Below, piece after piece: positions 1 to 64,000 of a DNA stretch of 64,000 nt (positions are counted from its first letter, which is position 1; each line of letters opens with the position of its first letter). The notes beneath the pieces are model-generated. The model was not told the DNA's origin and did not search any database. It saw nothing but the letters and a program-made list of their open reading frames with translations. Origin of the DNA: Lachnospiraceae bacterium (GTDB lineage Bacteria > Bacillota > Clostridia > Lachnospirales > Lachnospiraceae); NCBI GenBank assembly GCA_017472605.1, contig JAFUPV010000038.1:62001-126000 (forward strand). The letters are read 5' to 3'. The translations under genes were made by a program, and so were the position numbers.

Positions 1-753
1 AAAAACGTAATAGTCGAAATCCGTGCCGGCGCAGGCGGTGATGAGGCTGCTCTGTTTGCAGCAGATCTGTACCGCATGTATGTCCGTTATGCCGAGCGCA
101 GCCGATGGAAGGTTGAAACCATCAGCTTTAATGAAAGCGGAATCGGCGGTATGAAGGAAGTTGTATTCATGATCAGCGGACAGGGTGCTTATTCCAAGCT
201 GAAATATGAAAGCGGCGTTCATCGTGTGCAGCGCGTACCGGAGACGGAAAGCGGCGGCAGAATCCACACGTCAACCGCAACCGTTGCAATCATGCCGGAA
301 GCGGAAGAAGTGGATGTTGTCCTGGACATGAATGACTGTAAATTTGATGTGTTCCGTGCATCCGGAAACGGCGGACAGTGTGTCAATACAACCGACTCCG
401 CAGTTCGTCTGACCCACATCCCCACCGGCATCGTTATTTCCTGTCAGGATGAAAAATCTCAGCTGAAAAACAAAGACAAGGCGCTGAAGGTGCTTCGCGC
501 AAAGCTTTATGAGCTGGAATGTTCCCGTATGCAGAGTGAGCAGGCGCAGGAGAGACGAAGTCAGATCGGAAGCGGAGACCGTTCCGAGAAAATCCGTACC
601 TACAACTTCCCGCAGAGCCGTGTGACAGACCATCGGATCAAGCTGACTCTGTATAAACTGGACGCGGTTCTTGACGGAGATCTGTATGAGCTTCTGGACA
701 GTCTGATCGCTGCGGATCAGGCGGAACGTCTTTCCAAAATGCAGGAAGAATAA
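1..753 (+). CDS. prfA: Peptide chain release factor 1 (5' end missing)
   Basis: Class I release factor that reads UAA and UAG in the ribosomal A site and triggers peptide release in the cytoplasm. The reading frame is open from base 1, so the N-terminal part (roughly the first 100 residues of a usual ~355) lies outside the window. Visible are the start of the catalytic domain ([20 protein letters not shown]), the GGQ loop as [20 protein letters not shown], the following SCQDEKSQ segment and the typical C-terminus ending LSKMQEE. The residue after GGQ is Cys rather than the more common His or Ser, a variation I take as lineage-specific. No clear terminator follows. The next gene starts 174 bases downstream behind its own promoter-like region. 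Confidence 0.96.
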
Positions 754-760
754 CGTGAAA

Positions 761-848
761 GTGTAAAAAATCTGATATGAAATGCTCGAAAATCTGATAT
801 GATTTACACAAAAATTTGATGGACATTTCATCATTTTTCTGATATAAT
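761..848 (+). promoter_or_regulatory. Promoter region of mgsA with phased TCTGATAT repeats
   Basis: The gap between prfA and mgsA holds TCTGATAT at 771, 793 and 838, spaced 22 and 45 bases apart, so about two and four helical turns. The first two copies extend to AAATCTGATATGA. The first two are enclosed by GTGTAAA (761-767) and TTTACAC (803-809). The third overlaps the best -10 element, TATAAT at 843-848. No good -35 box is visible at normal spacing, which would fit an activator-dependent promoter. This is inference from pattern only. Confidence 0.4.
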
Positions 849-927
849 AAATTTAATTGGGCTGACTGTTATTATGCTGTTTACGAACGGTCAGATTGTA
901 CTATAGTATTTGCATTGGGGTGGCAGA

Positions 928-1317
928 ATGAATATCGGATTAACAGCACATAACAGTAAAAAGACTTTATTGGAGAATTTCTGTATTGCCTACAAAGGAA
1001 TCCTGAAAAAGCACCGTCTGGTAGCAACGGAAATGACGGGAAAGCGCGTGGAAAAAGCGACAGGTCTTCCGGTCAGCAAGTTTCTGCCCGGTGACATGGG
1101 CGGCGATATGCAGCTCCAGAACGAAATCATGAGCAACGATATCGACATGCTCATTTTCTTTCACGACACCGATCTGACCGCGTACTCGGAGGACTATGCC
1201 CTTGGTGAGATCTGCCGTCTCTGTGACATGTACAACATCCCTCTTGCAACAAACATAGCAACAGCCGAATCGCTGATCCTTTGCCTGGATCGCGGCGATC
1301 TTGAGTGGAGAATGTAA
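928..1317 (+). CDS. mgsA: Methylglyoxal synthase
   Basis: Converts dihydroxyacetone phosphate to methylglyoxal and phosphate, a bypass of lower glycolysis that relieves sugar-phosphate stress. The protein shows the family pattern: an N-terminal GLTAHNSKK segment, TGLPVSKFLPGDMGGDMQL with the catalytic GDxGGD, then IDMLIFFHDTDLT and CDMYNIPLATNIATAE. It is 129 residues, at the short end for the family (E. coli about 150). The ATG at 928 is preferred over an upstream TTG at 910 because GGGGTGG lies just before it. It stands alone between prfA and a convergent ABC-F gene and ends before a shared terminator. Placement in a window rich in sugar catabolism fits its role. Confidence 0.95.
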   Translation: MNIGLTAHNSKKTLLENFCIAYKGILKKHRLVATEMTGKRVEKATGLPVSKFLPGDMGGDMQLQNEIMSNDIDMLIFFHDTDLTAYSEDYALGEICRLCDMYNIPLATNIATAESLILCLDRGDLEWRM

Positions 1318-1391
1318 ATCGCAGGTGCTCCTGCCCGACTTGTTGCTCGCAAATACAAAAAGAAACACGCTGCGCAGATTGCTCGTGTAAA

Positions 1392-1440
1392 TAAAATGAC
1401 CAGCTGAAACCGGATATGGGTTTCGCTGGTCATTTTTATT
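1392..1440. terminator. Bidirectional terminator between mgsA and the ABC-F gene
   Basis: A stem of about 18 bp with one bulge pairs AAAATGACCAGC plus GAAACC with GGGTTTC plus GCTGGTCATTTTT. It has A-rich and T-rich ends and so can act for both convergent genes. Confidence 0.9.
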
Positions 1441-1464
1441 TGCGCGAGCAGTGGAGTCGGATGA

Positions 1465-3378
1465 TCAGGAAAGCTGTTCTGCCAGCGTTTCCCAGAGTTC
1501 ATAGAGTCTGGAAAGCTCCTGTTCAACTGCTTCCAGATCTCTGTGGAGCTCCATCAGTCTTGCTGCATTGGAACTGATTGTGCCGTCGGAAAGCGATGCT
1601 TCAATCGTTTCTTTCTTTTCTTCCAGCCGGGCAATGTTTGCTTCGGCTTTTTTGCAGTCATTTTCCAGTTTACGCTGTCTGGCGGCTGCCTCTTTCTGCG
1701 TCTGCCAGTTCTGTCTGGAAACCGGGGCAGCACTGGAAGCTGCCTGGATGGGGTCAGGTGCAGCAGGAGCAAGAATATCCTTTTTCTCCAGATAGTAATC
1801 GTAGTTTCCGATGTAGTTGACAAAGGTCTGGTTCGTCAGCTCAAGGATTCTTGTTGCAGTCTGATTGATGAAATAGCGGTCATGAGAGACATAAAGCAGG
1901 GTACCGGAATAGTCGCGGATCGTCTGTTCCAGAATCTCACGGGAAATCATGTCCAGATGGTTTGTCGGCTCGTCCAGAATCAGGAAATTGGCATCGGAAA
2001 GCATCAAAAGAGCGAGAGAGACACGGCCTTTTTCGCCGCCGCTTAACGCGCGGACCGGTTTGAACACATCATCGCCGGTAAACAGAAAGGCAGCAAGCAG
2101 ATTCCGGATTTCCGTGTTTGTCATCTGCGGATGGGCATCGGAAATCTCTTCGAAAAGATTGTTTTCCATGTGGAGAACCTGCTGTTCCTGATCATAATAA
2201 CCGATCATAACACGGGAACCAAGTCTGCATTCGCCGCCGTCGGCCTCCAGCATGCCGTTAATGATTTTCAGGAGCGTCGTTTTTCCGGTACCGTTATTTC
2301 CGATGATGGCGACCTTTTCGCCCCGTTTAACCGAAAAGGAGGCATCCGAGAAGAGAACCTGACTGCCGAACTGCTTGGATAAGCCGCTTACTTCCAGCAC
2401 ATCGTTTCCGCTGGTAACTGCCGGCTCCAGATGGAGGCGCATGGAAGCATCCAGTTCAATTGGTTTTTCCAGACGGACCATTTTATCGAGCAGTTTTTCA
2501 CGGCTCTCCGCGCGGCGGATTGATTTTTCCCGGTTGAAGGAGCGAAGCTTTGTAATCACCTCTTCCTGATGCCGGATTTCCTGCTGCTGATTCATCCATG
2601 CCTTCAGCTGACTTTCCCGGACTGCTTTTTTCTTCTGGCTGTAATCAGAATAGTTGCCCTGATAGACAGAAAGCCTCGTATTTTCCACTTCAATAATCTT
2701 CGTTACGATCTTATCCATGAAATAACGGTCATGGGAAACAATGATCACGCTTCCGCTGTAATTCAGCAGGAACGTTTCCAGCCAGGCAATGGAATTCAGA
2801 TCCAGATGGTTGGTTGGCTCATCCAGAAGAAGGATGTCCGGCCTGGAGAGGAGAAGACGGCCCAGAGCGACACGTGTTTTCTGACCACCGGAGAGCGTAT
2901 GGATCGGTTTTTCAAATTCGGATTCATCAAACCCGAGGCCTTTCAGTACACCGATAATCTCACTTTTCAGCGCATAGCCGTTTTCCTGTTCAAACTGATG
3001 GTTCATTCTGGTATAACGGGCGAGGGCGGATTCCAGTTCCTCACCGCTTAGGTGCTGCATCTGCTGTTCCAGGCTGCGGATTTGTTCTTCCAGTGCAAGC
3101 ACATCCTTTTTTGTATTGAGAAGCTCCCCGAAAATCGTCCTGGTTGTGTCAAGCTCCTGGTGCTGGGCGAGATAGCCAAGCCGTTTATCTTTGGCGAGAA
3201 ACACGTCACCTTCGTCCTGTTTCAGATCGCCGGTAATAATTTTTAAAAGCGTTGACTTTCCGGCACCGTTAATGCCGACAATCGCCGCTTTTTCCCGTTC
3301 TTCAATATGGAAACTGCCATCAACCAGAACCGGCTTGTCAACGAAAGCCTTGCTGATATGGCTGCAGGATAAAATCAT
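1465..3378 (-). CDS. ABC-F family ATPase (Uup/YdiF-like, with C-terminal coiled coil)
   Basis: Soluble twin-ATPase protein of the ABC-F family. Members act on ribosomes rather than in membranes. Two nucleotide-binding domains are complete: Walker A GINGAGKST near residue 35 and GNNGTGKTT near 362, signatures LSGGQKTR and LSGGEKGR, and Walker B followed by LLDEPTNHLD and ILDEPTNHLD. The linker between them is charged and helical, and a C-terminal coiled coil of about 90 residues follows. At 637 residues it matches the longer housekeeping-type members rather than short resistance types. A strong site (AGGAGG in the antisense reading) sits just before the ATG. It is single and convergent with mgsA. 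The exact subfamily and ribosomal role cannot be fixed from sequence alone. Confidence 0.93.
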   Translation of the reverse strand: MILSCSHISKAFVDKPVLVDGSFHIEEREKAAIVGINGAGKSTLLKIITGDLKQDEGDVFLAKDKRLGYLAQHQELDTTRTIFGELLNTKKDVLALEEQIRSLEQQMQHLSGEELESALARYTRMNHQFEQENGYALKSEIIGVLKGLGFDESEFEKPIHTLSGGQKTRVALGRLLLSRPDILLLDEPTNHLDLNSIAWLETFLLNYSGSVIIVSHDRYFMDKIVTKIIEVENTRLSVYQGNYSDYSQKKKAVRESQLKAWMNQQQEIRHQEEVITKLRSFNREKSIRRAESREKLLDKMVRLEKPIELDASMRLHLEPAVTSGNDVLEVSGLSKQFGSQVLFSDASFSVKRGEKVAIIGNNGTGKTTLLKIINGMLEADGGECRLGSRVMIGYYDQEQQVLHMENNLFEEISDAHPQMTNTEIRNLLAAFLFTGDDVFKPVRALSGGEKGRVSLALLMLSDANFLILDEPTNHLDMISREILEQTIRDYSGTLLYVSHDRYFINQTATRILELTNQTFVNYIGNYDYYLEKKDILAPAAPDPIQAASSAAPVSRQNWQTQKEAAARQRKLENDCKKAEANIARLEEKKETIEASLSDGTISSNAARLMELHRDLEAVEQELSRLYELWETLAEQLS

Positions 3379-3484
3379 GGTAAAACCTCCTTTTTCACAG
3401 AGTTTATTCTATCGGATACCTGGAAAAAAGTCAAATACATTTGATGGAATGGCTGTTTCTGCACGGTTTTTGAAAAATAGAAGA

Positions 3485-3551
3485 TTGACATAAGGTTCAC
3501 AAATGGTATAATAGAAGTGTTTTGAAAGTTTAACGTGGTAACGGATACCAC
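3485..3551 (+). promoter_or_regulatory. rex promoter with candidate operators
   Basis: TTGACA (3485-3490) and TATAAT (3507-3512) are separated by 16 bases. TTCACAA at 3495-3501 matches one half of the known Rex box TTGTGAANNNNTTCACAA, and the other half, over the -35 box, is degenerate. Downstream, GTGGTA (3535-3540) and TACCAC (3546-3551) form a perfect inverted repeat with a 5-base spacer. Autoregulation by Rex is plausible but inferred. Confidence 0.6.
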
Positions 3552-3569
3552 ATCAGAAAGGTGATACCA

Positions 3570-4208
3570 ATGGAACAAAGAGAGATTTCAAGGGCGGTGA
3601 TCAAGCGCCTTCCAAGATATTACCGATATCTGGGTGAGCTGATGCAGGAGGGGATTGAGCGGATTTCTTCCAGTGAACTCAGTGCAAGAATGCATATCAC
3701 GGCATCCCAGATTCGTCAGGACCTGAATAATTTCGGTGGTTTTGGCCAGCAGGGCTATGGATATAATGTCAGACACCTGTATGCGGAGATCGGAAACATT
3801 CTGGGTCTTAACAAAAATTACAGCGTCATTATTATCGGTGCAGGAAACCTGGGGCAGGCAATTGCCAACTATACCAATTTCGAAAAACGTGGCTTTGTCA
3901 TGAAAGCAATGTTTGACATCAACCCCAGGCTGGTCGGTACGCAGATCCGGGGAATACCGGTGTATTCCATGGACGATCTGGAAACCTACCTGGAGGAGAA
4001 TGAGGTAGCGATTGCTGCTCTGACCCTACCAAAAGCAGCCGCGGAAAAAGCGGCTTACCGTCTTGTGCGCTGCGGTGTGAAGGGAATCTGGAATTTTGCC
4101 CATACGGATCTGATGCTTCCTGATGATGTGGTGGTGGAGAATGTCCATTTGTCGGAAAGTCTGATGCGGATTTCTTACCGGATCAGCAGCAAGGAGAATG
4201 GGAAATAA
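3570..4208 (+). CDS. rex: Redox-sensing transcriptional repressor Rex
   Basis: Cytoplasmic repressor that senses the NADH/NAD+ ratio and controls fermentation and respiration genes. The N-terminal winged helix (about residues 1-80, with SQIRQDLNNFGGFGQQGYGY) is followed by a Rossmann fold with IIIGAGNLGQA and a C-terminal helix that swaps between subunits. Length (212 residues) is normal. The ATG at 3570 follows AGAAAGGTG at good distance, and an upstream in-frame GTG overlaps that site and is unlikely to be used. It leads a row of co-directional genes (nnr, alr, mazF), although the 44-base gap to nnr does not prove co-transcription. A Rex half-site overlaps its own promoter. Confidence 0.97.
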   Translation: MEQREISRAVIKRLPRYYRYLGELMQEGIERISSSELSARMHITASQIRQDLNNFGGFGQQGYGYNVRHLYAEIGNILGLNKNYSVIIIGAGNLGQAIANYTNFEKRGFVMKAMFDINPRLVGTQIRGIPVYSMDDLETYLEENEVAIAALTLPKAAAEKAAYRLVRCGVKGIWNFAHTDLMLPDDVVVENVHLSESLMRISYRISSKENGK

Positions 4209-4252
4209 CGTAAATTCAGAAATCCGTTACAGAGAAGAGGGCAGGAGCAGGT

Positions 4253-5785
4253 ATGGAAGTGGTACTTGATGGCCGGCAGGCAAAAGAGCTGGACCGGTAT
4301 GCAATCGAAGAATTTGGAATGCAGTCACTCCTGTTAATGGAACGCGCGGCTTATGAGGTGGCAGCCTGTATCAGGCAGCTGCTGGCAGACAGGCGGCGCG
4401 TTTTTATCATGGCAGGAACAGGAAACAATGGTGCAGATGGTCTGGCTGCCGCACGTATGCTGACTCAGTCCGGGTATGAGGTGGAGATTCTTCTGGCAGG
4501 AAAAGAGGAAAAGGCGACCAGGGAATGGAAGTATCAGCGGATGCTGATTGACCGGCTTAAGATCCGGGTAACCGAATGGCAGGAAGAAACCGTGATCCCG
4601 AACGATTTTGATGTCTATGTGGATGCTCTGTTTGGAATCGGGCTTACACGGGAAATTGGCGGAAACTTCAAACGTCTGATCGAAGCGTTCATGAAAGCGG
4701 CGAAGCCGGATCGGGCAAAGCAGGCCGTGGTTGTTGCGGTTGATATCTGTTCCGGCATCTGTTCGACAACAGGCGCCGTTCTTGGAACGGCAGTGAAGGC
4801 AGATCTGACCGTAACCTTTGGCTATCGGAAAAACGGCCATGTTTTGTATCCTGGTGCCTGCTGTTGCGGTGAGGTGAAGGTGTTCGACATCGGATTTGAC
4901 CCGAAGGGACTGCCTGATTGCGGTGATCTGTTTCAGATACCGGAAAAAAGCGACATTCGCAGATGGCTTGGAGAGCGAGAACCTTCCGGCAATAAAGGTA
5001 CCTTCGGCAAAGTGCTTGTGATCGCCGGAGCCGCCGGAATGGCCGGAGCCGCCTGCTTTGCTGCAGAGGCTGCCTACCGGATGGGCGCCGGGCTGGTGAC
5101 GGTGCTGACAGCTCCTGTAAACCGTCCCATTCTTCAGATGAAGCTGCCGGAGGCAGTGATCCTGAATGCGGAAGCGGAATGGGAACAGACAAAGGAACAA
5201 ACAGTCCAGGCAATCCGTCAGGCCAAAGCAATTGTAGTTGGGCCGGGGCTGTCGATGAGCAGAGAAGCAGAACGCATTCTGGAACTGGTACTTGATGAGC
5301 GGGGCCAGACGCCGGTTGTGATCGATGCAGACGGATTGAATCTTCTGGCACAAAAAGGAAAGCAAATGCTGGATCAGCGGGTGATCCTGACTCCTCATCC
5401 GGGGGAGCTGGCAAGACTGCTTGACTGTCCGGTCTGCGACCTGAAAGCAATGGGAGGAAAGGAAGCTTCCCGCCTTCTGTTTGATAAATTCGGAGCAGTC
5501 AGTGTCTGTAAGGACGCGAGAACCGTTGTACGCACCAATGAATCGGAGGTCTTTCTGAATCTGACCGGAAACGATGGGATGGCAACGGGAGGAAGCGGTG
5601 ACGTTCTTGCCGGAATGATCGGGGGCCTTCTTGCAATGGGAATCGAACCGCAGCAGGCTGCGCCGCTTGGCGTCTGGCTTCATGGGGCAGCGGGGAATGA
5701 GGCGGCAGAAAAAAAAGGCCGTCACAGTCTTCTGGCGAGAGATCTTCTTGCAGCAATCCCGGCAGTGATGAAGAGCTGTCAGTAA
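4253..5785 (+). CDS. nnr: Bifunctional NAD(P)HX epimerase / ADP-dependent NAD(P)HX dehydratase
   Basis: Repairs damaged hydrated NADH and NADPH. The N-terminal YjeF_N half epimerises the hydrate and the C-terminal YjeF_C half dehydrates the S form using ADP. The first half (about residues 1-215) has the nucleotide-binding AGTGNNGADGLAAAR and DALFGIGL. The second (about 230-510) shows GTFGKVLVIAGAAGMAGA, VVGPGLS, VIDADGLN, LTPHPGEL and the NDGMATGGSGDVLAG phosphate loop. Length fits the fused bacterial form. An AGGAGCAGGT site precedes the ATG. It sits between rex and alr, the common arrangement in clostridia. Confidence 0.96.
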   Translation: MEVVLDGRQAKELDRYAIEEFGMQSLLLMERAAYEVAACIRQLLADRRRVFIMAGTGNNGADGLAAARMLTQSGYEVEILLAGKEEKATREWKYQRMLIDRLKIRVTEWQEETVIPNDFDVYVDALFGIGLTREIGGNFKRLIEAFMKAAKPDRAKQAVVVAVDICSGICSTTGAVLGTAVKADLTVTFGYRKNGHVLYPGACCCGEVKVFDIGFDPKGLPDCGDLFQIPEKSDIRRWLGEREPSGNKGTFGKVLVIAGAAGMAGAACFAAEAAYRMGAGLVTVLTAPVNRPILQMKLPEAVILNAEAEWEQTKEQTVQAIRQAKAIVVGPGLSMSREAERILELVLDERGQTPVVIDADGLNLLAQKGKQMLDQRVILTPHPGELARLLDCPVCDLKAMGGKEASRLLFDKFGAVSVCKDARTVVRTNESEVFLNLTGNDGMATGGSGDVLAGMIGGLLAMGIEPQQAAPLGVWLHGAAGNEAAEKKGRHSLLARDLLAAIPAVMKSCQ

Positions 5786-5858
5786 GACAGGCTGTGACCT
5801 TTTTGTGTATGTCTGCCGGACTGAGCGGATCAGTGAAGCAGAGGAAGGAGCAAGCAGG

Positions 5859-7034
5859 ATGAAATCATATTCAAGAGTATATGCAGAGGTGGATCTGGAT
5901 GCAATCCGGTCCAATATGGAGGCATTTCGCAGGAATGTGCCGGAAACGGCAATGCTTTGCGCCGTGGTAAAGACCGATGGGTACGGTCTTGGAGCAGTTC
6001 CCATTGCCAGAACCGTCAATGATCTTGTATGGGGCTTTGCGACGGCTACCATTGATGAGGCAGTCAATCTGCGCCGTCACGGAATTGACAGGCCGATTCT
6101 TGTGCTGGGCTATGTGCCGCGGGAACAGTTTGAAGAACTGGTGAACCTGGAGATCCGCTATGCGGCTTTCCAGCTGGAGGAGGCAGAATACCTTTCAAAA
6201 ACAGCGGCCGCTCTCGGAAAAACGGCTTATGTTCATGTGAAAACCGATACCGGAATGGGACGGATCGGGCTGATGCCAGAAGAGGTGCCGCAATTTATCC
6301 GTCAGCTGGGCCAAATGCCCGGAATTTCCGTGGAAGGCCTGTTCAGTCATCTTGCTACGGCAGATATGCTCCCAAGGGATGACGCATGGAAGCAGGTCAG
6401 CCTGTTTGAAGAGCTGGAAGCAGTGCTGCAGAAGGAGGGAATCCGGATTCCTGTCTGCCACCTGGGCAACAGCGCGGCATCCATGGAGATGACAGGAATT
6501 CGAAGCAATCTGTTCCGTGTGGGAATTGCTCTCTACGGATATTACCCGTCCGAGGAGATGGACAGGAATTCGGTGAAACTGAAGCCGGCGATGACGCTGA
6601 AGACGAGAATCATCCATCGGAAGAAAGTGCCGGCCGGGACGCCGATCGGCTATGGAGGCACCTATGTGACAGAGAAGGAGACCGTGGTCGCAACTGTTTC
6701 CATCGGCTATGGAGACGGATATCCGCGAAGCCTGTCCAATCGGGGAGAAATGCTGGTGCGCGGTCATCGTGTTCCCATAATCGGAAGAGTCTGCATGGAT
6801 CAGACCATGCTGGATGTCAGCTGCGTGCCCGATGTACAGAATGGAGATACCGTTACCGTCATTGGAAGTGATGGTGCACAGGAGATTACGGTGGAGGAAG
6901 CGTCGATGCTGGCAGGAAGCTTCAACTACGAATTCCTCTGTGATCTGGGAAAGCGGATCCCGAGGGTTTACCTGCGTAATGGCCGTGTGATCGGCACGAA
7001 GGATTATTTTGAAGATCCATATTTTGAGGAATAA
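5859..7034 (+). CDS. alr: Alanine racemase
   Basis: PLP enzyme making D-alanine for peptidoglycan. The lysine that binds PLP is in AVVKTDGYGLGA (Lys38), where most family members read KADAYGHGA, so two positions next to the lysine are substituted. The second catalytic segment with the tyrosine base is seen in SIGYGDGYPR, followed by VCMDQTMLDV. Length of 391 residues is normal. The ATG at 5859 follows GGAAGGAG by 8 bases, and an upstream in-frame GTG would add 18 unlikely residues. It is followed by a MazF-type toxin gene, as in many Firmicutes. Confidence 0.95.
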   Translation: MKSYSRVYAEVDLDAIRSNMEAFRRNVPETAMLCAVVKTDGYGLGAVPIARTVNDLVWGFATATIDEAVNLRRHGIDRPILVLGYVPREQFEELVNLEIRYAAFQLEEAEYLSKTAAALGKTAYVHVKTDTGMGRIGLMPEEVPQFIRQLGQMPGISVEGLFSHLATADMLPRDDAWKQVSLFEELEAVLQKEGIRIPVCHLGNSAASMEMTGIRSNLFRVGIALYGYYPSEEMDRNSVKLKPAMTLKTRIIHRKKVPAGTPIGYGGTYVTEKETVVATVSIGYGDGYPRSLSNRGEMLVRGHRVPIIGRVCMDQTMLDVSCVPDVQNGDTVTVIGSDGAQEITVEEASMLAGSFNYEFLCDLGKRIPRVYLRNGRVIGTKDYFEDPYFEE

Positions 7035-7207
7035 AACAGTCGTTGGAATCAGAGACGCCGCTTCACAGCCAAAACAATCGGAAGTGGGAAAGAACGGGCA
7101 AAATTGAAGGAACGGCATAGTATATATCAGGAAAATATCGGAGATACTGGAAATACAAAGGCGGTTTTGTACCGCAGAGTGAAAACTTTTGTATGGAGAG
7201 TGATGAG

Positions 7208-7552
7208 ATGATTATCAGACGAGGTGATATATATTATGCAGATCTTCGGCCGGTGGTCGGTTCCGAGCAGGGCGGTATCCGTCCGGTGCTGATCATACAG
7301 AACGATATGGGAAACCGTCACAGTCCCACCGTGATCTGTGCCGCCATTACATCAAAAATGAATAAGGCGAAGCTGCCAACTCACGTGGAGATTGACTGCA
7401 GAAGCTGCGATATTGTAAAGGATTCCGTTGTGCTTCTGGAGCAGCTTCGCACCATTGATAAGCGCAGGCTCCGGGAAAAGGTCTGCCATCTGGAAACGGA
7501 TGTGCTCAACCGGATCAATCAGGCGCTCTGTGTCAGTCTGGATCTTCGGTGA
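7208..7552 (+). CDS. MazF/PemK-type endoribonuclease toxin (EndoA-like), no antitoxin gene seen
   Basis: Small toxin of the MazF/PemK family, which cuts mRNA at short sequence motifs. The 114-residue protein begins with the family hallmark [20 protein letters not shown], then [17 protein letters not shown] and a C-terminal helix region. It follows alr, the same place as ndoA in Bacillus. There an antitoxin gene lies between the two, but here the 173 bases between alr and this start contain no ATG before 7193 and no plausible antitoxin frame. The ATG at 7208 is chosen because GGAGAG lies 7 bases upstream, and the in-frame ATG at 7193 is inside that site. An antitoxin might be encoded elsewhere. 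Confidence 0.93.
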
Positions 7553-7596
7553 ATCCATGTTTCCTGCCATCCTTACATAATACGGCTGTGCCGGTC

Positions 7597-7624
7597 TTGA
7601 CGGATGGTGGGAATGATGTTATAC
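7597..7624 (+). promoter_or_regulatory. Promoter of the CorC-like gene
   Basis: TTGACG at 7597-7602 and TTATAC at 7619-7624 with 16 bases between, about 98 bases ahead of the start codon. Confidence 0.6.
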
Positions 7625-7721
7625 TTGATTGCGGATAAGGAAACAGCCGGTGCCGGGCAGACTGGATCGGTTCGATCACGCAGATCAGATGGATCATGCA
7701 TAGAAAGAAAAAGGAGCAGAA

Positions 7722-8555
7722 ATGGAAACACATGGGCGATGGCCTGCTTTTATGTTAAGAAAGAGCCGGAAAGAAGAAGAATTTGAAGAGGAAATCATTT
7801 CCATCGTAGAAGAAGGACAGGAACAGGGAATCCTTGAGGAGCATGAAGCAGAAATGATCCACAACATTCTCGAGTTCGATGACAAGCAGGTGCGCGATAT
7901 CATGACGAGAAGAAATAATATCGCCTCTCTGGACAGTGCGCTGACGCTGGATGAAGCGGTTGAGATCATGATAAAGGAAGGAAAAACACGTTTCCCGGTT
8001 TACCGGGAGGATCTGGACGACATCATCGGCATGCTGCACCTTCGCGCGACTGTGATCGCGGAGCGGATTCCGGAGAACAAAACGAAACCGATTGATCAGA
8101 TTGAAGGTCTTCTCTACGAAGCTCATTTTGTGCCGGAGACCAAGCGGATCATGCAGCTGTTCCGTGAGATGCAGTCTAAAAAGTACCACATTGCCGTTGT
8201 GGTGGACGAGTATGGTCAGACAGCCGGAATCGTCACCATGGAGGATATTCTGGAGGAGATCGTCGGAAACATCTTTGATGAAAGTGATGAGGTGGATACC
8301 GGCATCCAGGTTCGGGACGGTGTGTACCTGATGGAAGGAAGCACCATGCTGGAGGACGCGGAAACGGTGCTGAACATCGAATTCGAAGATGAAGAAGTGG
8401 AGACGCTGAACGGATTTCTGATCAGCCGTCTGGAACGGATTCCGCAGGAAGGCGAACAGCCTCAGGTCGAGTATCAGGGCTATCGGTTCCAGATTCTTTC
8501 TGTAGATAACAATGTGATCCAGAAGGTTCGTGTAACGGCTCTGGATAAAAAATGA
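7722..8555 (+). CDS. CBS-domain protein of the CorC/HlyC family
   Basis: Cytoplasmic protein with a pair of CBS domains (about residues 65-190, with DIMTRRNNIASLD and VVVDEYGQTAGIVTMEDILE) and a C-terminal CorC_HlyC domain (about 195-277). Family members are linked to magnesium and cobalt efflux and to adenosine nucleotide sensing. Larger relatives carry an N-terminal DUF21 membrane domain. This one lacks it and, at 277 residues, resembles E. coli CorC. An acidic N-terminal helix (KEEEFEEEIISIVEEGQEQG) precedes the CBS pair. AAAGGAG lies just before the ATG. The true ligand and any membrane partner are unknown. Confidence 0.9.
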   Translation: METHGRWPAFMLRKSRKEEEFEEEIISIVEEGQEQGILEEHEAEMIHNILEFDDKQVRDIMTRRNNIASLDSALTLDEAVEIMIKEGKTRFPVYREDLDDIIGMLHLRATVIAERIPENKTKPIDQIEGLLYEAHFVPETKRIMQLFREMQSKKYHIAVVVDEYGQTAGIVTMEDILEEIVGNIFDESDEVDTGIQVRDGVYLMEGSTMLEDAETVLNIEFEDEEVETLNGFLISRLERIPQEGEQPQVEYQGYRFQILSVDNNVIQKVRVTALDKK

Positions 8556-8565
8556 GGAATAGCCC

Positions 8566-8594
8566 TTGCCTAAACGGCAAAGTAGTGCTATGAT
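8566..8594 (+). promoter_or_regulatory. yebC promoter
   Basis: TTGCCT (8566-8571) and TATGAT (8589-8594), 17 bases apart. The -35 box is also the left arm of a TTGCC/GGCAA inverted repeat (8566-8580) that could be an operator. Confidence 0.6.
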
Positions 8595-8695
8595 ACATAA
8601 GTTGATGAATAACTGCGGCAGAAAAAACCGCGGATTGAGAACGCAGAACTGCCAGAAACGGTTTTGCAGCTGAAGAAATAAAGGAGCGTATTTTT

Positions 8696-9442
8696 ATGTC
8701 AGGACATTCCAAATTTGCCAATATCAAGCACAAGAAAGAAAAGAACGATGCTGCCAAGGGAAAAATCTTTACCCGGATCGGCCGTGAGATTGCTGTTGCA
8801 GTAAAGGAAGGCGGAGCAGATCCGGCCAATAACAGCAAGCTGCGTGATGTTGTTGCAAAGGCGAAAGCAAACAACATGCCAAACGACACCATTGACAGAA
8901 GTATCAAGAAGGCAGCCGGTGATGCGAACACCGCAAACTACGAGGCAATTACCTATGAAGGATATGGCCCCAACGGTACCGCGATCATCGTTGAGACGCT
9001 GACGGACAACCGTAACCGTACTGCTTCCAATGTCCGCAATGCTTTTACCAAGGGTAACGGAAATGTAGGAACAAACGGATGCGTTTCCTTTATGTTTGAC
9101 AAGAAGGGTCAGATCATCATCGACAAAGAAGAGTGCGAGATGGAAGCAGATGATCTGATGATGATTGCGCTGGATGCCGGCGCGGAGGATTTTGCGGATG
9201 AGGAAGACTGCTATGAGGTTTACACCGATCCGGACAGCTTCTCCGAGGTAAGAGAAGCGCTGGAGAAGGAGGGAATTCCGATGGCAAGTGCTGAGGTGAC
9301 AATGATTCCCCAGACCTATGTGGATCTGACAACGGCTCAGGACATCAAGATGATGAACCGTATCCTGGATCTCCTTGATGAGGATGACGACGTGCAGGAA
9401 GTGTACCACAACTGGAATGAGCCGGATGAGGACGAAGAATAA
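8696..9442 (+). CDS. yebC: YebC/PmpR family protein (TACO1-like)
   Basis: Conserved cytoplasmic protein of the YebC/TACO1 family. It was long annotated as a transcription regulator. Relatives have also been tied to translation of proline-rich stretches. The N-terminus [20 protein letters not shown] is diagnostic (most family members read SGHSKWANIKH). The rest matches the three-domain family: [30 protein letters not shown], and an acidic C-terminus. Length of 248 residues is normal. AAAGGAG lies about 9 bases before the ATG. It is a single gene with its own promoter and a strong terminator at 9472. Confidence 0.96.
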
Positions 9443-9471
9443 TTTTACGAAAAACTGTACATTGTATTGAA

Positions 9472-9510
9472 AGAAATGCAGGAAATGGATTGACATTTCC
9501 TGCATTTTCA
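9472..9510 (+). terminator. Terminator after yebC
   Basis: GAAATGCAGGAAAT pairs with ATTTCCTGCATTTTC around a short loop. The loop also carries the -35 box of the next promoter. Confidence 0.88.
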
Positions 9511-9558
9511 ACTAGAATTTAATCAGCGCGATTCGTATGCGGATGAGCGAAACGTTTC
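9490..9558 (+). promoter_or_regulatory. eda-kdgK promoter with LacI-type operator
   Basis: TTGACA (9490-9495) and TAGAAT (9513-9518) are exactly 17 bases apart. The -35 box lies inside the yebC terminator loop. Downstream, GAAACGTTTC (9549-9558) is a perfect palindrome with a central CG, the hallmark of LacI-family operators, placed where a repressor would block elongation or initiation. A KdgR-like or CcpA-like regulator is possible. Confidence 0.6.
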
Positions 9559-9600
9559 CGTTTAGCGGAAGATGAAATGATGGAAAGAGAGGAATTCACC

Positions 9601-10248
9601 ATGAAAAAGGAAGAGGTTATTTCCAGAATGAAGGAAGAGTGCCTTGTTGCCGTTGTTCGTGCAGAGAGCAAAGAGCAGGGCGAGAAGGTAATTGATGCGA
9701 TCATTGAAGGCGGCATCAATTATATCGAGATCACAATGACAGTACCGGGCGCTGTTGATATCATCAAGGCTATGGTTGAGAAGTACAAGAGCAATCCGAA
9801 GGTTGTGATCGGTGCAGGTACCGTTCTGGATCCGGAGACAGCAAGAGCCGTGATTCTTGCCGGTGCAGCTTATGTGGTAAGCCCGGGACTGAATGTTGAA
9901 ACAATTAAGCTCTGCAATCGCTACAGAGTACCGTGTCTGCCGGGTGTAATGACCCCGACCGAGGCAATTACCGCTCTGGAAGCCGGCTGTGATATCATCA
10001 AGGTATTCCCGGGCAACATTGTTGGACCGGCTGCCATCAGCTCCTTCAAGGGACCGCTTCCTCAGGGTGAGTTCATGCCGTCCGGCGGTGTAGCTGTTGA
10101 CAATGTTGACAAGTGGCTCAAGGCCGGTGCCTGTGCAATCGGAACCGGTTCCAACCTGACTGCTGGCGCAAAGAAGGGCGACTATGCCGCTGTTACCGCG
10201 ACTGCAAGAGAGTTTGTTGAGGCAGTTGCTGCATACCGTAATAAATAA
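9601..10248 (+). CDS. eda: 2-keto-3-deoxy-6-phosphogluconate / 4-hydroxy-2-oxoglutarate aldolase
   Basis: Class I aldolase that cleaves KDPG to pyruvate and glyceraldehyde 3-phosphate, the last step of uronate and Entner-Doudoroff catabolism. The sequence shows VAVVRAES, EGGINYIEITM, VIGAGTVLDPETARAVILAGA, PGVMTPTEA and DIIKVFPGN, whose lysine forms the Schiff base. The 215-residue form starting at ATG 9601 follows GAGAGG, and an in-frame ATG at 9577 lacks a site. Codon use is strongly biased (AAG, GTT, GGT), which suggests high expression. It is co-directional with kdgK, with a 95-base gap and no terminator between. Confidence 0.96.
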   Translation: MKKEEVISRMKEECLVAVVRAESKEQGEKVIDAIIEGGINYIEITMTVPGAVDIIKAMVEKYKSNPKVVIGAGTVLDPETARAVILAGAAYVVSPGLNVETIKLCNRYRVPCLPGVMTPTEAITALEAGCDIIKVFPGNIVGPAAISSFKGPLPQGEFMPSGGVAVDNVDKWLKAGACAIGTGSNLTAGAKKGDYAAVTATAREFVEAVAAYRNK

Positions 10249-10343
10249 TCGGCAAATTCGGATCGTTTCTGTGACTGGTTTGGAATTGAGCCGGAAAGAA
10301 TAAAGAAAGATGACAGCGCGATAAGGCGCGAATGGAGGAAAAA

Positions 10344-11375
10344 ATGGCAAGAGTAATTACCATGGGTGAGATCATGCTGAGACTGTCCACCCCGAACAAC
10401 GAGAAGTTTATTCAGGCAGATGAGTTTGATATCAACTACGGCGGCGGAGAAGCAAACGTAGCAGTTTCTCTGGCTAACTATGGTCATGATGCGGCATTCG
10501 TTACCAAGGTTCCGAAGAACCCGATCGGTGAGTGCGCCATCGCAGCGCTGAGAAAGTACGGCGTTGATACAAAGAACATCGCAAAGGGCGGCGAGAGACT
10601 TGGAATTTACTTCCTTGAGACCGGTTCCGCAATGAGAGCTTCCAACGTTGTTTACGACAGAGCTCATTCTTCGATTTCTACTGCAACTGCAGATGATTTT
10701 GATTTTGATAAGATTTTTGAGGGTGCTGACTGGTTCCACTTTACCGGTATCACTCCGGCTGTATCCGATGCTGCTGCCGAGCTGACCGAGATTGCCTGCA
10801 AGGCTGCAAAGGCTCACGGCGTAAAGGTTTCCTGTGACTTAAACTTCCGTAAGAAGCTGTGGTCTTCTGAGAAGGCTCAGAAGGTTATGTCCAACCTGAT
10901 GCAGTACGTTGATGTCTGCATCGGAAACGAAGAGGATGCTGAGAAGGTTCTTGGCTTCAAGCCGGGCAACACAGATGTAACCAGCGGTTCTCTTGAGCTG
11001 GCAGGCTATGTTGATATCTTCAAGCAGATGGTTGAGAAGTTCAACTTCGAGTATGTGATCAGCTCCCTGAGAGAGTCCTATTCCGCGTCCAACAATGGCT
11101 GGTCCGCATGCATCTATTCCAGAGATACTCAGGAGTTCTATCACTCCAGAAAGTACTCCATCAACCCGATCGTTGACCGTGTCGGCGGCGGCGATTCCTT
11201 CGCAGCAGGTGTGATCTGCGGCTTTGTTGATGGCAAGGACTTCAAGAGCGCTCTTGAGTTCGGTGTAGCTGCTTCTGCACTGAAGCACACCATTCCTGGC
11301 GACTTCAACCTGGTAACCAGAGCAGATGTAGACAATCTGGCAGGCGGAGACGGCAGCGGAAGAGTTCAGAGATAA
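10344..11375 (+). CDS. kdgK: 2-keto-3-deoxygluconate kinase (PfkB family sugar kinase)
   Basis: Phosphorylates 2-keto-3-deoxygluconate to KDPG, the substrate of the upstream aldolase. PfkB signatures are clear: an N-terminal MGEIMLRLSTP and YGGGEANVAVSLANYG, and the C-terminal DRVGGGDSFAAGVICG with the catalytic Asp in the anion-hole motif. Length of 343 residues fits bacterial KdgK. The ATG at 10344 follows GGAGG by 5 bases, and the ATG at 10332 overlaps that site. Codon bias matches eda. The pair would finish breakdown of the unsaturated galacturonate released by the GH105 enzyme farther right. The substrate is assigned from similarity and pairing with eda. Confidence 0.92.
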   Translation: MARVITMGEIMLRLSTPNNEKFIQADEFDINYGGGEANVAVSLANYGHDAAFVTKVPKNPIGECAIAALRKYGVDTKNIAKGGERLGIYFLETGSAMRASNVVYDRAHSSISTATADDFDFDKIFEGADWFHFTGITPAVSDAAAELTEIACKAAKAHGVKVSCDLNFRKKLWSSEKAQKVMSNLMQYVDVCIGNEEDAEKVLGFKPGNTDVTSGSLELAGYVDIFKQMVEKFNFEYVISSLRESYSASNNGWSACIYSRDTQEFYHSRKYSINPIVDRVGGGDSFAAGVICGFVDGKDFKSALEFGVAASALKHTIPGDFNLVTRADVDNLAGGDGSGRVQR

Positions 11376-11397
11376 TCTTTTCTGTATGATCAGAATC

Positions 11398-11434
11398 GGG
11401 CATTGCAGTTTCGGCTGTAATGCCCTTTCTTTTC
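11398..11434 (+). terminator. Terminator after kdgK
   Basis: GGGCATTGCAG pairs with CTGTAATGCCC (one G-U pair) around TTTCGG and is followed by TTTCTTTT. Confidence 0.92.
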
Positions 11435-11466
11435 CGGCACAAAAATGATTATAGGTGAATTTGTGT

Positions 11467-11496
11467 TTGTGGAACAGGGCGGGGAACTGGTATACT
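11467..11496 (+). promoter_or_regulatory. Promoter ahead of the small ORF and CD3324-like gene
   Basis: TTGTGG (11467-11472) and TATACT (11491-11496), 18 bases apart. A transcript from here would carry a 90-base leader, the 34-codon ORF at 11590 and the gene at 11766. Confidence 0.5.
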
Positions 11497-11589
11497 GGAA
11501 CAAGTTTGACAGGAATGTCAGCGGCCGCCTTGTTCGAAGAAACCGTTTACCATGTATTTTTACAAAAAGAAAGATAAGGAGATGAGCAG

Positions 11590-11694
11590 ATGTATATAAG
11601 TTATAAGAGAATGTTTGGAGATTCCAAAGCTTTACCCATGCAGGACAGTAGAATAGCAACATATTTGCATGGGAAGAGGACCGTGACGATCTGA
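11590..11694 (+). CDS. Possible 34-residue peptide
   Basis: A short frame from ATG 11590 to TGA 11694 has an excellent ribosome site, AAGGAG, 8 bases upstream. The predicted peptide begins MYISYKRMFGDSK and is basic, with no membrane segment. It lies between the promoter at 11467 and the CD3324-like gene. It could be a leader peptide, a small protein or chance. The strong site is the only direct support. Confidence 0.35.
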   Translation: MYISYKRMFGDSKALPMQDSRIATYLHGKRTVTI

Positions 11695-11765
11695 TTTCCG
11701 CGGTTATGTTGCAGCGTCTGCTGTTCTGAACCTTAGACGAATTACAGACAAAGGGGACGAACGTC

Positions 11766-12023
11766 GTGAGATATATCAATGCAGCAGATGTACTGCCAGA
11801 GAAGCTGGTAGAAGAAATATCAGAATATGTAAATGGAGAATTGCTTTATATCCCTGCCAGAGAGTCGAAATGCGCCTGGGGAGAAAAGAGCGGTTCCAGA
11901 CAGTATTACGAGGAACGTAACAGAAAGATCCGGGATGCCTATCAGAGCGGGAAACTGATCAAGGAACTGGCACTGGAATTTCAGTTATCCTATGAGACAA
12001 TTCGAAAAATCATACGAAAATGA
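11766..12023 (+). CDS. CD3324 family protein (Mor-like helix-turn-helix)
   Basis: An 85-residue protein resembling the CD3324 family of clostridia, which is related to the Mor transcription activator fold. The N-terminal half (NAADVLPEKLVEEISEYVNG then LLYIPARES) and the C-terminal helix-turn-helix (KELALEFQLSYETIRKIIRK) match the family layout. The start is GTG at 11766 with AAAGGGGAC upstream. No ATG is available in a suitable place. It is followed at once by a terminator. Target genes are unknown. DNA binding is inferred from the helix-turn-helix. Confidence 0.8.
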   Translation: MRYINAADVLPEKLVEEISEYVNGELLYIPARESKCAWGEKSGSRQYYEERNRKIRDAYQSGKLIKELALEFQLSYETIRKIIRK

Positions 12024-12027
12024 GTGG

Positions 12028-12064
12028 GCAGCCATCCGACACGATGCGGGTGGCTGCTCTTTGT
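12028..12064 (+). terminator. Terminator after the CD3324-like gene
   Basis: GCAGCCATCCG pairs with the GGGTGGCTGC arm and is followed by TCTTT. Confidence 0.8.
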
Positions 12065-12090
12065 GATGCCAGGAGTTCTTCATGATATCA

Positions 12091-12119
12091 TTGAAAAAAG
12101 AAAGTGACCGTGGTAAGAT
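12091..12119 (+). promoter_or_regulatory. Promoter of the SagB-type gene trio
   Basis: TTGAAA (12091-12096) and TAAGAT (12114-12119) with a 17-base spacer, 48 bases before the first start codon. Confidence 0.6.
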
Positions 12120-12167
12120 AGATACATGAAAGTTCAGGCATGACGAAAAGAAATTTGAGGAGGCAGT

Positions 12168-12761
12168 ATGAAGGAAACGAAATTACAGGAGGAAAGGACA
12201 CAGACTTGTGAAACGAAAGGAGGAAAAAGGAAAAAATGGAAGGCTCTTGCTGCGTTTGTGCTGGCTGCGGCTGCCGCTCTGGAGCTTTATACCTTTGGCA
12301 TTCCCATCCCCGCAGGAACAACGCTGACCGCTTCTTCCTACCGGATCGGCGAGGAGACGATCGCGCAGGCAACGGTAACGCTGGATGGCTGCGCCTGGAT
12401 CCGTCTTGGACGGGAGGATGTGTTTAAAGGAACGGTTACTGTTGCGGAGGAAGGAGAGGTCAGTGAGAAAATGACTGCAGTAACAGGAGATGGAGCCATT
12501 TATCTGTTGTTTGCTTCCTCCAAACCGGAAGACTACAACAATTATCAGGCCGTAGCTTACTCAAAATCCCCTTTCTGGAAATCATTTGGCATTGACATGG
12601 AAGCGGAAACAGGTGTTCTTTTCGGCGACGGAACAAAGGTTGTAACCTGTCCGGAGGTGACAAAGGAAGAGCTGAGCGAGCGGAACAATGAGCTGCGCCG
12701 CAGTGCCGGATGGCCGATGGAACTGTTGGAGCAGGAGACAGAGGAGAGTGGTGCAGAATGA
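12168..12761 (+). CDS. Membrane-anchored or secreted protein of unknown function
   Basis: I do not recognise a family. The 197-residue protein has a basic, polar N-terminus (about residues 1-26), then one hydrophobic segment (ALAAFVLAAAAALELYTFGI) that would act as a signal anchor. The rest looks like a small beta-rich outer domain, with TASSYRIGEETIAQATVTLD and repeated short strands, ending in an acidic tail. A strong GAGGAGG site precedes the ATG. Its stop overlaps the start of the SagB-like gene (ATGA), so the two are translationally coupled and may work together. The large charged N-terminal tail suggests an anchored type II orientation rather than free secretion. Confidence 0.75.
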   Translation: MKETKLQEERTQTCETKGGKRKKWKALAAFVLAAAAALELYTFGIPIPAGTTLTASSYRIGEETIAQATVTLDGCAWIRLGREDVFKGTVTVAEEGEVSEKMTAVTGDGAIYLLFASSKPEDYNNYQAVAYSKSPFWKSFGIDMEAETGVLFGDGTKVVTCPEVTKEELSERNNELRRSAGWPMELLEQETEESGAE

Positions 12762-13522
12762 GTCAGGAAACCATGAAAAACAGAACGCTGTTATATGCTT
12801 ACGGGGAAACACGCGGACCGCAGTCGGATCAGGCGCTGGGGTATCCGCAGCCGCCGTTTACCGCAAAGAAAGGGGAGCGGGAGAAAATCAGTCTTCCGAC
12901 CGATCTTCAGGGAGTGATTACCTGCAACGATTTTTATCAGCTGGTGACGGGACGAAAGAGCAGTCGTCTCTACGAAGAGGATCCGCTGTGTCTGAAAGAG
13001 CTGTCCTATCTGCTCTGGATGACGCAGGGAGTAAAAGAAATGGCCGGTGTTGCCCACCGGGTGACGCTGCGCAATGTCCCGTCAGCTGGCGCGCGTCATG
13101 CGCTTGAGACCTATGTGTTCGTGAACCGTGTGGAGGAGCTGGAAGCGGGATGCTACCACTATCTGCCAGAGGAACATGGGCTGGAACGTATCTCCCAGGA
13201 TCCCCAGCAGATTGCAAAACTGAGCGCTGCATATTGTGGTCAGACCTTCTTCGGCGGCAGTGCCGTCGCTTTTGTCTGGACGGCAGTTCCTTACCGGATG
13301 GAGTGGCGGTATGGAACCATGGCAGAGAAGCTGATTCTGCTGGATGCCGGTCATGTGTGTCAGAACCTCTATCTGGCTGCCGGATCCATCGGCTGCGGTG
13401 TCTGTGCCATTGGTGCCTATGAGCAGGATAAGGCGGATGAGCTGCTGGGACTTCTGGAGACGAGAGGACAGGAACGGGAAGAAGAGATGGTTGTGTATGC
13501 GGCATCGGTGGGAAGGAAATGA
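12758..13522 (+). CDS. SagB/ThcOx-type nitroreductase-fold oxidoreductase
   Basis: FMN-dependent oxidoreductase of the SagB/ThcOx branch of the nitroreductase fold. Recognised relatives oxidise azolines in RiPP maturation, but many stand-alone members have unknown substrates. Visible landmarks are the N-terminal GRKSSRLYEEDPLCLKELSY segment (FMN phosphate contact), PSAGARHALETYV and the C-terminal AGHVCQNLYLAAGSIGCGVC. Length of 254 residues fits the single-domain form. No cyclodehydratase, YcaO protein or precursor peptide is nearby, so a RiPP role is not supported. It overlaps the upstream membrane protein by 4 bases and the GNAT gene follows, forming a tight trio. Confidence 0.85.
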   Translation: MSQETMKNRTLLYAYGETRGPQSDQALGYPQPPFTAKKGEREKISLPTDLQGVITCNDFYQLVTGRKSSRLYEEDPLCLKELSYLLWMTQGVKEMAGVAHRVTLRNVPSAGARHALETYVFVNRVEELEAGCYHYLPEEHGLERISQDPQQIAKLSAAYCGQTFFGGSAVAFVWTAVPYRMEWRYGTMAEKLILLDAGHVCQNLYLAAGSIGCGVCAIGAYEQDKADELLGLLETRGQEREEEMVVYAASVGRK

Positions 13523-13536
13523 AGAGGGAGTCAGGA

Positions 13537-14061
13537 ATGAGGCTTGAGACAGAAGATCTTGTTTTAAAAAACGGTATATTTCAGGATTGGAAATCGATGT
13601 ATGAAAACCTCTGGCGCCATGAGGAGAGTGCCAGATATATGCTCTGGCAGGTGACAGGGTCAGAAGAAGAGGCACAGATCCGAATGCAGAAATCCATTGA
13701 GCACCAGAAAAAGAATCCGCTGGCATATTTTGTTTATGAGAAGAAGAGCAGTCAGGCAATCGGGTTCGCCGGAATGATGAAAATTGCGGAAGGCGTTTAT
13801 GAAGACACGGGAATCGCGATTGGACCTTCCTTTATCGGTCGGGGATATGGAAAACAGATTCTGAATGCGCTGGTGAAGCAGGCATTTGAAGAACTGAATG
13901 CGGATCGCTTAGTCTGTTCCTGTCGATCGAAGAATGAGGCATCGAGAGGGATGCAGCTGGCCTGCGGGTTTACATACAGCCATTCAGAAGAGCGGGAGGA
14001 TGTGCGGAATGGGGAGAGGTATGTGTTGGATTTCTATCAATTGGATAGGCAGAAAAGATGA
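13537..14061 (+). CDS. GNAT family N-acetyltransferase
   Basis: Acetyl-CoA dependent acyltransferase of the RimJ/RimL-like GNAT group. The fold is shown by the N-terminal MRLETEDLVLK, the central IGFAGMMKIAEG strand, the acetyl-CoA loop IGRGYGKQILNALVKQAF and CSCRSKNEASRGMQLACGF. The 174-residue product is typical. ATG 13537 is preferred since GGGAG sits about 8 bases upstream. The in-frame ATG at 13519 overlaps the previous stop but has its purine run too close. The acceptor (protein, amino acid or antibiotic) cannot be told. Confidence 0.85.
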   Translation: MRLETEDLVLKNGIFQDWKSMYENLWRHEESARYMLWQVTGSEEEAQIRMQKSIEHQKKNPLAYFVYEKKSSQAIGFAGMMKIAEGVYEDTGIAIGPSFIGRGYGKQILNALVKQAFEELNADRLVCSCRSKNEASRGMQLACGFTYSHSEEREDVRNGERYVLDFYQLDRQKR

Positions 14062-14166
14062 AAAAAGAATTGCATAATATCTATCGATGGGTATGTATTG
14101 CTGATGAAAAATGAGCATGAAATAAACGGATTCGGAATGTAGTTTTAAGAGTGAAAAAGGAACTGC

Positions 14167-14196
14167 TTGACAAAGCCCCCCCTGCTGTGGTATTTT
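14167..14196 (+). promoter_or_regulatory. Promoter of the ABC-F gene with long leader
   Basis: TTGACA (14167-14172) and TATTTT (14191-14196), 18 bases apart, about 395 bases before the coding start at 14591. Confidence 0.6.
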
Positions 14197-14250
14197 AACA
14201 GAGGAAGAAAGGACCGGAACGTGAAAAACTGCCGGTAGAGAGGTGAAGGA

Positions 14251-14262
14251 ATGTTAAACTGA
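14251..14262 (+). CDS. Three-codon upstream ORF (Met-Leu-Asn) in the ABC-F leader
   Basis: ATG TTA AAC TGA is preceded by GAGAGGTGAAGGA, a good ribosome site at correct distance. Very short upstream ORFs are known in leaders of antibiotic-resistance ABC-F genes, where a drug-stalled ribosome switches the leader to its read-through form. The ORF is real as sequence. That it is translated is inferred. Confidence 0.5.
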   Translation: MLN

Positions 14263-14590
14263 TCAGATTTGGATGTAATTGTATTACAGAAACCTGTTCG
14301 CAGGTTTTGTTTGCGTGTTCCGAATTGATCAGCTGCACAGACCTTACCCTATTAATGAAATAGGTTTCTTTGTGTATGAATCGGTTTTCGGCGACGAAGA
14401 CCGATTTTTTTTGACAGAAAAGCTTTGGGTGACCAGCCTGCTGGTTGAAACCTGTTAGTGAATGCTTCCGGACAGAAATCCGGGAAGGTGATGGCAGAGA
14501 GAAAACGAAGCTTGCTTTCGCGAAACTTCGTGAAGCAGAAGCAGTGGATCGGAATGGAACGGCAAACCTGTGAACGGAACAGGAGGCCAT
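14263..14590 (+). promoter_or_regulatory. Attenuator-type leader of the ABC-F gene
   Basis: Between the short ORF and the gene lie successive hairpins. The first is 14289-14312 (AAACCTG / CAGGTTT around TTCG, then a T-rich tail). The second is near 14346-14370 (CCTATT / AATAGG followed by TTTCTTT). The third is a strong terminator at 14380-14412. A perfect ACCAGC-CT-GCTGGT stem follows near 14431-14444. The motif GAAACCTGTT occurs both in the first hairpin and at about 14447, which offers a way to form alternative pairings. No coding frame fits this stretch. Confidence 0.6.
14380..14412 (+). terminator. Intrinsic terminator inside the ABC-F leader
   Basis: ATCGGTTTTCG pairs with CGAAGACCGAT around GCGA and is followed by eight T. 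It lies between the promoter and the gene it serves, so it must be read through for expression. Confidence 0.88.
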
Positions 14591-16144
14591 ATGTTACAGA
14601 TTAAGAACTTGAATATTGTCCATAAAAAGGATCTTCACACGATTGTCACCGATTTCCGGTTCGTTCTGAATCCCGGTGAAAAAGCGGTATTGATCGGTGA
14701 AGAAGGAAACGGAAAGACAACGCTGCTGAAATGGATCTATGATCCTGCACTGGTTGAAGCGTATGCGGAGGTGACGGGAGAGCGGATCTGTACCGGAGAA
14801 CGGCTGGGGTATCTGCCCCAGGACTTGCCGGATTGGGACAGGGAAAAGACGCTGTATGAGTTTTTCAGTGAGGAGCCGATGTTTTGGGATCAGACGCCGA
14901 AGGAGCTGGGCGAGCTGGCGGGGAATCTAAAGCTGCCGGTGGAATTCTTCTATGGAGAACAGAAGATGGAAACGCTGTCCGGCGGTGAAAAAGTGAAGGC
15001 GCAGATGGCAAGGCTGCTGATGGCGCAGCCGACCATCATGCTTCTGGATGAACCATCCAATGACATTGATATTGAGACACTGGAATGGCTGGAGCGGCTG
15101 ATCCGGGACACAAAGCAGTCGGTTCTGTTCATCTCCCATGATGAAACGCTGATTGAACGGACGGCAAATGTGGTGATCCATATGGAGCAGCTGCGCAGGA
15201 AAACGACATGCCGCTATACCGTTGTCCGAACCAATTACCGGGAGTACCTGCGAAATCGAAACGCTGCTTTTGAAAAACAGGAACAGGAAGCGTTAAATGA
15301 GAAACGGGCGGAAAAAATCCGGGAAGAAAAATTTCGGAGAATCTATCAGTCGGTGGACCATGAGCTGAATACGATTACAAGGCAGAATCCTTCCGGAGGC
15401 CGACTGCTGAAAAAGAAAATGAAGGCAGTGAAATCACTGGAGCGGCGCTATGAGAGAGAAGCGGAAGACATGACGCAGATGCCGGAGTCGGAGGAGGCAA
15501 TCTTCTTCAAGTTTGGTGAGAAAATCCGGATACCGGCCGGAAAAGTGATTCTGGATTTTCATCGGGATCAGCTTACCTGTCCCGGTGATTCGGACGGCGC
15601 AGGAAGAGTTCTGGCAAAGAGTGTGGAACTGATCATCAGGGGACAGCAGAAAGTCTGCATCATTGGGCAGAACGGTGCCGGTAAGACAACGCTGATGAAA
15701 CAGATTGCAAAAGAGATGCTGGAAAGGACCGATATTCATGCGGAATACATGCCTCAGAACTATGAAGAGCTTCTGGATCTGGATGTGACGCCGATTGAAT
15801 TTCTCGATGACACCGGAGAGAAAGAAAAACGAACCATGATCCGGACCTATCTTGGTTCCATGAAATACACGGCAGACGAGATGAGTCATCCCATCGCCCA
15901 GCTGTCCGGAGGGCAGAAAGCGAAAATTCTGCTTCTGAAGATGAGCATGTCCGGTGCCGATGTGCTGATTCTGGACGAGCCGACACGTAATTTTTCCCCG
16001 CTGTCAAGTCCGGTGATCCGCGAAGTCCTTTCCTCCTATGGAGGAGTGATCATCAGCATATCCCATGACAGAAAGTATATCGATGAGGTTTGTGACCAGG
16101 TATACCGGCTGACTGCGGATGGGCTGGAGAAAATCAGTGACTGA
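14591..16144 (+). CDS. ABC-F ATPase, probable antibiotic resistance (ribosome protection) type
   Basis: Soluble twin-ATPase protein of 517 residues, the usual size of ribosome-protecting ABC-F factors, which remove drugs such as lincosamides, pleuromutilins and streptogramin A from the ribosome. Walker A motifs read GEEGNGKTT and GQNGAGKTT, and signatures are LSGGEKVKAQ and LSGGQKAKIL. The first ATPase has LLDEPSNDID instead of the usual DEPTNHLD and the second LDEPTRNFSPLS, a variation I associate with a clostridial CplR-like group. The linker between domains is long and helical (about residues 215-290). AGGAGG directly precedes the ATG. The attenuator leader supports a drug-inducible role, but the resistance spectrum cannot be predicted. 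Confidence 0.85.
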   Translation: MLQIKNLNIVHKKDLHTIVTDFRFVLNPGEKAVLIGEEGNGKTTLLKWIYDPALVEAYAEVTGERICTGERLGYLPQDLPDWDREKTLYEFFSEEPMFWDQTPKELGELAGNLKLPVEFFYGEQKMETLSGGEKVKAQMARLLMAQPTIMLLDEPSNDIDIETLEWLERLIRDTKQSVLFISHDETLIERTANVVIHMEQLRRKTTCRYTVVRTNYREYLRNRNAAFEKQEQEALNEKRAEKIREEKFRRIYQSVDHELNTITRQNPSGGRLLKKKMKAVKSLERRYEREAEDMTQMPESEEAIFFKFGEKIRIPAGKVILDFHRDQLTCPGDSDGAGRVLAKSVELIIRGQQKVCIIGQNGAGKTTLMKQIAKEMLERTDIHAEYMPQNYEELLDLDVTPIEFLDDTGEKEKRTMIRTYLGSMKYTADEMSHPIAQLSGGQKAKILLLKMSMSGADVLILDEPTRNFSPLSSPVIREVLSSYGGVIISISHDRKYIDEVCDQVYRLTADGLEKISD

Positions 16145-16172
16145 GACCGGTGTGATGGAATGAGAATCAGAT

Positions 16173-16210
16173 CAAATGTGTCAACGGCACATTTGGCTGG
16201 ATGGATAAAC
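16173..16210 (+). repeat. Dispersed palindromic element, copy 1
   Basis: CAAATGTG, a 7-base loop, CACATTTG, then a tail ending GGATGGATAAA. The 8-7-8 layout and tail match the copies at 16219, 25431 and 56838. It begins 28 bases after the ABC-F stop codon. Confidence 0.75.
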
Positions 16211-16218
16211 GAGCCGAC

Positions 16219-16254
16219 CGAATGTGTCACCGACATGTTTGTCTGAAGATACAA
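16219..16254 (+). repeat. Dispersed palindromic element, copy 2 (degenerate)
   Basis: CGAATGTG, loop TCACCGA, CATGTTTG, then TCTGAAGATACAA. Same 8-7-8 architecture as copy 1 with a more degenerate tail, in tandem 46 bases downstream of it. Confidence 0.65.
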
Positions 16255-16262
16255 GCGATGAA

Positions 16263-16307
16263 AAAACCGTCAGAAAATCGGGATAACGATATTTCTGACG
16301 GTTTTGC
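16263..16307. terminator. Bidirectional terminator between the ABC-F and SGNH genes
   Basis: AAAACCGTCAGAAA pairs with TTTCTGACGGTTTT around a loop of about 15 bases, with A and T runs at either end. Confidence 0.88.
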
Positions 16308-16371
16308 AGTTTAATGCAGGCAGAGAGCCGGATGAGTGGGACTGCGCACGCATCGCCGGGCGCCGCGATGA

Positions 16372-18105
16372 TTATCCGATCATATCACTGACCTTCTGCG
16401 CAATGGTTCGTGCATCTTTTCGCAGAAGCGGAGCAGAAGCATTGGAACTGTCATCAATCCAGTTTAATGCCAGCGCTGTTTTCAGATAAGGCTTCAGCCA
16501 GTCGGACACATCACAGGAAACCGGAAGTTCTTCACCGGCAGGCAGCGTCTTCCTGCTTGCGCAGGCATTGATGGCCATGGAGAGGAAGTCAGCCAGTGTG
16601 GCAGGCCGGTTTGGATGAATGTGTTTTCCGTCCGCGAGAGACGGGTCAATCATTCCGTTCTGGTACGCGCATTCGATGGTGCCGGCATACCACTCATGAC
16701 CAACCACATCGTCAAACATGTCATTGTAGACATTGGTGGGGAAGAAATGAACAGCCTGAATGAGGAGTGCCAGTGCTTCCGCTCTTGTGATCGGCTCGTC
16801 AGGGCGGTCAATGGTCTGTACAAAAGCAGGACCGGACTGTTTGGGGCGGTCATCAACAAAGCCCTGCGGCGGTTTCGCCGGCTGGATTACTGCAGGCGGT
16901 GTGAAGGTGAGTGACGGGATGGACATTGCGGCAGTAAGAGCTTCGTAGCCGCAGAACGTGTTTGCCTTCAGGCAGTCGGCAGCCACATAGCCGGCCATCA
17001 TAACAGCACCGTAATCATTGGTATGGGTATAGTCGCCCGGGAAGAAATAGCGGCGGGAATCTTCCAGACCATGGGATTTGATGAAATCGGTGCTGGCCTT
17101 GTGAAGATCGATCAGAGGCAGGCGGTATTCATTGGCAAGCAGGCGGCAGGTGTCCGCATATTCTGCCAGAAGATCGTTGTAGGTGCCGTCGTTTCCTTTC
17201 CAGGTATTTCTGCCGAGGGGAGTAACAAGGACCGGGTAAGCGCCCCGTGAGCGGATCTCGTCGATGTAGCGGATCAGATTGTTCCGGTAGCCTTCCTTTG
17301 CTTTCAGGTGATCCAGCTTCTGATCGTTGTGCGCAAACTGCAGGAAGAAATAGTCACCGGCTTTCAGATAATCAAGGACGATGGCGTGGTGACCTTCCGC
17401 GCGGAAGCTTTCCGTAGTGAGACCGGAATGCGCATGGTTGGAGAGCGCGACGGAATCATTGAGATAGAGCGGCAGCGCCTGTCCCCAGCCGCTGTAGCAC
17501 TGTTCCGGGCGGTATGGATAGGAACCGGACTGGTCGGTAACGGTGGAATCACCGGCGATGTACAGAGTCGGAACGTCACAGGGGCGCAGCGAAACGGAAG
17601 TCAGACGGATCCGGGAGCCAATCAGTGTGATGGTAACGGTGGAATCCGCTTTCCGATCGTTTTGTCCGCGTGGGATAATGTCTGTCACATTGACAACAAG
17701 GGACAATGTCAGCCGGGAAGAAGGAGCCAGTGTTTGAATGGCGGCGATTCTTCTTCTGCCGGTAAAAAGAACAAAAGGACATTCCTGATCGGTCGGATTG
17801 GTCAGGGTGACGGCAGCCAGATAGTTTCCCTGCGAGGGGACAGCAGTCTGGAAACAGAGGGGGATGCAGTCCTCTTCCAGGAAGCAGCCGACTTCATCCA
17901 GCTGGATGTTCGTCAGTCTGGTGTCCTGATACCAGTAGGGGACATCGAAGGCAGAGGTCAGCTCCGGGTATTTCAGACAGGCTTCTGATTTTCGATTCTG
18001 CTCCGTCACAAATCCGTATGGTTGATTTTCACCATATAAGAGGGACGGAGTGACAGAAAGCGCGCCTTCTGTCTTCTGCGTGGAAAATGAATAATGGATA
18101 ACCAT
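16372..18105 (-). CDS. SGNH-type esterase (rhamnogalacturonan acetylesterase-like) with SLH-like C-terminus
   Basis: Probable carbohydrate deacetylase of 577 residues. After an N-terminal beta-rich domain (about 1-170) comes an SGNH hydrolase: block I YIAGDSTVTDQ with the nucleophile Ser near 187, FAHNDQ (Asn block) and GDYTHTNDYGA with the Asp/His pair. This pattern is that of rhamnogalacturonan acetylesterases. The C-terminal 150 residues contain two S-layer-homology-like repeats (ITRAEALALLIQAV; YAGTIECAYQNGMID). No signal peptide is seen, so the SLH-like part would sit in the cytoplasm, which is odd. ATG 18105 follows AAAGGAG. It is divergent from GH112 and GH105, which fits rhamnogalacturonan use. 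Confidence 0.85.
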   Translation of the reverse strand: MVIHYSFSTQKTEGALSVTPSLLYGENQPYGFVTEQNRKSEACLKYPELTSAFDVPYWYQDTRLTNIQLDEVGCFLEEDCIPLCFQTAVPSQGNYLAAVTLTNPTDQECPFVLFTGRRRIAAIQTLAPSSRLTLSLVVNVTDIIPRGQNDRKADSTVTITLIGSRIRLTSVSLRPCDVPTLYIAGDSTVTDQSGSYPYRPEQCYSGWGQALPLYLNDSVALSNHAHSGLTTESFRAEGHHAIVLDYLKAGDYFFLQFAHNDQKLDHLKAKEGYRNNLIRYIDEIRSRGAYPVLVTPLGRNTWKGNDGTYNDLLAEYADTCRLLANEYRLPLIDLHKASTDFIKSHGLEDSRRYFFPGDYTHTNDYGAVMMAGYVAADCLKANTFCGYEALTAAMSIPSLTFTPPAVIQPAKPPQGFVDDRPKQSGPAFVQTIDRPDEPITRAEALALLIQAVHFFPTNVYNDMFDDVVGHEWYAGTIECAYQNGMIDPSLADGKHIHPNRPATLADFLSMAINACASRKTLPAGEELPVSCDVSDWLKPYLKTALALNWIDDSSNASAPLLRKDARTIAQKVSDMIG

Positions 18106-18197
18106 AAATAGCTCCTTTCCCTGGTTCTGTTTTGATTGTTTTAAACAGAACAAAGATAAAACACATGCTGTTGTTTGTGCAAAGTTTCAGTGATTAA

Positions 18198-18225
18198 ATT
18201 ATACAGGATTTCAATGTTTTGTAAA
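18198..18225 (-). promoter_or_regulatory. Promoter of the SGNH esterase gene
   Basis: On the minus strand TTTACA (18225-18220) and TATAAT (18203-18198) are 16 bases apart, inside the divergent gap shared with the GH112 gene. A weaker plus-strand -10, TATGAT, lies at 18299-18304 with no clear -35 box. Confidence 0.55.
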
Positions 18226-18364
18226 CCTCTTTTGTATAAATCATCAAAAATGATAAGAAAACAGAGAAAAGTGAATAGAAATCACGGTCGTTTTTCGGTA
18301 TGATAGAGTCAGAACAGTCTACCGGACCGGCAGGCTGAAAATGAACGAAAAGGAGAACATACTT

Positions 18365-20539
18365 ATGGGTATTGAGTCTAAGGGAAGCTTTACTCTGCCT
18401 GGTGAAGCGGGATATGAAGCGCTGACGCTGAAAATGGCAGAGAAGTGGGGAGCGGACGTTATTCGTGACAGTGACGGAACAAAGCTGTCAGACGAGATCA
18501 CAAAAGCAGGATATGGAATTTATTCCACCATTTGTATCATCCGTTCCGACAATGCGTGGGCAAAGAACAACATGGACAAGCTGCAGCAGAATTTCCTGAT
18601 GAGCGAGCCGGTGATCGCTGAGGATACGACGGTAGTGATCGAGCCGCTGAAGGGATATTTCCGTCAGCAGTTTATCTTAAATAAAACAGATGATCCGAAG
18701 GAATTCTGGCAGGTATTCAACCGTACCACGGGAGAAGAGGTTCCGCTTGATCAGTGGAGCTTTGATCCGGAGAGCGAGACCGTGACCATCACCGGTGCAA
18801 AGCCGTGGCACACCTATACCGTGAACTTCCTTGCAGTCCGCATCTGGGAAGAAATCTCCATGTACAACCACATCACCAACGACTGGGGCGACAAGGAGCA
18901 TCTGATGGCGACTGAGCCAAGACATCCGGAAACACAGGAAAACATGCTTTTGTGGCTGGAAAACTGGTGTAAGAAGAATCCGGATACAACGGTTGTCCGT
19001 TTTACTTCCATGTTCTACAACTTTGCATGGTTCTGGGGCGATGATATGAAGAATCGTGATGTGTTCAGTGACTGGGGTTCCTATGCAATGACGGCAAGCC
19101 CGCTGGCTCTTCGTGCGTTTGAGCAGGAAAAGGGTTACAAGATGACGTCGGAAGACTTTGTAAATGGCGGCGAGTACACTTCCACCCACAACGTACCGAC
19201 GAAAAAGTATCGCGAATGGATGGATTTCATCAACCGTTTTGTTGTTGAATTCGGTAAGAAGCTGATTGATCTGGTTCACAGCTACGGAAAGAAAGCCTAT
19301 GTGTTCTATGATGACAGCTGGATCGGCGTGGAGCCTTATGGAGAGCGTTTTAAGGAATTTGGATTTGACGGTCTGATCAAGTGCGTTTTCAACGGATTCG
19401 AGGCAAGACTCTGCGCAAGTGCTCAGGGCGTTGAGGCCCATGAGCTGCGTTTCCATCCCTATCTGTTCCCGACCGGACTGACCGGAGAGCCGACCTTTGC
19501 GCCGGGCGGAAATCCCAAGCTTGACGCAAGCAAATACTGGGTCAATGTGCGCCGCGCACTTCTGCGTAAGCCGGTAGACCGCATCGGTCTTGGCGGCTAT
19601 CTCCACCTGGTAGAGCCGTTCCCGGATTTCTGTGACTACATGGAAGAGGTTGCCGATGAATTCCGTCTGTTAAAGAGCTTCAATGCTTCCTGTGAGCCGT
19701 ACACCATTCCGGGAAAGGTTGTGATCCTGACTGCCTGGGGCTCACTGCGTTCCTGGATCTGCAGCGGTCATCTCCATGAGCATCCGGAAGTGGATCTGAC
19801 AAACATTCTGGAATCTCTTTCCGGACTGCCGGTTGACGTGGCATTCATGAGTTTTGACGATGTCATTGAAAAGGGAATCCCGGCGGATGCAAAGATCATC
19901 ATCAATGCCGGTGTGGCAAACAGCGCGTGGAGCGGCGGTGACAACTGGAAGAATGCGGCACTGAAGGCTGCGGTAACAAAGTTTGTCGGCGAAGGCGGCG
20001 GACTGATCGGTGTCAATGAGCCGACTGCTGTTGTTGACAATGGCATGTTCTTCCAGCTGAGCAATGTATTTGGTCTGGACCGCGATCTTGGAACAAAGAA
20101 GTGCCTGCGCAAATATAAATTTGAAGTGGAAACGGATTCCTTTGTTCTTGCAGATACACCGGATTTTGCTGCTTCCATGAAGCCGGTTGACGGAATCTAT
20201 CTGAAGAAGAACGGTGTGAAGGTTCTCGGCGCAAAGGATGGCGTACCGGTGATCACAGTGAACGAGTTTGGAAAGGGTAAGGCAATGTATATGTCTTCCT
20301 TCCGCACGTCTCTGGAGGCGACCAGATACCTGCTTCGTGCAATGCTCTATGTCAGCGGTGCAGAAGAGATGATGGAGAAATATATCTGTAAGAACATGTA
20401 CACGGAGTGTGCATACTATGCGGATATTGATAAGCTGGTTACGATCAATAACACCGGAGATGAGCAGACAACCGAGATTGCAACGGAAAAGGGAACGGTA
20501 ACAGTAACTTTGAAGCCGTTTGAAACTGTGATTCAGTAA
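18365..20539 (+). CDS. GH112 phosphorylase (D-galactosyl-beta-1,4-L-rhamnose phosphorylase likely)
   Basis: Cytoplasmic GH112 enzyme that splits beta-galactosides with phosphate to release galactose 1-phosphate. The family has two main activities: galacto-N-biose/lacto-N-biose phosphorylase and galactosyl-1,4-L-rhamnose phosphorylase. Family features are the 725-residue length, RIWEEISMYNHITNDWGDKE near 160, FYNFAWFWGDDM, YVFYDDSWIGVEPYG and a C-terminal Rossmann-like and beta domain with GEGGGLIGVNEP. Neighbours acting on rhamnogalacturonan (GH105 downstream, SGNH esterase divergent) favour the rhamnose-linked substrate. ATG 18365 follows AAGGAG by 9 bases. The GH105 gene follows after 16 bases. 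Confidence 0.9.
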   Translation: MGIESKGSFTLPGEAGYEALTLKMAEKWGADVIRDSDGTKLSDEITKAGYGIYSTICIIRSDNAWAKNNMDKLQQNFLMSEPVIAEDTTVVIEPLKGYFRQQFILNKTDDPKEFWQVFNRTTGEEVPLDQWSFDPESETVTITGAKPWHTYTVNFLAVRIWEEISMYNHITNDWGDKEHLMATEPRHPETQENMLLWLENWCKKNPDTTVVRFTSMFYNFAWFWGDDMKNRDVFSDWGSYAMTASPLALRAFEQEKGYKMTSEDFVNGGEYTSTHNVPTKKYREWMDFINRFVVEFGKKLIDLVHSYGKKAYVFYDDSWIGVEPYGERFKEFGFDGLIKCVFNGFEARLCASAQGVEAHELRFHPYLFPTGLTGEPTFAPGGNPKLDASKYWVNVRRALLRKPVDRIGLGGYLHLVEPFPDFCDYMEEVADEFRLLKSFNASCEPYTIPGKVVILTAWGSLRSWICSGHLHEHPEVDLTNILESLSGLPVDVAFMSFDDVIEKGIPADAKIIINAGVANSAWSGGDNWKNAALKAAVTKFVGEGGGLIGVNEPTAVVDNGMFFQLSNVFGLDRDLGTKKCLRKYKFEVETDSFVLADTPDFAASMKPVDGIYLKKNGVKVLGAKDGVPVITVNEFGKGKAMYMSSFRTSLEATRYLLRAMLYVSGAEEMMEKYICKNMYTECAYYADIDKLVTINNTGDEQTTEIATEKGTVTVTLKPFETVIQ

Positions 20540-20555
20540 GACAGGAGGTTATATC

Positions 20556-21635
20556 ATGATGAATCTTACTTATAATAAAGAAGAGATTTTGTCAGCAATT
20601 GACCGCATCGTAAAGAAGACCATGACCATGGATCTGACCTGGGACTGGCCGTGCGGCGTTGCATACTATGGAATCGGTGAGGCGTACAAGGCAACCGGTA
20701 ATCAGGAATATATCGATTTCCTGAAAAACTGGGTCGATGAGTACATTGAGATGGGACTTCCGTCCTGGAATGTCAATGCCTGTGCAATGGGCCACGCGCT
20801 TCTGACCATTTACGAGGCGACCGGAGAGATAAAATACTGGGAGCTGCTGATGACAAAGATTGAGTATCTGCGTAAGGATGCCCTTCGCTTTGGCGACAGT
20901 GTTCTTCAGCATACCGTATCCAGCAAGAATGATTTCCCGGAGCAGTGCTGGGCAGATACCCTGTTCATGGCAGCGTTTCTGATGCTGCGTGTGGGCGCGA
21001 AGCTGAAGGTGCTTGACATGGAAAAAGAGACGGACAAGGCGCTTGCACCGTGGGCTGATCAGTCGGCAGACATCATCAATGATGCGCTGAACCAGTATTA
21101 CTGGCACATTCAGTACCTGCAGGATCAGAGCACCAGTCTCTGGTACCATGGCTACAACAACATCCATAAGGACCATATGTCCGGATTTTATTGGGGCCGT
21201 GCCAATGCATGGGCAGCCTATACCATGTCTCAGGTGAAAAAGAATCTGTTCGACTGGTATCTGTACCCGCCCTGCATGGATGTTGAGTGTTCCCTGCGCG
21301 ACCAGCTGGCTGCGATTAAGCTTCTTCAGACCGAGAATGGCCTCTGGAGAACCATTCTGAACGATGAGGAGTCCTATGAAGAGGTTTCCGCATCGGCAGG
21401 AATCGCTGCTGCAATGGTAGAAATGGGCAATCCGCTTCACACCAAGTATGTGCAGAAAGCGCTGAAGGGAATTCTTGACAATGTTTCCGAGGACGGACGT
21501 GTTCTGAACGTTTCCGGAGGAACGGCTGTTATGAAGGACAGAGAAGGCTACTGCGGCGTGCCGAAGGCATGGATGCAGGGCTGGGGTCAGGGCCTGGCGC
21601 TGGCATTCCTGACAGCTGTGCTGAAGCAGAAGTGA
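20556..21635 (+). CDS. GH105 unsaturated rhamnogalacturonyl hydrolase
   Basis: Cytoplasmic (alpha/alpha)6-barrel enzyme that removes the unsaturated galacturonate left by rhamnogalacturonan lyases, yielding a keto-uronate that feeds the KDG pathway. The 359-residue protein resembles YteR/YesR: WDWPCGVAYYGIGEAYKATG, FPEQCWADTLFMAAFLMLR with the catalytic-region Asp, DHMSGFYWGRANAWAAYTM and the C-terminal GVPKAWMQGWGQGLALAFL. An ACAGGAGG site precedes tandem ATGs at 20556 and 20559, and either may be used. No signal peptide is present. It is co-transcribed with GH112 and ends before a strong terminator. Confidence 0.93.
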   Translation: MMNLTYNKEEILSAIDRIVKKTMTMDLTWDWPCGVAYYGIGEAYKATGNQEYIDFLKNWVDEYIEMGLPSWNVNACAMGHALLTIYEATGEIKYWELLMTKIEYLRKDALRFGDSVLQHTVSSKNDFPEQCWADTLFMAAFLMLRVGAKLKVLDMEKETDKALAPWADQSADIINDALNQYYWHIQYLQDQSTSLWYHGYNNIHKDHMSGFYWGRANAWAAYTMSQVKKNLFDWYLYPPCMDVECSLRDQLAAIKLLQTENGLWRTILNDEESYEEVSASAGIAAAMVEMGNPLHTKYVQKALKGILDNVSEDGRVLNVSGGTAVMKDREGYCGVPKAWMQGWGQGLALAFLTAVLKQK

Positions 21636-21694
21636 TAACAGCAAAAGTAATTCAAGAAAAAAACGCGTTTGCTGACGTGTAATCCAGTAAAAAG

Positions 21695-21749
21695 AAAGAA
21701 GATGTACTGTCGGATTCCGAATCGGGAATGGCAGTGCATCTTCTTTTTT
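21695..21749. terminator. Bidirectional terminator between GH105 and tyrA
   Basis: AAAGAAGATGTACTGTC pairs with GGCAGTGCATCTTCTTTTTT around an 18-base loop that is itself partly palindromic (GGATTCCGAATCGGGAAT). It serves both convergent genes. Confidence 0.92.
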
Positions 21750-21774
21750 GCAGTCAGTCAGCGGGGGAAGAATA

Positions 21775-22872
21775 TCAGCTGCGGCTGTAAACCTTATAAT
21801 GATGATATTCCAGGCATACCTTTGCTTTTTCACAGGAAGCCTGCTCATGGAATTCAATCTTCAGCGTTCCTTCCTGATGCTCCCTGTTGTGATTAATGCC
21901 AATGTTCTTGATGCTGATGTTCTCAAAGGCAAGAAGGGAGGCGAGAACGGAGATGGCTCCGGCTTTGTCCGGAATATCACAGTAGAGAGCGAACTCCGGA
22001 TTCAGAGTTGAATTTCCGCGGTCGCTTATGGAGTTCCGGTAGATTCCGGAACGCTCAAAGCAGTTGTAGATCGCAGTGTTGTCATCGTTTTCCAGATCGG
22101 TTACAATCTGCTGCATGGAGCGGATGTAGTCCCGCAGGAGCGAGATGATATTCTCTTTATTTGTCATGCAGATCTGTTCCCACATGACGGGGGAAGAGGA
22201 AGCAATGCGGGTGATATCCTTGAAGCCGCCTGCGGCAATCCGCTTCATCACCTGTTCTTTGGAATCGGAATCAGCAACCAGATTAACCAGTCCGGATGCA
22301 ATCAGGTGGGGAACGTGGCTGATGGCGGCAACGGAATAGTCGTGTTCACGATAGTCAAGAACAAGGGGAAGGGCTGTCAGATCTCTGGCAAAAGCAACCA
22401 TGCGGTCAATGTCCTCCTGCCGGTTTTTGGCGGTTGGCGTGATCACATAGTAGGCATTTTCCAGAAGGTTTGCTTTTGAGCAGGCATAGCCGGTCCGTTC
22501 GGAGCCTGCCATGGGGTGGCCGCCGATGAACTGCGATTCCATGTCCAACTGGATGACTGCCTCGTGGATTGCGGTTTTTGTGCTGCCCACATCGGAAATG
22601 ATGCAGTCTTTGTTCAGGAAGGGGCGGATTGCACGGAGATATTCCGCATTATAGGAGACGGGTGTGCAGAGAATGATCAGGTCGCAGGAGGAAAGCTGCT
22701 CATTGATTCCGTCAAGAATGACGTCCACGTTGCCGTCGGCTTTTGCGGCTTCCAGTGTGCTTCTTGTTCTGGCGTAGGCCATGATGGTTGTATTTGGATG
22801 AACCTGTTTTATTTTTCTGGCGATGGAACCGCCGATCAGTCCCAGACCGATGAATGCAATTGTTTGAAACAT
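21775..22872 (-). CDS. tyrA: Prephenate dehydrogenase with ACT domain
   Basis: Makes 4-hydroxyphenylpyruvate in tyrosine synthesis. The N-terminal Rossmann fold begins TIAFIGLGLIGGSIARKIKQ. The middle carries SDVGSTKTAIHEAV, FIGGHPMAGSERTGY with the catalytic His, and SHVPHLIASGLVN. The C-terminal 70 residues form an ACT domain (FALYCDIPDKAGAISVLASL), which in relatives gives feedback control by tyrosine. The 365-residue length is normal. It is a single gene convergent with the GH105 gene. The upstream region is shared divergently with the EF-G paralogue. Confidence 0.95.
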   Translation of the reverse strand: MFQTIAFIGLGLIGGSIARKIKQVHPNTTIMAYARTRSTLEAAKADGNVDVILDGINEQLSSCDLIILCTPVSYNAEYLRAIRPFLNKDCIISDVGSTKTAIHEAVIQLDMESQFIGGHPMAGSERTGYACSKANLLENAYYVITPTAKNRQEDIDRMVAFARDLTALPLVLDYREHDYSVAAISHVPHLIASGLVNLVADSDSKEQVMKRIAAGGFKDITRIASSSPVMWEQICMTNKENIISLLRDYIRSMQQIVTDLENDDNTAIYNCFERSGIYRNSISDRGNSTLNPEFALYCDIPDKAGAISVLASLLAFENISIKNIGINHNREHQEGTLKIEFHEQASCEKAKVCLEYHHYKVYSRS

Positions 22873-23135
22873 AATTTCCCTCGCTTTCGTGGGTTAAAGT
22901 CTGAAATTATTTTATATCAGAATGATCGATTTGTCAATCGTCTGTTCTGAATAATCGCCAGACCGGCAGCCAGACATGCAGAGGGCGCCGGTGATCTGCC
23001 GGTAAAAAGTATGGAAATACGGCTATATTTCATAAGATTGATAAAAGAAAACGGAAAAACGAAGGGATGGTGTGCAAAATAAATAAGATAATTCCCGGGA
23101 GTGAAAAATAAAAACGGTTATTTTGCATATTTATA

Positions 23136-23164
23136 TTGCAAATTGTTCGAATGTTTAGTATAAT
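23136..23164 (+). promoter_or_regulatory. Promoter of the EF-G paralogue
   Basis: TTGCAA (23136-23141) and TATAAT (23159-23164), 17 bases apart. The leader to the start codon is about 165 bases. The rest of the 463-base gap from tyrA (22873-23335) is AT-rich in its middle and holds no gene I can support. Confidence 0.65.
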
Positions 23165-23335
23165 ATATCCATATCTTGGTGAGGCGGTTCCGTTTTCGTG
23201 ATTTCAGGGATCGTAAACGCCAGGAATGAAACGGATTGATTACGGATCCTTCATTCTGATACTTGATATGATATGGTACCTGTCAGAAAAAGAAAACGGG
23301 CAGGTCAAAATAACAGCGACAGGAGGACGTGCAAA

Positions 23336-25411
23336 ATGAATGTTTATGGAACAGACCAGATCAGAAATGTGGTAGTGCTTGGCCATGGTGGCAGCGGAAA
23401 GACTACTTTAGTCGAGGCGATTGCCAATGTGACCGGCGTAACAAAGAGACTGGGAAAGGTAGCTGACGGAAATACCATCAGTGATTTTGATAAAGAGGAG
23501 CAGAAGCGTCAGTTCTCAATTTCCACCACCGTAGTTCCGATCGAGTACGACGACATCAAGATCAATTTCCTGGATACTCCGGGATACTTTGATTTTGTCG
23601 GAGAAGCTGAGGAAGCCTGCAGTGCAGCGGGAGCAGCAATCATCGTAATCAACGGAAAGTCCGGCGTAGAAGTGGGAACCCAGAAGGCATGGGACCTCTG
23701 CGAAAAGTATAACCTGCCGAGAATGTTCTTTGTGACAAACATGGATGATGACCAGGCAAGTTTTCGTAAGGTAGTAATGGAACTGAACGAGCTTTATGGA
23801 CGTAAGGTGGCTCCGTTCCACGTTCCGATGCGTGAAAATGAAAAGTTTGTCGGCTTTGTTAATGTTGTTAAGATGAAGGGCCGCCGTTTCATCGGCAATA
23901 CCAGTGAATATGAAGAGTGTGATATCCCGGATTACCTGGAGAAGCACCTGGCAATCAGCCGTGACGCGCTGATGGAGGCGGTAGCAGAGACAAGCGAAGA
24001 GTTCATGGAGCGCTATTTCTCCGGTGAAGAGTTTACATACGAAGAAGTTTCCACCGCTCTGCGTGAGCACGTAATGGACTCCCAGATCGTTCCTGTTCTG
24101 ATGGGTTCCGGTGCCAATACCCAGGGTATGAACATGCTCCTTCTTGCAATCAAGAAATACTTCCCGTCACCACAGTATCTGGAAGTTCAGGCAAAGGATA
24201 TCGCTACCGGTGAGATGGTTCTTGTTAAGTATGATGAGACCAAGCACTTCTCCTCCAAGGTATTCAAGACCATGGTTGACCCGTTCATCGGAAAGTATTC
24301 CCTGATCAAGGTTGTTACCGGTGTTCTGAAGGCCGGTGATACGGTTTATAATGTAAATAAGGAAGAGGAAGCCCGTGCTTCCAAGATCTATGTGCTGCGC
24401 GGCAAGGAAGCAATCGAGGTTCCGGAGCTTCACGCCGGTGATATCGGTGCCCTGACCAAGATTGACAACATCGCGACCGGCGATACCATTGCAGTCAAAG
24501 GCGCAAACATGTTCTACAGCCCGGCAGCGATCAGTAAGCCGTACACCTACAAGGCTTACCGCGCAAAGAATAAAGCAGATGAAGACAAGATCAACGGCGC
24601 TCTGGCGAAGATGATGGAAGAGGATCTGACGTTAAAGACAGTCAACGATGTGGAAAACCGTCAGACTCTGCTCTATGGTATCGGCGATCAGCAGCTGGAA
24701 GTTGTAGCAGCCAAGATGCTTGCCCGCTACAAGGTTGAGATTGAACTGGATACTCCACGCGTTGCGTATCGCGAGACCATCCGCAAGAAGGTTCGTGTAC
24801 AGGGTAAGCACAAGAAGCAGTCCGGCGGAAGCGGCCAGTACGGTGACGTTCACATGGAATTCGAGCCGTCCGGCGATCTGGACAGCGCATATGTATTCGA
24901 AGAGAAGGTTGTCGGCGGTGCAGTTCCGAAGAACTACTTCCCGGCAGTTGAAAAGGGAATTCAGGAATGTGTATTGAAGGGTACACTTGCAGGATATCCG
25001 GTTGTTGGTCTGAAGGCTACTCTGGTTGACGGTTCCTATCATCCGGTTGATTCCTCTGAAATCGCCTTCAAGATGGCTACCATCCTTGCTTATAAGAAGG
25101 GCTTTGCTGAGGCAAATCCGGTTCTCCTTGAGCCGATCGTGACAGTTTCCGTAACCGTTCCCAACGATCTGGTTGGAGATGTTATGGGTGACATGAACAA
25201 GCGCCGTGGCCGCGTACTGGGAATGGATCACATCCCTGGCGGAAAGCAGATCGTAACGGCAGACGTTCCGATGTCCGAGATGTTCGGTTATGGTACGGTT
25301 CTTCGTGCAATGACCGGTGGTATCGGTGATTTCTCCTACGAGTTTGCACGCTATGAGCAGGCACCTGGCGATGTACAGCGCAAGGTTGTTGAAGCTGCAG
25401 AGCGCGAGTAA
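23336..25411 (+). CDS. EF-G paralogue (elongation factor G-like GTPase)
   Basis: Five-domain translational GTPase of 691 residues, one of the EF-G-like proteins that many clostridia carry beside the main EF-G. The P loop is GHGGSGKTT. Switch II reads DTPGYFDF, with Tyr (residue 84) in place of the histidine that helps GTP hydrolysis in canonical EF-G. The G4 motif is TNMD (134-137) where NKxD is usual. Domain IV has GSGQYGDVHMEFEP. ATG 23336 follows AGGAGG, and an upstream ATG at 23273 is rejected. The role could be recycling, stress or an alternative translocase. The codon use suggests good expression. A palindromic element follows the stop. Confidence 0.9.
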   Translation: MNVYGTDQIRNVVVLGHGGSGKTTLVEAIANVTGVTKRLGKVADGNTISDFDKEEQKRQFSISTTVVPIEYDDIKINFLDTPGYFDFVGEAEEACSAAGAAIIVINGKSGVEVGTQKAWDLCEKYNLPRMFFVTNMDDDQASFRKVVMELNELYGRKVAPFHVPMRENEKFVGFVNVVKMKGRRFIGNTSEYEECDIPDYLEKHLAISRDALMEAVAETSEEFMERYFSGEEFTYEEVSTALREHVMDSQIVPVLMGSGANTQGMNMLLLAIKKYFPSPQYLEVQAKDIATGEMVLVKYDETKHFSSKVFKTMVDPFIGKYSLIKVVTGVLKAGDTVYNVNKEEEARASKIYVLRGKEAIEVPELHAGDIGALTKIDNIATGDTIAVKGANMFYSPAAISKPYTYKAYRAKNKADEDKINGALAKMMEEDLTLKTVNDVENRQTLLYGIGDQQLEVVAAKMLARYKVEIELDTPRVAYRETIRKKVRVQGKHKKQSGGSGQYGDVHMEFEPSGDLDSAYVFEEKVVGGAVPKNYFPAVEKGIQECVLKGTLAGYPVVGLKATLVDGSYHPVDSSEIAFKMATILAYKKGFAEANPVLLEPIVTVSVTVPNDLVGDVMGDMNKRRGRVLGMDHIPGGKQIVTADVPMSEMFGYGTVLRAMTGGIGDFSYEFARYEQAPGDVQRKVVEAAERE

Positions 25412-25430
25412 TGAAATGTGAATCATCGGA

Positions 25431-25467
25431 CGGATGTGTCGCTGGCACATCCGTCAGGATGTATAAA
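25431..25467 (+). repeat. Dispersed palindromic element, copy 3
   Basis: CGGATGTG, loop TCGCTGG, CACATCCG, tail TCAGGATGTATAAA. It begins 19 bases after the EF-G paralogue stop. Compensating changes keep the stem paired relative to the other copies. Confidence 0.8.
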
Positions 25468-25472
25468 TGATG

Positions 25473-25509
25473 CAAAAGACTGCCATTTACAAATGGCGGT
25501 CTTTTGTTT
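25473..25509 (+). terminator. Terminator after the EF-G paralogue
   Basis: CAAAAGACTGCCATTT pairs with AAATGGCGGTCTTTTG around two bases, and TTT follows. Confidence 0.85.
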
Positions 25510-25683
25510 ATAAAAGATTAAAAAGCGTGGATTTTGTTGCAATTTTTGCCGGTATCTGATAAGGTTATACAAGTGCATTGCATTTTAGAGAACGATTTCA
25601 TCCCGTTTGCAAAACGATGTACCTGCTGCAGCTGCGGGTCAGCTGTGAAGAATGAAACATTCCCGGAAAGGAATCAGAAAGCA

Positions 25684-27000
25684 TTGAAAAAAGAACAGAT
25701 AAAAAACCGTTTTCGCTGGAGTACGCTGGACAACGCAGCAAAGGTATTTCCGGCTCTTGCCGGCAAGCGGGACAGCCGCGTGTTTCGTTTTGCCTGCCAG
25801 CTGAAAGAAAAGATTGATGCCCAAATGCTGCAGATCGCACTGGATCAGACACTGGAAGAATTCCCAACCTTTACTAACATCATCCGCCACGGTATGTTCT
25901 GGTATTATCTGGAGGAATCGGAACTGCGGCCGGTTGTTCATGAAGAGGACACAGTCGTGTGCCGGAATCTGTACGATAAAAATGATCATCGTCTTCTGAT
26001 CGATGTTTCCTATTATCAAAACAGGATTAATCTTGAGGTGTTTCATGCAATTGCGGACGGAACAGGTGCTCTGATGTTCCTTCGGACTCTGGTTGTCCGA
26101 TATCTTCTGCTGGTACATCCGAGAGAACTGGCTGGATACGATCTTTCCCTTGGAATTGACAGTACGTTCAAGGAGAAGAAGTCCGACAGCTTTTCCCAGT
26201 ACTACGAAAAGCAGGAAGCTGCCGGCGGACATAAGATGTCGTTCCTGGGAGAAAAGACGGCGTCTGTCTATTGCTTTCAGGAGACGGAAACGCCGGACTG
26301 CAGGCAGCATGTGACCGAAGGAAACATCAGCGCGAAAGCAATCCTTGCAGAGGCAAAAAAACATGGTACGACGGTAACGGTGTTTCTGACTGCTGTGCTG
26401 ATTCAGGCGATCTATGATTCCATGGAACCGCGTGACAGGAAAAAAGCGGTCAGTGTCATGATTCCGGTGAATCTGCGCAGCTATTTTGAATCAAACACAG
26501 TGCGCAATTTTTTTGGACTGATCCCTGTTGTGTATGACAGAAAAAAGGATGGGGAAGCGATGGAGGATATCATTGCTTCCGTCGGAACGACTTTCCGGAA
26601 AACGCTGACAAAAGAGCGGCTGGAGCAGATGCTGAATGATCAGGTCAGCCTGGAAAAGCATGTCTATACAAGAATGGCTCCGTTGTTTATTAAGGATATT
26701 GCCATGCATATTTCCAGTTACATAGCAAGCAGACGGCAGACCATCTATTTTTCCAATCTTGGACGGATTACCCTGCCCCAGGCGGCTGCCGGATATGTGG
26801 AGCTGTTTGATGTGTTCATCAGCAGCGCCGGAAAGCAGGTGTGCATGTGTTCCTATGGGGACCGCATGGTGATTACTTTTGCCGGAGTGATACTTCCAAA
26901 GGATGTGGAGTGTGCGTTTTTCAGACGGCTTTCCCAATATGATCCGGAAATGATTGTGTCGGCGAATTATTCAGGAGGAGGTGCAAACAGAGGATGGTAA
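25684..27000 (+). CDS. Condensation-domain-like acyltransferase (alcohol acetyltransferase family)
   Basis: Member of the CoA-dependent acyltransferase superfamily that includes condensation domains and alcohol acetyltransferases. The catalytic HxxxDG is HAIADGTG (roughly residue 122 from the proposed start), and a later VMIPVNLRSYFESNTVRNFFG segment is typical. No good ATG exists near the N-terminus. TTG 25684 is chosen because the next residues (KKEQIKNRFRWSTLDNAAKV) begin like relatives and GAAAGGAAT lies upstream. The frame stays open back to about 25534. The stop overlaps the DUF6320 gene by 7 bases. Substrates are unknown, and this gene pair recurs in clostridia. Confidence 0.75.
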   Translation: MKKEQIKNRFRWSTLDNAAKVFPALAGKRDSRVFRFACQLKEKIDAQMLQIALDQTLEEFPTFTNIIRHGMFWYYLEESELRPVVHEEDTVVCRNLYDKNDHRLLIDVSYYQNRINLEVFHAIADGTGALMFLRTLVVRYLLLVHPRELAGYDLSLGIDSTFKEKKSDSFSQYYEKQEAAGGHKMSFLGEKTASVYCFQETETPDCRQHVTEGNISAKAILAEAKKHGTTVTVFLTAVLIQAIYDSMEPRDRKKAVSVMIPVNLRSYFESNTVRNFFGLIPVVYDRKKDGEAMEDIIASVGTTFRKTLTKERLEQMLNDQVSLEKHVYTRMAPLFIKDIAMHISSYIASRRQTIYFSNLGRITLPQAAAGYVELFDVFISSAGKQVCMCSYGDRMVITFAGVILPKDVECAFFRRLSQYDPEMIVSANYSGGGANRGW

Positions 27001-27659
27001 CCTGTGAAAAGTGCAAAATCCGAATTGACGGGCACAGACGGCATTGTCCTTTGTGCGGTGCTTCTCTGGACTGGCAGGGGGAACAGGAAGACTACGGTAT
27101 CTTTCCGGTAATTCCTGTGCACCGGGAAAATCCGGTTTTTTTGCGGATTGTGACCTTCCTGAGCCTTGCTCTGATGGTAACGGTCATTCTTGTAGACAAA
27201 AACTTCATTACACAGATTGAAATTGGTTCGGTCCTGTGTCTTGGCATTCTGTGCGCCTGGATCCTGTTGGCGGTTGGCTATAAAAAACGCACAAACATCC
27301 GCAAGCTTGTCATGTATGAAGCGCTGATCGGCATTATCGGCAGTGTGATCTGGGATCTTTTCCTTGGATGGATGGGGTGGAGCATCAACTATGTGATGCC
27401 GCTTTTTGTGGTGTCTCTTAATGTTCTCTATTTTGTCCTTGGAATGGCAGATCAGACACGTAAAATGGATTATGGCATTTATTTTCTGATCTCAGTGATC
27501 GGAACAGCGATTGTTGGACTGTTCCTTCTGACTGGTCTGATCGCAAATCCAAAGCTTCCGTCTGTAACAGTGAGTATCGGAATCATTCTTCTTCTTGCAG
27601 AAATAATTTTTGCAGGAAAAACATTCCGCGAAGAACTGGTAAGGCGGCTTCATATCTAA
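26994..27659 (+). CDS. DUF6320-type membrane protein with zinc ribbon
   Basis: A 221-residue protein with an N-terminal zinc ribbon (Cys4, Cys7, Cys18, Cys21 in CEKCKIRIDGHRRHCPLCG) followed by about six membrane segments from residue 48 on and a short basic tail. This matches DUF6320 as I know it, often next to the acyltransferase type upstream. The ATG lies inside the previous gene's last codons, implying coupled translation. A membrane partner for the acyltransferase, perhaps in lipid or glycan acylation, is a guess. Confidence 0.8.
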   Translation: MVTCEKCKIRIDGHRRHCPLCGASLDWQGEQEDYGIFPVIPVHRENPVFLRIVTFLSLALMVTVILVDKNFITQIEIGSVLCLGILCAWILLAVGYKKRTNIRKLVMYEALIGIIGSVIWDLFLGWMGWSINYVMPLFVVSLNVLYFVLGMADQTRKMDYGIYFLISVIGTAIVGLFLLTGLIANPKLPSVTVSIGIILLLAEIIFAGKTFREELVRRLHI

Positions 27660-27747
27660 GTACGTCGTTGTTCGGAAAAGAAGAAGCGAAAACGTTTAAG
27701 GGGAAAATACGCGTATTACCAGCGGATTGAAAACGAAAACGAGATGA

Positions 27748-27971
27748 TTACTTAAATTAATTGGTGAAAGGGCAGCTTTATACAAGCTGCCCTTTCACTT
27801 TTTGAATCTGATTAAACTTAAAAATGCTTTGGTTTAACTTATTTTAATTACTTAAAGAATATATTCCAAAAAACTTGACTTTTACACGATAAAATAGTAC
27901 AATGCATACAAACGATTTGATTTATTTTCGATGAAAAGTTGTGCATAAAATCAATTTAAAGGTTTAAGTAA
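27748..27971 (+). promoter_or_regulatory. Promoter of the glycan-uptake operon with repeated TTACTTAAA sites
   Basis: TTGACT (27875-27880) and TACAAT (27898-27903) are 17 bases apart. TTACTTAAA occurs at 27748 and 27848, exactly 100 bases apart, and its inverse TTTAAGTAA at 27963. Related half-sites occur near 27811 (ATTAAACTTA) and 27833 (TTTAACTTA). A catabolite-control-like TGAAAACGAAAACG lies at 27728-27741, with mismatches to the known consensus. The leader is about 95 bases. No gene lies in 27660-28002. Confidence 0.55.
27764..27803 (+). terminator. Terminator after the DUF6320 gene
   Basis: GTGAAAGGGCAGCTT pairs perfectly with AAGCTGCCCTTTCAC around TATAC and is followed by five T. 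Confidence 0.95.
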
Positions 27972-28002
27972 CAAAATGGATTCGAAAAAGGGGATGAAAC
28001 CA

Positions 28003-29538
28003 ATGAAAAAGAGAGTTCGTCAGATGGAAGCAGCTCTGCTGGCAGCAGGGATTTGTCTTGGAAACACAGCCGTTTGTACCGCTTCGGAAGAGTCGGAAAC
28101 GGCTTCGGATTGGCTTTATGAAACTGTTGTTTCGTGGGAGGATGCAGTTATCATTGAGGCGGAAAACGGTGTTTTGTCAGGGAATTGCCGGGTTAAAAGC
28201 GGTAAGACCTCCTATGTAGAGGGCTTTCAGGCAGAGGGTGACAGCGTTGCAATTCCGATAACGATTAAGGAAACCGGTTTTTATGATATTGCGGTATCCA
28301 GTAAAAATCAGGGCGGTTACAAGGAAAACTATCTGCTTGTAGATGGAGCGTCCATCGCGACGTTCCCGACAGAAAGCAAAGATGCGTTTGCGGACAGTGT
28401 TGTTGAATACGTTTATTTAGAAGAAGGAGACCATGAGATTACCGTGTCTTCCTACTGGGGCTGGATTTGTCTTGACTGTATCAAGGTGAAACCGGCAAAT
28501 CAGCTGTCTGACGCAGTCTATGAAATTGAACCGAAGCTGGTTAATCCGGAGGCTTCTGATCATGCAAAACGCCTGATGGCTTATCTCTGCGACATTTACG
28601 GTGAAAAGTTCCTGTCCGGTCAGTATTGTGATCAGGGACCGTTTGGAATTGAAAATGCCTGCATCTGGAAAACAACAGGCGGAAAATTCCCGGCTGTTCT
28701 GGGACTGGATATGATCGAGTATTCCCCTTCCCGTGTGGCAAGAGGTTCTGAGGGAAAAGCAGTTGAATATGCGAAAGAGTACTGGGAAGAGTACAATGGA
28801 GTTGTGACCATGTGCTGGCACTGGAACGCACCGGAGAAATACCTGACCGGTACCTGGTACAGCGGTTTTTATAAAGACCATGCCGATGTCAATCTTGTGG
28901 AGATCATGAATGGAGAGGATCCGGAAGGTTATGATCTTCTGATGAGCGATATCGACGCCATCGCAAAGGAACTGAAGGTTCTGGCTGATGCCGATGTGCC
29001 GGTTCTGTGGCGGCCGCTTCATGAGGCAAGCGGCGGCTGGTTCTGGTGGGGAGCGGACGGAGCAGAAGCCTATATCTGGCTTTACCAGACCATGTATAAA
29101 AAGATGACAGAAGAATATGGTCTGAACAATCTGATCTGGCTTTGGAACGGTCAGGATCCGGAATGGTATCCGGGCGATGAATATGTAGATATCATTGGCG
29201 AGGATATTTATCCGGGCGAGCGCGTCTACACGGCCCAGACGGATGTTTACCGGAAAGCGGTCCGTTACGGCAGTGAGCCGAAGATGGTTGTTCTCTCCGA
29301 AAACGGATGTCTCTTTGATCCGGATCTGGCGGTGCGGGACGGTGCCATGTGGGGATTCTTCTGTACCTGGGGCGGCGAGTTTGTGACGCTTAATGCCGGG
29401 TTCAATACAATTTCCGAGCAGTACACGGAAGCGGATATGGTGAAGAAGGTTTACGAAAGTGAGTATGTGATCACCAGAGATGAGCTGCCGGATCTGAAAA
29501 ATTATCCGCTGCCGGAGGATACGGAATCAGCTGACTGA
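28003..29538 (+). CDS. Secreted GH26 beta-mannanase with CBM35-like module
   Basis: Endo-acting enzyme expected to cut beta-1,4-mannan outside the cell. A signal peptide (about residues 1-28) is followed by a CBM35-like beta-sandwich (about 42-163, IEAENGVLSGN to ICLDCIKVKP), then the GH26 barrel. The acid/base is Glu341 in WRPLHEASGGWFWWG and the nucleophile Glu433 in VVLSENGC. ATG 28003 is preferred over 27976 and 27994 because AAAGGGG is best spaced for it. No anchor motif is seen. It leads a 12-gene run. Other GH26 activities (lichenase, xylanase) cannot be excluded. Confidence 0.9.
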   Translation: MKKRVRQMEAALLAAGICLGNTAVCTASEESETASDWLYETVVSWEDAVIIEAENGVLSGNCRVKSGKTSYVEGFQAEGDSVAIPITIKETGFYDIAVSSKNQGGYKENYLLVDGASIATFPTESKDAFADSVVEYVYLEEGDHEITVSSYWGWICLDCIKVKPANQLSDAVYEIEPKLVNPEASDHAKRLMAYLCDIYGEKFLSGQYCDQGPFGIENACIWKTTGGKFPAVLGLDMIEYSPSRVARGSEGKAVEYAKEYWEEYNGVVTMCWHWNAPEKYLTGTWYSGFYKDHADVNLVEIMNGEDPEGYDLLMSDIDAIAKELKVLADADVPVLWRPLHEASGGWFWWGADGAEAYIWLYQTMYKKMTEEYGLNNLIWLWNGQDPEWYPGDEYVDIIGEDIYPGERVYTAQTDVYRKAVRYGSEPKMVVLSENGCLFDPDLAVRDGAMWGFFCTWGGEFVTLNAGFNTISEQYTEADMVKKVYESEYVITRDELPDLKNYPLPEDTESAD

Positions 29539-29561
29539 GGAAGGAGACAGGAGGACGGCGG

Positions 29562-30149
29562 ATGAAAAAATGGTTTACGATGGAAGGTCATCTCTATGAA
29601 TGGCTGAACCGGATCGGAAATCTGATCATTATCAGCGTTCTGTTTCTGATCGGATGTATTCCGGTTTTTACAATAGGAACTTCACTGATTTCTCTGTACT
29701 ATGCGGTTGCCAAATCAATCCGCTGCGGAGCCGGATATCCGGCAGGAGAATTCTGGAGATCCTGGAAACGAAATTTGTGGAAAGGCATTCTGCTTTCCGT
29801 CTGGGTGCTTCTGCTGTTGTTTCTGCTGAATTACAGACAATGGCCTGCGGTTGCTGTACTGGCAATACTTCTGCCCATGTACATACCGGCCGCTTCCAGA
29901 TTTGCACTTCCGTTCGGAAGGTTGATAGAACTGACACTTGTTATGTCAGTCCGATATTTTTATGTGACGCTGCTTCTATTAATAGGAAGTGTCGCAGTTG
30001 TTTTGCTTCAACTGTTTGTTTTGCCGGCGGTATGTATTGTTCTTGTTCCGGGACTGTACGTTTACCTGACCACTTTTCTGACAGAAAAAGTGCTGCGGGC
30101 CTACACGCCAAAGGCGAAAGACGGACAGAAACAATGGTTTGATGAGTAA
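29562..30149 (+). CDS. DUF624 family membrane protein (YesL-like)
   Basis: A 195-residue integral membrane protein with four to five hydrophobic segments and the DUF624 N-terminal pattern (hydrophilic start, NRIGNLIIISVLFLIGCIPV, then TIGTSLISLYYAVAK). YesL-like genes sit beside solute-binding proteins and permeases in plant glycan loci of Bacillus and Paenibacillus, but their role is unknown. It follows GH26 after 23 bases with a strong GGAGG site and precedes the large binding protein by 21 bases. A role in assembling or tuning the importer is inferred from location only. Confidence 0.85.
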   Translation: MKKWFTMEGHLYEWLNRIGNLIIISVLFLIGCIPVFTIGTSLISLYYAVAKSIRCGAGYPAGEFWRSWKRNLWKGILLSVWVLLLLFLLNYRQWPAVAVLAILLPMYIPAASRFALPFGRLIELTLVMSVRYFYVTLLLLIGSVAVVLLQLFVLPAVCIVLVPGLYVYLTTFLTEKVLRAYTPKAKDGQKQWFDE

Positions 30150-30170
30150 CGAAGAAGGGTGAGGTTTGGT

Positions 30171-33100
30171 ATGCAGAGAAGAGAAACACGCAGATGGAAA
30201 ACTGCTGGCAGTCTGATTGCCCTGGCGGGAGGAATGCTCTTATCACTTCCTGTCGGAGCAATGGCAGAAACTGATCTGTCCATTGATGATTTCATGGAGA
30301 TTGTCGGAACCTATTCTGTGAATAACGACATTCCGGGATACCGCGAGTACTGTGATCAGTTTGATGCGGTGTGGCCAGAGGAAACGGTATCCATTGGTGC
30401 AGCGGACTATGTGCGCTATGAGGATTCGGAAGATGCGAAGGCGAAGCCGGAGATTTACAGCGACTACAAAGGCAAAGACGGGGACAGCGTTCTGATCAGT
30501 GAGACAGGAATGATCGAGTATGAGTTTGAGGTGGAAGAGGAAGGTTTCTATCAGATGAACCTCAGCTACTTCCCGATTGAAGGAAAAGCATCCGAAATCC
30601 AGCGTGCTGTTTTCCTTGACGGCGCACTTCCCTACGAAGAGATGGCGGACCTTGAGCTGTCACGCATCTGGTCGGATGACATCACTTCCATGTCAGAAGA
30701 TGAGAACGGAATTCTTGTTCAGGACTGGGAAGTGGATAATCAGGGAAATCACCTGAAGCCGGGCATGGAAGAAGTTCCGGAATGGATCACAACCGCTCTT
30801 TATGACAGCAATGGTTATGTAACAGATGCGCTGTCTGTCTATCTGACTCCCGGTGAGCATTCCATCGCTCTGTTATCTCTGCGAGAGCCCCTTCTGCTGA
30901 ATGAGATTACGTTTACACCGGCAGAAGAAATCAAAACCTATGAAGAAGTGAAAGCACAGTGGGATGAGGAAGGTGCACAGGAAACTTCCGGTGTGTCCAT
31001 CCGTATCGAAGCGGAAAACGCAAGCCGTACCTCCTCTCAGATGCTGTATCCTCAGCAGGATCAGTCCTCCCCGTCTGTTTATCCGGTCAGCACCAGCGCG
31101 CTGCTGAACAACTCCATCGGAGGAAACTCCTGGAAACTGACCGGTCAGTGGATCGAATGGGAGTTTGAAGTGCCGCAGGACGGTTACTATAACATTTCCA
31201 TGTATGCAAAACAGAATTTCATGCGTGGTATCTATGTTTCCAGAAAAATCATGATCGACGGACGGGTTCCTTTTGAGGAAATGGAAGATTACGGTTTCTC
31301 CTATGCGCAGAGCTGGAGACTGGATATGCTGTCCGATGAAGAAGACAATCCCTATGAATTTTATCTGACTGAGGGCACCCATGCAATTCGTATGCAGGTT
31401 GTTCTCGGTGAGTTCTCCGATATCATCGGTGATGTGCAGGAGAGTGTGACGAAGCTGAATGCGATCTACCGCAGTGTGATCCGAATCACCGGCGTTTCTC
31501 CTGACGTTTACCGTGACTATCAGCTTTCCACCTCTGTTCCGGGACTGGAAGAGGATCTGAAGGATGCCCGTGAACAGCTGGGCGGCGCGCTGGCAAGACT
31601 GCGTGAAGTTGCAGGAAGCGGAAGCGATAAAGAGACTGTGCTGGTAACCATGGTTGACCAGCTGGATGAGCTGATCGCCGATCAGGACCGTTTCCCGGAG
31701 GTTATCGGTTCCTTCCGTATCAATGTCCGCGCGACCGGTAACTGGATTACACAGGTCGTTGCCCAGCCGCTTCAGCTGGACCGCATCTATGTGACCTCAG
31801 CGGACACGGATGTGAAGATCGAAAAGAACGGTTTCCTTGACAATGCGGCCTTTGAGGTTTCCCGTCTTTACTATTCGTTCATCATCGACTACAACCAGGT
31901 CGGAAACGTTGCTGATGACGAGGATACCACTGCAATCACCCTCTGGATCGGCACCGGCCGTGACCAGGCAAATGTAATCAAGTCGCTGATCGATGAAACG
32001 TTTACACCGGAAACGGGAATCAGCGTCAATGTTCAGCTGGTAGATATGAACACCCTGCTTCGCGCGACACTGGTAAATGAAGGACCGGATGTGGCGATTC
32101 AGGTGGCAAATACAAACGGTATTGCCGGTGCCGTTCTCAACACCGGTAATGATACACCGGTAAACTATGGTCTTCGTAATGCGGTTCTTGATCTGACCCA
32201 GTTCGAAGATTTTGAGGAAGTGGCATCCCGCTTCAATGAAAGCGCGCTGACTGCCTTCAGCTTCGACGGAGCCACCTATGCGCTGCCGGAGACGCAGACC
32301 TTCCTGATGATGTTCTACCGCAAGGATATTCTGGCGGAGATCGGACTGGAGATCCCGCAGACCTGGGATGATGTGAAGGTTGCGATGAACGTTCTCAGCA
32401 AGAACCAGATGGAATTCGGTATGCTGCCCAGCGAGCAGGTGTTTGCGATGCTGCTGTATCAGGCAGGCGGAGAGTACTATACCGAAGACGCGACTGCGTC
32501 CGCTCTGGATTCCGATATCGCTGTCAATGCGTTTAAAGAATACTGCGAATATTACACGGACTACAAGCTGGATAAGGAAACTTCCGTGGAAGAGCGTTTC
32601 CGTACCGGTGAGTGTCCGCTGATCATCGCCGACTATACCGTTTACAACAATCTGGAGGTTTCCGCTCCGGATATCAAGGGACTCTGGGGCTTTACCATGG
32701 TTCCGGGAACAGAAAAGGAAGACGGAACCATTGACCGTACAGTTGGATGTACCGGTCTTGCCAGTCTGATCATGTCCGCGACCGATGAGCCGGATGCCAG
32801 CTGGGAATTCTTAAAGTGGTGGAGCAGTGCAGAGACACAGATCGCCTATGACCGCGAAATGGAATCTCTGATGGGTTCCTCTGCCCGTGTCGCAACCGCA
32901 AACCTGGAAGCGTTTGAGAGCCTTCCGTGGCCGGTTGAGGATTTCCGTGCGCTGCAGGAGCAGTTTACCTGGGTAAAGGGTATTCCGCAGGTTCCTGGCG
33001 GCTACTATTCCTGGCGTAATGTAAACAATGCGTTCTATACCGTAACAACGAAAACAGACATTGCATCACCGCGTGAGGAGCTGATGGACAAGGTTATCTA

Positions 33101-33176
33101 CATCAACGATGAGATTTCCTTCAAGCGTGACGAGTTCGGACTGCCATTGGCAGGCGATGCAGCAACAGAAGAGTAA
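30171..33176 (+). CDS. Large solute-binding protein with two N-terminal carbohydrate-binding-like modules
   Basis: A 1001-residue secreted protein, more than twice the usual size for a family 1 solute-binding protein. After a signal peptide ending near AMA come two related beta-sandwich modules (about 55-260 and 275-440). They share a pattern of G-F/Y-Y with later IDG/LDG and PYEEM/PFEEM segments. A helical linker follows (about 455-520). The C-terminal ~400 residues are a MalE-like binding fold (ITLWIGTGRDQANVIKSLID to a tail near LPLAGD). The signal lacks a lipobox cysteine, unusual for a Gram-positive binding protein. ATG 30171 follows GGGTGAGG. Two permease genes follow immediately. Confidence 0.88.
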   Translation: MQRRETRRWKTAGSLIALAGGMLLSLPVGAMAETDLSIDDFMEIVGTYSVNNDIPGYREYCDQFDAVWPEETVSIGAADYVRYEDSEDAKAKPEIYSDYKGKDGDSVLISETGMIEYEFEVEEEGFYQMNLSYFPIEGKASEIQRAVFLDGALPYEEMADLELSRIWSDDITSMSEDENGILVQDWEVDNQGNHLKPGMEEVPEWITTALYDSNGYVTDALSVYLTPGEHSIALLSLREPLLLNEITFTPAEEIKTYEEVKAQWDEEGAQETSGVSIRIEAENASRTSSQMLYPQQDQSSPSVYPVSTSALLNNSIGGNSWKLTGQWIEWEFEVPQDGYYNISMYAKQNFMRGIYVSRKIMIDGRVPFEEMEDYGFSYAQSWRLDMLSDEEDNPYEFYLTEGTHAIRMQVVLGEFSDIIGDVQESVTKLNAIYRSVIRITGVSPDVYRDYQLSTSVPGLEEDLKDAREQLGGALARLREVAGSGSDKETVLVTMVDQLDELIADQDRFPEVIGSFRINVRATGNWITQVVAQPLQLDRIYVTSADTDVKIEKNGFLDNAAFEVSRLYYSFIIDYNQVGNVADDEDTTAITLWIGTGRDQANVIKSLIDETFTPETGISVNVQLVDMNTLLRATLVNEGPDVAIQVANTNGIAGAVLNTGNDTPVNYGLRNAVLDLTQFEDFEEVASRFNESALTAFSFDGATYALPETQTFLMMFYRKDILAEIGLEIPQTWDDVKVAMNVLSKNQMEFGMLPSEQVFAMLLYQAGGEYYTEDATASALDSDIAVNAFKEYCEYYTDYKLDKETSVEERFRTGECPLIIADYTVYNNLEVSAPDIKGLWGFTMVPGTEKEDGTIDRTVGCTGLASLIMSATDEPDASWEFLKWWSSAETQIAYDREMESLMGSSARVATANLEAFESLPWPVEDFRALQEQFTWVKGIPQVPGGYYSWRNVNNAFYTVTTKTDIASPREELMDKVIYINDEISFKRDEFGLPLAGDAATEE

Positions 33177-33188
33177 GGGAGGGATCAC

Positions 33189-34121
33189 ATGAGTTCGGAA
33201 GAAATGCTGAAAAAGCAGGCAAAAAAAGAAAAGAGGCTTCTTTATCGAATCAAGCGTGAACGTGCATCCTACCTGATGCTGGCGCCGTATTTCATCCTCT
33301 TTTTCCTGTTTACGGTGCTGCCGGTGGTTCTGTCTATCGGTTTAAGCTTCACTCACTTTAACATGCTGGAGATGCCGACCTTCATCGGCTGGGACAACTA
33401 TGTCAAGCTGTTCCTGGAGGATGATATTTTCGGTATTGCTCTGAAAAATACACTGATCTTTGCAGTGATCACCGGTCCTGTCAGCTATTTCCTCTGTCTG
33501 TTGTTCGCGTGGATCATTAACGAGTTCCACGGAAAGCTGAGAGCGTTTCTGACACTGATCTTCTACGCGCCGTCCATCTGCGGAAACGCGTACCTGATCT
33601 GGACCATCATCTTAAGCGGTGACCGTTACGGCTACTTAAACGGTATCCTGCTGAAATTTGATATTATTAACGAAGCCATCCTCTGGATGAAAACAGAGCA
33701 GTATGTCATGCCTGTTCTGATCATTGTACAGCTGTGGCTGTCTCTTGGTACCGGTTTCCTTTCCTTCATTGCAGGTCTTCAGACGGTTGACAAGACCCTC
33801 TATGAGGCAGGTGCCATTGACGGTGTCAAGAACCGCTGGCAGGAGCTGTGGTACATCACCCTTCCTTCCATGAAGCCTCAGCTGATGTTCGGTGCAGTCA
33901 TGCAGATTACCCAGTCCTTCGCAGTTGCTGATATTTCCATTCAGCTGGCGGGCAACCCGTCTGTCAACTACGCAGGAGCGACGGTTGTAACTCATCTTCT
34001 TGACTACGGTTCCACCCGTTTTGACATGGGTTATGCGTCTGCCATCGCGACAGTTCTGTTCCTTCTGATGGTAGGAACCAATAAAGTCGTACAGAAAATT
34101 CTTGGAAAGGTTGGTGCGTGA
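33189..34121 (+). CDS. Sugar ABC transporter permease (MalF-type), first pair
   Basis: Six-helix inner permease of 310 residues of the carbohydrate uptake 1 family. The cytoplasmic coupling loop is EAGAIDGVKNRWQELWYITL, the EAA motif that docks the ATPase. A GGGAGG site precedes the ATG. Its stop shares one base with the next start (TGATG). With the following gene it forms a heterodimer for the large binding protein. No ATPase gene is present in the window, so a shared MsmX-type ATPase is inferred. Confidence 0.93.
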   Translation: MSSEEMLKKQAKKEKRLLYRIKRERASYLMLAPYFILFFLFTVLPVVLSIGLSFTHFNMLEMPTFIGWDNYVKLFLEDDIFGIALKNTLIFAVITGPVSYFLCLLFAWIINEFHGKLRAFLTLIFYAPSICGNAYLIWTIILSGDRYGYLNGILLKFDIINEAILWMKTEQYVMPVLIIVQLWLSLGTGFLSFIAGLQTVDKTLYEAGAIDGVKNRWQELWYITLPSMKPQLMFGAVMQITQSFAVADISIQLAGNPSVNYAGATVVTHLLDYGSTRFDMGYASAIATVLFLLMVGTNKVVQKILGKVGA

Positions 34122-35005
34122 TGAAAAAACTTGGAAAAACATTTCGTCGTCTGTTCCACAGACAGAAGCAGCTGAACCGTTCCATGGCTGGAAATACTTT
34201 ACTGTTTGTTCTGATGGGAATCTGTGGTGTGTTCATGGCGCTTCCGCTTGTTATGATCGCCAACAATGCACTGAAACCCCTGGATGAGATTTATCAGTAT
34301 CCGCCGAAGATTTTTGTTCGAAATCCTACGCTGGAAAATTTCTCCGATCTGTTTGTTTTAATGAATGACTCCTGGGTACCGTTTTCCCGTTACATCATCA
34401 ACACGGTGATCATCACCGGAGGCGGAACCGTCGGTCACGTTCTTGTGGCTTCTCTGGCCGCGTACCCGCTGGCGAAGAGAAACTTCCCGGGAAAGAGCAT
34501 TGTGTTCAGCATGGTTGTCCTGTCCATGATGTTCTCCTGGACGGTAACACAGATCCCCAACTACATGATCATTTCCTGGCTCCATATTAACAACAATTAT
34601 CTGGCACTGATCCTTCCTGCATGGCAGTACGGCATGGGTCTGTACCTGATGAAGCAGTTCATGGAGCAGATCCCGGATTCACTTCTGGAATCAGCAAGAC
34701 TGGACGGAGCAAGTGAGTTCCGTGTGTTCTGGACCATCGTGATGCCGAACGTAAAGCCGGCATGGCTGACACTGGCAATTTTCCAGTTCCAGCAGATGTG
34801 GGGCAACACAGGAAGCATGTACCTGCGCGATGAGGCACTGAAGCCGCTGCAGTTCGCGCTGCAGCAGATTACGGCAGGCGGTGCTGCGAGAGCAGGTGCA
34901 TCTGCAGCGGTAACCTTCTTTATCGCGGCGATTCCGATCATCTTCTTCCTTGCGTGTCAGAGCAATGTCCTTGAGACCATGACCACGTCCGGAATGAAGG
35001 AATAA
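34121..35005 (+). CDS. Carbohydrate ABC transporter permease (MalG-type), first pair
   Basis: Partner permease of 294 residues with six membrane segments and the EAA loop ESARLDGASEFRVFWTIVMP. The N-terminus is basic and long. ATG 34121 overlaps the preceding stop by one base, so translation is coupled. An in-frame GTG three bases earlier is less likely. It is followed 14 bases later by the NHL propeller gene, a partner not found in classical maltose-type systems. Confidence 0.93.
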   Translation: MKKLGKTFRRLFHRQKQLNRSMAGNTLLFVLMGICGVFMALPLVMIANNALKPLDEIYQYPPKIFVRNPTLENFSDLFVLMNDSWVPFSRYIINTVIITGGGTVGHVLVASLAAYPLAKRNFPGKSIVFSMVVLSMMFSWTVTQIPNYMIISWLHINNNYLALILPAWQYGMGLYLMKQFMEQIPDSLLESARLDGASEFRVFWTIVMPNVKPAWLTLAIFQFQQMWGNTGSMYLRDEALKPLQFALQQITAGGAARAGASAAVTFFIAAIPIIFFLACQSNVLETMTTSGMKE

Positions 35006-35019
35006 CGAGGAGGGGAGAT

Positions 35020-36558
35020 ATGAAAAACAGAAAAAAGACTGTAACCATCGCTTCCCTGATCCTTTCAGTGATGCTGATGATCGGGGGAATCAGTCAGGGA
35101 ATCCTGGCTTCGGAAATCCCCTATGATACATACAATTACGACTACCGGGAAAATATCGTACATACACCGGCAGCCTATGTGCCGGACGGAAGCATTTCCG
35201 GTGTCACTCTTGGCATTGGCGCGTTTAAGACACCTCAGGACATGTGTTTTTCACCGGATGGCGAGGCGTTCATTGCCGATACCGGAAACAACCGGATCGT
35301 TGTGCTGAACAGCCAGATGAACAAGGTTGTCCGTGTGATTGACTGTTTCGAAGCAGAAGGTGTGGAAGAAACCTTTTCTTCTCCCTACGGTGTGGCGATT
35401 TCCCAGAATGGTCTGCTCTATGTGGCGGATTCCCAGAACAACCGCGTTGTTGTCATGGAACAGGACGGAACCTTTGTGAAGTTCATCCAGGATCCGCAGT
35501 CCGACATTCTGGAAGAGAACTACGTGTTTGTTCCTTTAAAGGTAACCGTTGACTATGCGGACCGTGTGTACTGCATCGCCAAGAACATGTTCGAGGGAAT
35601 CATGGTCTTTGAGACCGATGACAGTTTCTCCGGTTTCTTTGGAACCATTGAGGTTAAGATCTCTGCCTGGGAAAAGTTCTGGCGCAAGCTGGCAACCAAG
35701 GAAGAGCGTTCCAATCAGCAGCTTTACATTCCCACCGAGTTTACCGGTCTTGACATTGACCAGAGCGGCTTTGTCTATGCGACTAACATTGATTCGGAAG
35801 GCGTTCAGGCGGTTCGTCGTCTGAATCCGGCAGGACAGGATGTCATAAAGAAGGGACAGAATGGCAATGTTGGCGGCGATCTGGTCATTCCGACCGGCGG
35901 TGATTATCCCGGTGCTTCCTACATTGTCGATGTTGTTTACCGCGATAAGGGAATCTACTCTCTGTTAGACAGCAGAAGAGGACGTATCTTTACCTACGAC
36001 CATGAGGGAAATCTTCTCTACATCTTCGGCGGTCTCGGCAGCCAGGCGGGAACCTTCTCCGTACCGGTAGCTATTGAGAGTCTTGGTGACAAGATCCTTG
36101 TTCTGGACTCGGCAAGAGCGGAGATTCTTGTGTTTGGTGAGACAGAATATGGTTCTCTGATTAACGATGCGGTGGCGCTCCGCTATGACGGCGATGAGAC
36201 ACTGGCTGTTGAGAAATGGGGTCGCGTTCTGGAGCTGGACGAGAACAACGAGCTGGCAAACTCCGGTATCGGAAAAGCCTATCTGACAGCTGGTGAGAAC
36301 GAGCTGGCGATGAAGTATCTGAAGCTTGGCATGGACCGTACCTACTATTCCATTGCTTTTAAGCGTTATCGAAACGAGATTCTGAAAGAAAACTCCGGCG
36401 TGGTAATGACCGTGATCGTAGTATTTGTTGCGGCAGTTGCGTTCTGGGTAAGCAAGAAAAAGAAAAAAGATCCGTATGAAGGGGGAATGGATGATGAAAA
36501 AATATTTCACCAGAGAAAAATGGCAGTATCTTCTTCACGTACAGACTCACCCGGTTGA
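35020..36558 (+). CDS. Membrane-anchored NHL-repeat beta-propeller protein with TPR region
   Basis: A 512-residue extracytoplasmic protein. It has an N-terminal signal segment (about 8-30), an NHL propeller (about 60-390) with blades such as FSPDGEAFIADTGNNRIVVL and SQNGLLYVADSQNNRVVVME, a short TPR-like helical part (about 395-450, AVEKWGRVLELDENNELANS), one membrane helix (about 460-478, VVMTVIVVFVAAVAFWV) and a lysine-rich cytoplasmic tail. NHL propellers bind proteins or glycans. Here the location between two importers suggests a surface scaffold. Its 3' end overlaps the YIP1-like gene by 65 bases. I know of no assigned function. Confidence 0.85.
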   Translation: MKNRKKTVTIASLILSVMLMIGGISQGILASEIPYDTYNYDYRENIVHTPAAYVPDGSISGVTLGIGAFKTPQDMCFSPDGEAFIADTGNNRIVVLNSQMNKVVRVIDCFEAEGVEETFSSPYGVAISQNGLLYVADSQNNRVVVMEQDGTFVKFIQDPQSDILEENYVFVPLKVTVDYADRVYCIAKNMFEGIMVFETDDSFSGFFGTIEVKISAWEKFWRKLATKEERSNQQLYIPTEFTGLDIDQSGFVYATNIDSEGVQAVRRLNPAGQDVIKKGQNGNVGGDLVIPTGGDYPGASYIVDVVYRDKGIYSLLDSRRGRIFTYDHEGNLLYIFGGLGSQAGTFSVPVAIESLGDKILVLDSARAEILVFGETEYGSLINDAVALRYDGDETLAVEKWGRVLELDENNELANSGIGKAYLTAGENELAMKYLKLGMDRTYYSIAFKRYRNEILKENSGVVMTVIVVFVAAVAFWVSKKKKKDPYEGGMDDEKIFHQRKMAVSSSRTDSPG

Positions 36559-37123
36559 CGGTTTCTATGAAATCCGCCACTTTGAGAAGGGAAGCGTACC
36601 GATTGCAATCCTGATGGTTATTCTGTTTTCCTTCTGTTTTTCCATGAACCGCATGCTGGCAGGATTTGTTGTAAACGATATTGATCCGCGAACGGTTGAC
36701 AGTCTGAGCGAGTTGCAGGCAGTTCTGCTCCTGTTTCTTCTGTTCTGCGTCGGAAACTGGTCCATTACCTGTCTGATGAACGGGGAGGGAAGACTCAAAG
36801 ACATTGCAACCGTTGTCGGCTATTCCCTTCTGCCGCTGACCGTTACCTACATCATTGCAACCATTGCCAGTCAGTTTGTCGCACAGAACGAAGAGGCAAT
36901 TTACACAATGATCCTGGCAATCGGAGTTGCATATGCAGTCATCCTTGTGCTGATCGGTCTGATGCAGATCCACAAGTATACGCTGGGCAAGACGCTTCTT
37001 GTTCTTGTGCTGACGTTTGTTGCGATGCTGATTATCATTTTCATCGCGCTGCTTCTGTTTGATCTGATCAGTCAGGTTTACAGCTTCTTCTACAGCGTCT
37101 ACACAGAAATCATATTCAGGTAA
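36494..37123 (+). CDS. YIP1-family integral membrane protein
   Basis: A 209-residue protein with five predicted membrane helices and a short N-terminal cytoplasmic arm (KKYFTREKWQYLLHVQTHP), in line with the YIP1/DUF1282-like fold. Function in bacteria is unknown. Start choice: GGGGG at 36481-36485 lies 8 bases before ATG 36494 and 5 before ATG 36491. The ATG at 36476 is upstream of the site. It starts inside the 3' end of the NHL gene, so coupled translation is likely. The constant partnership with an NHL protein and a DUF5696 protein suggests one complex. Confidence 0.82.
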   Translation: MKKYFTREKWQYLLHVQTHPVDGFYEIRHFEKGSVPIAILMVILFSFCFSMNRMLAGFVVNDIDPRTVDSLSELQAVLLLFLLFCVGNWSITCLMNGEGRLKDIATVVGYSLLPLTVTYIIATIASQFVAQNEEAIYTMILAIGVAYAVILVLIGLMQIHKYTLGKTLLVLVLTFVAMLIIIFIALLLFDLISQVYSFFYSVYTEIIFR

Positions 37124-37137
37124 TAAAGGGGGATAAG

Positions 37138-39714
37138 ATGAAAACAGGAAAGAAAATACTGATTGCTCTGATCAGCCTCGTTGTCCTCTGTGTTGCCGGA
37201 TTTGTTGCATGGTATCTGACAAAATATGTGTTCTATGATGACTACAAGCAGTACATCCGAACCTATGAGTATGAAGAGGGAACCGAGTTTACTCAGATCA
37301 AAGAAGATAAGGCTGACGTTGCAGGAATGCTTCTTGCAGCCGAAAACGAGAATTTTAAATTATATGTAAAGAAATCTACGGCAAATGTGGCTCTCTATGA
37401 TAAGAGAACCGGTGAGATCACCTATGCAAACCCGCTGGACGGCGCCAATGATGCCAATGCCAACGGAACCCACAAAAAGTATCTGCAGTCTCAGCTGATC
37501 ATTGAATACTTCAACACAAGCCGTGTGTCCGGTATCATGGATTCCTTCTCCTATGCGGTAGAGACAGATCAGGTGACTTACGAATCCATTGAGAATGGTC
37601 TGCGTGTTGTCTATGAAATCGGTGATAAGAGCAGCAAGACAGGTATTGTTCCGATCTACATCAGCGATGAGCGTCTTCAGCTGTTCTTAAGCAAGATGAG
37701 TGAAGACGATGCCAAGGATACAAAGAAGCGTTATACCGAGTCTTCCGTTGGAGAAGGCTGGTGGGAATTAAACTCCGGTTCCCAGAAGGGTGCCGCGATT
37801 CTGCGTAAGCTGAACAAGTACTTTGAAAGTGCCGGTTACACCGAAGAGGACTATGTGGCCGACATGACTGCTTCCGGTGTGGAAGGCGTGATTCCGATTT
37901 CCTTTGTGATTCCGTTAGAGTACCGTCTGACCGAGGACGGCATGGAAGCAACCATTCCTGCGGAGCAGATCGTGGAGAACGGAGGCGGTACCCTGTACCG
38001 GATTCAGATGCTCCGCTACTTCGGCGCGGCAGGCATGGAAGAAGAGGGCTATATGCTCGTTCCCAATGCTTCCGGTTCCATTATTTACTTTAACAACGGA
38101 AAGACCAATGTTCCGGATTATAACCAGTATATTTATGATATCGACCCGCTGGCTGCAAACTATACAGTGGTTGAGGAAACTCAGAAGGCCCGCATGGCGC
38201 TGTTTGGCATCAGTTATGAAGATTACGGAATGCTGGCAACCATTGAGGAGGGAGAGTCCCTTGCTTCTGTCAGTGCCAGCGTTGCTGGTAAACTGAACAG
38301 CTATAACTACGCGTATCCGATCTTTACTGTCCGCGGTTATGATAAGCTTGACATGTTCGGCGCGTCCGGAAATCAGGCAAGTCTTCCTGTCGTTGAAAGC
38401 CGGATGGCACAGACGGATCTGACGGTTCGCTATACCATGCTGGAAGAGGAAAATGCAGATTATGCCGGAATGGCAAACTACTACCGGGAGCGCCTGATCA
38501 GTGAAGGTGTTCTGACGGCAGCGGATGAGGAGAGCGGTGATATTCCGTTCTACATGGACATCATCGGCGGTGTTAAAGAAACCGCGTTCATTCTTGGCGT
38601 GCAGTACCTCAATGTGAATCCGATGACCACTTTTGAGCAGGCGGGAGAGATTTCCAAAGACCTGGCGGCAAGCGGCGTTTCCAATCAGGTCATGAATTTC
38701 CAGGGCTGGTTCAACGGCGGTTATTACCACGATGTAGCTGACAAGATCAAGGTGATCCGTAAGCTGGGCGGAAAGTCCGGTCTGGAGGAGCTCAATGATC
38801 TGATGGAAGAAAACGGAAATAAGCTGTATGTGGAAACTGCTTTCCAGAAAGTATCCTTCATTTCCAAGCGTTACCAGTATGCATGGGAGAGTGCCAAGTA
38901 CTACGGCGGCGGTTATGTAGCTGCCTTTGGTCAGGTCAACCCGGCAACCATGCGTCAGACCTCCAGCCTTGGCTATCAGGAGACAAGATATAACATCATT
39001 TCTCCGAAGTTTTTGACACGCTATGTGGACGCGTTCAGCAGCAAAATCCAGGATTATGACGTAGCCGGAATTTCTTTAAGCGACCTTGGCGATGTACTCA
39101 GCTCCGACAAGAAGAGAACCGAGATCATCGACAGACAGCAGGCTCTTGATGTGGTAAGAGGCCAGTTTGAGATTCTGGAATCTACCGGAAAGAACATCAT
39201 GGTCAGCGGCGGAAATGACTATTCTTTCGCCTATGCAGATGACCTGCTCAATGTATCCAGCAGCGACAATGACTTCTTTGTCATTGATGAAAACGTTCCG
39301 TTCTATCAGATGCTGATCCACGGCTCCATTGATTACAGCAGTGAGCTGATCAATCTGAGCGATGTATCCGATCCGGAAGCATATGCGCTGCAGCTGATTG
39401 AATACGGCATGTCTCCTCACTATGTATTTACCGAAAAGAGTTCCAACGAACTGAAGTATACCGGTCTGAACATGTATTACTCCACCTGCTACGATACCTG
39501 GAAGGATGATGCGGTGGAGATGTATGAGACCATAAACGGAGCACTGAAACATGTATCCGGCGCAGCAATGGTGGATCATGAGATTCTTGAGGACGGTGTC
39601 CGCAAGGTGACCTATTCCAACGGCTGCGTGATCTATACCAACCCGTCAGCAGAGGATGTTACCGTTGATGGCATTACAGTAAAAGCAAAATCTTACGAAG
39701 TGGAGGGGATTTAA
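37138..39714 (+). CDS. DUF5696 protein, membrane-anchored, possible glycosidase fold
   Basis: An 858-residue protein with one N-terminal membrane helix (about 7-27) and a large outer part, with no signal cleavage site. I assign it to DUF5696. Residues about 50-470 look like a large beta-sandwich region. From about 475 a barrel-like part follows with segments typical of glycosidase barrels (MNFQGWFNGGYYHDVADK; DVAGISLSDLGDVLSSD; NIMVSGGNDYSFAYAD). The C-terminus is a small beta domain. Acidic residues in those segments are candidate catalytic groups. AAAGGGGG precedes the ATG. The next permease starts at the very next base after the stop. An enzyme on imported or surface-bound glycans is my inference. 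Confidence 0.8.
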   Translation: MKTGKKILIALISLVVLCVAGFVAWYLTKYVFYDDYKQYIRTYEYEEGTEFTQIKEDKADVAGMLLAAENENFKLYVKKSTANVALYDKRTGEITYANPLDGANDANANGTHKKYLQSQLIIEYFNTSRVSGIMDSFSYAVETDQVTYESIENGLRVVYEIGDKSSKTGIVPIYISDERLQLFLSKMSEDDAKDTKKRYTESSVGEGWWELNSGSQKGAAILRKLNKYFESAGYTEEDYVADMTASGVEGVIPISFVIPLEYRLTEDGMEATIPAEQIVENGGGTLYRIQMLRYFGAAGMEEEGYMLVPNASGSIIYFNNGKTNVPDYNQYIYDIDPLAANYTVVEETQKARMALFGISYEDYGMLATIEEGESLASVSASVAGKLNSYNYAYPIFTVRGYDKLDMFGASGNQASLPVVESRMAQTDLTVRYTMLEEENADYAGMANYYRERLISEGVLTAADEESGDIPFYMDIIGGVKETAFILGVQYLNVNPMTTFEQAGEISKDLAASGVSNQVMNFQGWFNGGYYHDVADKIKVIRKLGGKSGLEELNDLMEENGNKLYVETAFQKVSFISKRYQYAWESAKYYGGGYVAAFGQVNPATMRQTSSLGYQETRYNIISPKFLTRYVDAFSSKIQDYDVAGISLSDLGDVLSSDKKRTEIIDRQQALDVVRGQFEILESTGKNIMVSGGNDYSFAYADDLLNVSSSDNDFFVIDENVPFYQMLIHGSIDYSSELINLSDVSDPEAYALQLIEYGMSPHYVFTEKSSNELKYTGLNMYYSTCYDTWKDDAVEMYETINGALKHVSGAAMVDHEILEDGVRKVTYSNGCVIYTNPSAEDVTVDGITVKAKSYEVEGI

Positions 39715-40629
39715 ATGAAGAAAAAGAAAAGACTGACCCTGACACAGAAAAGAAGCCTGACCGGACTGACGTTCATTCTGCCATGGCTGATCGGTTTCAT
39801 CATTTTCTACCTTCGCAGTTTGATCATGACCGTTGATTTCTCTTTCTCAACGATTGAGGTCAACCCGCAGGCCGGAGGATACAATCAGACCTTTGCCGGA
39901 TGGGAGAATTTCCGCTACGCGTTCCAGGTTCACGGAACCTTCAAACAGGTTCTGACCACCTCCATCGGTGACATTCTGATTGACGTTCCGCTGATCATTT
40001 TCTTCAGCCTGTTCATGGCGCTTGTGTTAAACCGCAAGTTCCGCGGAAGAACGCTTGTCCGTGCGATTTTCTTCCTTCCCGTAATCATGAATTCTGAAGC
40101 AATCACAGCAGCTCTGGATTACAGCCGTCAGCAGCTCATGGGCGGTCTGACAGCAGCCAGCGCCGAGGTGATGGAAGGCTCCGGCGGAATGAGTCTGGAC
40201 TACTACATTGACATGTTCGGAAGCCTCGGCATGCCGGACATGATCCTGGAATACATCGTAGGCGCTATCGGCCGTCTGACCGACATCATCAGTGCTTCCG
40301 GTGTCCAGATCATCATCTTCATCGCAGCCCTTCAGGCAATCGCTCCCAGCATGTATGAGGTAGCGAAGATCGAGGGTGCGACCGGATATGAGACCTTCTG
40401 GAAGGTTACCTTCCCCATGGTGCTGCCTCATATCATCACGAACCTTGTCTATACCGTGGTTATCAACTTTGCGGAGAGTGAGATCGTTACGCTTTCCTAC
40501 AGCACGATCTTTTCCGAGAATAACTATGGACTTGGTTCCGCCTTTGCACTGATCAGTACGCTGATCGTGTGTCTGATCCTGGTAATTGTTGTCGGCTTCA
40601 TTCAGAAGCGTACATTCTACTATAACTAA
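39715..40629 (+). CDS. Sugar ABC transporter permease, second pair
   Basis: A 304-residue MalF-type permease with six membrane segments and EAA loop EVAKIEGATGYETFWKVTFP. An insertion of about 50 residues with a helical pattern (AASAEVMEGSGGMSLDYYID) between membrane segments is longer than in the first permease. The start codon directly abuts the stop of DUF5696, with GGAGGGG in the end of that gene. It pairs with the following gene and probably with the binding protein at 43161. Confidence 0.92.
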   Translation: MKKKKRLTLTQKRSLTGLTFILPWLIGFIIFYLRSLIMTVDFSFSTIEVNPQAGGYNQTFAGWENFRYAFQVHGTFKQVLTTSIGDILIDVPLIIFFSLFMALVLNRKFRGRTLVRAIFFLPVIMNSEAITAALDYSRQQLMGGLTAASAEVMEGSGGMSLDYYIDMFGSLGMPDMILEYIVGAIGRLTDIISASGVQIIIFIAALQAIAPSMYEVAKIEGATGYETFWKVTFPMVLPHIITNLVYTVVINFAESEIVTLSYSTIFSENNYGLGSAFALISTLIVCLILVIVVGFIQKRTFYYN

Positions 40630-40646
40630 GAGAGGAGGAGTACAAA

Positions 40647-41633
40647 ATGAATCTTTCCAGATACAAAGCCGAGTATGCCGAGTACAAGGCAACCGGCCAG
40701 TTGAACAATTCGATAAAAAAATGGTCAACAAATGGAAAAAACCTATTGTTTGGAATCTTCCGATTGGTTATAATAGTAGGTATCAGCTATGTGATTCTTA
40801 GCCCGCTGATCGGTATTGTCAGCTCGTCCTTCTTCTCGGAAGAGGATGTCTACAATCCGATGGTTTACCTGCTTCCGACGGCTCCAACGCTGGAGCGCTA
40901 CACGAAAGCAATCCTTCGTCTGGACTACTGGAATATCATGAAAAACACCCTGCTGTACACCGTGTCGCTGACGCTGATCCAGCTGGTTGTGACTTCCATG
41001 GTAGGCTATGGATTCGCAAGATTTGATTTTCCGTTTAAGAAGCTTCTGTTTGGATGTGTTGTAATCATGATCGTCATTCCGACCCATACGGTTATGCTTC
41101 CGCTGTACATGTCCTTTGCGACCTTTGATCCGTTTGGCATTCTGAGTCATTTCGGTGTTGAGACGAACCTTCTTTCCTCACCGGTTCCGATGTACATACT
41201 GACTCTGTTTGGATGCGGTCTTCGAAGCGGTCTTTACATTTACATTTTCAACCAGTTCTTCCGCGGTCTTCCCAAGGAGATCGAGGAGGCGGCGTTTGTG
41301 GACGGCGCAGGTCCGTGGCGTACCTATCTGCGTGTCATGCTCCCGAACGCAGTTCCATCGATTATTACTGTCACTGTCTTTTCTCTGGTGTGGCAGTATA
41401 ATGATACCTTCTATGGAAAACTTTTCCTGATCAGTGACGATATTCTGATCAGTAAGAGTATCCTTTCCCTGCAGGATAACATTACTAACCTGGATAAAAT
41501 ACTTGACCCAAGTATTTCCCAGCTGTATGTATATGCAGGTATTGTGATGCTGATTCTGCCGTTAGTCATTATGTATGTTCTGCTGCAGCGTCATTTCATC
41601 GAAGGTGTTGAGCGAAGCGGTATCGTTGGCTGA
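40647..41633 (+). CDS. Carbohydrate ABC transporter permease, second pair
   Basis: A 328-residue MalG-type permease. It has a hydrophilic N-terminus of about 33 residues (YKAEYAEYKATGQLNNSIKK), six membrane segments and EAA loop EAAFVDGAGPWRTYLRVMLP. AGAGAGGAGG precedes the ATG. A hairpin overlaps its stop codon. After that point codon use shifts to a strongly biased, high-expression style in the next two genes. Confidence 0.92.
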   Translation: MNLSRYKAEYAEYKATGQLNNSIKKWSTNGKNLLFGIFRLVIIVGISYVILSPLIGIVSSSFFSEEDVYNPMVYLLPTAPTLERYTKAILRLDYWNIMKNTLLYTVSLTLIQLVVTSMVGYGFARFDFPFKKLLFGCVVIMIVIPTHTVMLPLYMSFATFDPFGILSHFGVETNLLSSPVPMYILTLFGCGLRSGLYIYIFNQFFRGLPKEIEEAAFVDGAGPWRTYLRVMLPNAVPSIITVTVFSLVWQYNDTFYGKLFLISDDILISKSILSLQDNITNLDKILDPSISQLYVYAGIVMLILPLVIMYVLLQRHFIEGVERSGIVG

Positions 41634-41643
41634 TACCGCCGCT
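41611..41643 (+). other. Hairpin over the stop codon of the second MalG-type permease
   Basis: AGCG plus GCGGTATC pairs with GATACCGC plus CGCT around GTTGGCT, with an AA bulge. No T run follows, so it is not a standard terminator. Such hairpins can protect or set the 5' end of a more stable downstream mRNA. Confidence 0.45.
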
Positions 41644-41688
41644 CCCAATACAGACTTTCATAAAAAATAATAAAAGGAGGAGTTTATT

Positions 41689-43113
41689 ATGAAAGCAAAG
41701 AGAGTAATCCCGGCACTTATGTTGTCTGCACTGGCATTCTCCAGCGTGGCACTTGCAGAGGAGGCTGCAACCGTTGTTGATTTCGAGGACGGCAACGTTG
41801 GCTTCGTAGCAATGGACACCGCTCCTGGTGATGCTTCTGAGTGCGAATTTGAGGTTGTTGACTGGAATGGCTCCAAGGCCCTGAAGGTGAACGCAGAGGA
41901 TGGAAAGGTTCCGTACATCGGAATCGACATCGCAAGCCTGACCGGCGACAAGATCGCTGACATCCGTACCATCGAGTTTACCATCGGTGCAGAAGGTCCG
42001 GACGGCGAGTTCTATGCAGTAAGCGGTGATGTAAACACCTACATCGGTGAGGATCGCACCATGTCCACTTCCGACTGGAGCGTTTACATGGCAAAGAAGA
42101 ACCCGAAGGTTGCAACCGTTAAGCTGACTGACGATCAGGTATTCGCTGCTGACGCACAGAACATCATGATCATTACCAAGGGCAACAAGTCCGATTCTGA
42201 CGTAAGCATGTTCAAGGGTGAGGGCCCGAACATCATCTACATCGACGATATCCGTTTCCTGGATGCAGACGGAAACGCAATCGCTGTTGATACCACCGTT
42301 GAGTTTGACAAGCCGGCCGGCTTTGGCGCTGCTGACATGTCCAACCTGACCGGACTTCTTGGTGAAAACGTAATTGACGGCGCAACCGGTTCTTCTGCAG
42401 GTTCCTGGGGACAGGCAGTTGCTCTTGATACCGCAAAGAACGGCGGAACCTTTGATCCGGCTGTGATTGAGCCAGGTACAATTATTTCCGTTTACTATAC
42501 TGCTGATACCGCTCCTGAGCTGGTTCTTCAGTCCTGGACTGAGGGATGCCCGGAGACCATGGGCTGGGCAAAGGTTGCTCCGAGCGCAGTGAATGATTCC
42601 GGTACCATCTGCCAGTACACCTATGATGATATCGTAGCTGTAATTGGTTCTGAAGATTTCGCAACCTATCTTGACAAGTTCTATGTTGGTGACACCGGTT
42701 CCGCTCTGAACGTATCCAAGGTTTCTGTAGCAATGCCGGCTGGCGAAGAGTTCATCATCGAGGGCGCTGTTGGTGAGTCTGCAGGTTCCTGGGGACAGGC
42801 AATCACTCTTGGTACCCTGAAGGATGGCGGTACTTTTGATCCGGCTCTTCTTGCAAAGGATTGCACTATTTCTGTATACTATTCTGCTGATACCGCTCCT
42901 GAGCTGGTTCTTCAGTCCTGGACTGAGGGATGCCCGGAGACTGCTGGCTGGGCTAAGGTTGCAGCTACAACTGACAACGGTTCTGTAGCAACCTACTCCT
43001 ACGAGGCAATGGTAACTGCATTCGGTTCCGAAGATTTCGTAACCTATCTTGATAACTTCATCGTAGGCGATACCGGTTCCGCTCTGAGCGTAACCAAGGT
43101 TACCGTTCAGTAA
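41689..43113 (+). CDS. Abundant secreted protein with tandem beta-type repeats, unknown function
   Basis: A 474-residue exported protein with signal peptide ending SVALA. The N-terminal domain (about 25-205) resembles a jelly-roll (VVDFEDGNVGFVAMD; IIYIDDIRFLDADG). Two copies of a ~120-residue domain follow (about 225-345 and 353-474). They share SAGSWGQA, GGTFDPA, TAPELVLQSWTEGCPET and GSEDF-TYLD-F-VGDTGSAL. The repeats look like carbohydrate-binding modules, but I cannot name a family. No anchor or lipobox is present. Codon bias is strong, suggesting high output. It sits directly before a binding protein, so a glycan-capturing surface or secreted partner is inferred. Confidence 0.82.
   Translation: MKAKRVIPALMLSALAFSSVALAEEAATVVDFEDGNVGFVAMDTAPGDASECEFEVVDWNGSKALKVNAEDGKVPYIGIDIASLTGDKIADIRTIEFTIGAEGPDGEFYAVSGDVNTYIGEDRTMSTSDWSVYMAKKNPKVATVKLTDDQVFAADAQNIMIITKGNKSDSDVSMFKGEGPNIIYIDDIRFLDADGNAIAVDTTVEFDKPAGFGAADMSNLTGLLGENVIDGATGSSAGSWGQAVALDTAKNGGTFDPAVIEPGTIISVYYTADTAPELVLQSWTEGCPETMGWAKVAPSAVNDSGTICQYTYDDIVAVIGSEDFATYLDKFYVGDTGSALNVSKVSVAMPAGEEFIIEGAVGESAGSWGQAITLGTLKDGGTFDPALLAKDCTISVYYSADTAPELVLQSWTEGCPETAGWAKVAATTDNGSVATYSYEAMVTAFGSEDFVTYLDNFIVGDTGSALSVTKVTVQ
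42500..42557 (+). repeat. 58-base direct repeat, copy 1
   Basis: Identical to 42884-42941, 384 bases (128 codons) downstream. Both encode the same segment of the two repeat domains (ADTAPELVLQSWTEGCPET). Confidence 0.9.
42884..42941 (+). repeat. 58-base direct repeat, copy 2
   Basis: Exact copy of 42500-42557. The surrounding domain copies have diverged more, so recent gene conversion or strong local constraint is likely. Confidence 0.9.
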
Positions 43114-43160
43114 TTCAGAAAAGCAATGTATTGAGAGAAAGAGAAGGAGGATCTTGATTT

Positions 43161-44495
43161 ATGAATATGTTAAAGAGAACAATCGCATTTGGAATGTGCG
43201 CATCTATGGTAGCAGGACTTGGCGTTACCGCTTTTGCTGAGGAAATCACAATTCCGGAAGAGACCAGAACCATCACCATCGGTACCTGGTATGACCACTA
43301 CTATGATTCCACTCATGAGGACATCTACGCAAACCCGGATGTTGCTGATGAGGAGACCGCACAGATCCAGTTCGATCATCTGAAGGCAATCGAAGAGAAG
43401 TACAACGTAAAGATTGAGTATGTAAACCTGACCTGGGACGGCGTAATCGAGTCCATCAACACTTCCATCATGGCTGGACAGCCTGACTGCGACATCTACG
43501 AAGTAGACCTGCAGTTTGGTGTACCGGCAGCGTTAAACGGCTATGCAGTAGACTTAAAGACAGTTCTGAGCGAGGACAACGATCTGTTCAATGAGCAGAA
43601 GTACATGTTCTACACCGACCTGAACAATGGACAGGCAAACGTATTCAACGCAGTTCTGAAGTCCAATCTGCTTGGCGGATATCCGCTTGGATACAACAAG
43701 GACATGATCGCTGACGCTGGTCTTGAGGATCCGCAGGAGCTGTGGGCAAACGGCGAGTGGACATGGGACAAGTTCCTTGAGTACTGTAAGGTTCTGACTG
43801 CTGATAACGACGGCGATGGTGTAACAGACGTTTACGGCTACGGCGGATGGTGGACCAGCATGCTGGACGGCTTCCTTCTGAGTAACGGCGCAACCATCGC
43901 TTCCGGCGCTGAGCAGACCCTGACAAGCCCGGAGACCGGTGAGGTTCTTGACTTCATCAACACCCTGTACAATGTAGAGAAGGTTGCAAGACCGTGGAAC
44001 TCTGATGACTGGGATATCAACAACTCCTGCTACAAGGATGGAGAAATCTGCTTCTTCATCGCTCCGGCATGGACCATCACTCCGGATGAGCTGACCTTCG
44101 AACTGGGCGTTGTTCCGTTCCCGGTAGGACCGAGCGGCGATGCTGAGACAAACAAGGGTTACAACGCAACTACAGGAAACAACTACCTGATTCCGGCTGG
44201 TGTTGAGGATCCGGCATTCGTTTACACCGTATTTGCTGATTACATGACCTGGTACGGCGATGATCTTGAGCTTCGTGATGATGTTGAGTGGTTCGAGAAC
44301 CAGATGATCTCTGAGGAGAACTTCAACATGCTTCTGAGCCTTGGTGAGGCTGGCGGTGAGTTCGACCTTTGGGGCAAGCTGAATGTTTCCACATTCGATA
44401 TGGTTGGCCTGATCAATGGTGAGAAGACTCCGGCACAGGTACAGGAAGAGAGCAAGCAGGTATTCCAGGATGCTCTGGATGCATTCTTCAAATAA
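43161..44495 (+). CDS. Extracellular sugar-binding protein
   Basis: A 444-residue MalE-like binding protein with signal peptide ending AFA before EEITIPE. The mature part shows TITIGTWYDHYYDS, a mid-region WTWDKFLEYCKVLTADNDGD and a C-terminal helical end. The calcium-like loop DNDGDGVTD is notable. There is no lipobox cysteine at the cleavage site, so it would not be tethered as a lipoprotein. Codon use is the most biased in the operon. GGAGGAT precedes the ATG. It likely feeds the second permease pair. The ligand is unknown, and GH5 follows, suggesting products of a beta-glucan or mannan. Confidence 0.92.
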   Translation: MNMLKRTIAFGMCASMVAGLGVTAFAEEITIPEETRTITIGTWYDHYYDSTHEDIYANPDVADEETAQIQFDHLKAIEEKYNVKIEYVNLTWDGVIESINTSIMAGQPDCDIYEVDLQFGVPAALNGYAVDLKTVLSEDNDLFNEQKYMFYTDLNNGQANVFNAVLKSNLLGGYPLGYNKDMIADAGLEDPQELWANGEWTWDKFLEYCKVLTADNDGDGVTDVYGYGGWWTSMLDGFLLSNGATIASGAEQTLTSPETGEVLDFINTLYNVEKVARPWNSDDWDINNSCYKDGEICFFIAPAWTITPDELTFELGVVPFPVGPSGDAETNKGYNATTGNNYLIPAGVEDPAFVYTVFADYMTWYGDDLELRDDVEWFENQMISEENFNMLLSLGEAGGEFDLWGKLNVSTFDMVGLINGEKTPAQVQEESKQVFQDALDAFFK

Positions 44496-44515
44496 TTGAG
44501 AAATGAGTGACCGTT

Positions 44516-45886
44516 ATGAAGAACAGAATTGGTAAAAAAGCTGCTCTTCTGGCCGGTATGCTGATGGCAGGCGGATGTGTAATCACATCCGCCTTTGCCG
44601 TTTTGTCCGGTCAGGCAGAGGTAAAGACGGAAGGGCTGATCCGGGAGCTGGTATCCGGAATCCCGGTAATGGCAGCGGAAGATGAGACGGCTGCAGGAGG
44701 AAATAAATTCGTGAAACAGGAAGTGACGATCCCAGAGGTGACGTTTGAGCAGAAGGAAATCCCGGATACCGGGGCAATGCAGTTTGTAGAGAACATGAAG
44801 CTGGGCTGGTGCCTGGGAAATACCTTTGATGCCAGCACAGACGAGAACCTGGACGGAGATGAGCTGAAATATGAAACGCTCTGGTGCGGCGCCGAAACAA
44901 CGCCGGAGCTGATTCAGAGCATCAAGGATGCCGGCTTTGAGACGATCCGCATTCCGGTCAGCTGGCATAACCATGTGGATGAGGAGTTTACCATCAGCGA
45001 CGCGTGGATGGATCGTGTGCAGGAAGTGGTTGACTATGCAGTGGATGCGGATCTGCACATTATCATCAACATTCACCACGACAATGATCCCCGGTTCTTC
45101 TATCCGGACAGCGAGCATCTGGAGTCCTCCCTGAACTATGTGACAACCATCTGGGAACAGATTGCAGAACGGTTTGCGGAGTATGACGAGAAGCTGATTT
45201 TTGAAGCGCTCAATGAGCCACGTCTTGTGGGAACTCAGTATGAGTGGTGGCTTAATCCGAACGCGGCAGAGTGTAAGGAGGCGGTGTCCTGTCTGAATCA
45301 GCTGACACAGGCGTTTGTGGACACGGTTCGAAGCTCCGGTGGAAACAATGGAGAACGGTATCTGATGATCCCTGGTTACTGCGCGTCTGTGGACGGCGCA
45401 ATGAATGATGGATTCCAGCTGCCAAAGGACAGCGTCGAAGACCGACTGATTGTCTCTGTCCATGCCTACACACCATACAATTTCGCGCTGCAGAAGCCGT
45501 CTGAGCAGGGCAGCGTCAGCACCTTTGATATGGAGAGCAGGAGCAGCACAAAGGACATTGACTACCTGATGAATTCTCTGTATGAGAAATGGACCAGTCA
45601 GGGGGTTCCTGTTGTGATCGGTGAGTTCGGTGCGATGTTCAAGGATCAGAATCAGCAGGCCCGTGTGGACTGGGCTTCCTACTATGTGGCACAGGCAAGA
45701 TCCGTTGGAATTACCTGCTGCTGGTGGGACAACAACGCGTTTACCGGTGACGGGGAGAACTTTGGTCTGATCAGCAGATTTTTAAGAAAGTGGAGATTCC
45801 AGGATGTGGTGGATGCGATGATGCTGTATTCGGCAGTACCGGAGAACGAGGCGAAAGAAACTTCGGAAGCAGTGGAAAATAAGTAA
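44516..45886 (+). CDS. Secreted GH5 endoglycanase (cellulase family)
   Basis: Endo-beta-glycanase of GH5, 456 residues. After a hydrophobic leader (KAALLAGMLMAGGC, with a cysteine in a weak lipobox context) and a linker, the barrel begins near LGWCLGNTFDA (about 96). The acid/base is Glu234 in FEALNEPR and the nucleophile Glu370 in VVIGEFGAM. The LGWxLGNTFDA start recalls subfamily 4 (cellulase, xyloglucanase, lichenase), but mannanase activity cannot be excluded. ATG 44516 or GTG 44507 could be used, and neither has a strong ribosome site. It is the last gene of the operon before a terminator. Confidence 0.9.
   Translation: MKNRIGKKAALLAGMLMAGGCVITSAFAVLSGQAEVKTEGLIRELVSGIPVMAAEDETAAGGNKFVKQEVTIPEVTFEQKEIPDTGAMQFVENMKLGWCLGNTFDASTDENLDGDELKYETLWCGAETTPELIQSIKDAGFETIRIPVSWHNHVDEEFTISDAWMDRVQEVVDYAVDADLHIIINIHHDNDPRFFYPDSEHLESSLNYVTTIWEQIAERFAEYDEKLIFEALNEPRLVGTQYEWWLNPNAAECKEAVSCLNQLTQAFVDTVRSSGGNNGERYLMIPGYCASVDGAMNDGFQLPKDSVEDRLIVSVHAYTPYNFALQKPSEQGSVSTFDMESRSSTKDIDYLMNSLYEKWTSQGVPVVIGEFGAMFKDQNQQARVDWASYYVAQARSVGITCCWWDNNAFTGDGENFGLISRFLRKWRFQDVVDAMMLYSAVPENEAKETSEAVENK
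44570..44593 (+). other. Perfect 10-bp hairpin in the GH5 signal-peptide region
   Basis: GGCGGATGTG, loop TAAT, CACATCCGCC, followed by TTT. It lies about 55 bases inside the coding frame. The arms resemble those of the dispersed palindromic element but without its 7-base loop or tail. Confidence 0.6.
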
Positions 45887-45906
45887 ATCAGTCAGGGATT
45901 GACTGC

Positions 45907-45954
45907 AGCGGGAGATTTGAGTTGTCGCAGGAGAACTTTGATTTCCCGCTTTTT
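45907..45954 (+). terminator. Terminator of the glycan-uptake operon
   Basis: AGCGGGAGAT pairs with ATTTCCCGCT across a 24-base loop and is followed by a run of T, just after the GH5 stop codon. Confidence 0.75.
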
Positions 45955-46044
45955 GCATGTTGGTTCAAAAACAACAAAATCGTCGTGTCTGCAGGATCCT
46001 GGTATGATATACTTATGTTGTTTCGAAACAAAGGAAGGTATCAT

Positions 46045-46443
46045 ATGGATTATTCGATTGTTATCTGGTCTGTTTGTCTGTATGTGGAAAATCGGGTGAA
46101 GGAGGAAATTGATCTGGAAGAACTGGCTGTACAGACCGGTTTTTCTCTTCCTCATGTCCGGCAGATATTCCGCAGATTGACAGGAAAAACGCTGTTACGG
46201 TATATTCAGGAGAGAAAGATTGCAAATGCGGCGTGGGAGCTTCTTCACACGGACAGAGATATCGTGGAAGTAGCTGTAGACTATGGTTTTTCCGGAAGAG
46301 ATGTGTTTACCCGTGTCTTTCGAAGAATAACCGGTTATACTCCTCGTGAATTTCGGAAAGAGCGTCCTGTTTTGTCCCGGGTTAAGCTTTGTGCCGGTGT
46401 GTTTGGCATTGGCCTTGTACGGAAATCCGTTTTACCGAGGTAA
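46045..46443 (+). CDS. AraC-family regulator (helix-turn-helix domain only)
   Basis: A 132-residue protein consisting almost wholly of the AraC DNA-binding domain. The two helix-turn-helix parts are LEELAVQTGFSLPHVRQIFR and IVEVAVDYGFSGRDVFTRVF, followed by the family end ITGYTPREFRK. There is no sensor domain. The tail (VKLCAGVFGIGLVRKSVLPR) is unusual. ATG 46045 follows AAGGAAGG. Upstream in-frame codons back to 45922 overlap the operon terminator and are not used. It lies between the glycan operon and an uncharacterised gene that starts 67 bases on and may supply its sensing function. Control of the glycan operon is possible but unproven. Confidence 0.85.
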   Translation: MDYSIVIWSVCLYVENRVKEEIDLEELAVQTGFSLPHVRQIFRRLTGKTLLRYIQERKIANAAWELLHTDRDIVEVAVDYGFSGRDVFTRVFRRITGYTPREFRKERPVLSRVKLCAGVFGIGLVRKSVLPR

Positions 46444-46510
46444 TGGACTGGAGAGAAGAGAGGAAACGGTTGTAACTGAAAAATGTGACAGCAGATATCA
46501 GGAGGAAAGA

Positions 46511-47578
46511 ATGGAAGAGATGGCGATTTTATATGGTGTGCCGAAGGTGGCATATGGCGTAGACGGCTGCACTCCATTTCCCATATGTGTGAGATCATGT
46601 GCGGAATATCTTGGAGTCAGGACCAGCTACACGAAAATTATGGCAGAGTGCGGTGCTGCATTTCGGCTTGTCTGGGATACATCCTGCTGGAACGGCGGAA
46701 ATGTGGACGCTGTGTTTACTTTTGATGATCCGCAAAAAGTGTTTGCCTGCGGTATGCGGTCTATAAACCGGACGTTCCGGATGCTGCCGCGGACGCAAAG
46801 GACAACAAAGGAGGAATTTATTTCCTTTATCCGCAGCGAGATCGACGGAGGAAATCCGGTCATTGCCCTTGGAATCATCGGTCCGCCTGAGGCATGTGTC
46901 ATTACCGGCTATCGGAATCAGGGGAACACGCTGATGGGATGGAATGTGTTTCAGGAATATCCGGAACATCAGTCTTCGGTTACTTTTGAAACGAATGGAT
47001 ACTTTATCACGGACAGCTGGTGGGAAAATCCGGATACCTGTGGACTGATTGCGACAGGGACGGGAGAGGCAGCTTCCTTTTCGCTGAAAGAGGTGCTTCG
47101 GAATGCATCTGAAGTGTTAGAAGGCAGGATGGACAATACTCTGGCAAAAGGACTGACAGCTTACGATGCATGGCGGAATGCCCTGCTGCGCGATCGTGAT
47201 TTCCCGGAGGAGCCGGTGTTTCCGATTCTGGTAGAGCGAATGATGTGCCATGGAGATGCCATGGACTGTCTGTCAGACGGACGAAAACATGCGGCTGCTT
47301 ATCTTCGCGGGCAGGCAGCGTGTTATCCGCAATACAGGGAAAAACTGAATGCGGCAGCAAATATGTTTGAGGCAGTTTCTTCGATTCTCTGGAATGAGAT
47401 GATACCTGTTCTTGGCGGATGGGAGCGTGGGGAGGCTCAGATGAAGAAACTGTTTGAGAAGGAGACAAGACGGACATTTGCAGGAATGATTGACCGGATG
47501 AAGAGACATGAAGAGTGGGCGCTGGTGTATATCCGGGATCTGATTCGGGAAATGACGCTGGAGAACAGACTCAGCTGA
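46511..47578 (+). CDS. Uncharacterised protein paired with the AraC-type regulator
   Basis: A 355-residue soluble protein with no signal or membrane segment. The first 160 residues have a peptidase-C39/BtrH-like feel: DGCTPFPICVRSCAEYLG with a cysteine near a helix start, then ITGYRNQGNTLMGWNVFQEY and a conserved-looking YFITDSWWENPD. The C-terminal half is helical (YDAWRNALLRDRDFPEEP; ERMMCHGDAMDCLSDGRKHA). I recall similar proteins directly after short AraC regulators in clostridia, but no function. ATG 46511 is chosen for its AGGAGG site. The frame extends upstream to 46346, over the AraC gene, without a ribosome site. Confidence 0.75.
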   Translation: MEEMAILYGVPKVAYGVDGCTPFPICVRSCAEYLGVRTSYTKIMAECGAAFRLVWDTSCWNGGNVDAVFTFDDPQKVFACGMRSINRTFRMLPRTQRTTKEEFISFIRSEIDGGNPVIALGIIGPPEACVITGYRNQGNTLMGWNVFQEYPEHQSSVTFETNGYFITDSWWENPDTCGLIATGTGEAASFSLKEVLRNASEVLEGRMDNTLAKGLTAYDAWRNALLRDRDFPEEPVFPILVERMMCHGDAMDCLSDGRKHAAAYLRGQAACYPQYREKLNAAANMFEAVSSILWNEMIPVLGGWERGEAQMKKLFEKETRRTFAGMIDRMKRHEEWALVYIRDLIREMTLENRLS

Positions 47579-47588
47579 CCGGATCCCC

Positions 47589-47616
47589 TTGACGAAAGAC
47601 GAAGAATACGTTATAA
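47589..47616 (+). promoter_or_regulatory. Promoter of the M28 peptidase gene
   Basis: TTGACG (47589-47594) and TTATAA (47611-47616), 16 bases apart, 28 bases before the start codon. Confidence 0.6.
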
Positions 47617-47643
47617 ATAAGGTATTAGTCAGGGGGTGTTGTT

Positions 47644-49212
47644 ATGATTCAGTTTTTTAAAAAGATTCGTTGTTTTGCTGTGATCACAGCGCTTTTGCTT
47701 GTGTTGTCCGGTGTTTGTGTCCGGGCAGATGCGCCATATGGGGAGGATGCCTACGCCTACATGGAATACCTGCAGGGCTGGTATCCAAACCGTGCCGTAG
47801 CCAATCCAAATCTGGACAATGCGGCAGCGTGGCTGAAGCAGCAGGTGACTAACATGGGCTATCAGTATGCCGATCAGCCCTTTTCCATTGATATCGGAAA
47901 CGGAATTGTTATTAATGGAGAGAACATCATTTTCTCGAAGAAAGGTGCCAGTGACCGTGTGATTGTTGTGGGAGCCCACTATGATTCGGTGCTGACAAAC
48001 GGAACGGATGACAATGCGACCGGTGTTGGTGTACTGATGGAAACGGCGAAACGCCTGGCGTCCAATTCCGGTCTGCCCTATACCGTCCGGTTTGTACTGT
48101 TTTCCGCGGAGGAACCGGGATGCTATGGAAGCCAGTACTATGTGGACAATCTGAGCCAGGAAGAACGGAACCGGATTATCTGCATGTTTAACATTGATAC
48201 CATTGGTGCCGGTGATTACATGTATCTTTACGGCGGCGGGTTAAATGAAGCAGGGCAGCCAATCCGTACCTGGGCAGTGGAGCAGACACTGCAGGCTGCC
48301 GGGAATCTTGGTCTGTCCATGTCCTATCATCCCAATGTGAATGCTCAGTTCCCGGTTCCGGTTAAACACACGGCCAGTGACCAGCAGGCTTTCGACCGTG
48401 CCGGAATTCCATACGTGTATTTCGAAGCATCCAACTGGAACGGCGGCCCGATGACCAATTTTTATCAGACCAGCAATCCGGCTGTGGAAAATGGAAAGAT
48501 GATGCATGTAGCAGCTTATGAGAATCTGGCATTCTACAATCAGACCTTCGGGAACCGGATCAAAGAGCATCTGACTGCCTATTCAAAGCTTCTGGATTAC
48601 ATGCTGAACAACCTGATTCCGGATACCGGCGCGATTTCCTATTCCTATGAAGAACGCAGTGAAACCGTATGGGCAGTTTCCGATGTGAGAATCCGAAGTG
48701 CGGCATCGACAGGAAGTGAAACGCTGGACGTGCTTCGTGCCGGTGAGTCGATTCCGCGGACCGGTTATCATGAAGAGTGGTGCAGAGTTCTTTTTAACGG
48801 GCAGGAGGCTTTTATCAAGACCGAATATCTGACCGCAGAAAATCCAAATCCGGAACCGTCCACAGAGGAGATTCCGACAGAAGCGTTCACGGAGGCTGAA
48901 GAAGAAGAGGAGTCTTTTGGGGAGACGTCGGCGGCAGTCACAACGACAGGATTTGAAACAACTGTGTCAGAGACAACAGAATCCGAAACAACGGTTTCGA
49001 CATCGGCAGCTTCGACTACAGCCGCACCGGTAATTGAAAAAGAGGAGCAGGCAGGAAATGGAAATTCTCTGTCGGGAATGCAGTTTCTTGACTCGGTTAC
49101 CGAGTGGATGCAGGGAAATCAGAATGTACAGATCATTTTGATTGGAGCGATTGTGCTTGTGGCTATTTTGTTATGCGTGCTTGTATTTTTGATTCAGCAG
49201 CTGAGAAAGTAA
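47644..49212 (+). CDS. Secreted, membrane-anchored M28 zinc aminopeptidase with SH3 domain
   Basis: A 522-residue protein: signal peptide (to about 28), M28 peptidase (about 35-320), bacterial SH3 domain (about 340-395), a long Glu/Thr/Ser-rich linker and one C-terminal membrane helix (about 498-518) with a basic end. Zinc ligands and catalytic residues are visible in GAHYDSV, GTDDNATG, SAEEPG, NIDTIGA and the late KHTASDQQAF. The SH3 part would bind cell-wall peptide. The linker would span the wall. A GGGGG site precedes the ATG. It is a single gene. The substrate is likely peptides at the cell surface. Confidence 0.92.
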   Translation: MIQFFKKIRCFAVITALLLVLSGVCVRADAPYGEDAYAYMEYLQGWYPNRAVANPNLDNAAAWLKQQVTNMGYQYADQPFSIDIGNGIVINGENIIFSKKGASDRVIVVGAHYDSVLTNGTDDNATGVGVLMETAKRLASNSGLPYTVRFVLFSAEEPGCYGSQYYVDNLSQEERNRIICMFNIDTIGAGDYMYLYGGGLNEAGQPIRTWAVEQTLQAAGNLGLSMSYHPNVNAQFPVPVKHTASDQQAFDRAGIPYVYFEASNWNGGPMTNFYQTSNPAVENGKMMHVAAYENLAFYNQTFGNRIKEHLTAYSKLLDYMLNNLIPDTGAISYSYEERSETVWAVSDVRIRSAASTGSETLDVLRAGESIPRTGYHEEWCRVLFNGQEAFIKTEYLTAENPNPEPSTEEIPTEAFTEAEEEEESFGETSAAVTTTGFETTVSETTESETTVSTSAASTTAAPVIEKEEQAGNGNSLSGMQFLDSVTEWMQGNQNVQIILIGAIVLVAILLCVLVFLIQQLRK

Positions 49213-49215
49213 CAG

Positions 49216-49267
49216 AAAAAGAAAGGAAGAATCGCGGGAAGAATTTGCGAATTTTCCTTTCTTTTTT
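49216..49267. terminator. Bidirectional terminator after the M28 peptidase gene
   Basis: AAAAGAAAGGAAGAATCGC pairs with GCGAATTTTCCTTTCTTTT, then T residues. It also closes the minus-strand pair at 49271-49859. Confidence 0.85.
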
Positions 49268-49270
49268 CGT

Positions 49271-49555
49271 TTATCGGTTTTTTTGTGTATTCCCTTTCTG
49301 CGCCAGCATCTGTGAAAACTGCTTCAGCATTTCTACCTTCTGCTTATCCTTGGGAGAAAGATCGGCGGTCAGCTGTTTGATCAGCAGGTTGGTTTCTTCA
49401 TCCGTGAAGTTTAAGCCGGATTGATTAATTCGGCCGGACAGGCTAAGAAGAAACGGAAGCATGTTATTCTGATTTTTCGACTGGGTTTCGTTCATCAGCT
49501 GGGTCAGAAACGCAATTTTTTCAGGAGAAAGATTGCTTTGTTCCGGTGAGATCAT
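49271..49555 (-). CDS. Small protein of unknown function (second of a paralogous pair)
   Basis: A 94-residue, Gln/Lys/Asn-rich helical protein. Not recognised. The segment LSPKDKQKVEMLKQFSQMLA resembles TPKEAETMDMLINFTQMAKF in the gene before it, so the two are likely paralogues. ATG 49555 is chosen because GGAGGTG lies 9 bases upstream on the minus strand, inside the end of the previous gene. A GTG at 49567 is within that site. It overlaps the previous gene by 35 bases, so translation is coupled. No signal or membrane segment. Confidence 0.7.
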   Translation of the reverse strand: MISPEQSNLSPEKIAFLTQLMNETQSKNQNNMLPFLLSLSGRINQSGLNFTDEETNLLIKQLTADLSPKDKQKVEMLKQFSQMLAQKGNTQKNR

Positions 49556-49859
49556 GGAGTATGTCACCTCCTTCCATTTCCTTATAAAACTTTGCCATCT
49601 GGGTGAAATTGATCAGCATATCCATGGTTTCCGCTTCCTTTGGCGTGCAGAATCCGCGGATCGCCTGAAACATATCATAGATGGAAGCATCTTCGGCAGG
49701 AGGACTGCAGGCCATCAATTCTTCTTCCTCCTGGTTCAGACGTTCAATGGTCCGGCGGATTTCCAGAAGCTGGATGCAGGTTTTCATGGTATCTTTCATG
49801 GGAGGCTTCATAAATGGAAGGATTGCTTTGAGCATATCCACAGTTCGTTCTTCAGGCAT
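49521..49859 (-). CDS. Small protein of unknown function (first of a paralogous pair)
   Basis: A 112-residue helical protein with MLKAILPFMKPPMKDTMKTC near the start, a Glu-rich middle (IERLNQEEEELM) and a C-terminal TPKEAETMDMLINFTQMAKF motif shared with the next gene. GGAG lies 7 bases before the ATG. It has no signal, membrane segment or recognised domain. The pair could form a heteromer. Confidence 0.7.
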   Translation of the reverse strand: MPEERTVDMLKAILPFMKPPMKDTMKTCIQLLEIRRTIERLNQEEEELMACSPPAEDASIYDMFQAIRGFCTPKEAETMDMLINFTQMAKFYKEMEGGDILHDLTGTKQSFS

Positions 49860-49992
49860 AGGAGTTCTCCAAACGTTCTTGGTTATTTATATGCAGCCAA
49901 AAGAAGTGATATTCATGAAAGCAGAGAGGGCATGCAGGAACCTGGTTAGGGAACGAGTGAATGGGATAACAGGCAACGAAAAAATCTGATAC

Positions 49993-50044
49993 AATATGCG
50001 AAAGGAATAATCGTGTTACAAGGTGGTTATTCCTTTCGTATATT
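49993..50044. other. Long unexplained hairpin
   Basis: ATATGCGAAAGGAATAA pairs with TTATTCCTTTCGTATAT (17 bp, one G-U pair) across a 16-base loop. No T run follows on either strand. The rest of the 280-base gap 49860-50139 holds no gene I can support. Confidence 0.5.
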
Positions 50045-50139
50045 AGCTATAACACAGATGATAACAGATTGCAAGAGGGTTTTTGGAAAGCATGTGAATC
50101 ATATACTATAGTGAAAGGATTCTTCTCAGAGGTTATCTT

Positions 50140-50472
50140 ATGTTGATTATAGATGGCAACGCAGTATATGAAATTGATTGCGACTGTGCGAAACAGAAAG
50201 GACTGTTTCAGGAGGAAATGAGAATCGGAGAGGGTGCGAACGGAATGATTCGTTCTCAGACCGGGGATGTACATGTAAAGAAGGAGACGTATACCGGGGA
50301 GGGAGTGACAGTAGCTGTTCTTGACAGCGGAATCTATCCGCATCCCGATTTTGGAAACCGGATTGTGGGATGGTATGATGCGGTTGCCCACAAAAGCAGG
50401 CCGGAAGACCTGAATGGTCACGGTACACAGGATGGTGTTACAAACCGATTTTGTTCAACGGTCTTTCTGTAA
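50140..50472 (+). pseudogene. Truncated subtilisin-like (S8) serine protease
   Basis: A 110-codon frame encodes only the N-terminal part of a cytoplasmic S8 protease. The catalytic Asp (GVTVAVLDSGIYPHPDF) and His (DLNGHGT) segments are intact. Directly after HGT, where relatives read HVAGI, the frame turns into unrelated residues (QDGVTNRFC) and stops. The serine-bearing half is absent from the following sequence, which is the leuS promoter and T-box. A deletion joining the two is the simplest view. A strong start context is not seen. Such a protein could not have peptidase activity. Confidence 0.75.
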
Positions 50473-50491
50473 ATTTTTTTCAATAATCTAC

Positions 50492-50520
50492 TTGACAAAT
50501 CGGATGGGAATCATTAGGAT
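50492..50520 (+). promoter_or_regulatory. leuS promoter
   Basis: TTGACA (50492-50497) and TAGGAT (50515-50520) with a 17-base spacer, just ahead of the T-box leader. Confidence 0.75.
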
Positions 50521-50529
50521 ATAAGAAGT

Positions 50530-50767
50530 GAATTGCGAAGAACAGAAGTAGTAGAAGAACGTTTTTGTTTCAGAGAGCAGCCGGCTGGTGTGAGGCTGTA
50601 CAAAACCCTTTGAACTCGTCTGGGAGCTCCGGAAGTGAACGTAAGTAGTTTCCGGCGGGTATTCCCGTTACAGAATCCAAGTGCAGGAGTTTCCTGAATC
50701 AGAGTGGTACCGCGGCAGGTTTGACCTTTCGTCTCTATGTTATTGAGGCGGAGGTTTTTCTTTTTTT
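50530..50767 (+). ncRNA. T-box riboswitch (leucine)
   Basis: The leader contains the T-box core AGAGTGGTACCGCGG (50701-50715) and a specifier stem in which GAACTC offers the leucine codon CTC at 50615-50617. A terminator of roughly 50723-50767 follows (GACCTTTCGTCTC against GAGGCGGAGGTTT, then a T run). Uncharged tRNA-Leu would pair with both regions and allow read-through into leuS. Confidence 0.92.
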
Positions 50768-50887
50768 ATCCGACTGTTTTGGCTTTGAAAATGGAGAGAT
50801 TGAGAGGCAATAAAAACCGGATAAATGAAAACCGCTCTGAAATGAAACGCAGAATTCACGAATATACAAAGAAAAATGGAGAGTGCT

Positions 50888-53311
50888 ATGGCAGTATTTT
50901 ACGATCCGAGTACCATTGAAAAGAAATGGCAGAAATATTGGGAAGAAAACCAGACCTTCAAGACCGATGTCTGGGATTTCAGCAAGCCGAAGTACTATGT
51001 ACTGGATATGTTCCCCTACCCGTCCGGTGTTGGTCTCCATGCAGGTCATCCGGAAGGCTACACCGCAACGGATATCATGTCCCGCATGAAGAGAATGCAG
51101 GGCTATAACGTGCTTCATCCGATGGGCTACGATTCCTTCGGTCTTCCGGCGGAGCAGTATGCGGTTTCCACCGGAAATCATCCCAACGGCTTTACCGAGA
51201 TGAACATTCAGACGTTTTCCAAGCAGTTAAAAGAGCTTGGTTTTGACTATGACTGGACCAAGATGGTTGCAACCAGCGATCCATCCTTCTACAAGTGGAC
51301 TCAGTGGATCTTCAAGCAGCTCTATCTGGACGGCTATGCGAAGCTGATCGACATGCCGGTAAACTGGTGTGAGGAACTGGGAACCGTTCTGTCCAACGAT
51401 GAGGTCATTGACGGAAAATCAGAGCGCGGCGGCTATCCGGTTATCCGTAAGAACATGAAGCAGTGGGTTATCGATCAGCCGGCTTTCGCGGAGAAGCTGC
51501 TGGCTGGTCTGGACGAAATTGACTGGCCGGAGTCTACGAAGGACATGCAGAGACACTGGATCGGAAAGTCCACCGGTGTTGAGGTTGATTTTGAAATCGT
51601 TGGCGGAGGAAACTTCTCCATCTACACCACCTGCATCGAAACCATCTACGGAATCACCTTCATGGTACTGGCTCCGGATGGACAGCTGGTAAAGGATCTG
51701 ATGCCCCGGATTGAGAATAAAGAAGAGGTTGAGGCTTATATCGCTGAAACACTGAAGAAGAACGACATGGACCGCACCGAGCTGAACAAGACAAAGTCCG
51801 GCTGTGTTCTGAAGGGTATCTATGCGATCAACCCGGTAAATGGAAAAGAAGTTCCTGTATTCATCGGTGATTTCGTTCTGGCAAGCTATGGTACCGGTGC
51901 TGTTATGGCAGTTCCGTCCCACGACCAGAGAGATTTCGAATATGCAGTAGTCCACAACATTCCGATGATCCAGGTCATCGACGGCGGTGATGTCAGCGAG
52001 AAAGCGTTTGAGAAGGGCGAGTACCTTGGCAAGGGCTGCAAGCTGATGAATTCCGAGGAATTCACCGGACTGACTGTAGAGGAGGCAAAGGAAGCAATCA
52101 CTCAGAAACTGGAGAAGAAGGGAATTGCCCGCAGAAAGGTAAATTACCATTTCCGCGAGTGGATCTTTGCAAGACAGAGATACTGGGGTGAGCCGGTTCC
52201 TGTTGTCTACAAGGAAGACGGCGAGATCTATGCACTGCCGGATGAAGAGCTGCCGCTGATTCTGCCGGAGCTGGAGGACTATAAGGGAAGAAACGGTAAG
52301 GCACCGCTGGAAAATGCCGAAGAGTGGAAGGTTTACAATAAGAACGGCATTCAGGGCAAGCGCGAAACCTCTACCATGCCGGGAAGTGCCGGATCCAGCT
52401 GGTATTTCCTGCGTTACATTGATCCGCAGAACGAGAACGAGTTCGCAAATCAGGAGCTGTTAAAGCACTGGATGCCGGTCGATCTTTACATCGGCGGACC
52501 GGAGCATGCGGTTGGTCACCTGATGTATTCCCGTATCTGGAACCACTATCTCCATGACAAGGGATTGAGCCCGGTAAAGGAGCCGTTCAAGAAGCTGGTT
52601 CATCAGGGAATGATCCTCGGTGCCAACGGAATCAAAATGGGTAAGCGATTCCCTGAGTTCGTTGTCAATCCCAGTGACATCGTAAGAGATTATGGCGCAG
52701 ATACCCTGAGACTCTATGAAATGTTCATGGGACCGCTGGAGGCTTCCAAGCCCTGGAGTGATCAGGGAGTTGAAGGAGCGAAGCGCTTCATTACCCGTGT
52801 CTGGAAGTTCCTTGCCGAGCCGGAGAACATCTCTGACGCAAAGAAGGATGAGCTGACCCGCGTTTACCACCAGACGGTAAAGAAGGTAACCAATGACTTC
52901 GAGAACCTGGCATTCAACACGGCAATCAGCCAGATGATGATTTTCATCAATGCGGTTTACAAGGCAGAAAGCTGCCCGAAGGAATATGCAGAGGGCTTCA
53001 TTAAGATGTTCTCCTGTGTATGCCCCCATGTCGGCGAAGAGCTGTGGTCCATGCTTGGACATGACAACACCATTGCCTATGAGCCATGGCCGGTTTATGA
53101 GGAAGCGCTGACAAAGGAAGATACCATTGAGATTGGTGTTCAGGTCAACGGTAAGGTAAAGGGAACCGTTACACTGTCTGTTGACGAGGAGCAGGAATCT
53201 GCCATCGCAAAGGCGAAGGAAGTACCGGGTGTAGCAAGGGCAATCGACGGAAAGAATCTTGTGAAAACGATTTATGTAAAAGGAAAGATCATTAACCTGA
53301 TCGCAAAATAA
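50888..53311 (+). CDS. leuS: Leucyl-tRNA synthetase
   Basis: Class I synthetase of 807 residues charging tRNA-Leu. The HIGH-type motif is HAGH in YPSGVGLHAGHPEGY, and an editing domain is present (about 220-410). The KMSKS loop reads KMGKR in GANGIKMGKRFPEFVVNP. The anticodon-binding part and the small C-terminal domain (VNGKVKGTVTLSVDEE) follow. ATG 50888 is used rather than 50876 because GGAGAG lies just before it. Expression is set by the T-box leader. A strong terminator follows. Confidence 0.97.
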   Translation: MAVFYDPSTIEKKWQKYWEENQTFKTDVWDFSKPKYYVLDMFPYPSGVGLHAGHPEGYTATDIMSRMKRMQGYNVLHPMGYDSFGLPAEQYAVSTGNHPNGFTEMNIQTFSKQLKELGFDYDWTKMVATSDPSFYKWTQWIFKQLYLDGYAKLIDMPVNWCEELGTVLSNDEVIDGKSERGGYPVIRKNMKQWVIDQPAFAEKLLAGLDEIDWPESTKDMQRHWIGKSTGVEVDFEIVGGGNFSIYTTCIETIYGITFMVLAPDGQLVKDLMPRIENKEEVEAYIAETLKKNDMDRTELNKTKSGCVLKGIYAINPVNGKEVPVFIGDFVLASYGTGAVMAVPSHDQRDFEYAVVHNIPMIQVIDGGDVSEKAFEKGEYLGKGCKLMNSEEFTGLTVEEAKEAITQKLEKKGIARRKVNYHFREWIFARQRYWGEPVPVVYKEDGEIYALPDEELPLILPELEDYKGRNGKAPLENAEEWKVYNKNGIQGKRETSTMPGSAGSSWYFLRYIDPQNENEFANQELLKHWMPVDLYIGGPEHAVGHLMYSRIWNHYLHDKGLSPVKEPFKKLVHQGMILGANGIKMGKRFPEFVVNPSDIVRDYGADTLRLYEMFMGPLEASKPWSDQGVEGAKRFITRVWKFLAEPENISDAKKDELTRVYHQTVKKVTNDFENLAFNTAISQMMIFINAVYKAESCPKEYAEGFIKMFSCVCPHVGEELWSMLGHDNTIAYEPWPVYEEALTKEDTIEIGVQVNGKVKGTVTLSVDEEQESAIAKAKEVPGVARAIDGKNLVKTIYVKGKIINLIAK

Positions 53312-53335
53312 GAGAATCGGCAACGATGCGCACAG

Positions 53336-53369
53336 GGAGCCTCTCACGAAAAGGTGGGAGGCTCCTTTT
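53336..53369 (+). terminator. Terminator after leuS
   Basis: GGAGCCTCTCAC pairs with GTGGGAGGCTCC around GAAAAG and is followed by TTTT. Confidence 0.95.
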
Positions 53370-53488
53370 CTGCGTTTGCATGTGGTGTGAAAGAGGCAAA
53401 ATCAGTCGTGTGAATGGGAAAATATGAAAAAACTGTGTTTCTTTGGAAGAGATGTCAAATTCGTATTTCTTTTCTAAAGCAAGTATGA

Positions 53489-53559
53489 TATAATAGTATC
53501 ATTCTTGAATCGAAAACATGCGAATTGGACGTATGCATATTTGAAACATGCGAAGTGGA
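53489..53559 (+). promoter_or_regulatory. Promoter and tandem operator-like repeats of the DapA-like gene
   Basis: TATAAT lies at 53489-53494 with only a weak -35 region. Downstream AAACATGCGAATTGGA (53514-53529) and AAACATGCGAAGTGGA (53544-53559) are direct repeats exactly 30 bases apart, each followed by a TATGCA. They lie in the transcribed leader where a repressor would act. Confidence 0.55.
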
Positions 53560-53592
53560 AACTTATGCAATGAAAATGGGGAGGAAAAAAGG

Positions 53593-54543
53593 ATGAGTGA
53601 TCGAACGTCAGTCATTTCATTTCCGGGAGGAGTCTGGCCTGTTATGCTGACGCCATTCCTGGAAGACGGACAGGTTGATTATGAAGGCCTGGTCCATCTG
53701 ACAGACTGGTACATTGAAAAAGGGAGCAGCGGTCTGTTTGCAGTCTGTCAGTCCAGCGAAATGTTCCATCTGAATCTGGAGGAGCGGATTCGGGTCGCAG
53801 AGACCGTTGTAAAAGCGGCAGCGGGACGTGTTCCGGTAATTGCGTCCGGACACATTTCAGACAGCGAGGAGGATCAGGCGAAGGAGATTAATGCAATTGC
53901 AAAGACGGGTGTGGATGCGGTGATCCTGATCACAAACCGTCTTGCAGCGGAAGACGAGGACGATTCCATCTGGATGGAACGTCTGGAACGTCTGCTGGAG
54001 CGGATTGATCCGGAAATTCCGCTTGGTTTCTATGAGTGTCCTTATCCGTACAAGCGGCTGATTTCTATGGAAAATCTGAAACGCTGTGCAGAGTCGGGAC
54101 GTTTCTACTTCCTGAAGGATACCTGCTGCGATGCAGATCGGATTAAAGAGCGGGTAAAGGCAGTGGAAGGAACCAATCTGAAGCTTTACAATGCAAACAC
54201 AACAACGCTGCTGGAAACACTTCGCGCCGGTGCCGCCGGATTCAGCGGAGTCATGGCTAATTTCCATCCGGCGCTCTATGTTCATCTCTGCTCTCATGTG
54301 AATGAAGCAGCAAGTGAGGAGCTGCAGAGCTTTTTGACGATCGCGTCTCTGATTGAGCGGCAGTATTATCCGGTCAATGCCAAGTATCACTTAAAAGAGA
54401 TCGAGAAGCTTCCGCTTACTGCATACTCCCGAAAACAGGATCAGGGCGGACTGACGGAGACCTTTCAGAAGGAAGTGCGGATGCTGAACGAGCTGGCAGG
54501 GAAGATGGAAGAAAAACTCAGAAAGTGTGAGGGAGAATCTTGA
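53593..54543 (+). CDS. DapA/NanA-family aldolase or lyase
   Basis: A 316-residue (beta/alpha)8 class I aldolase of the dihydrodipicolinate synthase superfamily, which includes N-acetylneuraminate lyase. Visible are the N-terminal GVWPVMLTPFLEDGQVDYEG, the tyrosine segment PLGFYECPYPYK and the Schiff-base lysine in FYFLKDTCCD. The usual GTTGE-like block reads FAVCQSSEMFHL, so this is not a plain DapA. Its stop overlaps the GH20 start by 4 bases (TTGA), suggesting joint work on an amino sugar or sialoglycan-derived acid. The substrate is unknown. Confidence 0.82.
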   Translation: MSDRTSVISFPGGVWPVMLTPFLEDGQVDYEGLVHLTDWYIEKGSSGLFAVCQSSEMFHLNLEERIRVAETVVKAAAGRVPVIASGHISDSEEDQAKEINAIAKTGVDAVILITNRLAAEDEDDSIWMERLERLLERIDPEIPLGFYECPYPYKRLISMENLKRCAESGRFYFLKDTCCDADRIKERVKAVEGTNLKLYNANTTTLLETLRAGAAGFSGVMANFHPALYVHLCSHVNEAASEELQSFLTIASLIERQYYPVNAKYHLKEIEKLPLTAYSRKQDQGGLTETFQKEVRMLNELAGKMEEKLRKCEGES

Positions 54544-55955
54544 AGAAAACAGGAAAAAAAGGAACGAATCGGCCGGTAAAGCGATATCTGGACTGTTATT
54601 ATATGACAGATGCAGAGATCGGAGTCAGAGAGATGGTTGATACCTGTCAAAAAAAGCTGCCCCAACTGAAAGAACAGATTGAATTCTGGGAAGCAGCGGA
54701 AGTAATCGAGCTGACAGCAGGAGAAAAAGACAGTGTCGACATTGAAAAAATCGAATTGTTTGAAGAAGAAGCGGATCAAAAATTTCTTCAGAGCAATGGA
54801 ATAAAGGCGATCTTTACCATTCACTCAGAAGAAGCCAACCTTGATCTGGTGAAGCAGGTGTTTACCGCAATCGTCGAAACCTGTGGAGGCTTTGTCTGCT
54901 CGGATACTCCTGATTTTCTGCCGTATCTGGTGCGGCCATACACAAAGATTCTTCATCTGGATGCCGGCCGCAAATATTTTGCGCCGGAATACCTGAAACA
55001 GATGATTGCAGCCATGAGGGAGACCGGTTACCGGGAATTTCAGATCGCCTTTGGAAATGACGGACTGCGTCTGCTTCAGGATGACATGACAATCGACGGA
55101 AAAAGCAGCGAAGAGGTAAAAGCTGCCGTAAAAGCGGGAAATGTGGAATTCAATGGAGATCCGTCCTGTCTGATTCAGGAAGAAATGGATGAGATCTTTG
55201 CATGTGCCGCACAGGTTGGCATAGAAATCGTACCGCTGCTGAACATGCCGGGACACATGGACACGTCCCTGAACATCAACCCGGCTTACCGCTGGCATTC
55301 CGACGGAAAGATTTCCAGAAATTCACTGGATCTGGCGGATGAAAAAGCAGTTTCCTTTGCACTGGAGCTGCTTGAGAAATATGCATCCTATTTTGCGTCC
55401 AGAGGAAGCAGGAAATTCTGCTTTGGTGTGGATGAATATGCCAATGATATCTACAATCTGGGCGGTCTTGGATTTAACCGGCTTTTAGAAGAAAACCGGT
55501 ACGGTCAGCTGGTGGCGTTCATCAACCGGGCAGCAGCGGTAATTAAAAAAGCAGGACTGATTCCGCGGGCATTTAATGATGGCTTCTACTATAACGAAGA
55601 TACGTCCATGGTACTTGATACGGATATTGAGGTCTGCTATTGGGGCAAAGGCTGGTGCGGGTTTAACTGTGCCGCAGTGGATACCATTGCAGCGAAGGGA
55701 CATCCGATGATCAACTGCAACGGAGCCTGGTACTATGTACTGAAGCATGAGAATGAGGTGCAGAAGCCTGTGAACCATCCGGAATTTGAGTCCTTCCATC
55801 CGACTATTTTCCCGGGAAATCAGGCCTTTGAAAACCCGGCAGGTGCGGTTTTCTGCATCTGGTGCGACAATTCGGTGCTGCGAACCAGTGCAGAAGTGAC
55901 TGCGGACATGATCGAACAGATGAAGCTCATGGCACCAAAGCTGGAGCTGCAGTAA
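54540..55955 (+). CDS. GH20-type beta-N-acetylhexosaminidase-like protein
   Basis: A 471-residue cytoplasmic protein with the GH20 barrel. Landmarks are FAPEYLKQMIAAMRETGYRE, VPLLNMPGHMDTSL, and FCFGVDEYANDIYN, where the Asp-Glu pair expected for substrate-assisted catalysis is DE. The C-terminal CYWGKGW and WYYVLK segments fit the substrate pocket. The first ~140 residues look like the N-terminal alpha/beta domain of GH20. It starts with TTG 54540, overlapping the previous stop, with AGGGAG upstream. No signal peptide. It may act on imported hexosaminide oligosaccharides. Confidence 0.82.
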   Translation: MKKTGKKGTNRPVKRYLDCYYMTDAEIGVREMVDTCQKKLPQLKEQIEFWEAAEVIELTAGEKDSVDIEKIELFEEEADQKFLQSNGIKAIFTIHSEEANLDLVKQVFTAIVETCGGFVCSDTPDFLPYLVRPYTKILHLDAGRKYFAPEYLKQMIAAMRETGYREFQIAFGNDGLRLLQDDMTIDGKSSEEVKAAVKAGNVEFNGDPSCLIQEEMDEIFACAAQVGIEIVPLLNMPGHMDTSLNINPAYRWHSDGKISRNSLDLADEKAVSFALELLEKYASYFASRGSRKFCFGVDEYANDIYNLGGLGFNRLLEENRYGQLVAFINRAAAVIKKAGLIPRAFNDGFYYNEDTSMVLDTDIEVCYWGKGWCGFNCAAVDTIAAKGHPMINCNGAWYYVLKHENEVQKPVNHPEFESFHPTIFPGNQAFENPAGAVFCIWCDNSVLRTSAEVTADMIEQMKLMAPKLELQ

Positions 55956-56062
55956 GTGAATCTAAGAGCCGTTGAAAAGCGGACGCTTTGTCGTGTTTGC
56001 AGCGTCAAAATTTACAATGTGTCCGAAAAATGGCGAGAAACTTGAAAATGAGGTAACAAACA

Positions 56063-56836
56063 ATGGAATTGAAAGTCGTGTCTTTTAACGCAAGGTACTC
56101 CAACGGAGACGATGGAGAAAATCGGTTCTGGTTTCGCTGGCCGTTTATGAAAGAAACGCTGGAACAGGAGAGACCGGACATTATCTGCTTTCAGGAAATG
56201 CTGCCGGAAATGCTGATTCTGGTCAAACGGGAACTGCAGGATTACGTTCTCCTTGGCGTTGGCCGGGAAGCGGATTTAAGCGGAGAACAGCCGACGATTG
56301 CCTATCGGAGAGACCGGTTCAGCCTGATGACCTTTGAGACGTTCTGGCTGTCAGAGACGCCTGCTGTTCCCGGATCCAGATATCCGGACCAGAGCCCCTG
56401 CCCGAGAACATGTGCCTGTGCCCTTCTGAAAGATGAGATCAGCAAGCAGGTATTCCGTGTGCTGAACACCCATCTGGATCACGCGGGAGAAGGCGCAAGA
56501 GTGAAAGGGATTACCCAGATCACGGACTATGTCCGGGCACTGGGAAGAAGAAATGCGCTGTTTGCGGACGTACCGGCAATTCTGACCGGTGATTTCAATG
56601 CCGGACCGGAGACAAAGGAAGTGAAGCATGTGGGGGAAGTGCTTGGCTGGAAGGATGCGGCAGAAGGAAAGGGCGGTACCTACCATGAATTTGGAAGGTG
56701 CAATCCGCCGACTAAGATTGACTATGTTTTCCTGTCACCGGAATTCCAGGTGAAAGAGAGCGGCAGATGGACACAGAAAAAGGATCATCTGTGGCTTTCG
56801 GATCACTATCCGGTGTGGGCGAAGATAGAGGTCTGA
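56063..56836 (+). CDS. Endonuclease/exonuclease/phosphatase family protein
   Basis: A 257-residue metal-dependent phosphodiesterase or phosphatase of the EEP superfamily. Signature blocks are KVVSFNARYSN, IICFQEM (metal Glu), NTHLDHAGEGAR, ILTGDFNAGP, and the terminal LSDHYPVWAKI with the catalytic His. Members closest in layout act on small phosphoesters or inositol lipids. No signal peptide. It stands alone after the GH20 gene. A copy of the dispersed palindromic element begins two bases after the stop. Confidence 0.88.
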   Translation: MELKVVSFNARYSNGDDGENRFWFRWPFMKETLEQERPDIICFQEMLPEMLILVKRELQDYVLLGVGREADLSGEQPTIAYRRDRFSLMTFETFWLSETPAVPGSRYPDQSPCPRTCACALLKDEISKQVFRVLNTHLDHAGEGARVKGITQITDYVRALGRRNALFADVPAILTGDFNAGPETKEVKHVGEVLGWKDAAEGKGGTYHEFGRCNPPTKIDYVFLSPEFQVKESGRWTQKKDHLWLSDHYPVWAKIEV

Positions 56837-56837
56837 A

Positions 56838-56874
56838 CGAATGTGTCGTCGGCACGTTCGCCCGGATGTATAAA
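56838..56874 (+). repeat. Dispersed palindromic element, copy 4
   Basis: CGAATGTG, loop TCGTCGG, CACGTTCG, tail CCCGGATGTATAAA, starting directly after the EEP gene stop. It matches copy 3 closely, and the tail is identical over GGATGTATAAA. Confidence 0.8.
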
Positions 56875-56949
56875 AATATTATGTTGTTTGGAAACAAATG
56901 ACAAAAACGGCAGGGAGGGATACTGCCGGAAAAAAATGGAGGTTTACAA

Positions 56950-58413
56950 ATGAAAAAAAAGACGAAAATGCTTCTGGCCGTGATTGTTCTTGCAATTGCT
57001 GCCGCACTGGTGTGGTTTTTTGTGCTTCGCACAAAGACAGTTGACCTGAATCCTTACATTAACGTAAGCTATGAAGGCTACAGCGAAGATGCAGTGGCAT
57101 CCTTCTCTGTCGATACGGAAGCGCTGGCTGCTGAGATTCAGTCGGACTGGAAGGAAGCGGATGATGAGAAACTGGCAAAGCTGGCAGAAGTGCTGGCTGT
57201 GATTGTCTGCAATCCGGAATCCATTGAAGGTGTGAGCAATGGTCAGGAACTGGAAGTGACTGTAAGCTATGACAAGGATCTGGCAAAGAGCCTTGGCTAT
57301 CGGTTCACCGGACTGACAAAGAAATTTACCGCAGAGGGACTGGAAGAGAAGACTCCGATTGATCCGTTTGATGCAGCTGTGTTTGGACCGGAAGGAACCG
57401 TTCTTGCTTATTTTGAAGGAAGTTCTCCGCTGGTAGAGCTGGTTCTGGAAAACAATGCAGAAGCCGGTGATCCGCTGGAAATGGTTGTTTATCAGGCTGA
57501 TCGGACAAGAGAGCTGAGCAAGGGTGATAAGGTTACAATTACCGCTTCTTTCAGCGAAGCATTTGATACAGCAGGATATAAGCTGACCAGCACAGAGACG
57601 ACCCTTACGGTTGACGGAGTGGAATCCTTCGTTTCCAACATTGAGGAGCTTTCCCTGGAGAGCCGTGCGGAACTTCTGTTAAAGCTGACCGATGTGTTTA
57701 ATGCAGAAATTCAGGGCTATGTGGAACTGATCCTTGCTGACGGCAATGATGTGGCTCTTGGTTCTTCCTATGCAGAATGCTATGGAAGTCCGGTATTTGC
57801 AGAAAATGGATCTGCGGTTGTGACAAACAGCTGGGGAAGTGACGTGCTGGCGGTGATTCCGTTTACCACAGACATCAACGACGCGGAATTCTCCTGGTGG
57901 GCAAACGAGCACTATGATGAGCCGACGGTTAAGACGTTTGCCGGTGTATCCGGATACTTTGTTGTGAGAGATCTGATGCTGGATATCAACGGAAATGTGA
58001 TCATCAGTGATTCTCTGTATGTGGAGATGAGTGACCTCTTTGAAGATAAGGCTGCAATGGTTGAGGAGATCATGGCAAAATATGGCGATGAGGGAATCGT
58101 AATTACTTATGAGCCGGCTGAGGAGGAGACAGAGGAAGAAAGCTCCGTTGAGGAAAGCTTTGCAGAAGAATCATCTGAGGAAGAAACCACTGAGGAACCG
58201 GCTTTTGAAGACGAGACAGCAGAAGAAACTGCTGCAGAGGAAGTGACTGTGGAAGAAACAACTGCAGAGGCTGTGTCTGAAGAGGAAACCGGTACAGAGG
58301 AAATTCTGACAGAGGCTGCAGCTGATGAGACAACGGCAGCAGCACAGCTCCTTTCCGAAACAACTGCTGACAGTGCTGCAGAGACAGAAGAAGAAACAAC
58401 AGCAAAAGACTGA
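56950..58413 (+). CDS. Membrane-anchored protein with acidic repeat tail, unknown function
   Basis: A 487-residue protein with one N-terminal membrane helix (about 7-26, MLLAVIVLAIAAALVWFFVL) and an outer part. Residues about 30-240 contain two related beta-type domains (VDLNPYINVSYEGYSEDAVA; PIDPFDAAVFGPEGTVLAYF, each followed by a SKGDKVTITAS or SNGQELEVTVS strand). A third globular part follows to about 385. The last 100 residues are a Glu/Thr/Ser/Ala-rich low-complexity tail. No catalytic motif is seen. GGAGG precedes the ATG. It could span or sense the wall. I do not recognise a family. Confidence 0.82.
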   Translation: MKKKTKMLLAVIVLAIAAALVWFFVLRTKTVDLNPYINVSYEGYSEDAVASFSVDTEALAAEIQSDWKEADDEKLAKLAEVLAVIVCNPESIEGVSNGQELEVTVSYDKDLAKSLGYRFTGLTKKFTAEGLEEKTPIDPFDAAVFGPEGTVLAYFEGSSPLVELVLENNAEAGDPLEMVVYQADRTRELSKGDKVTITASFSEAFDTAGYKLTSTETTLTVDGVESFVSNIEELSLESRAELLLKLTDVFNAEIQGYVELILADGNDVALGSSYAECYGSPVFAENGSAVVTNSWGSDVLAVIPFTTDINDAEFSWWANEHYDEPTVKTFAGVSGYFVVRDLMLDINGNVIISDSLYVEMSDLFEDKAAMVEEIMAKYGDEGIVITYEPAEEETEEESSVEESFAEESSEEETTEEPAFEDETAEETAAEEVTVEETTAEAVSEEETGTEEILTEAAADETTAAAQLLSETTADSAAETEEETTAKD

Positions 58414-58490
58414 AATGTCTGCGTATTGGCAGCCGGAAAAAGGTGACTGCAGATTGATCTGTAAGACATAAGAAGACAAGAAAAAGTAAG

Positions 58491-58598
58491 AAAAAAGATA
58501 AGCAAATTGCTTTAAGATGCTCCCTGCGGAAAGACAGGCCGATGATGGAACTTGTTTTTCATGCAGGGAGCATATTCAGCTGATTTGCTTATCTTTTT
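58491..58598. terminator. Long nested hairpin, bidirectional terminator
   Basis: The outer stem pairs AAAAAAGATAAGCAAAT with ATTTGCTTATCTTTTT. The inner stem pairs GATGCTCCCTGC with GCAGGGAGCAT. It lies between the convergent acidic-tail gene and the GH35 gene, and the run of A and T at its ends suits both directions. Confidence 0.8.
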
Positions 58599-58662
58599 GT
58601 ATTTGCTATGACAGAGAAAAGAACAACCAGGAAAACATTGTCAGAAGAAGCCGTGTGCTTTC

Positions 58663-60441
58663 TCAGCCAAGCTCCGGTTCATTCGTCAGCAGGATTTCCG
58701 GTGAATCGCACTGCTGCAGTTCCAGAACAACGAGTTCATTGGCTCCTTTGTTCAGCAGCGGACCAGGCAGATAGAGCGTTTTCTGCGGACCGGCACTGTT
58801 CCAGTAGCGTCCAAGATTAAAGCCGTTGATCCAGACATTGCCCTTCTCAAAGCCATCGAGACGAACAAACGTATCCATCGGTTCCTCAACCGTCAGTTCG
58901 CCGCGAAGGAACACAGGGCCGCAGTCAGGAAGCGATTCGGAAAGGTTTGGAGAAACAGGAGACCAGGAGAGCGTGCTCAGATCCCTGCAGGGAAGCGGAT
59001 GCATGGTCCATCCAAAGTGGTGAAGCGGACCGATGCGGACATTGCCGAGGATTCCCTTTGCATCCTTGATCTTCGGACCATAGTTGATCCGGCCGAGATT
59101 TTCCACAAGAATCGAAAGACGGGCTGTTTCCCCGCGCTTTAAGCCGATCCGGATGGTATCGTTTCGTTTTCCGGTCCGTTCCTTGATGCCCATGTATGTT
59201 CCGTCCAGGTAGACGATGGCGCGGTCGTGAAGCCTATCGATGGAAAGATCCATGGTTTCAAAAGGACCGCTCAGAGTGGTAGTATAAAGGACAAACCCGA
59301 AATCCTGCCCAAGCTGTTCCATGGTCTGCGGCCAGGGCGAGGTGACACTGGTGCTGATGGAATCCAGCTGCTCAAACATCACTGCTGATTCGGTCAGAGC
59401 GACTGTGCCGTAACGGCAGCGAGGCTGGTTTTCCACTGGCGTTTCATCGGCATAACCGTTGAATTCCTGGATCACTTTGCGAATTGCGTCATATTTTTCA
59501 GTCATGTCGCCGTTTTCGCTGAGCGGGCAGTTATAGTCATAGCTTGTCACAGTGGGCTGAATGCCGTTTTCGTAGTTGGCGCCGTTGTTGAATCCGAAGT
59601 TGGTACCGCCGTGGAACATGTAGAAATTGACGGACGCGCCAAGATCCAGCATTTCTTTCAGGACATCGGCAGTATCACCGGCGCCGCGTGTATGATGTTC
59701 TTCATACCAGTGGTCAAACCAGCCGTTCCAGTATTCACAGCAGAACAGTGGCTGGTTGGGAGAAAACTGGCGAAGAAGCTCGAAATTTCCTTTTGGATTG
59801 CTTCCAAAATTCACAGCAGCCACCATGCCCGCCAGAGATCCGCCGTTAAGCATAAAATAGCCGGGGCCGTCAGACGTAAACATCAGACAGTCAATCTGTT
59901 CCTCCAGATAAATGGCAAGGATCTCGTTCATGTACTCGTGGTCATCACCATAGCTTCCATATTCATTTTCCACCTGCATGGCAATGATGTTTCCGCCGTT
60001 GGTACCAAGATAGGGACGGATCAGCGAGAACAGCTTATGGTAGTAATTGCGTACTTTTTCAATAAACAGAGGATCGCAGCAGCGAATGTGAATGTTTTCA
60101 TAAGTCAGCAGCCAGGAGGGAAGACCGCCCATGTCCCACTCCGCGCAGATGTAGGGACCGGGACGAAGGATCACATAAAGTCCCAGCTCCTGTGCGGTTT
60201 TGATGTAGCGGACAAGATCCAGGATTCCCTCAAAGCAGAACTCGCCCTCTTTCGGTTCATGAAGATTCCAGCAGGTGTAGGTTTCAACGGTGTTGAAACC
60301 GCAGGCTTTCAGTTTCTTCAGTCGATCCTTCCAGTAATCCGGGACGACACGGAAATAGTGGATCGTGCCGGAAATGATTCGGAATGGCTCGCCGTTCAGA
60401 TAGAACTGGGGACCGTCAAAGGTCAGAATATTTTTCGTCAT
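58663..60441 (-). CDS. GH35 beta-galactosidase
   Basis: A 592-residue cytoplasmic beta-galactosidase. The GH35 barrel starts FDGPQFYLNGEPFRIISGTI and has YTCWNLHEPKEG and LRPGPYICAEWDMGGLP. The acid/base is Glu160 in QVENEYGSYG and the nucleophile Glu236 in CCEYWNGWFDHW. C-terminal beta domains include FEKGNVWINGFNLGRYWN. No signal peptide, so it acts on imported oligosaccharides such as beta-galactan side chains of pectin. It is the last gene of a minus-strand operon after the esterase (31-base gap). AGGTGAT precedes the ATG. Confidence 0.95.
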   Translation of the reverse strand: MTKNILTFDGPQFYLNGEPFRIISGTIHYFRVVPDYWKDRLKKLKACGFNTVETYTCWNLHEPKEGEFCFEGILDLVRYIKTAQELGLYVILRPGPYICAEWDMGGLPSWLLTYENIHIRCCDPLFIEKVRNYYHKLFSLIRPYLGTNGGNIIAMQVENEYGSYGDDHEYMNEILAIYLEEQIDCLMFTSDGPGYFMLNGGSLAGMVAAVNFGSNPKGNFELLRQFSPNQPLFCCEYWNGWFDHWYEEHHTRGAGDTADVLKEMLDLGASVNFYMFHGGTNFGFNNGANYENGIQPTVTSYDYNCPLSENGDMTEKYDAIRKVIQEFNGYADETPVENQPRCRYGTVALTESAVMFEQLDSISTSVTSPWPQTMEQLGQDFGFVLYTTTLSGPFETMDLSIDRLHDRAIVYLDGTYMGIKERTGKRNDTIRIGLKRGETARLSILVENLGRINYGPKIKDAKGILGNVRIGPLHHFGWTMHPLPCRDLSTLSWSPVSPNLSESLPDCGPVFLRGELTVEEPMDTFVRLDGFEKGNVWINGFNLGRYWNSAGPQKTLYLPGPLLNKGANELVVLELQQCDSPEILLTNEPELG

Positions 60442-60472
60442 AAATCACCTCGTTGAAAAATTGAAAATCAGA

Positions 60473-61666
60473 TCAGTAATTCAGCGTGATGGAAGCGCAG
60501 AACTGATAGTTCCGGTCGCCGCGTTCCGCCGTGGTTGAACGAAGCAGTTCAAGGTTCGGCTGTACAGTCACCACTTCCGTGTGATCCGGATAGCGGACGG
60601 TGATCGGAGAGAAGACATCCAGCATATCCTCATTCAGCAGGACTTTTACGACACCGCTGGAAGTCAGTTCTTCAATGGTAATCGAATTGTCAGATCTGTC
60701 ATAAGAAGCAATTACGGAACCGACGGAAGCGGAATGCTCTGCCCAGAGCCAGTAATTGGACTTGACATTGCGGAAGCCGGCCCGTCTTGCCAGATTCCAG
60801 ACAACTCGCCGTGGCAGCGGATTGCGTGTAAAGCGGCTGACATAATCGACGGCATTTGTATTTGTTTCAAAGGTCGTCTCATCTTTGTCATAGAGCCATT
60901 TGCGGTAATCGGCGAGAACTGTCTGAGGAACGCGGTTTCGCTCGTTGTCAGAGAAATTGTGCGGTTTTTTGTGATGGATGAGGACACGATGTTCAAAACC
61001 ATCGCCGAATTTGCGTTTCAGACGGTCCAGATAAATGCCGTAATTGGCAGTGATCCGGTTACGGCTATAGGCACCATCCTCTTCTCCGACCTGAAGTTCC
61101 AGCGGGAGATTGTAGAGATTGGTCAGATCAACGTAGTTGGGATGACCGGCTGACATGTTTGCAGCGGCAAACCGGTCGGTCATCAGAGGCGTGATCCCAT
61201 AGACACCGTCGCCTCCGGCGGAAAAGCCCATCAGGTAGACGCGGTTTAAGTCGACATTCTCATAGGCAGCCAGATCCATGATCAGACGGTCATAGAGCGG
61301 AAAGGATTCCTCATTAAAATGTGTATTCCAGGTGTCGCGGATTCCGCGGGGGGCGATGCAGATGCCGTCGGTCACACTGTCAAAATAGTAGGTGTGCTGG
61401 TGAAGCCACTGACGGTCATTCATGTCGGGAACCGGACACTGACCGCCGCCGTGAAGCGCGATGTAGACCGGATAGCCGTCCGGACCGGGATTTCCTTTCT
61501 TTTCCAGATAAAAACGCATGTGAACCGTTCCGTAGAGGAGAAGGCGGGAGGAAAACTGAGCCAGCTCTTCCACATTGTTGTTCATGTCGGTTATGTACTC
61601 ATCCCAGCAGTGCTGTCTTGCGAGAGCCAGCTCCTCCGGGGTATGCAAAATTGTCAATTGTTCCAT
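60473..61666 (-). CDS. Alpha/beta hydrolase, probable carbohydrate esterase
   Basis: A 397-residue cytoplasmic hydrolase. The oxyanion segment is ALHGGG (about 70-75), the nucleophile Ser149 lies in MGFSAGGDG and a late histidine is seen in KPHNFSDN. The C-terminal ~110 residues form an added beta domain (YWLWAEHSASVGSVIASYD). Closest general types are feruloyl- or acetyl-esterases. The GH35 and CBM9-like neighbours suggest it trims ester groups from imported plant oligosaccharides. It follows the CBM9-like gene by 87 bases containing a hairpin. Confidence 0.82.
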   Translation of the reverse strand: MEQLTILHTPEELALARQHCWDEYITDMNNNVEELAQFSSRLLLYGTVHMRFYLEKKGNPGPDGYPVYIALHGGGQCPVPDMNDRQWLHQHTYYFDSVTDGICIAPRGIRDTWNTHFNEESFPLYDRLIMDLAAYENVDLNRVYLMGFSAGGDGVYGITPLMTDRFAAANMSAGHPNYVDLTNLYNLPLELQVGEEDGAYSRNRITANYGIYLDRLKRKFGDGFEHRVLIHHKKPHNFSDNERNRVPQTVLADYRKWLYDKDETTFETNTNAVDYVSRFTRNPLPRRVVWNLARRAGFRNVKSNYWLWAEHSASVGSVIASYDRSDNSITIEELTSSGVVKVLLNEDMLDVFSPITVRYPDHTEVVTVQPNLELLRSTTAERGDRNYQFCASITLNY

Positions 61667-61708
61667 TGTTTTGTCCTCTCATTCGGCTTTGCCGGATTTC
61701 TCATTTCG

Positions 61709-61745
61709 ACAGCCGTTTTCTCATCGGAAAAAACGGCTGTTTTTA
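61709..61745. other. Hairpin between the CBM9-like and esterase genes
   Basis: ACAGCCGTTTT pairs with AAAACGGCTGT around ten bases. The T run is on the plus strand, not the direction of the flanking genes, so on the operon transcript it is a stem without a U tract, perhaps an RNA-stability or processing site. Confidence 0.5.
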
Positions 61746-61753
61746 TCTGTTTC

Positions 61754-62839
61754 TTACAGATAGGTATCGTCACGGGCATCGTCCAGGATGCAGCCGCCCT
61801 TACCGTCGGAAAGAACATAGAGATCGCCGGTATCGGCAGCGTTTCTGCAGCGGACAACAAAGGTGTGCTTTGTCGCTTCCATGGTCATCGGTACGGTAAA
61901 CTCAGAGGAACCGCAGGTCTTGCGGCATTCAGTAAGGTAATCAGCCAGATCGGCGAGGTCAGAGGCATAGTGTTTGTTGTCCTCCAGATAGTGGCGCTGG
62001 CAGTAGTAAACCTGACGAAGCTGCCATCTGCGCTTCTCGTCCTCCGGGATGGAGCAGTCCACATTGCCGTTTTCATCAGCAAAGAAGAGGAAGCCCCACA
62101 TTTCCGGATAGTGGATGTTGATCACACCGGTTGGTGCCCATACCCAGTTGTCCTCCGGAAGCGGAGCGCCGGTTTCCGGATTGGTGCGCTTAACGAATTC
62201 ATTGTCTTTCACATCAACCTTCCACTGAACGCGGGAGAAATTGAGACGCCAGTAATCACCGACTGCCGGGAGCTGGTTCTTTGGCGTACATTCGATCAGC
62301 GTTGTAAACGGCATAACCACTTCAACAGACCAGCGGACATTTTCTGCGGACGGATCATTGAGCCTGCCGTCGATCATAACCGCTGTTTTGATTCCCTTAA
62401 TGTCAAAGGCGTTGGTCGGCTTTCCGTTATCGCGGTAAGCTTTGGTCAGCAGAAGATCCCAGTAAACATTGCGCGCATTCATTTCAAACTCATAGTACTG
62501 CTGGGTATCGGAATCCGGATCGATAAAGATTTCGAAATCGTTGTCGCGGAAGATGACGTCATCATGCTCGGTTACATGGCTCCAGATCTCGTCACCTTCC
62601 AGAACTGCGGCGAAATAGACATTTCTGTCATCCCACGCAATCTTGGCACGGGTCGAAAAACGGGGAGTCGGGAGTGTCGGGCCTTCGATGTCCTGAAACT
62701 CATCGGTAAACGGAATCTCTTTCCAGAAGTCCTTGTTGATGTTTCCGTCGAGAACAAAGGGCTTCGGATTGTAGCGGCAGGCATAGACCGGCGGCATGAA
62801 ATCGATAATCGGGAACGGAATACGGTAGTTTTTACTCAT
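61754..62839 (-). CDS. CBM9-like carbohydrate-binding protein
   Basis: A 361-residue protein whose first ~260 residues match the CBM9/DOMON-like sandwich found in xylanase modules and cellobiose-dehydrogenase relatives (FVLDGNINKDFWKEIPFTDE; TRAKIAWDDRNVYFAAVLEG; DNDFEIFIDPDSDTQQYYEF). The C-terminal ~90 residues are helical then beta. No signal peptide or catalytic domain is seen, so it seems to be cytoplasmic, an odd place for a binding module. It may be a distinct enzyme with this fold. It opens the operon with the esterase and GH35. GGAGG lies before the ATG. Confidence 0.82.
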   Translation of the reverse strand: MSKNYRIPFPIIDFMPPVYACRYNPKPFVLDGNINKDFWKEIPFTDEFQDIEGPTLPTPRFSTRAKIAWDDRNVYFAAVLEGDEIWSHVTEHDDVIFRDNDFEIFIDPDSDTQQYYEFEMNARNVYWDLLLTKAYRDNGKPTNAFDIKGIKTAVMIDGRLNDPSAENVRWSVEVVMPFTTLIECTPKNQLPAVGDYWRLNFSRVQWKVDVKDNEFVKRTNPETGAPLPEDNWVWAPTGVINIHYPEMWGFLFFADENGNVDCSIPEDEKRRWQLRQVYYCQRHYLEDNKHYASDLADLADYLTECRKTCGSSEFTVPMTMEATKHTFVVRCRNAADTGDLYVLSDGKGGCILDDARDDTYL

Positions 62840-62943
62840 GAACTGCCTCCTTATGTTAACAAAATGTTAATTGATTGTAAAGAAAGACGAGAGAAACGAT
62901 AAAAAGTGCCTTTTTTACAATTTATATAATTCTCACATCGTTT

Positions 62944-62972
62944 ATTATAACTCTGAAATGCAAAATTGACAA
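62944..62972 (-). promoter_or_regulatory. Promoter of the CBM9-esterase-GH35 operon
   Basis: On the minus strand TTGTCA (62972-62967) and TATAAT (62949-62944) are 17 bases apart. It is divergent from the promoter at 63059, so the 292-base gap could hold shared control sites. Confidence 0.75.
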
Positions 62973-63058
62973 TGAGAAACCGGAGATCTTTGGCAACAAA
63001 GTGTAAAAATCCGCTTTCTGACTGTGAAAAAAATACATGACGAAAAATGGAAAATACC

Positions 63059-63087
63059 TTGCAGAAGAATTCCCGGCTTGGTATAAT
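63059..63087 (+). promoter_or_regulatory. Promoter of the transglutaminase-like gene
   Basis: TTGCAG (63059-63064) and TATAAT (63082-63087), 17 bases apart, 45 bases ahead of ATG 63132. AAGGGGGAG lies between. Confidence 0.75.
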
Positions 63088-63131
63088 AGGTTTGTTATAA
63101 AAATGATAAATTCTATCAAGGGGGAGACATT

Positions 63132-64000
63132 ATGTTTTCACAGCAACTGGCAGAGTGGATTGATTCCGGCTATGCTGCCGCAATTGAATTTTTACATACA
63201 CATGCTGAGGGAAGATTTGTTTCAAAGGTGCAGCAGGCTGTTGATTCCTGTACCGGAGATGTCCAGCTTGTAATGAAGTATTATTTTGGTGCAATGCCAT
63301 ACAGCGATCTGACCGATACCGACTACGACCTGCTGAAAAAATATGCAGAACACACCGTGTTCCTTCGGAATGAAGTGCCGTGGTGTAAGAATATCCCGGA
63401 GAAAACCTTTCTTCTGGATGTAGCCGCTTACCGTATTAATAATGAAAAAGTAATGGAATGCCGCAGACTGTTCTTTGACGAGCTCTATGACAGAGTCAAA
63501 GACATGTCCATGAAGGATGCGGTTCTGGAAGCAAACTACTGGTGTGCAGAGCACGCCACCTACCATCTGGCTGATTCCCGTACCGCCTCTGCGCTGACTG
63601 TTTACCGTTCCGGTTTCGGCCGCTGCGGTGAGGAATCCGTGTTTACCGTAACCGTTCTTCGAAGCATCGGAATCCCTGCCCGCCAGGTCTATGCGCCGCT
63701 GTGGGCACACTGCGATGATAACCATGCCTGGGTTGAGGTCATGTGTGACGGCGAGTGGTACTTCCTCGGCGCCTGCGAACCGGAAGAGGTTCTTAACAAG
63801 GGCTGGTTTACCGGTCCCGCGTCCAGAGCGCTGCTGATGCATGCCAAGTATTTCACAACGCTGCCGATGGAAGAAGCGGAATTTACGGAAGGGTTCGTTC
63901 ACTATGTAAACCGTGTTTCCATGTATGCCTGCAACGACCTGTTTACGGTGAAGGTTGTTGATGGAGACGGAAAGCCAATGCCTGGTGTTACCGTTCATTT
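63132..64000 (+). CDS. Transglutaminase-like cysteine protease-fold protein (3' end missing)
   Basis: The frame is open from ATG 63132 to the window end (289 complete codons seen). GGGGGAG gives the ribosome site. After an N-terminal helical part (about 1-100) comes a transglutaminase-like domain with the triad Cys165 (GFGRCGEES), His198 (DDNHAWVEV) and Asp207 (CDGEWYFLGA). At the right edge a beta-sandwich domain of the carboxypeptidase-regulatory type appears to start (VKVVDGDGKPMPGVTVH). No signal peptide. Bacterial members may be proteases, amidases or peptide-glycan enzymes. It is divergent from the GH35 operon. The full length is unknown. Confidence 0.88.
   Translation, partial: MFSQQLAEWIDSGYAAAIEFLHTHAEGRFVSKVQQAVDSCTGDVQLVMKYYFGAMPYSDLTDTDYDLLKKYAEHTVFLRNEVPWCKNIPEKTFLLDVAAYRINNEKVMECRRLFFDELYDRVKDMSMKDAVLEANYWCAEHATYHLADSRTASALTVYRSGFGRCGEESVFTVTVLRSIGIPARQVYAPLWAHCDDNHAWVEVMCDGEWYFLGACEPEEVLNKGWFTGPASRALLMHAKYFTTLPMEEAEFTEGFVHYVNRVSMYACNDLFTVKVVDGDGKPMPGVTVH

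Follow-up and report, generated by a model that had tools for sequence, protein, structure and literature searches.

A 64,000-nucleotide stretch of DNA from a Lachnospiraceae bacterium (the whole stretch that was analysed, here called the window) contains an operon of 13 genes. A conserved cassette, SBPL-F1-G1-NHL-YIP1-DUF5696-F2-G2, makes up its middle, and in most cases a gene for a second binding protein comes next. This gene set is widely conserved and apparently undescribed; we found no account of it in open-licence PubMed Central papers on DUF5696, YIP1/NHL combinations or MusI. We see close to an even chance that the operon is a beta-mannan or glucomannan locus built around this double-importer cassette, with NHL and YIP1 as a scaffold and with DUF5696 likelier to bind than to hydrolyse. 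For Bacteroidetes it is better understood than for Gram-positive bacteria how the breakdown of polysaccharides at the surface is coupled to import. With its four permeases, three unexplained membrane proteins and, in most cases, two binding proteins, this fixed cassette provides clear targets; it gives DUF5696 a fold and a testable role, gives a group of YIP1 proteins a partner, and its marker genes may help to forecast the plant glycans that a given bacterium uses.

Organization of the operon

The operon (27976-45886) is formed by genes in the same orientation, in the order listed here with the flanking signals.

27763..27799, + strand: hairpin followed by a T run (16 pairs, 8 of them G-C), terminating the gene before the operon
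27875..27903, + strand: sigma-70-type promoter candidate, TTGACT-17-TACAAT (10/12 match)
27976..29538, + strand: GH26 with CBM35, secreted, mannanase-like
29562..30149, + strand: DUF624 membrane protein, distant match to the MusI family
30159..33176, + strand: SBPL, with two CBM35-like modules, a helical region and a solute-binding domain
33189..34121, + strand: permease F1
34118..35005, + strand: permease G1
35020..36558, + strand: NHL propeller with a TPR-like stretch and a C-terminal membrane helix
36476..37123, + strand: YIP1 membrane protein (in relatives, one ORF with NHL)
37138..39714, + strand: DUF5696, membrane-anchored, predicted GH129/DagB fold
39715..40629, + strand: permease F2
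40647..41633, + strand: permease G2
41689..43113, + strand: secreted protein with two CBM65 modules
43161..44495, + strand: SBP2, solute-binding protein
44507..45886, + strand: GH5, nearest to a beta-1,3-1,4-glucanase
45908..45954, + strand: operon-end terminator, a long GC stem followed by TTTTT

An earlier note on this DNA had counted 12 genes, one fewer than we find, and every part that it named, from GH26 to GH5, is present on one strand. The gaps are, in order, 23, 9, 12, -4, 14, -83, 14, 0, 17, 55, 47, and 11 bases, in keeping with its statement that they are overlaps or at most 55 bases long. The value of -83 between NHL and YIP1 assumes the first ATG of the YIP1 ORF; a start approximately 15 bases later looks better by eye. 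What the note called a secreted repeat protein can be specified further, the repeats being two CBM65 modules, and a phmmer search with this protein against the PDB gave no match at E 0.01.

The same note described one clear promoter at 27875. The motif is there, and it sits directly past the hairpin at 27763-27799. A scan found 20 promoter-like sites compared to 20.6 expected from shuffles, a total not above chance, so the scan is no proof of this promoter and leaves room for internal ones. The terminator that had been placed at 45907 is borne out, at about 45908-45949, by folding of positions 45900-45965 (-29.2 kcal/mol, z -5.4, none of 200 shuffles equally good). A short-loop terminator scan, which found 18 sites where 17.5 were expected, missed it. 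Directly beyond this terminator is an ORF with an AraC-type HTH.

Conservation of the cassette

We examined loci from a family sample (70), a set of named loci chosen by similarity (80), a phylum sample (20), and the genome itself (3). We dropped loci whose sequence reached less than 5.5 kb upstream of DUF5696 or less than 2.5 kb downstream of it, and loci with no DUF5696 ORF longer than 600 aa (13, 22, 2 and 1 loci, respectively). The final counts prefer ORFs with profile matches. Gene calling by the longest ORF, which had given a strict core in 47/56 family and 34/48 named loci, was replaced since it chose antisense ORFs in places. Likewise, the first NHL and YIP1 profiles had merged through fusion proteins and were replaced by profiles built from the separate domains.

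All 57 complete family loci contained NHL, 55 contained YIP1, and 55 contained SBPL; in 53, both permease pairs were present and bracketed the three middle proteins. All core parts occurred in 49 of the 57, in strict order in 48. The co-occurrence of NHL, YIP1 and DUF5696 with permease pairs, which had been proposed as a check, holds strongly, and the unusual middle of the operon is conserved. This supports the note's view of the operon as one for capturing and importing glycans. All core parts were also found in 51 of the 58 complete named loci and in 10 of the 18 complete phylum loci, three phylum loci having SBPL-F-G downstream instead. In the phylum sample, 15 family codes have the set of NHL, YIP1 and DUF5696, and the independently annotated plasmid pNP243 of Butyrivibrio fibrisolvens D1 has the same gene order. 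Another culturable relative with the cassette is Lachnoclostridium phytofermentans KNHs2131 (locus L060).

Among 200 genomes from sampled genera of Lachnospiraceae, NHL and full-length DUF5696 were found in the same 43 and none had only one of them; this count leaves out second fragments of counted genes, GH129-like enzymes and the short DUF5696 relatives G030 and G051:C156, and it includes genome G016 through two fragments of a split gene. Of 73 NHL matches, 71 were within 6 kb of a DUF5696 match, and on inspection the other two also had a DUF5696 gene. NHL and YIP1 had been regarded as separate membrane proteins. Both are present and membrane-bound, and they are encoded as one fused ORF in 23/57 family and 7/18 phylum loci.

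Importers, binding proteins and DUF5696

Upstream and downstream permeases separated with 0 errors among 303 F tips and 297 G tips, and the two pairs are separate lineages with no mixing. Permeases with an EAA loop and a MalK/UgpC-type ATPase are features of CUT1-type importers. In the window, the EAA-loop pattern matched G1 and G2 only, and the loops of F1 (YEAGAIDG) and F2 (YEVAKIEG) were judged by eye to qualify. With a looser pattern, 93/142 F1, 55/161 F2, 130/138 G1 and 151/159 G2 proteins gave a match. None of the 13 operon genes encodes an ATPase. A genome search covering TOBE_2-matching ATPases found three outside the operon, one of which, at C39, is of the UgpC subfamily and may be paired with these permeases. 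An independently annotated Paenibacillus plasmid carries one ugpC gene beside both permease pairs.

The SBPL ORF is 1005 aa long from a GTG; a nearly invariant Met at residue 5 gives the 1001 residues that had been claimed for this binding protein. The predicted SBPL model is of moderate confidence overall (mean pLDDT 71.9) and the 50 Foldseek matches listed cover the binding-protein domain; the CBM35-like call therefore rests on profile comparison with one template, the E-values of which are not database-wide. By a simple pattern rather than a trained predictor, a lipobox is almost never found in SBPL (1/57 family, 2/56 named, 1/15 phylum, 0/2 own genome), and is usual in SBP2 in two samples (46/50 family, 46/54 named) but not in the phylum sample (4/19) or the own genome (0/2). 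We gave up the view that every SBPL is secreted in free form, as the N-terminal helix of some copies looks uncleaved. SBP2 is not universal, being present in 46/57 family and 7/18 phylum loci.

We propose that secreted GH26-CBM35 and GH5 would cut the polysaccharide, with chains possibly being held at the surface by the protein with two CBM65 modules and by the CBM35-like modules in SBPL. SBPL would feed F1/G1 and SBP2 would feed F2/G2. The loop for ATPase docking appears to be kept in all four permeases, which probably rely on one common ATPase of the UgpC/MsmK type, encoded outside the operon. NHL-YIP1 would be one scaffold unit linking the two importers; its propeller and its TPR-like part would face outward, and some six helices would lie within the membrane. 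Taken together, this would be a double ABC importer mounted on a membrane scaffold, with exchangeable substrates. More tentatively, and with less confidence than in the reading given at the outset, the whole may be one composite Gram-positive machine of two ABC importers, an NHL-propeller/YIP1 scaffold and a pseudo-glycosidase guide with swappable surface enzymes, that is, a Sus-like coupled capture-import complex that evolved on ABC parts.

DUF5696 had been described as a protein of no known function. Its predicted structure has the three-domain GH129/DagB fold, which corrects that description. The reference proteins have an Asp after strand 4 (NagBb D435, DagB D486). After strand 5, NagBb has a Glu that we take to be E478, the counterpart of which in DagB is E517 by alignment. 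In DUF5696, Asp649 lies two residues past model strand 644-647, and hhalign puts the nucleophile four columns off, at Val653. Position 649 is Asp in 102/146 proteins and Gly in 25/146. The Asp is kept in 81/103 separate-type proteins; of 38 fused-type proteins, 8 have Asp and 21 have Gly there. The strand-5 Glu aligns with Ser690 of this protein, 23/146 proteins have Glu at that place, and there is no conserved Glu after strand 5 in the alignment (n=146). Asp336, Asp717 and Glu755 are kept in 157, 145 and 155 of 166 proteins, respectively. DUF5696 thus differs from GH129 NagBb and GH129-like DagB (PDB 5wzn, 5opq) in that its likely catalytic acids are not invariant, and also in being membrane anchored and encoded beside permeases.

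For DUF5696, binding and positioning of oligosaccharides is a likelier role than their hydrolysis, because Asp649 is sometimes replaced by Gly, the strand-5 Glu is mostly absent and the same protein accompanies enzymes for different glycans across loci. It is somewhat unlikely that it acts instead as an exo-glycosidase at the membrane, stripping side groups from captured oligosaccharides before their import while NHL-YIP1 holds it near the permeases. Such a role fits the full fold, the placement of Asp649 directly past strand 4, the extracytoplasmic anchor (an N-terminal helix or a lipobox) and the other acids, whose retention makes an active site possible. It also fits the part of PMC5698469 available to us, according to which only Asp435 of the two catalytic residues of NagBb is common to DagB, yet DagB is active; loss of the NagBb-type Glu is thus no proof of inactivity and this residue may not define the GH129/DagB group. 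Against hydrolysis are the substitutions in the fused-type members, the missing conserved Glu and a protein that stays while the surrounding enzymes and presumed cargo vary.

We also consider it unlikely, more so than an exo-glycosidase, that the two ABC importers are encoded side by side but work independently, each preferring other oligosaccharides, and that NHL, YIP1 and DUF5696 assist just one importer or have some different surface function, for example sensing. Two unlinked importers in one operon could look similar. In favour of this reading, each binding protein adjoins its own permease pair, the pairs are of different lineages, part of the loci do without SBP2, and in locus L238 a short relative of DUF5696 accompanies one permease pair instead of two. 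The bracketing by both pairs in 53/57 family loci, the exact co-occurrence of NHL and DUF5696 and the single ugpC gene in Paenibacillus argue against it. It is very improbable that this is an ordinary mannan utilization operon in which the operon structure has preserved the additional membrane proteins as passengers; GH26 and the GH130, GH36 and epimerase genes of relatives fit the known mannan pathway, but the same three proteins go with different enzyme sets and are present in 15 family codes.

Cargo and comparison with known systems

MalEFGK/MsmK-type importers comprise a binding protein, two permeases with EAA-type loops and an ATPase encoded elsewhere. The cassette shares these features but has four distinct permeases, usually two binding proteins and three extra membrane proteins. 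MusI is an ancillary subunit of a maltose importer. The DUF624 protein resembles the NCBIfam MusI family, with a score well under the model cut-off, so the earlier statement that classical maltose-type systems have no such partners was too strong. Bacteroidetes Sus-type systems couple surface capture to import; the likeness is one of spirit, and the 13 genes include no TonB-dependent transporter or SusD.

The operon contains polysaccharide-degrading enzymes (GH26, GH5) and a carbohydrate transport system (two binding proteins, four permeases), as do gpPULs, which have a regulator nearby. In the part of PMC5320581 available, the gpPUL definition mentions neither a scaffold nor a second importer nor DUF5696, and the main text has no YIP1 or NHL. 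The available part of PMC6385246 describes the Roseburia intestinalis loci MULL/MULS, which this operon would resemble in a GH26 mannanase and ABC import of manno-oligosaccharides; they have one binding protein and two permeases, and its main text contains no YIP1, NHL, DUF or CBM65. Like relatives of this operon, MULL/MULS carry GH130, GH36, esterase and epimerase genes (PMC6385246, same part).

The likely targets of the cassette in this genome are plant mannans and related glucans; judged by GH5 and CBM65, beta-glucan or xyloglucan would fit equally well. GH130, a feature of the R. intestinalis-type mannan locus, is absent from the 13 genes, with four matches elsewhere in the genome, and is present in many relatives' loci. 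Partner genes in the relatives' operons, drawn from 309 unlabelled ORFs and each cluster named on one representative, formed clusters of 39 (GH130), 24 (LacI), 18 (GDSL esterase), 10 (GH36) and 8 (epimerase). The GH130, GH36, esterase and epimerase genes among them support mannan as the cargo, as had been suggested.

Layout and signals of the operon

Thirteen genes lie on one strand of the window, one more than the twelve counted in an earlier note, and the largest intergenic gap is 55 bases, as that note had described. Its overall observation of a glycan capture and import operon stands.

27976-45886, one strand: GH26 with CBM35, DUF624, long solute-binding protein (SBPL), permeases F1 and G1, NHL propeller, YIP1, DUF5696, permeases F2 and G2, secreted double-CBM65 protein, second solute-binding protein (SBP2), GH5

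A strong hairpin is located 5' of the promoter candidate and a long-stem terminator 3' of GH5. The total number of sites in a promoter scan was not above that in shuffled sequence, so we regard a single transcript for all 13 genes as likely rather than certain. Directly 5' of the hairpin are an acyltransferase-like gene (weak Pfam matches) and then a DUF6320 gene (25534-27659). Beyond the operon, an ORF with an AraC-type HTH (45922-46443) is overlapped in a different frame by a 410-aa ORF with no Pfam match (46346-47578); the region 45922-47578 contains either two overlapping genes or a single regulator broken by a frameshift.

Conservation of the cassette

Of 200 genomes searched within the window's bacterial family, 79 had at least one DUF5696 match at E 0.001 and 59 had one above the cut-off of the DUF5696 family, part of the latter being GH129-like enzymes. 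In the phylum search, 37 of 398 genomes, including the window's own, had matches at E 1e-40 or better, and these span 15 family codes. Neighbourhoods were retrieved for 70 family, 80 named-genome and 20 phylum loci; the named loci are the best 80 of 551 confirmed DUF5696 loci, chosen by rank of similarity to the window-type DUF5696, and are the least independent sample. Presence was counted only at loci with enough flank.

Cassette components at loci with enough flank (family; named; phylum)
NHL: 57/57; 58/58; 18/18
YIP1: 55/57; 56/58; 16/18
Both permease pairs: 53/57; 54/58; 12/18
Complete core (SBPL through G2): 49/57; 51/58; 10/18

When the same 200 family genomes were queried with the window's NHL protein, NHL and full-length DUF5696 were found in an identical set of 43 and no genome had only one of them. 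Most matches are also neighbours: 71 of 73 NHL matches are within 6 kb of a DUF5696 match, and 71 of 75 DUF5696 matches are close to an NHL match. Sequence inspection placed the two unpaired NHL matches, both from one genome, in this type of cassette beside a DUF5696 gene of >850 aa. One of the four unpaired DUF5696 matches (G173:C18) adjoins a sub-threshold NHL-YIP fusion (locus L166), and two of the other three are near contig ends. The co-occurrence of NHL, YIP1 and DUF5696 with permease pairs, which the earlier note had proposed to check, is thus strongly borne out by the complete core in the family loci and by the shared 43 genomes. Judging from these neighbourhoods, the cassette core is kept far outside the window's genome.

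The window's own genome has three cassette copies. The second, L004 (C9:143000-159502), is close to the end of the same contig and has a lipobox on DUF5696, fused NHL-YIP1 and an alpha-L-fucosidase gene. Another locus, L238, carries a short DUF5696 relative (560 aa) and, after it, one permease pair and one binding protein, possibly a simpler form of the system.

In the text of open-access papers we found no mention of DUF5696 and nothing relevant on this combination of components. YIP1 and NHL are absent from the main texts of the paper defining Gram-positive polysaccharide utilisation loci (PMC5320581), of a beta-glucan locus paper (PMC10318527) and of a Roseburia intestinalis paper (PMC6385246), and the cassette is not mentioned in passages of PMC13278490 and PMC4230839, on mannan or polysaccharide use. 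Each part belongs to a known kind, yet their fixed combination makes a new form of Gram-positive glycan import, with no description found in the open-access literature; its mechanism is one that we infer.

Proposed scaffold, capture proteins and importers

One ORF encodes both NHL and YIP1 in 23 of the 57 family loci and in 7 of the 18 phylum loci; the fused ORF, which also occurs at L004 in the window's own genome, is ~690 aa in most cases inspected. In the window they are separate genes that overlap out of frame; hydropathy gives NHL a signal-like helix at its N-terminus plus a single one at its C-terminus, and predicts five for YIP1. A protein of 719 aa from a Paenibacillus plasmid, annotated by others as a 'YIP1 family protein', looks like the fused form. 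We infer that NHL and YIP1 form one scaffold protein.

The C-terminal part of SBPL is a solute-binding domain whose nearest sequence is Listeria Lin1841, entries for which carry the description beta-1,2-glucooligosaccharide-binding protein. The N-terminal part of SBPL has no Pfam match over the cut-off and contains two related modules matching the CBM35 of the GH26 proteins; in hhalign the two score 91% and 96% against that CBM35 and 99.6% against one another. A lipobox is almost never seen on SBPL, whereas one is usual on SBP2 at family and named loci. In the window, both SBP2 and the CBM65 protein (41689-44495) are without one, though most family and named relatives have it. With the lipobox absent from all three, the capture proteins in the window would need different means of retention, and this is part of why we suspect a scaffold.

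When 303 F and 297 G proteins were placed in trees, the copies upstream of DUF5696 split from those downstream with 0 errors and support of 1.0. Identity in the window is 24.5% between F1 and F2 and 22.7% between G1 and G2, and each of the four permeases contains an EAA-type loop, matched by pattern in G1 and G2 and recognised by eye in F1 and F2. None of the 13 operon genes encodes an ATPase. Genome-wide TOBE_2 matches identified three: two are nearest to polyamine types, each beside a permease-like ORF (by eye), and the third is above the cut-off of the UgpC subfamily model. At the Paenibacillus locus one ugpC adjoins both permease pairs. A single ATPase may power both pairs.

Predicted cargo

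The window GH26 is nearest to GH26 mannanase and the GH5 to beta-1,3-1,4-glucanase; CBM65 binds beta-glucans and xyloglucan. Clustering of unlabelled ORFs around relatives' cassettes (n=309, same strand, at least 240 aa) gave groups, named from one representative each, that include GH130 (39), LacI (24), GDSL esterase (18), GH36 (10) and epimerase (8). This set matches the mannan pathway of R. intestinalis as described in PMC6385246. Based on this match and the likeness of the GH26, our best guess for the cargo of the operon is beta-mannan or glucomannan. Other cassette loci have genes for arabinofuranosidase, GH43, GH106, GH3, GH10, GH2 or fucosidase, and given this variety the core looks substrate-neutral.

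On a Paenibacillus cellulosilyticus plasmid (L241) the import core has genes for LLM flavin-dependent oxidoreductases and a single ugpC ATPase as neighbours, a hint that the cargo there may be different or a modified sugar. The window also contains lacto-N-biose phosphorylase (18341-20539), GH20 (54540-55955) and GH35 (58663-60441), which may point to host-glycan use alongside the plant-glycan operon.
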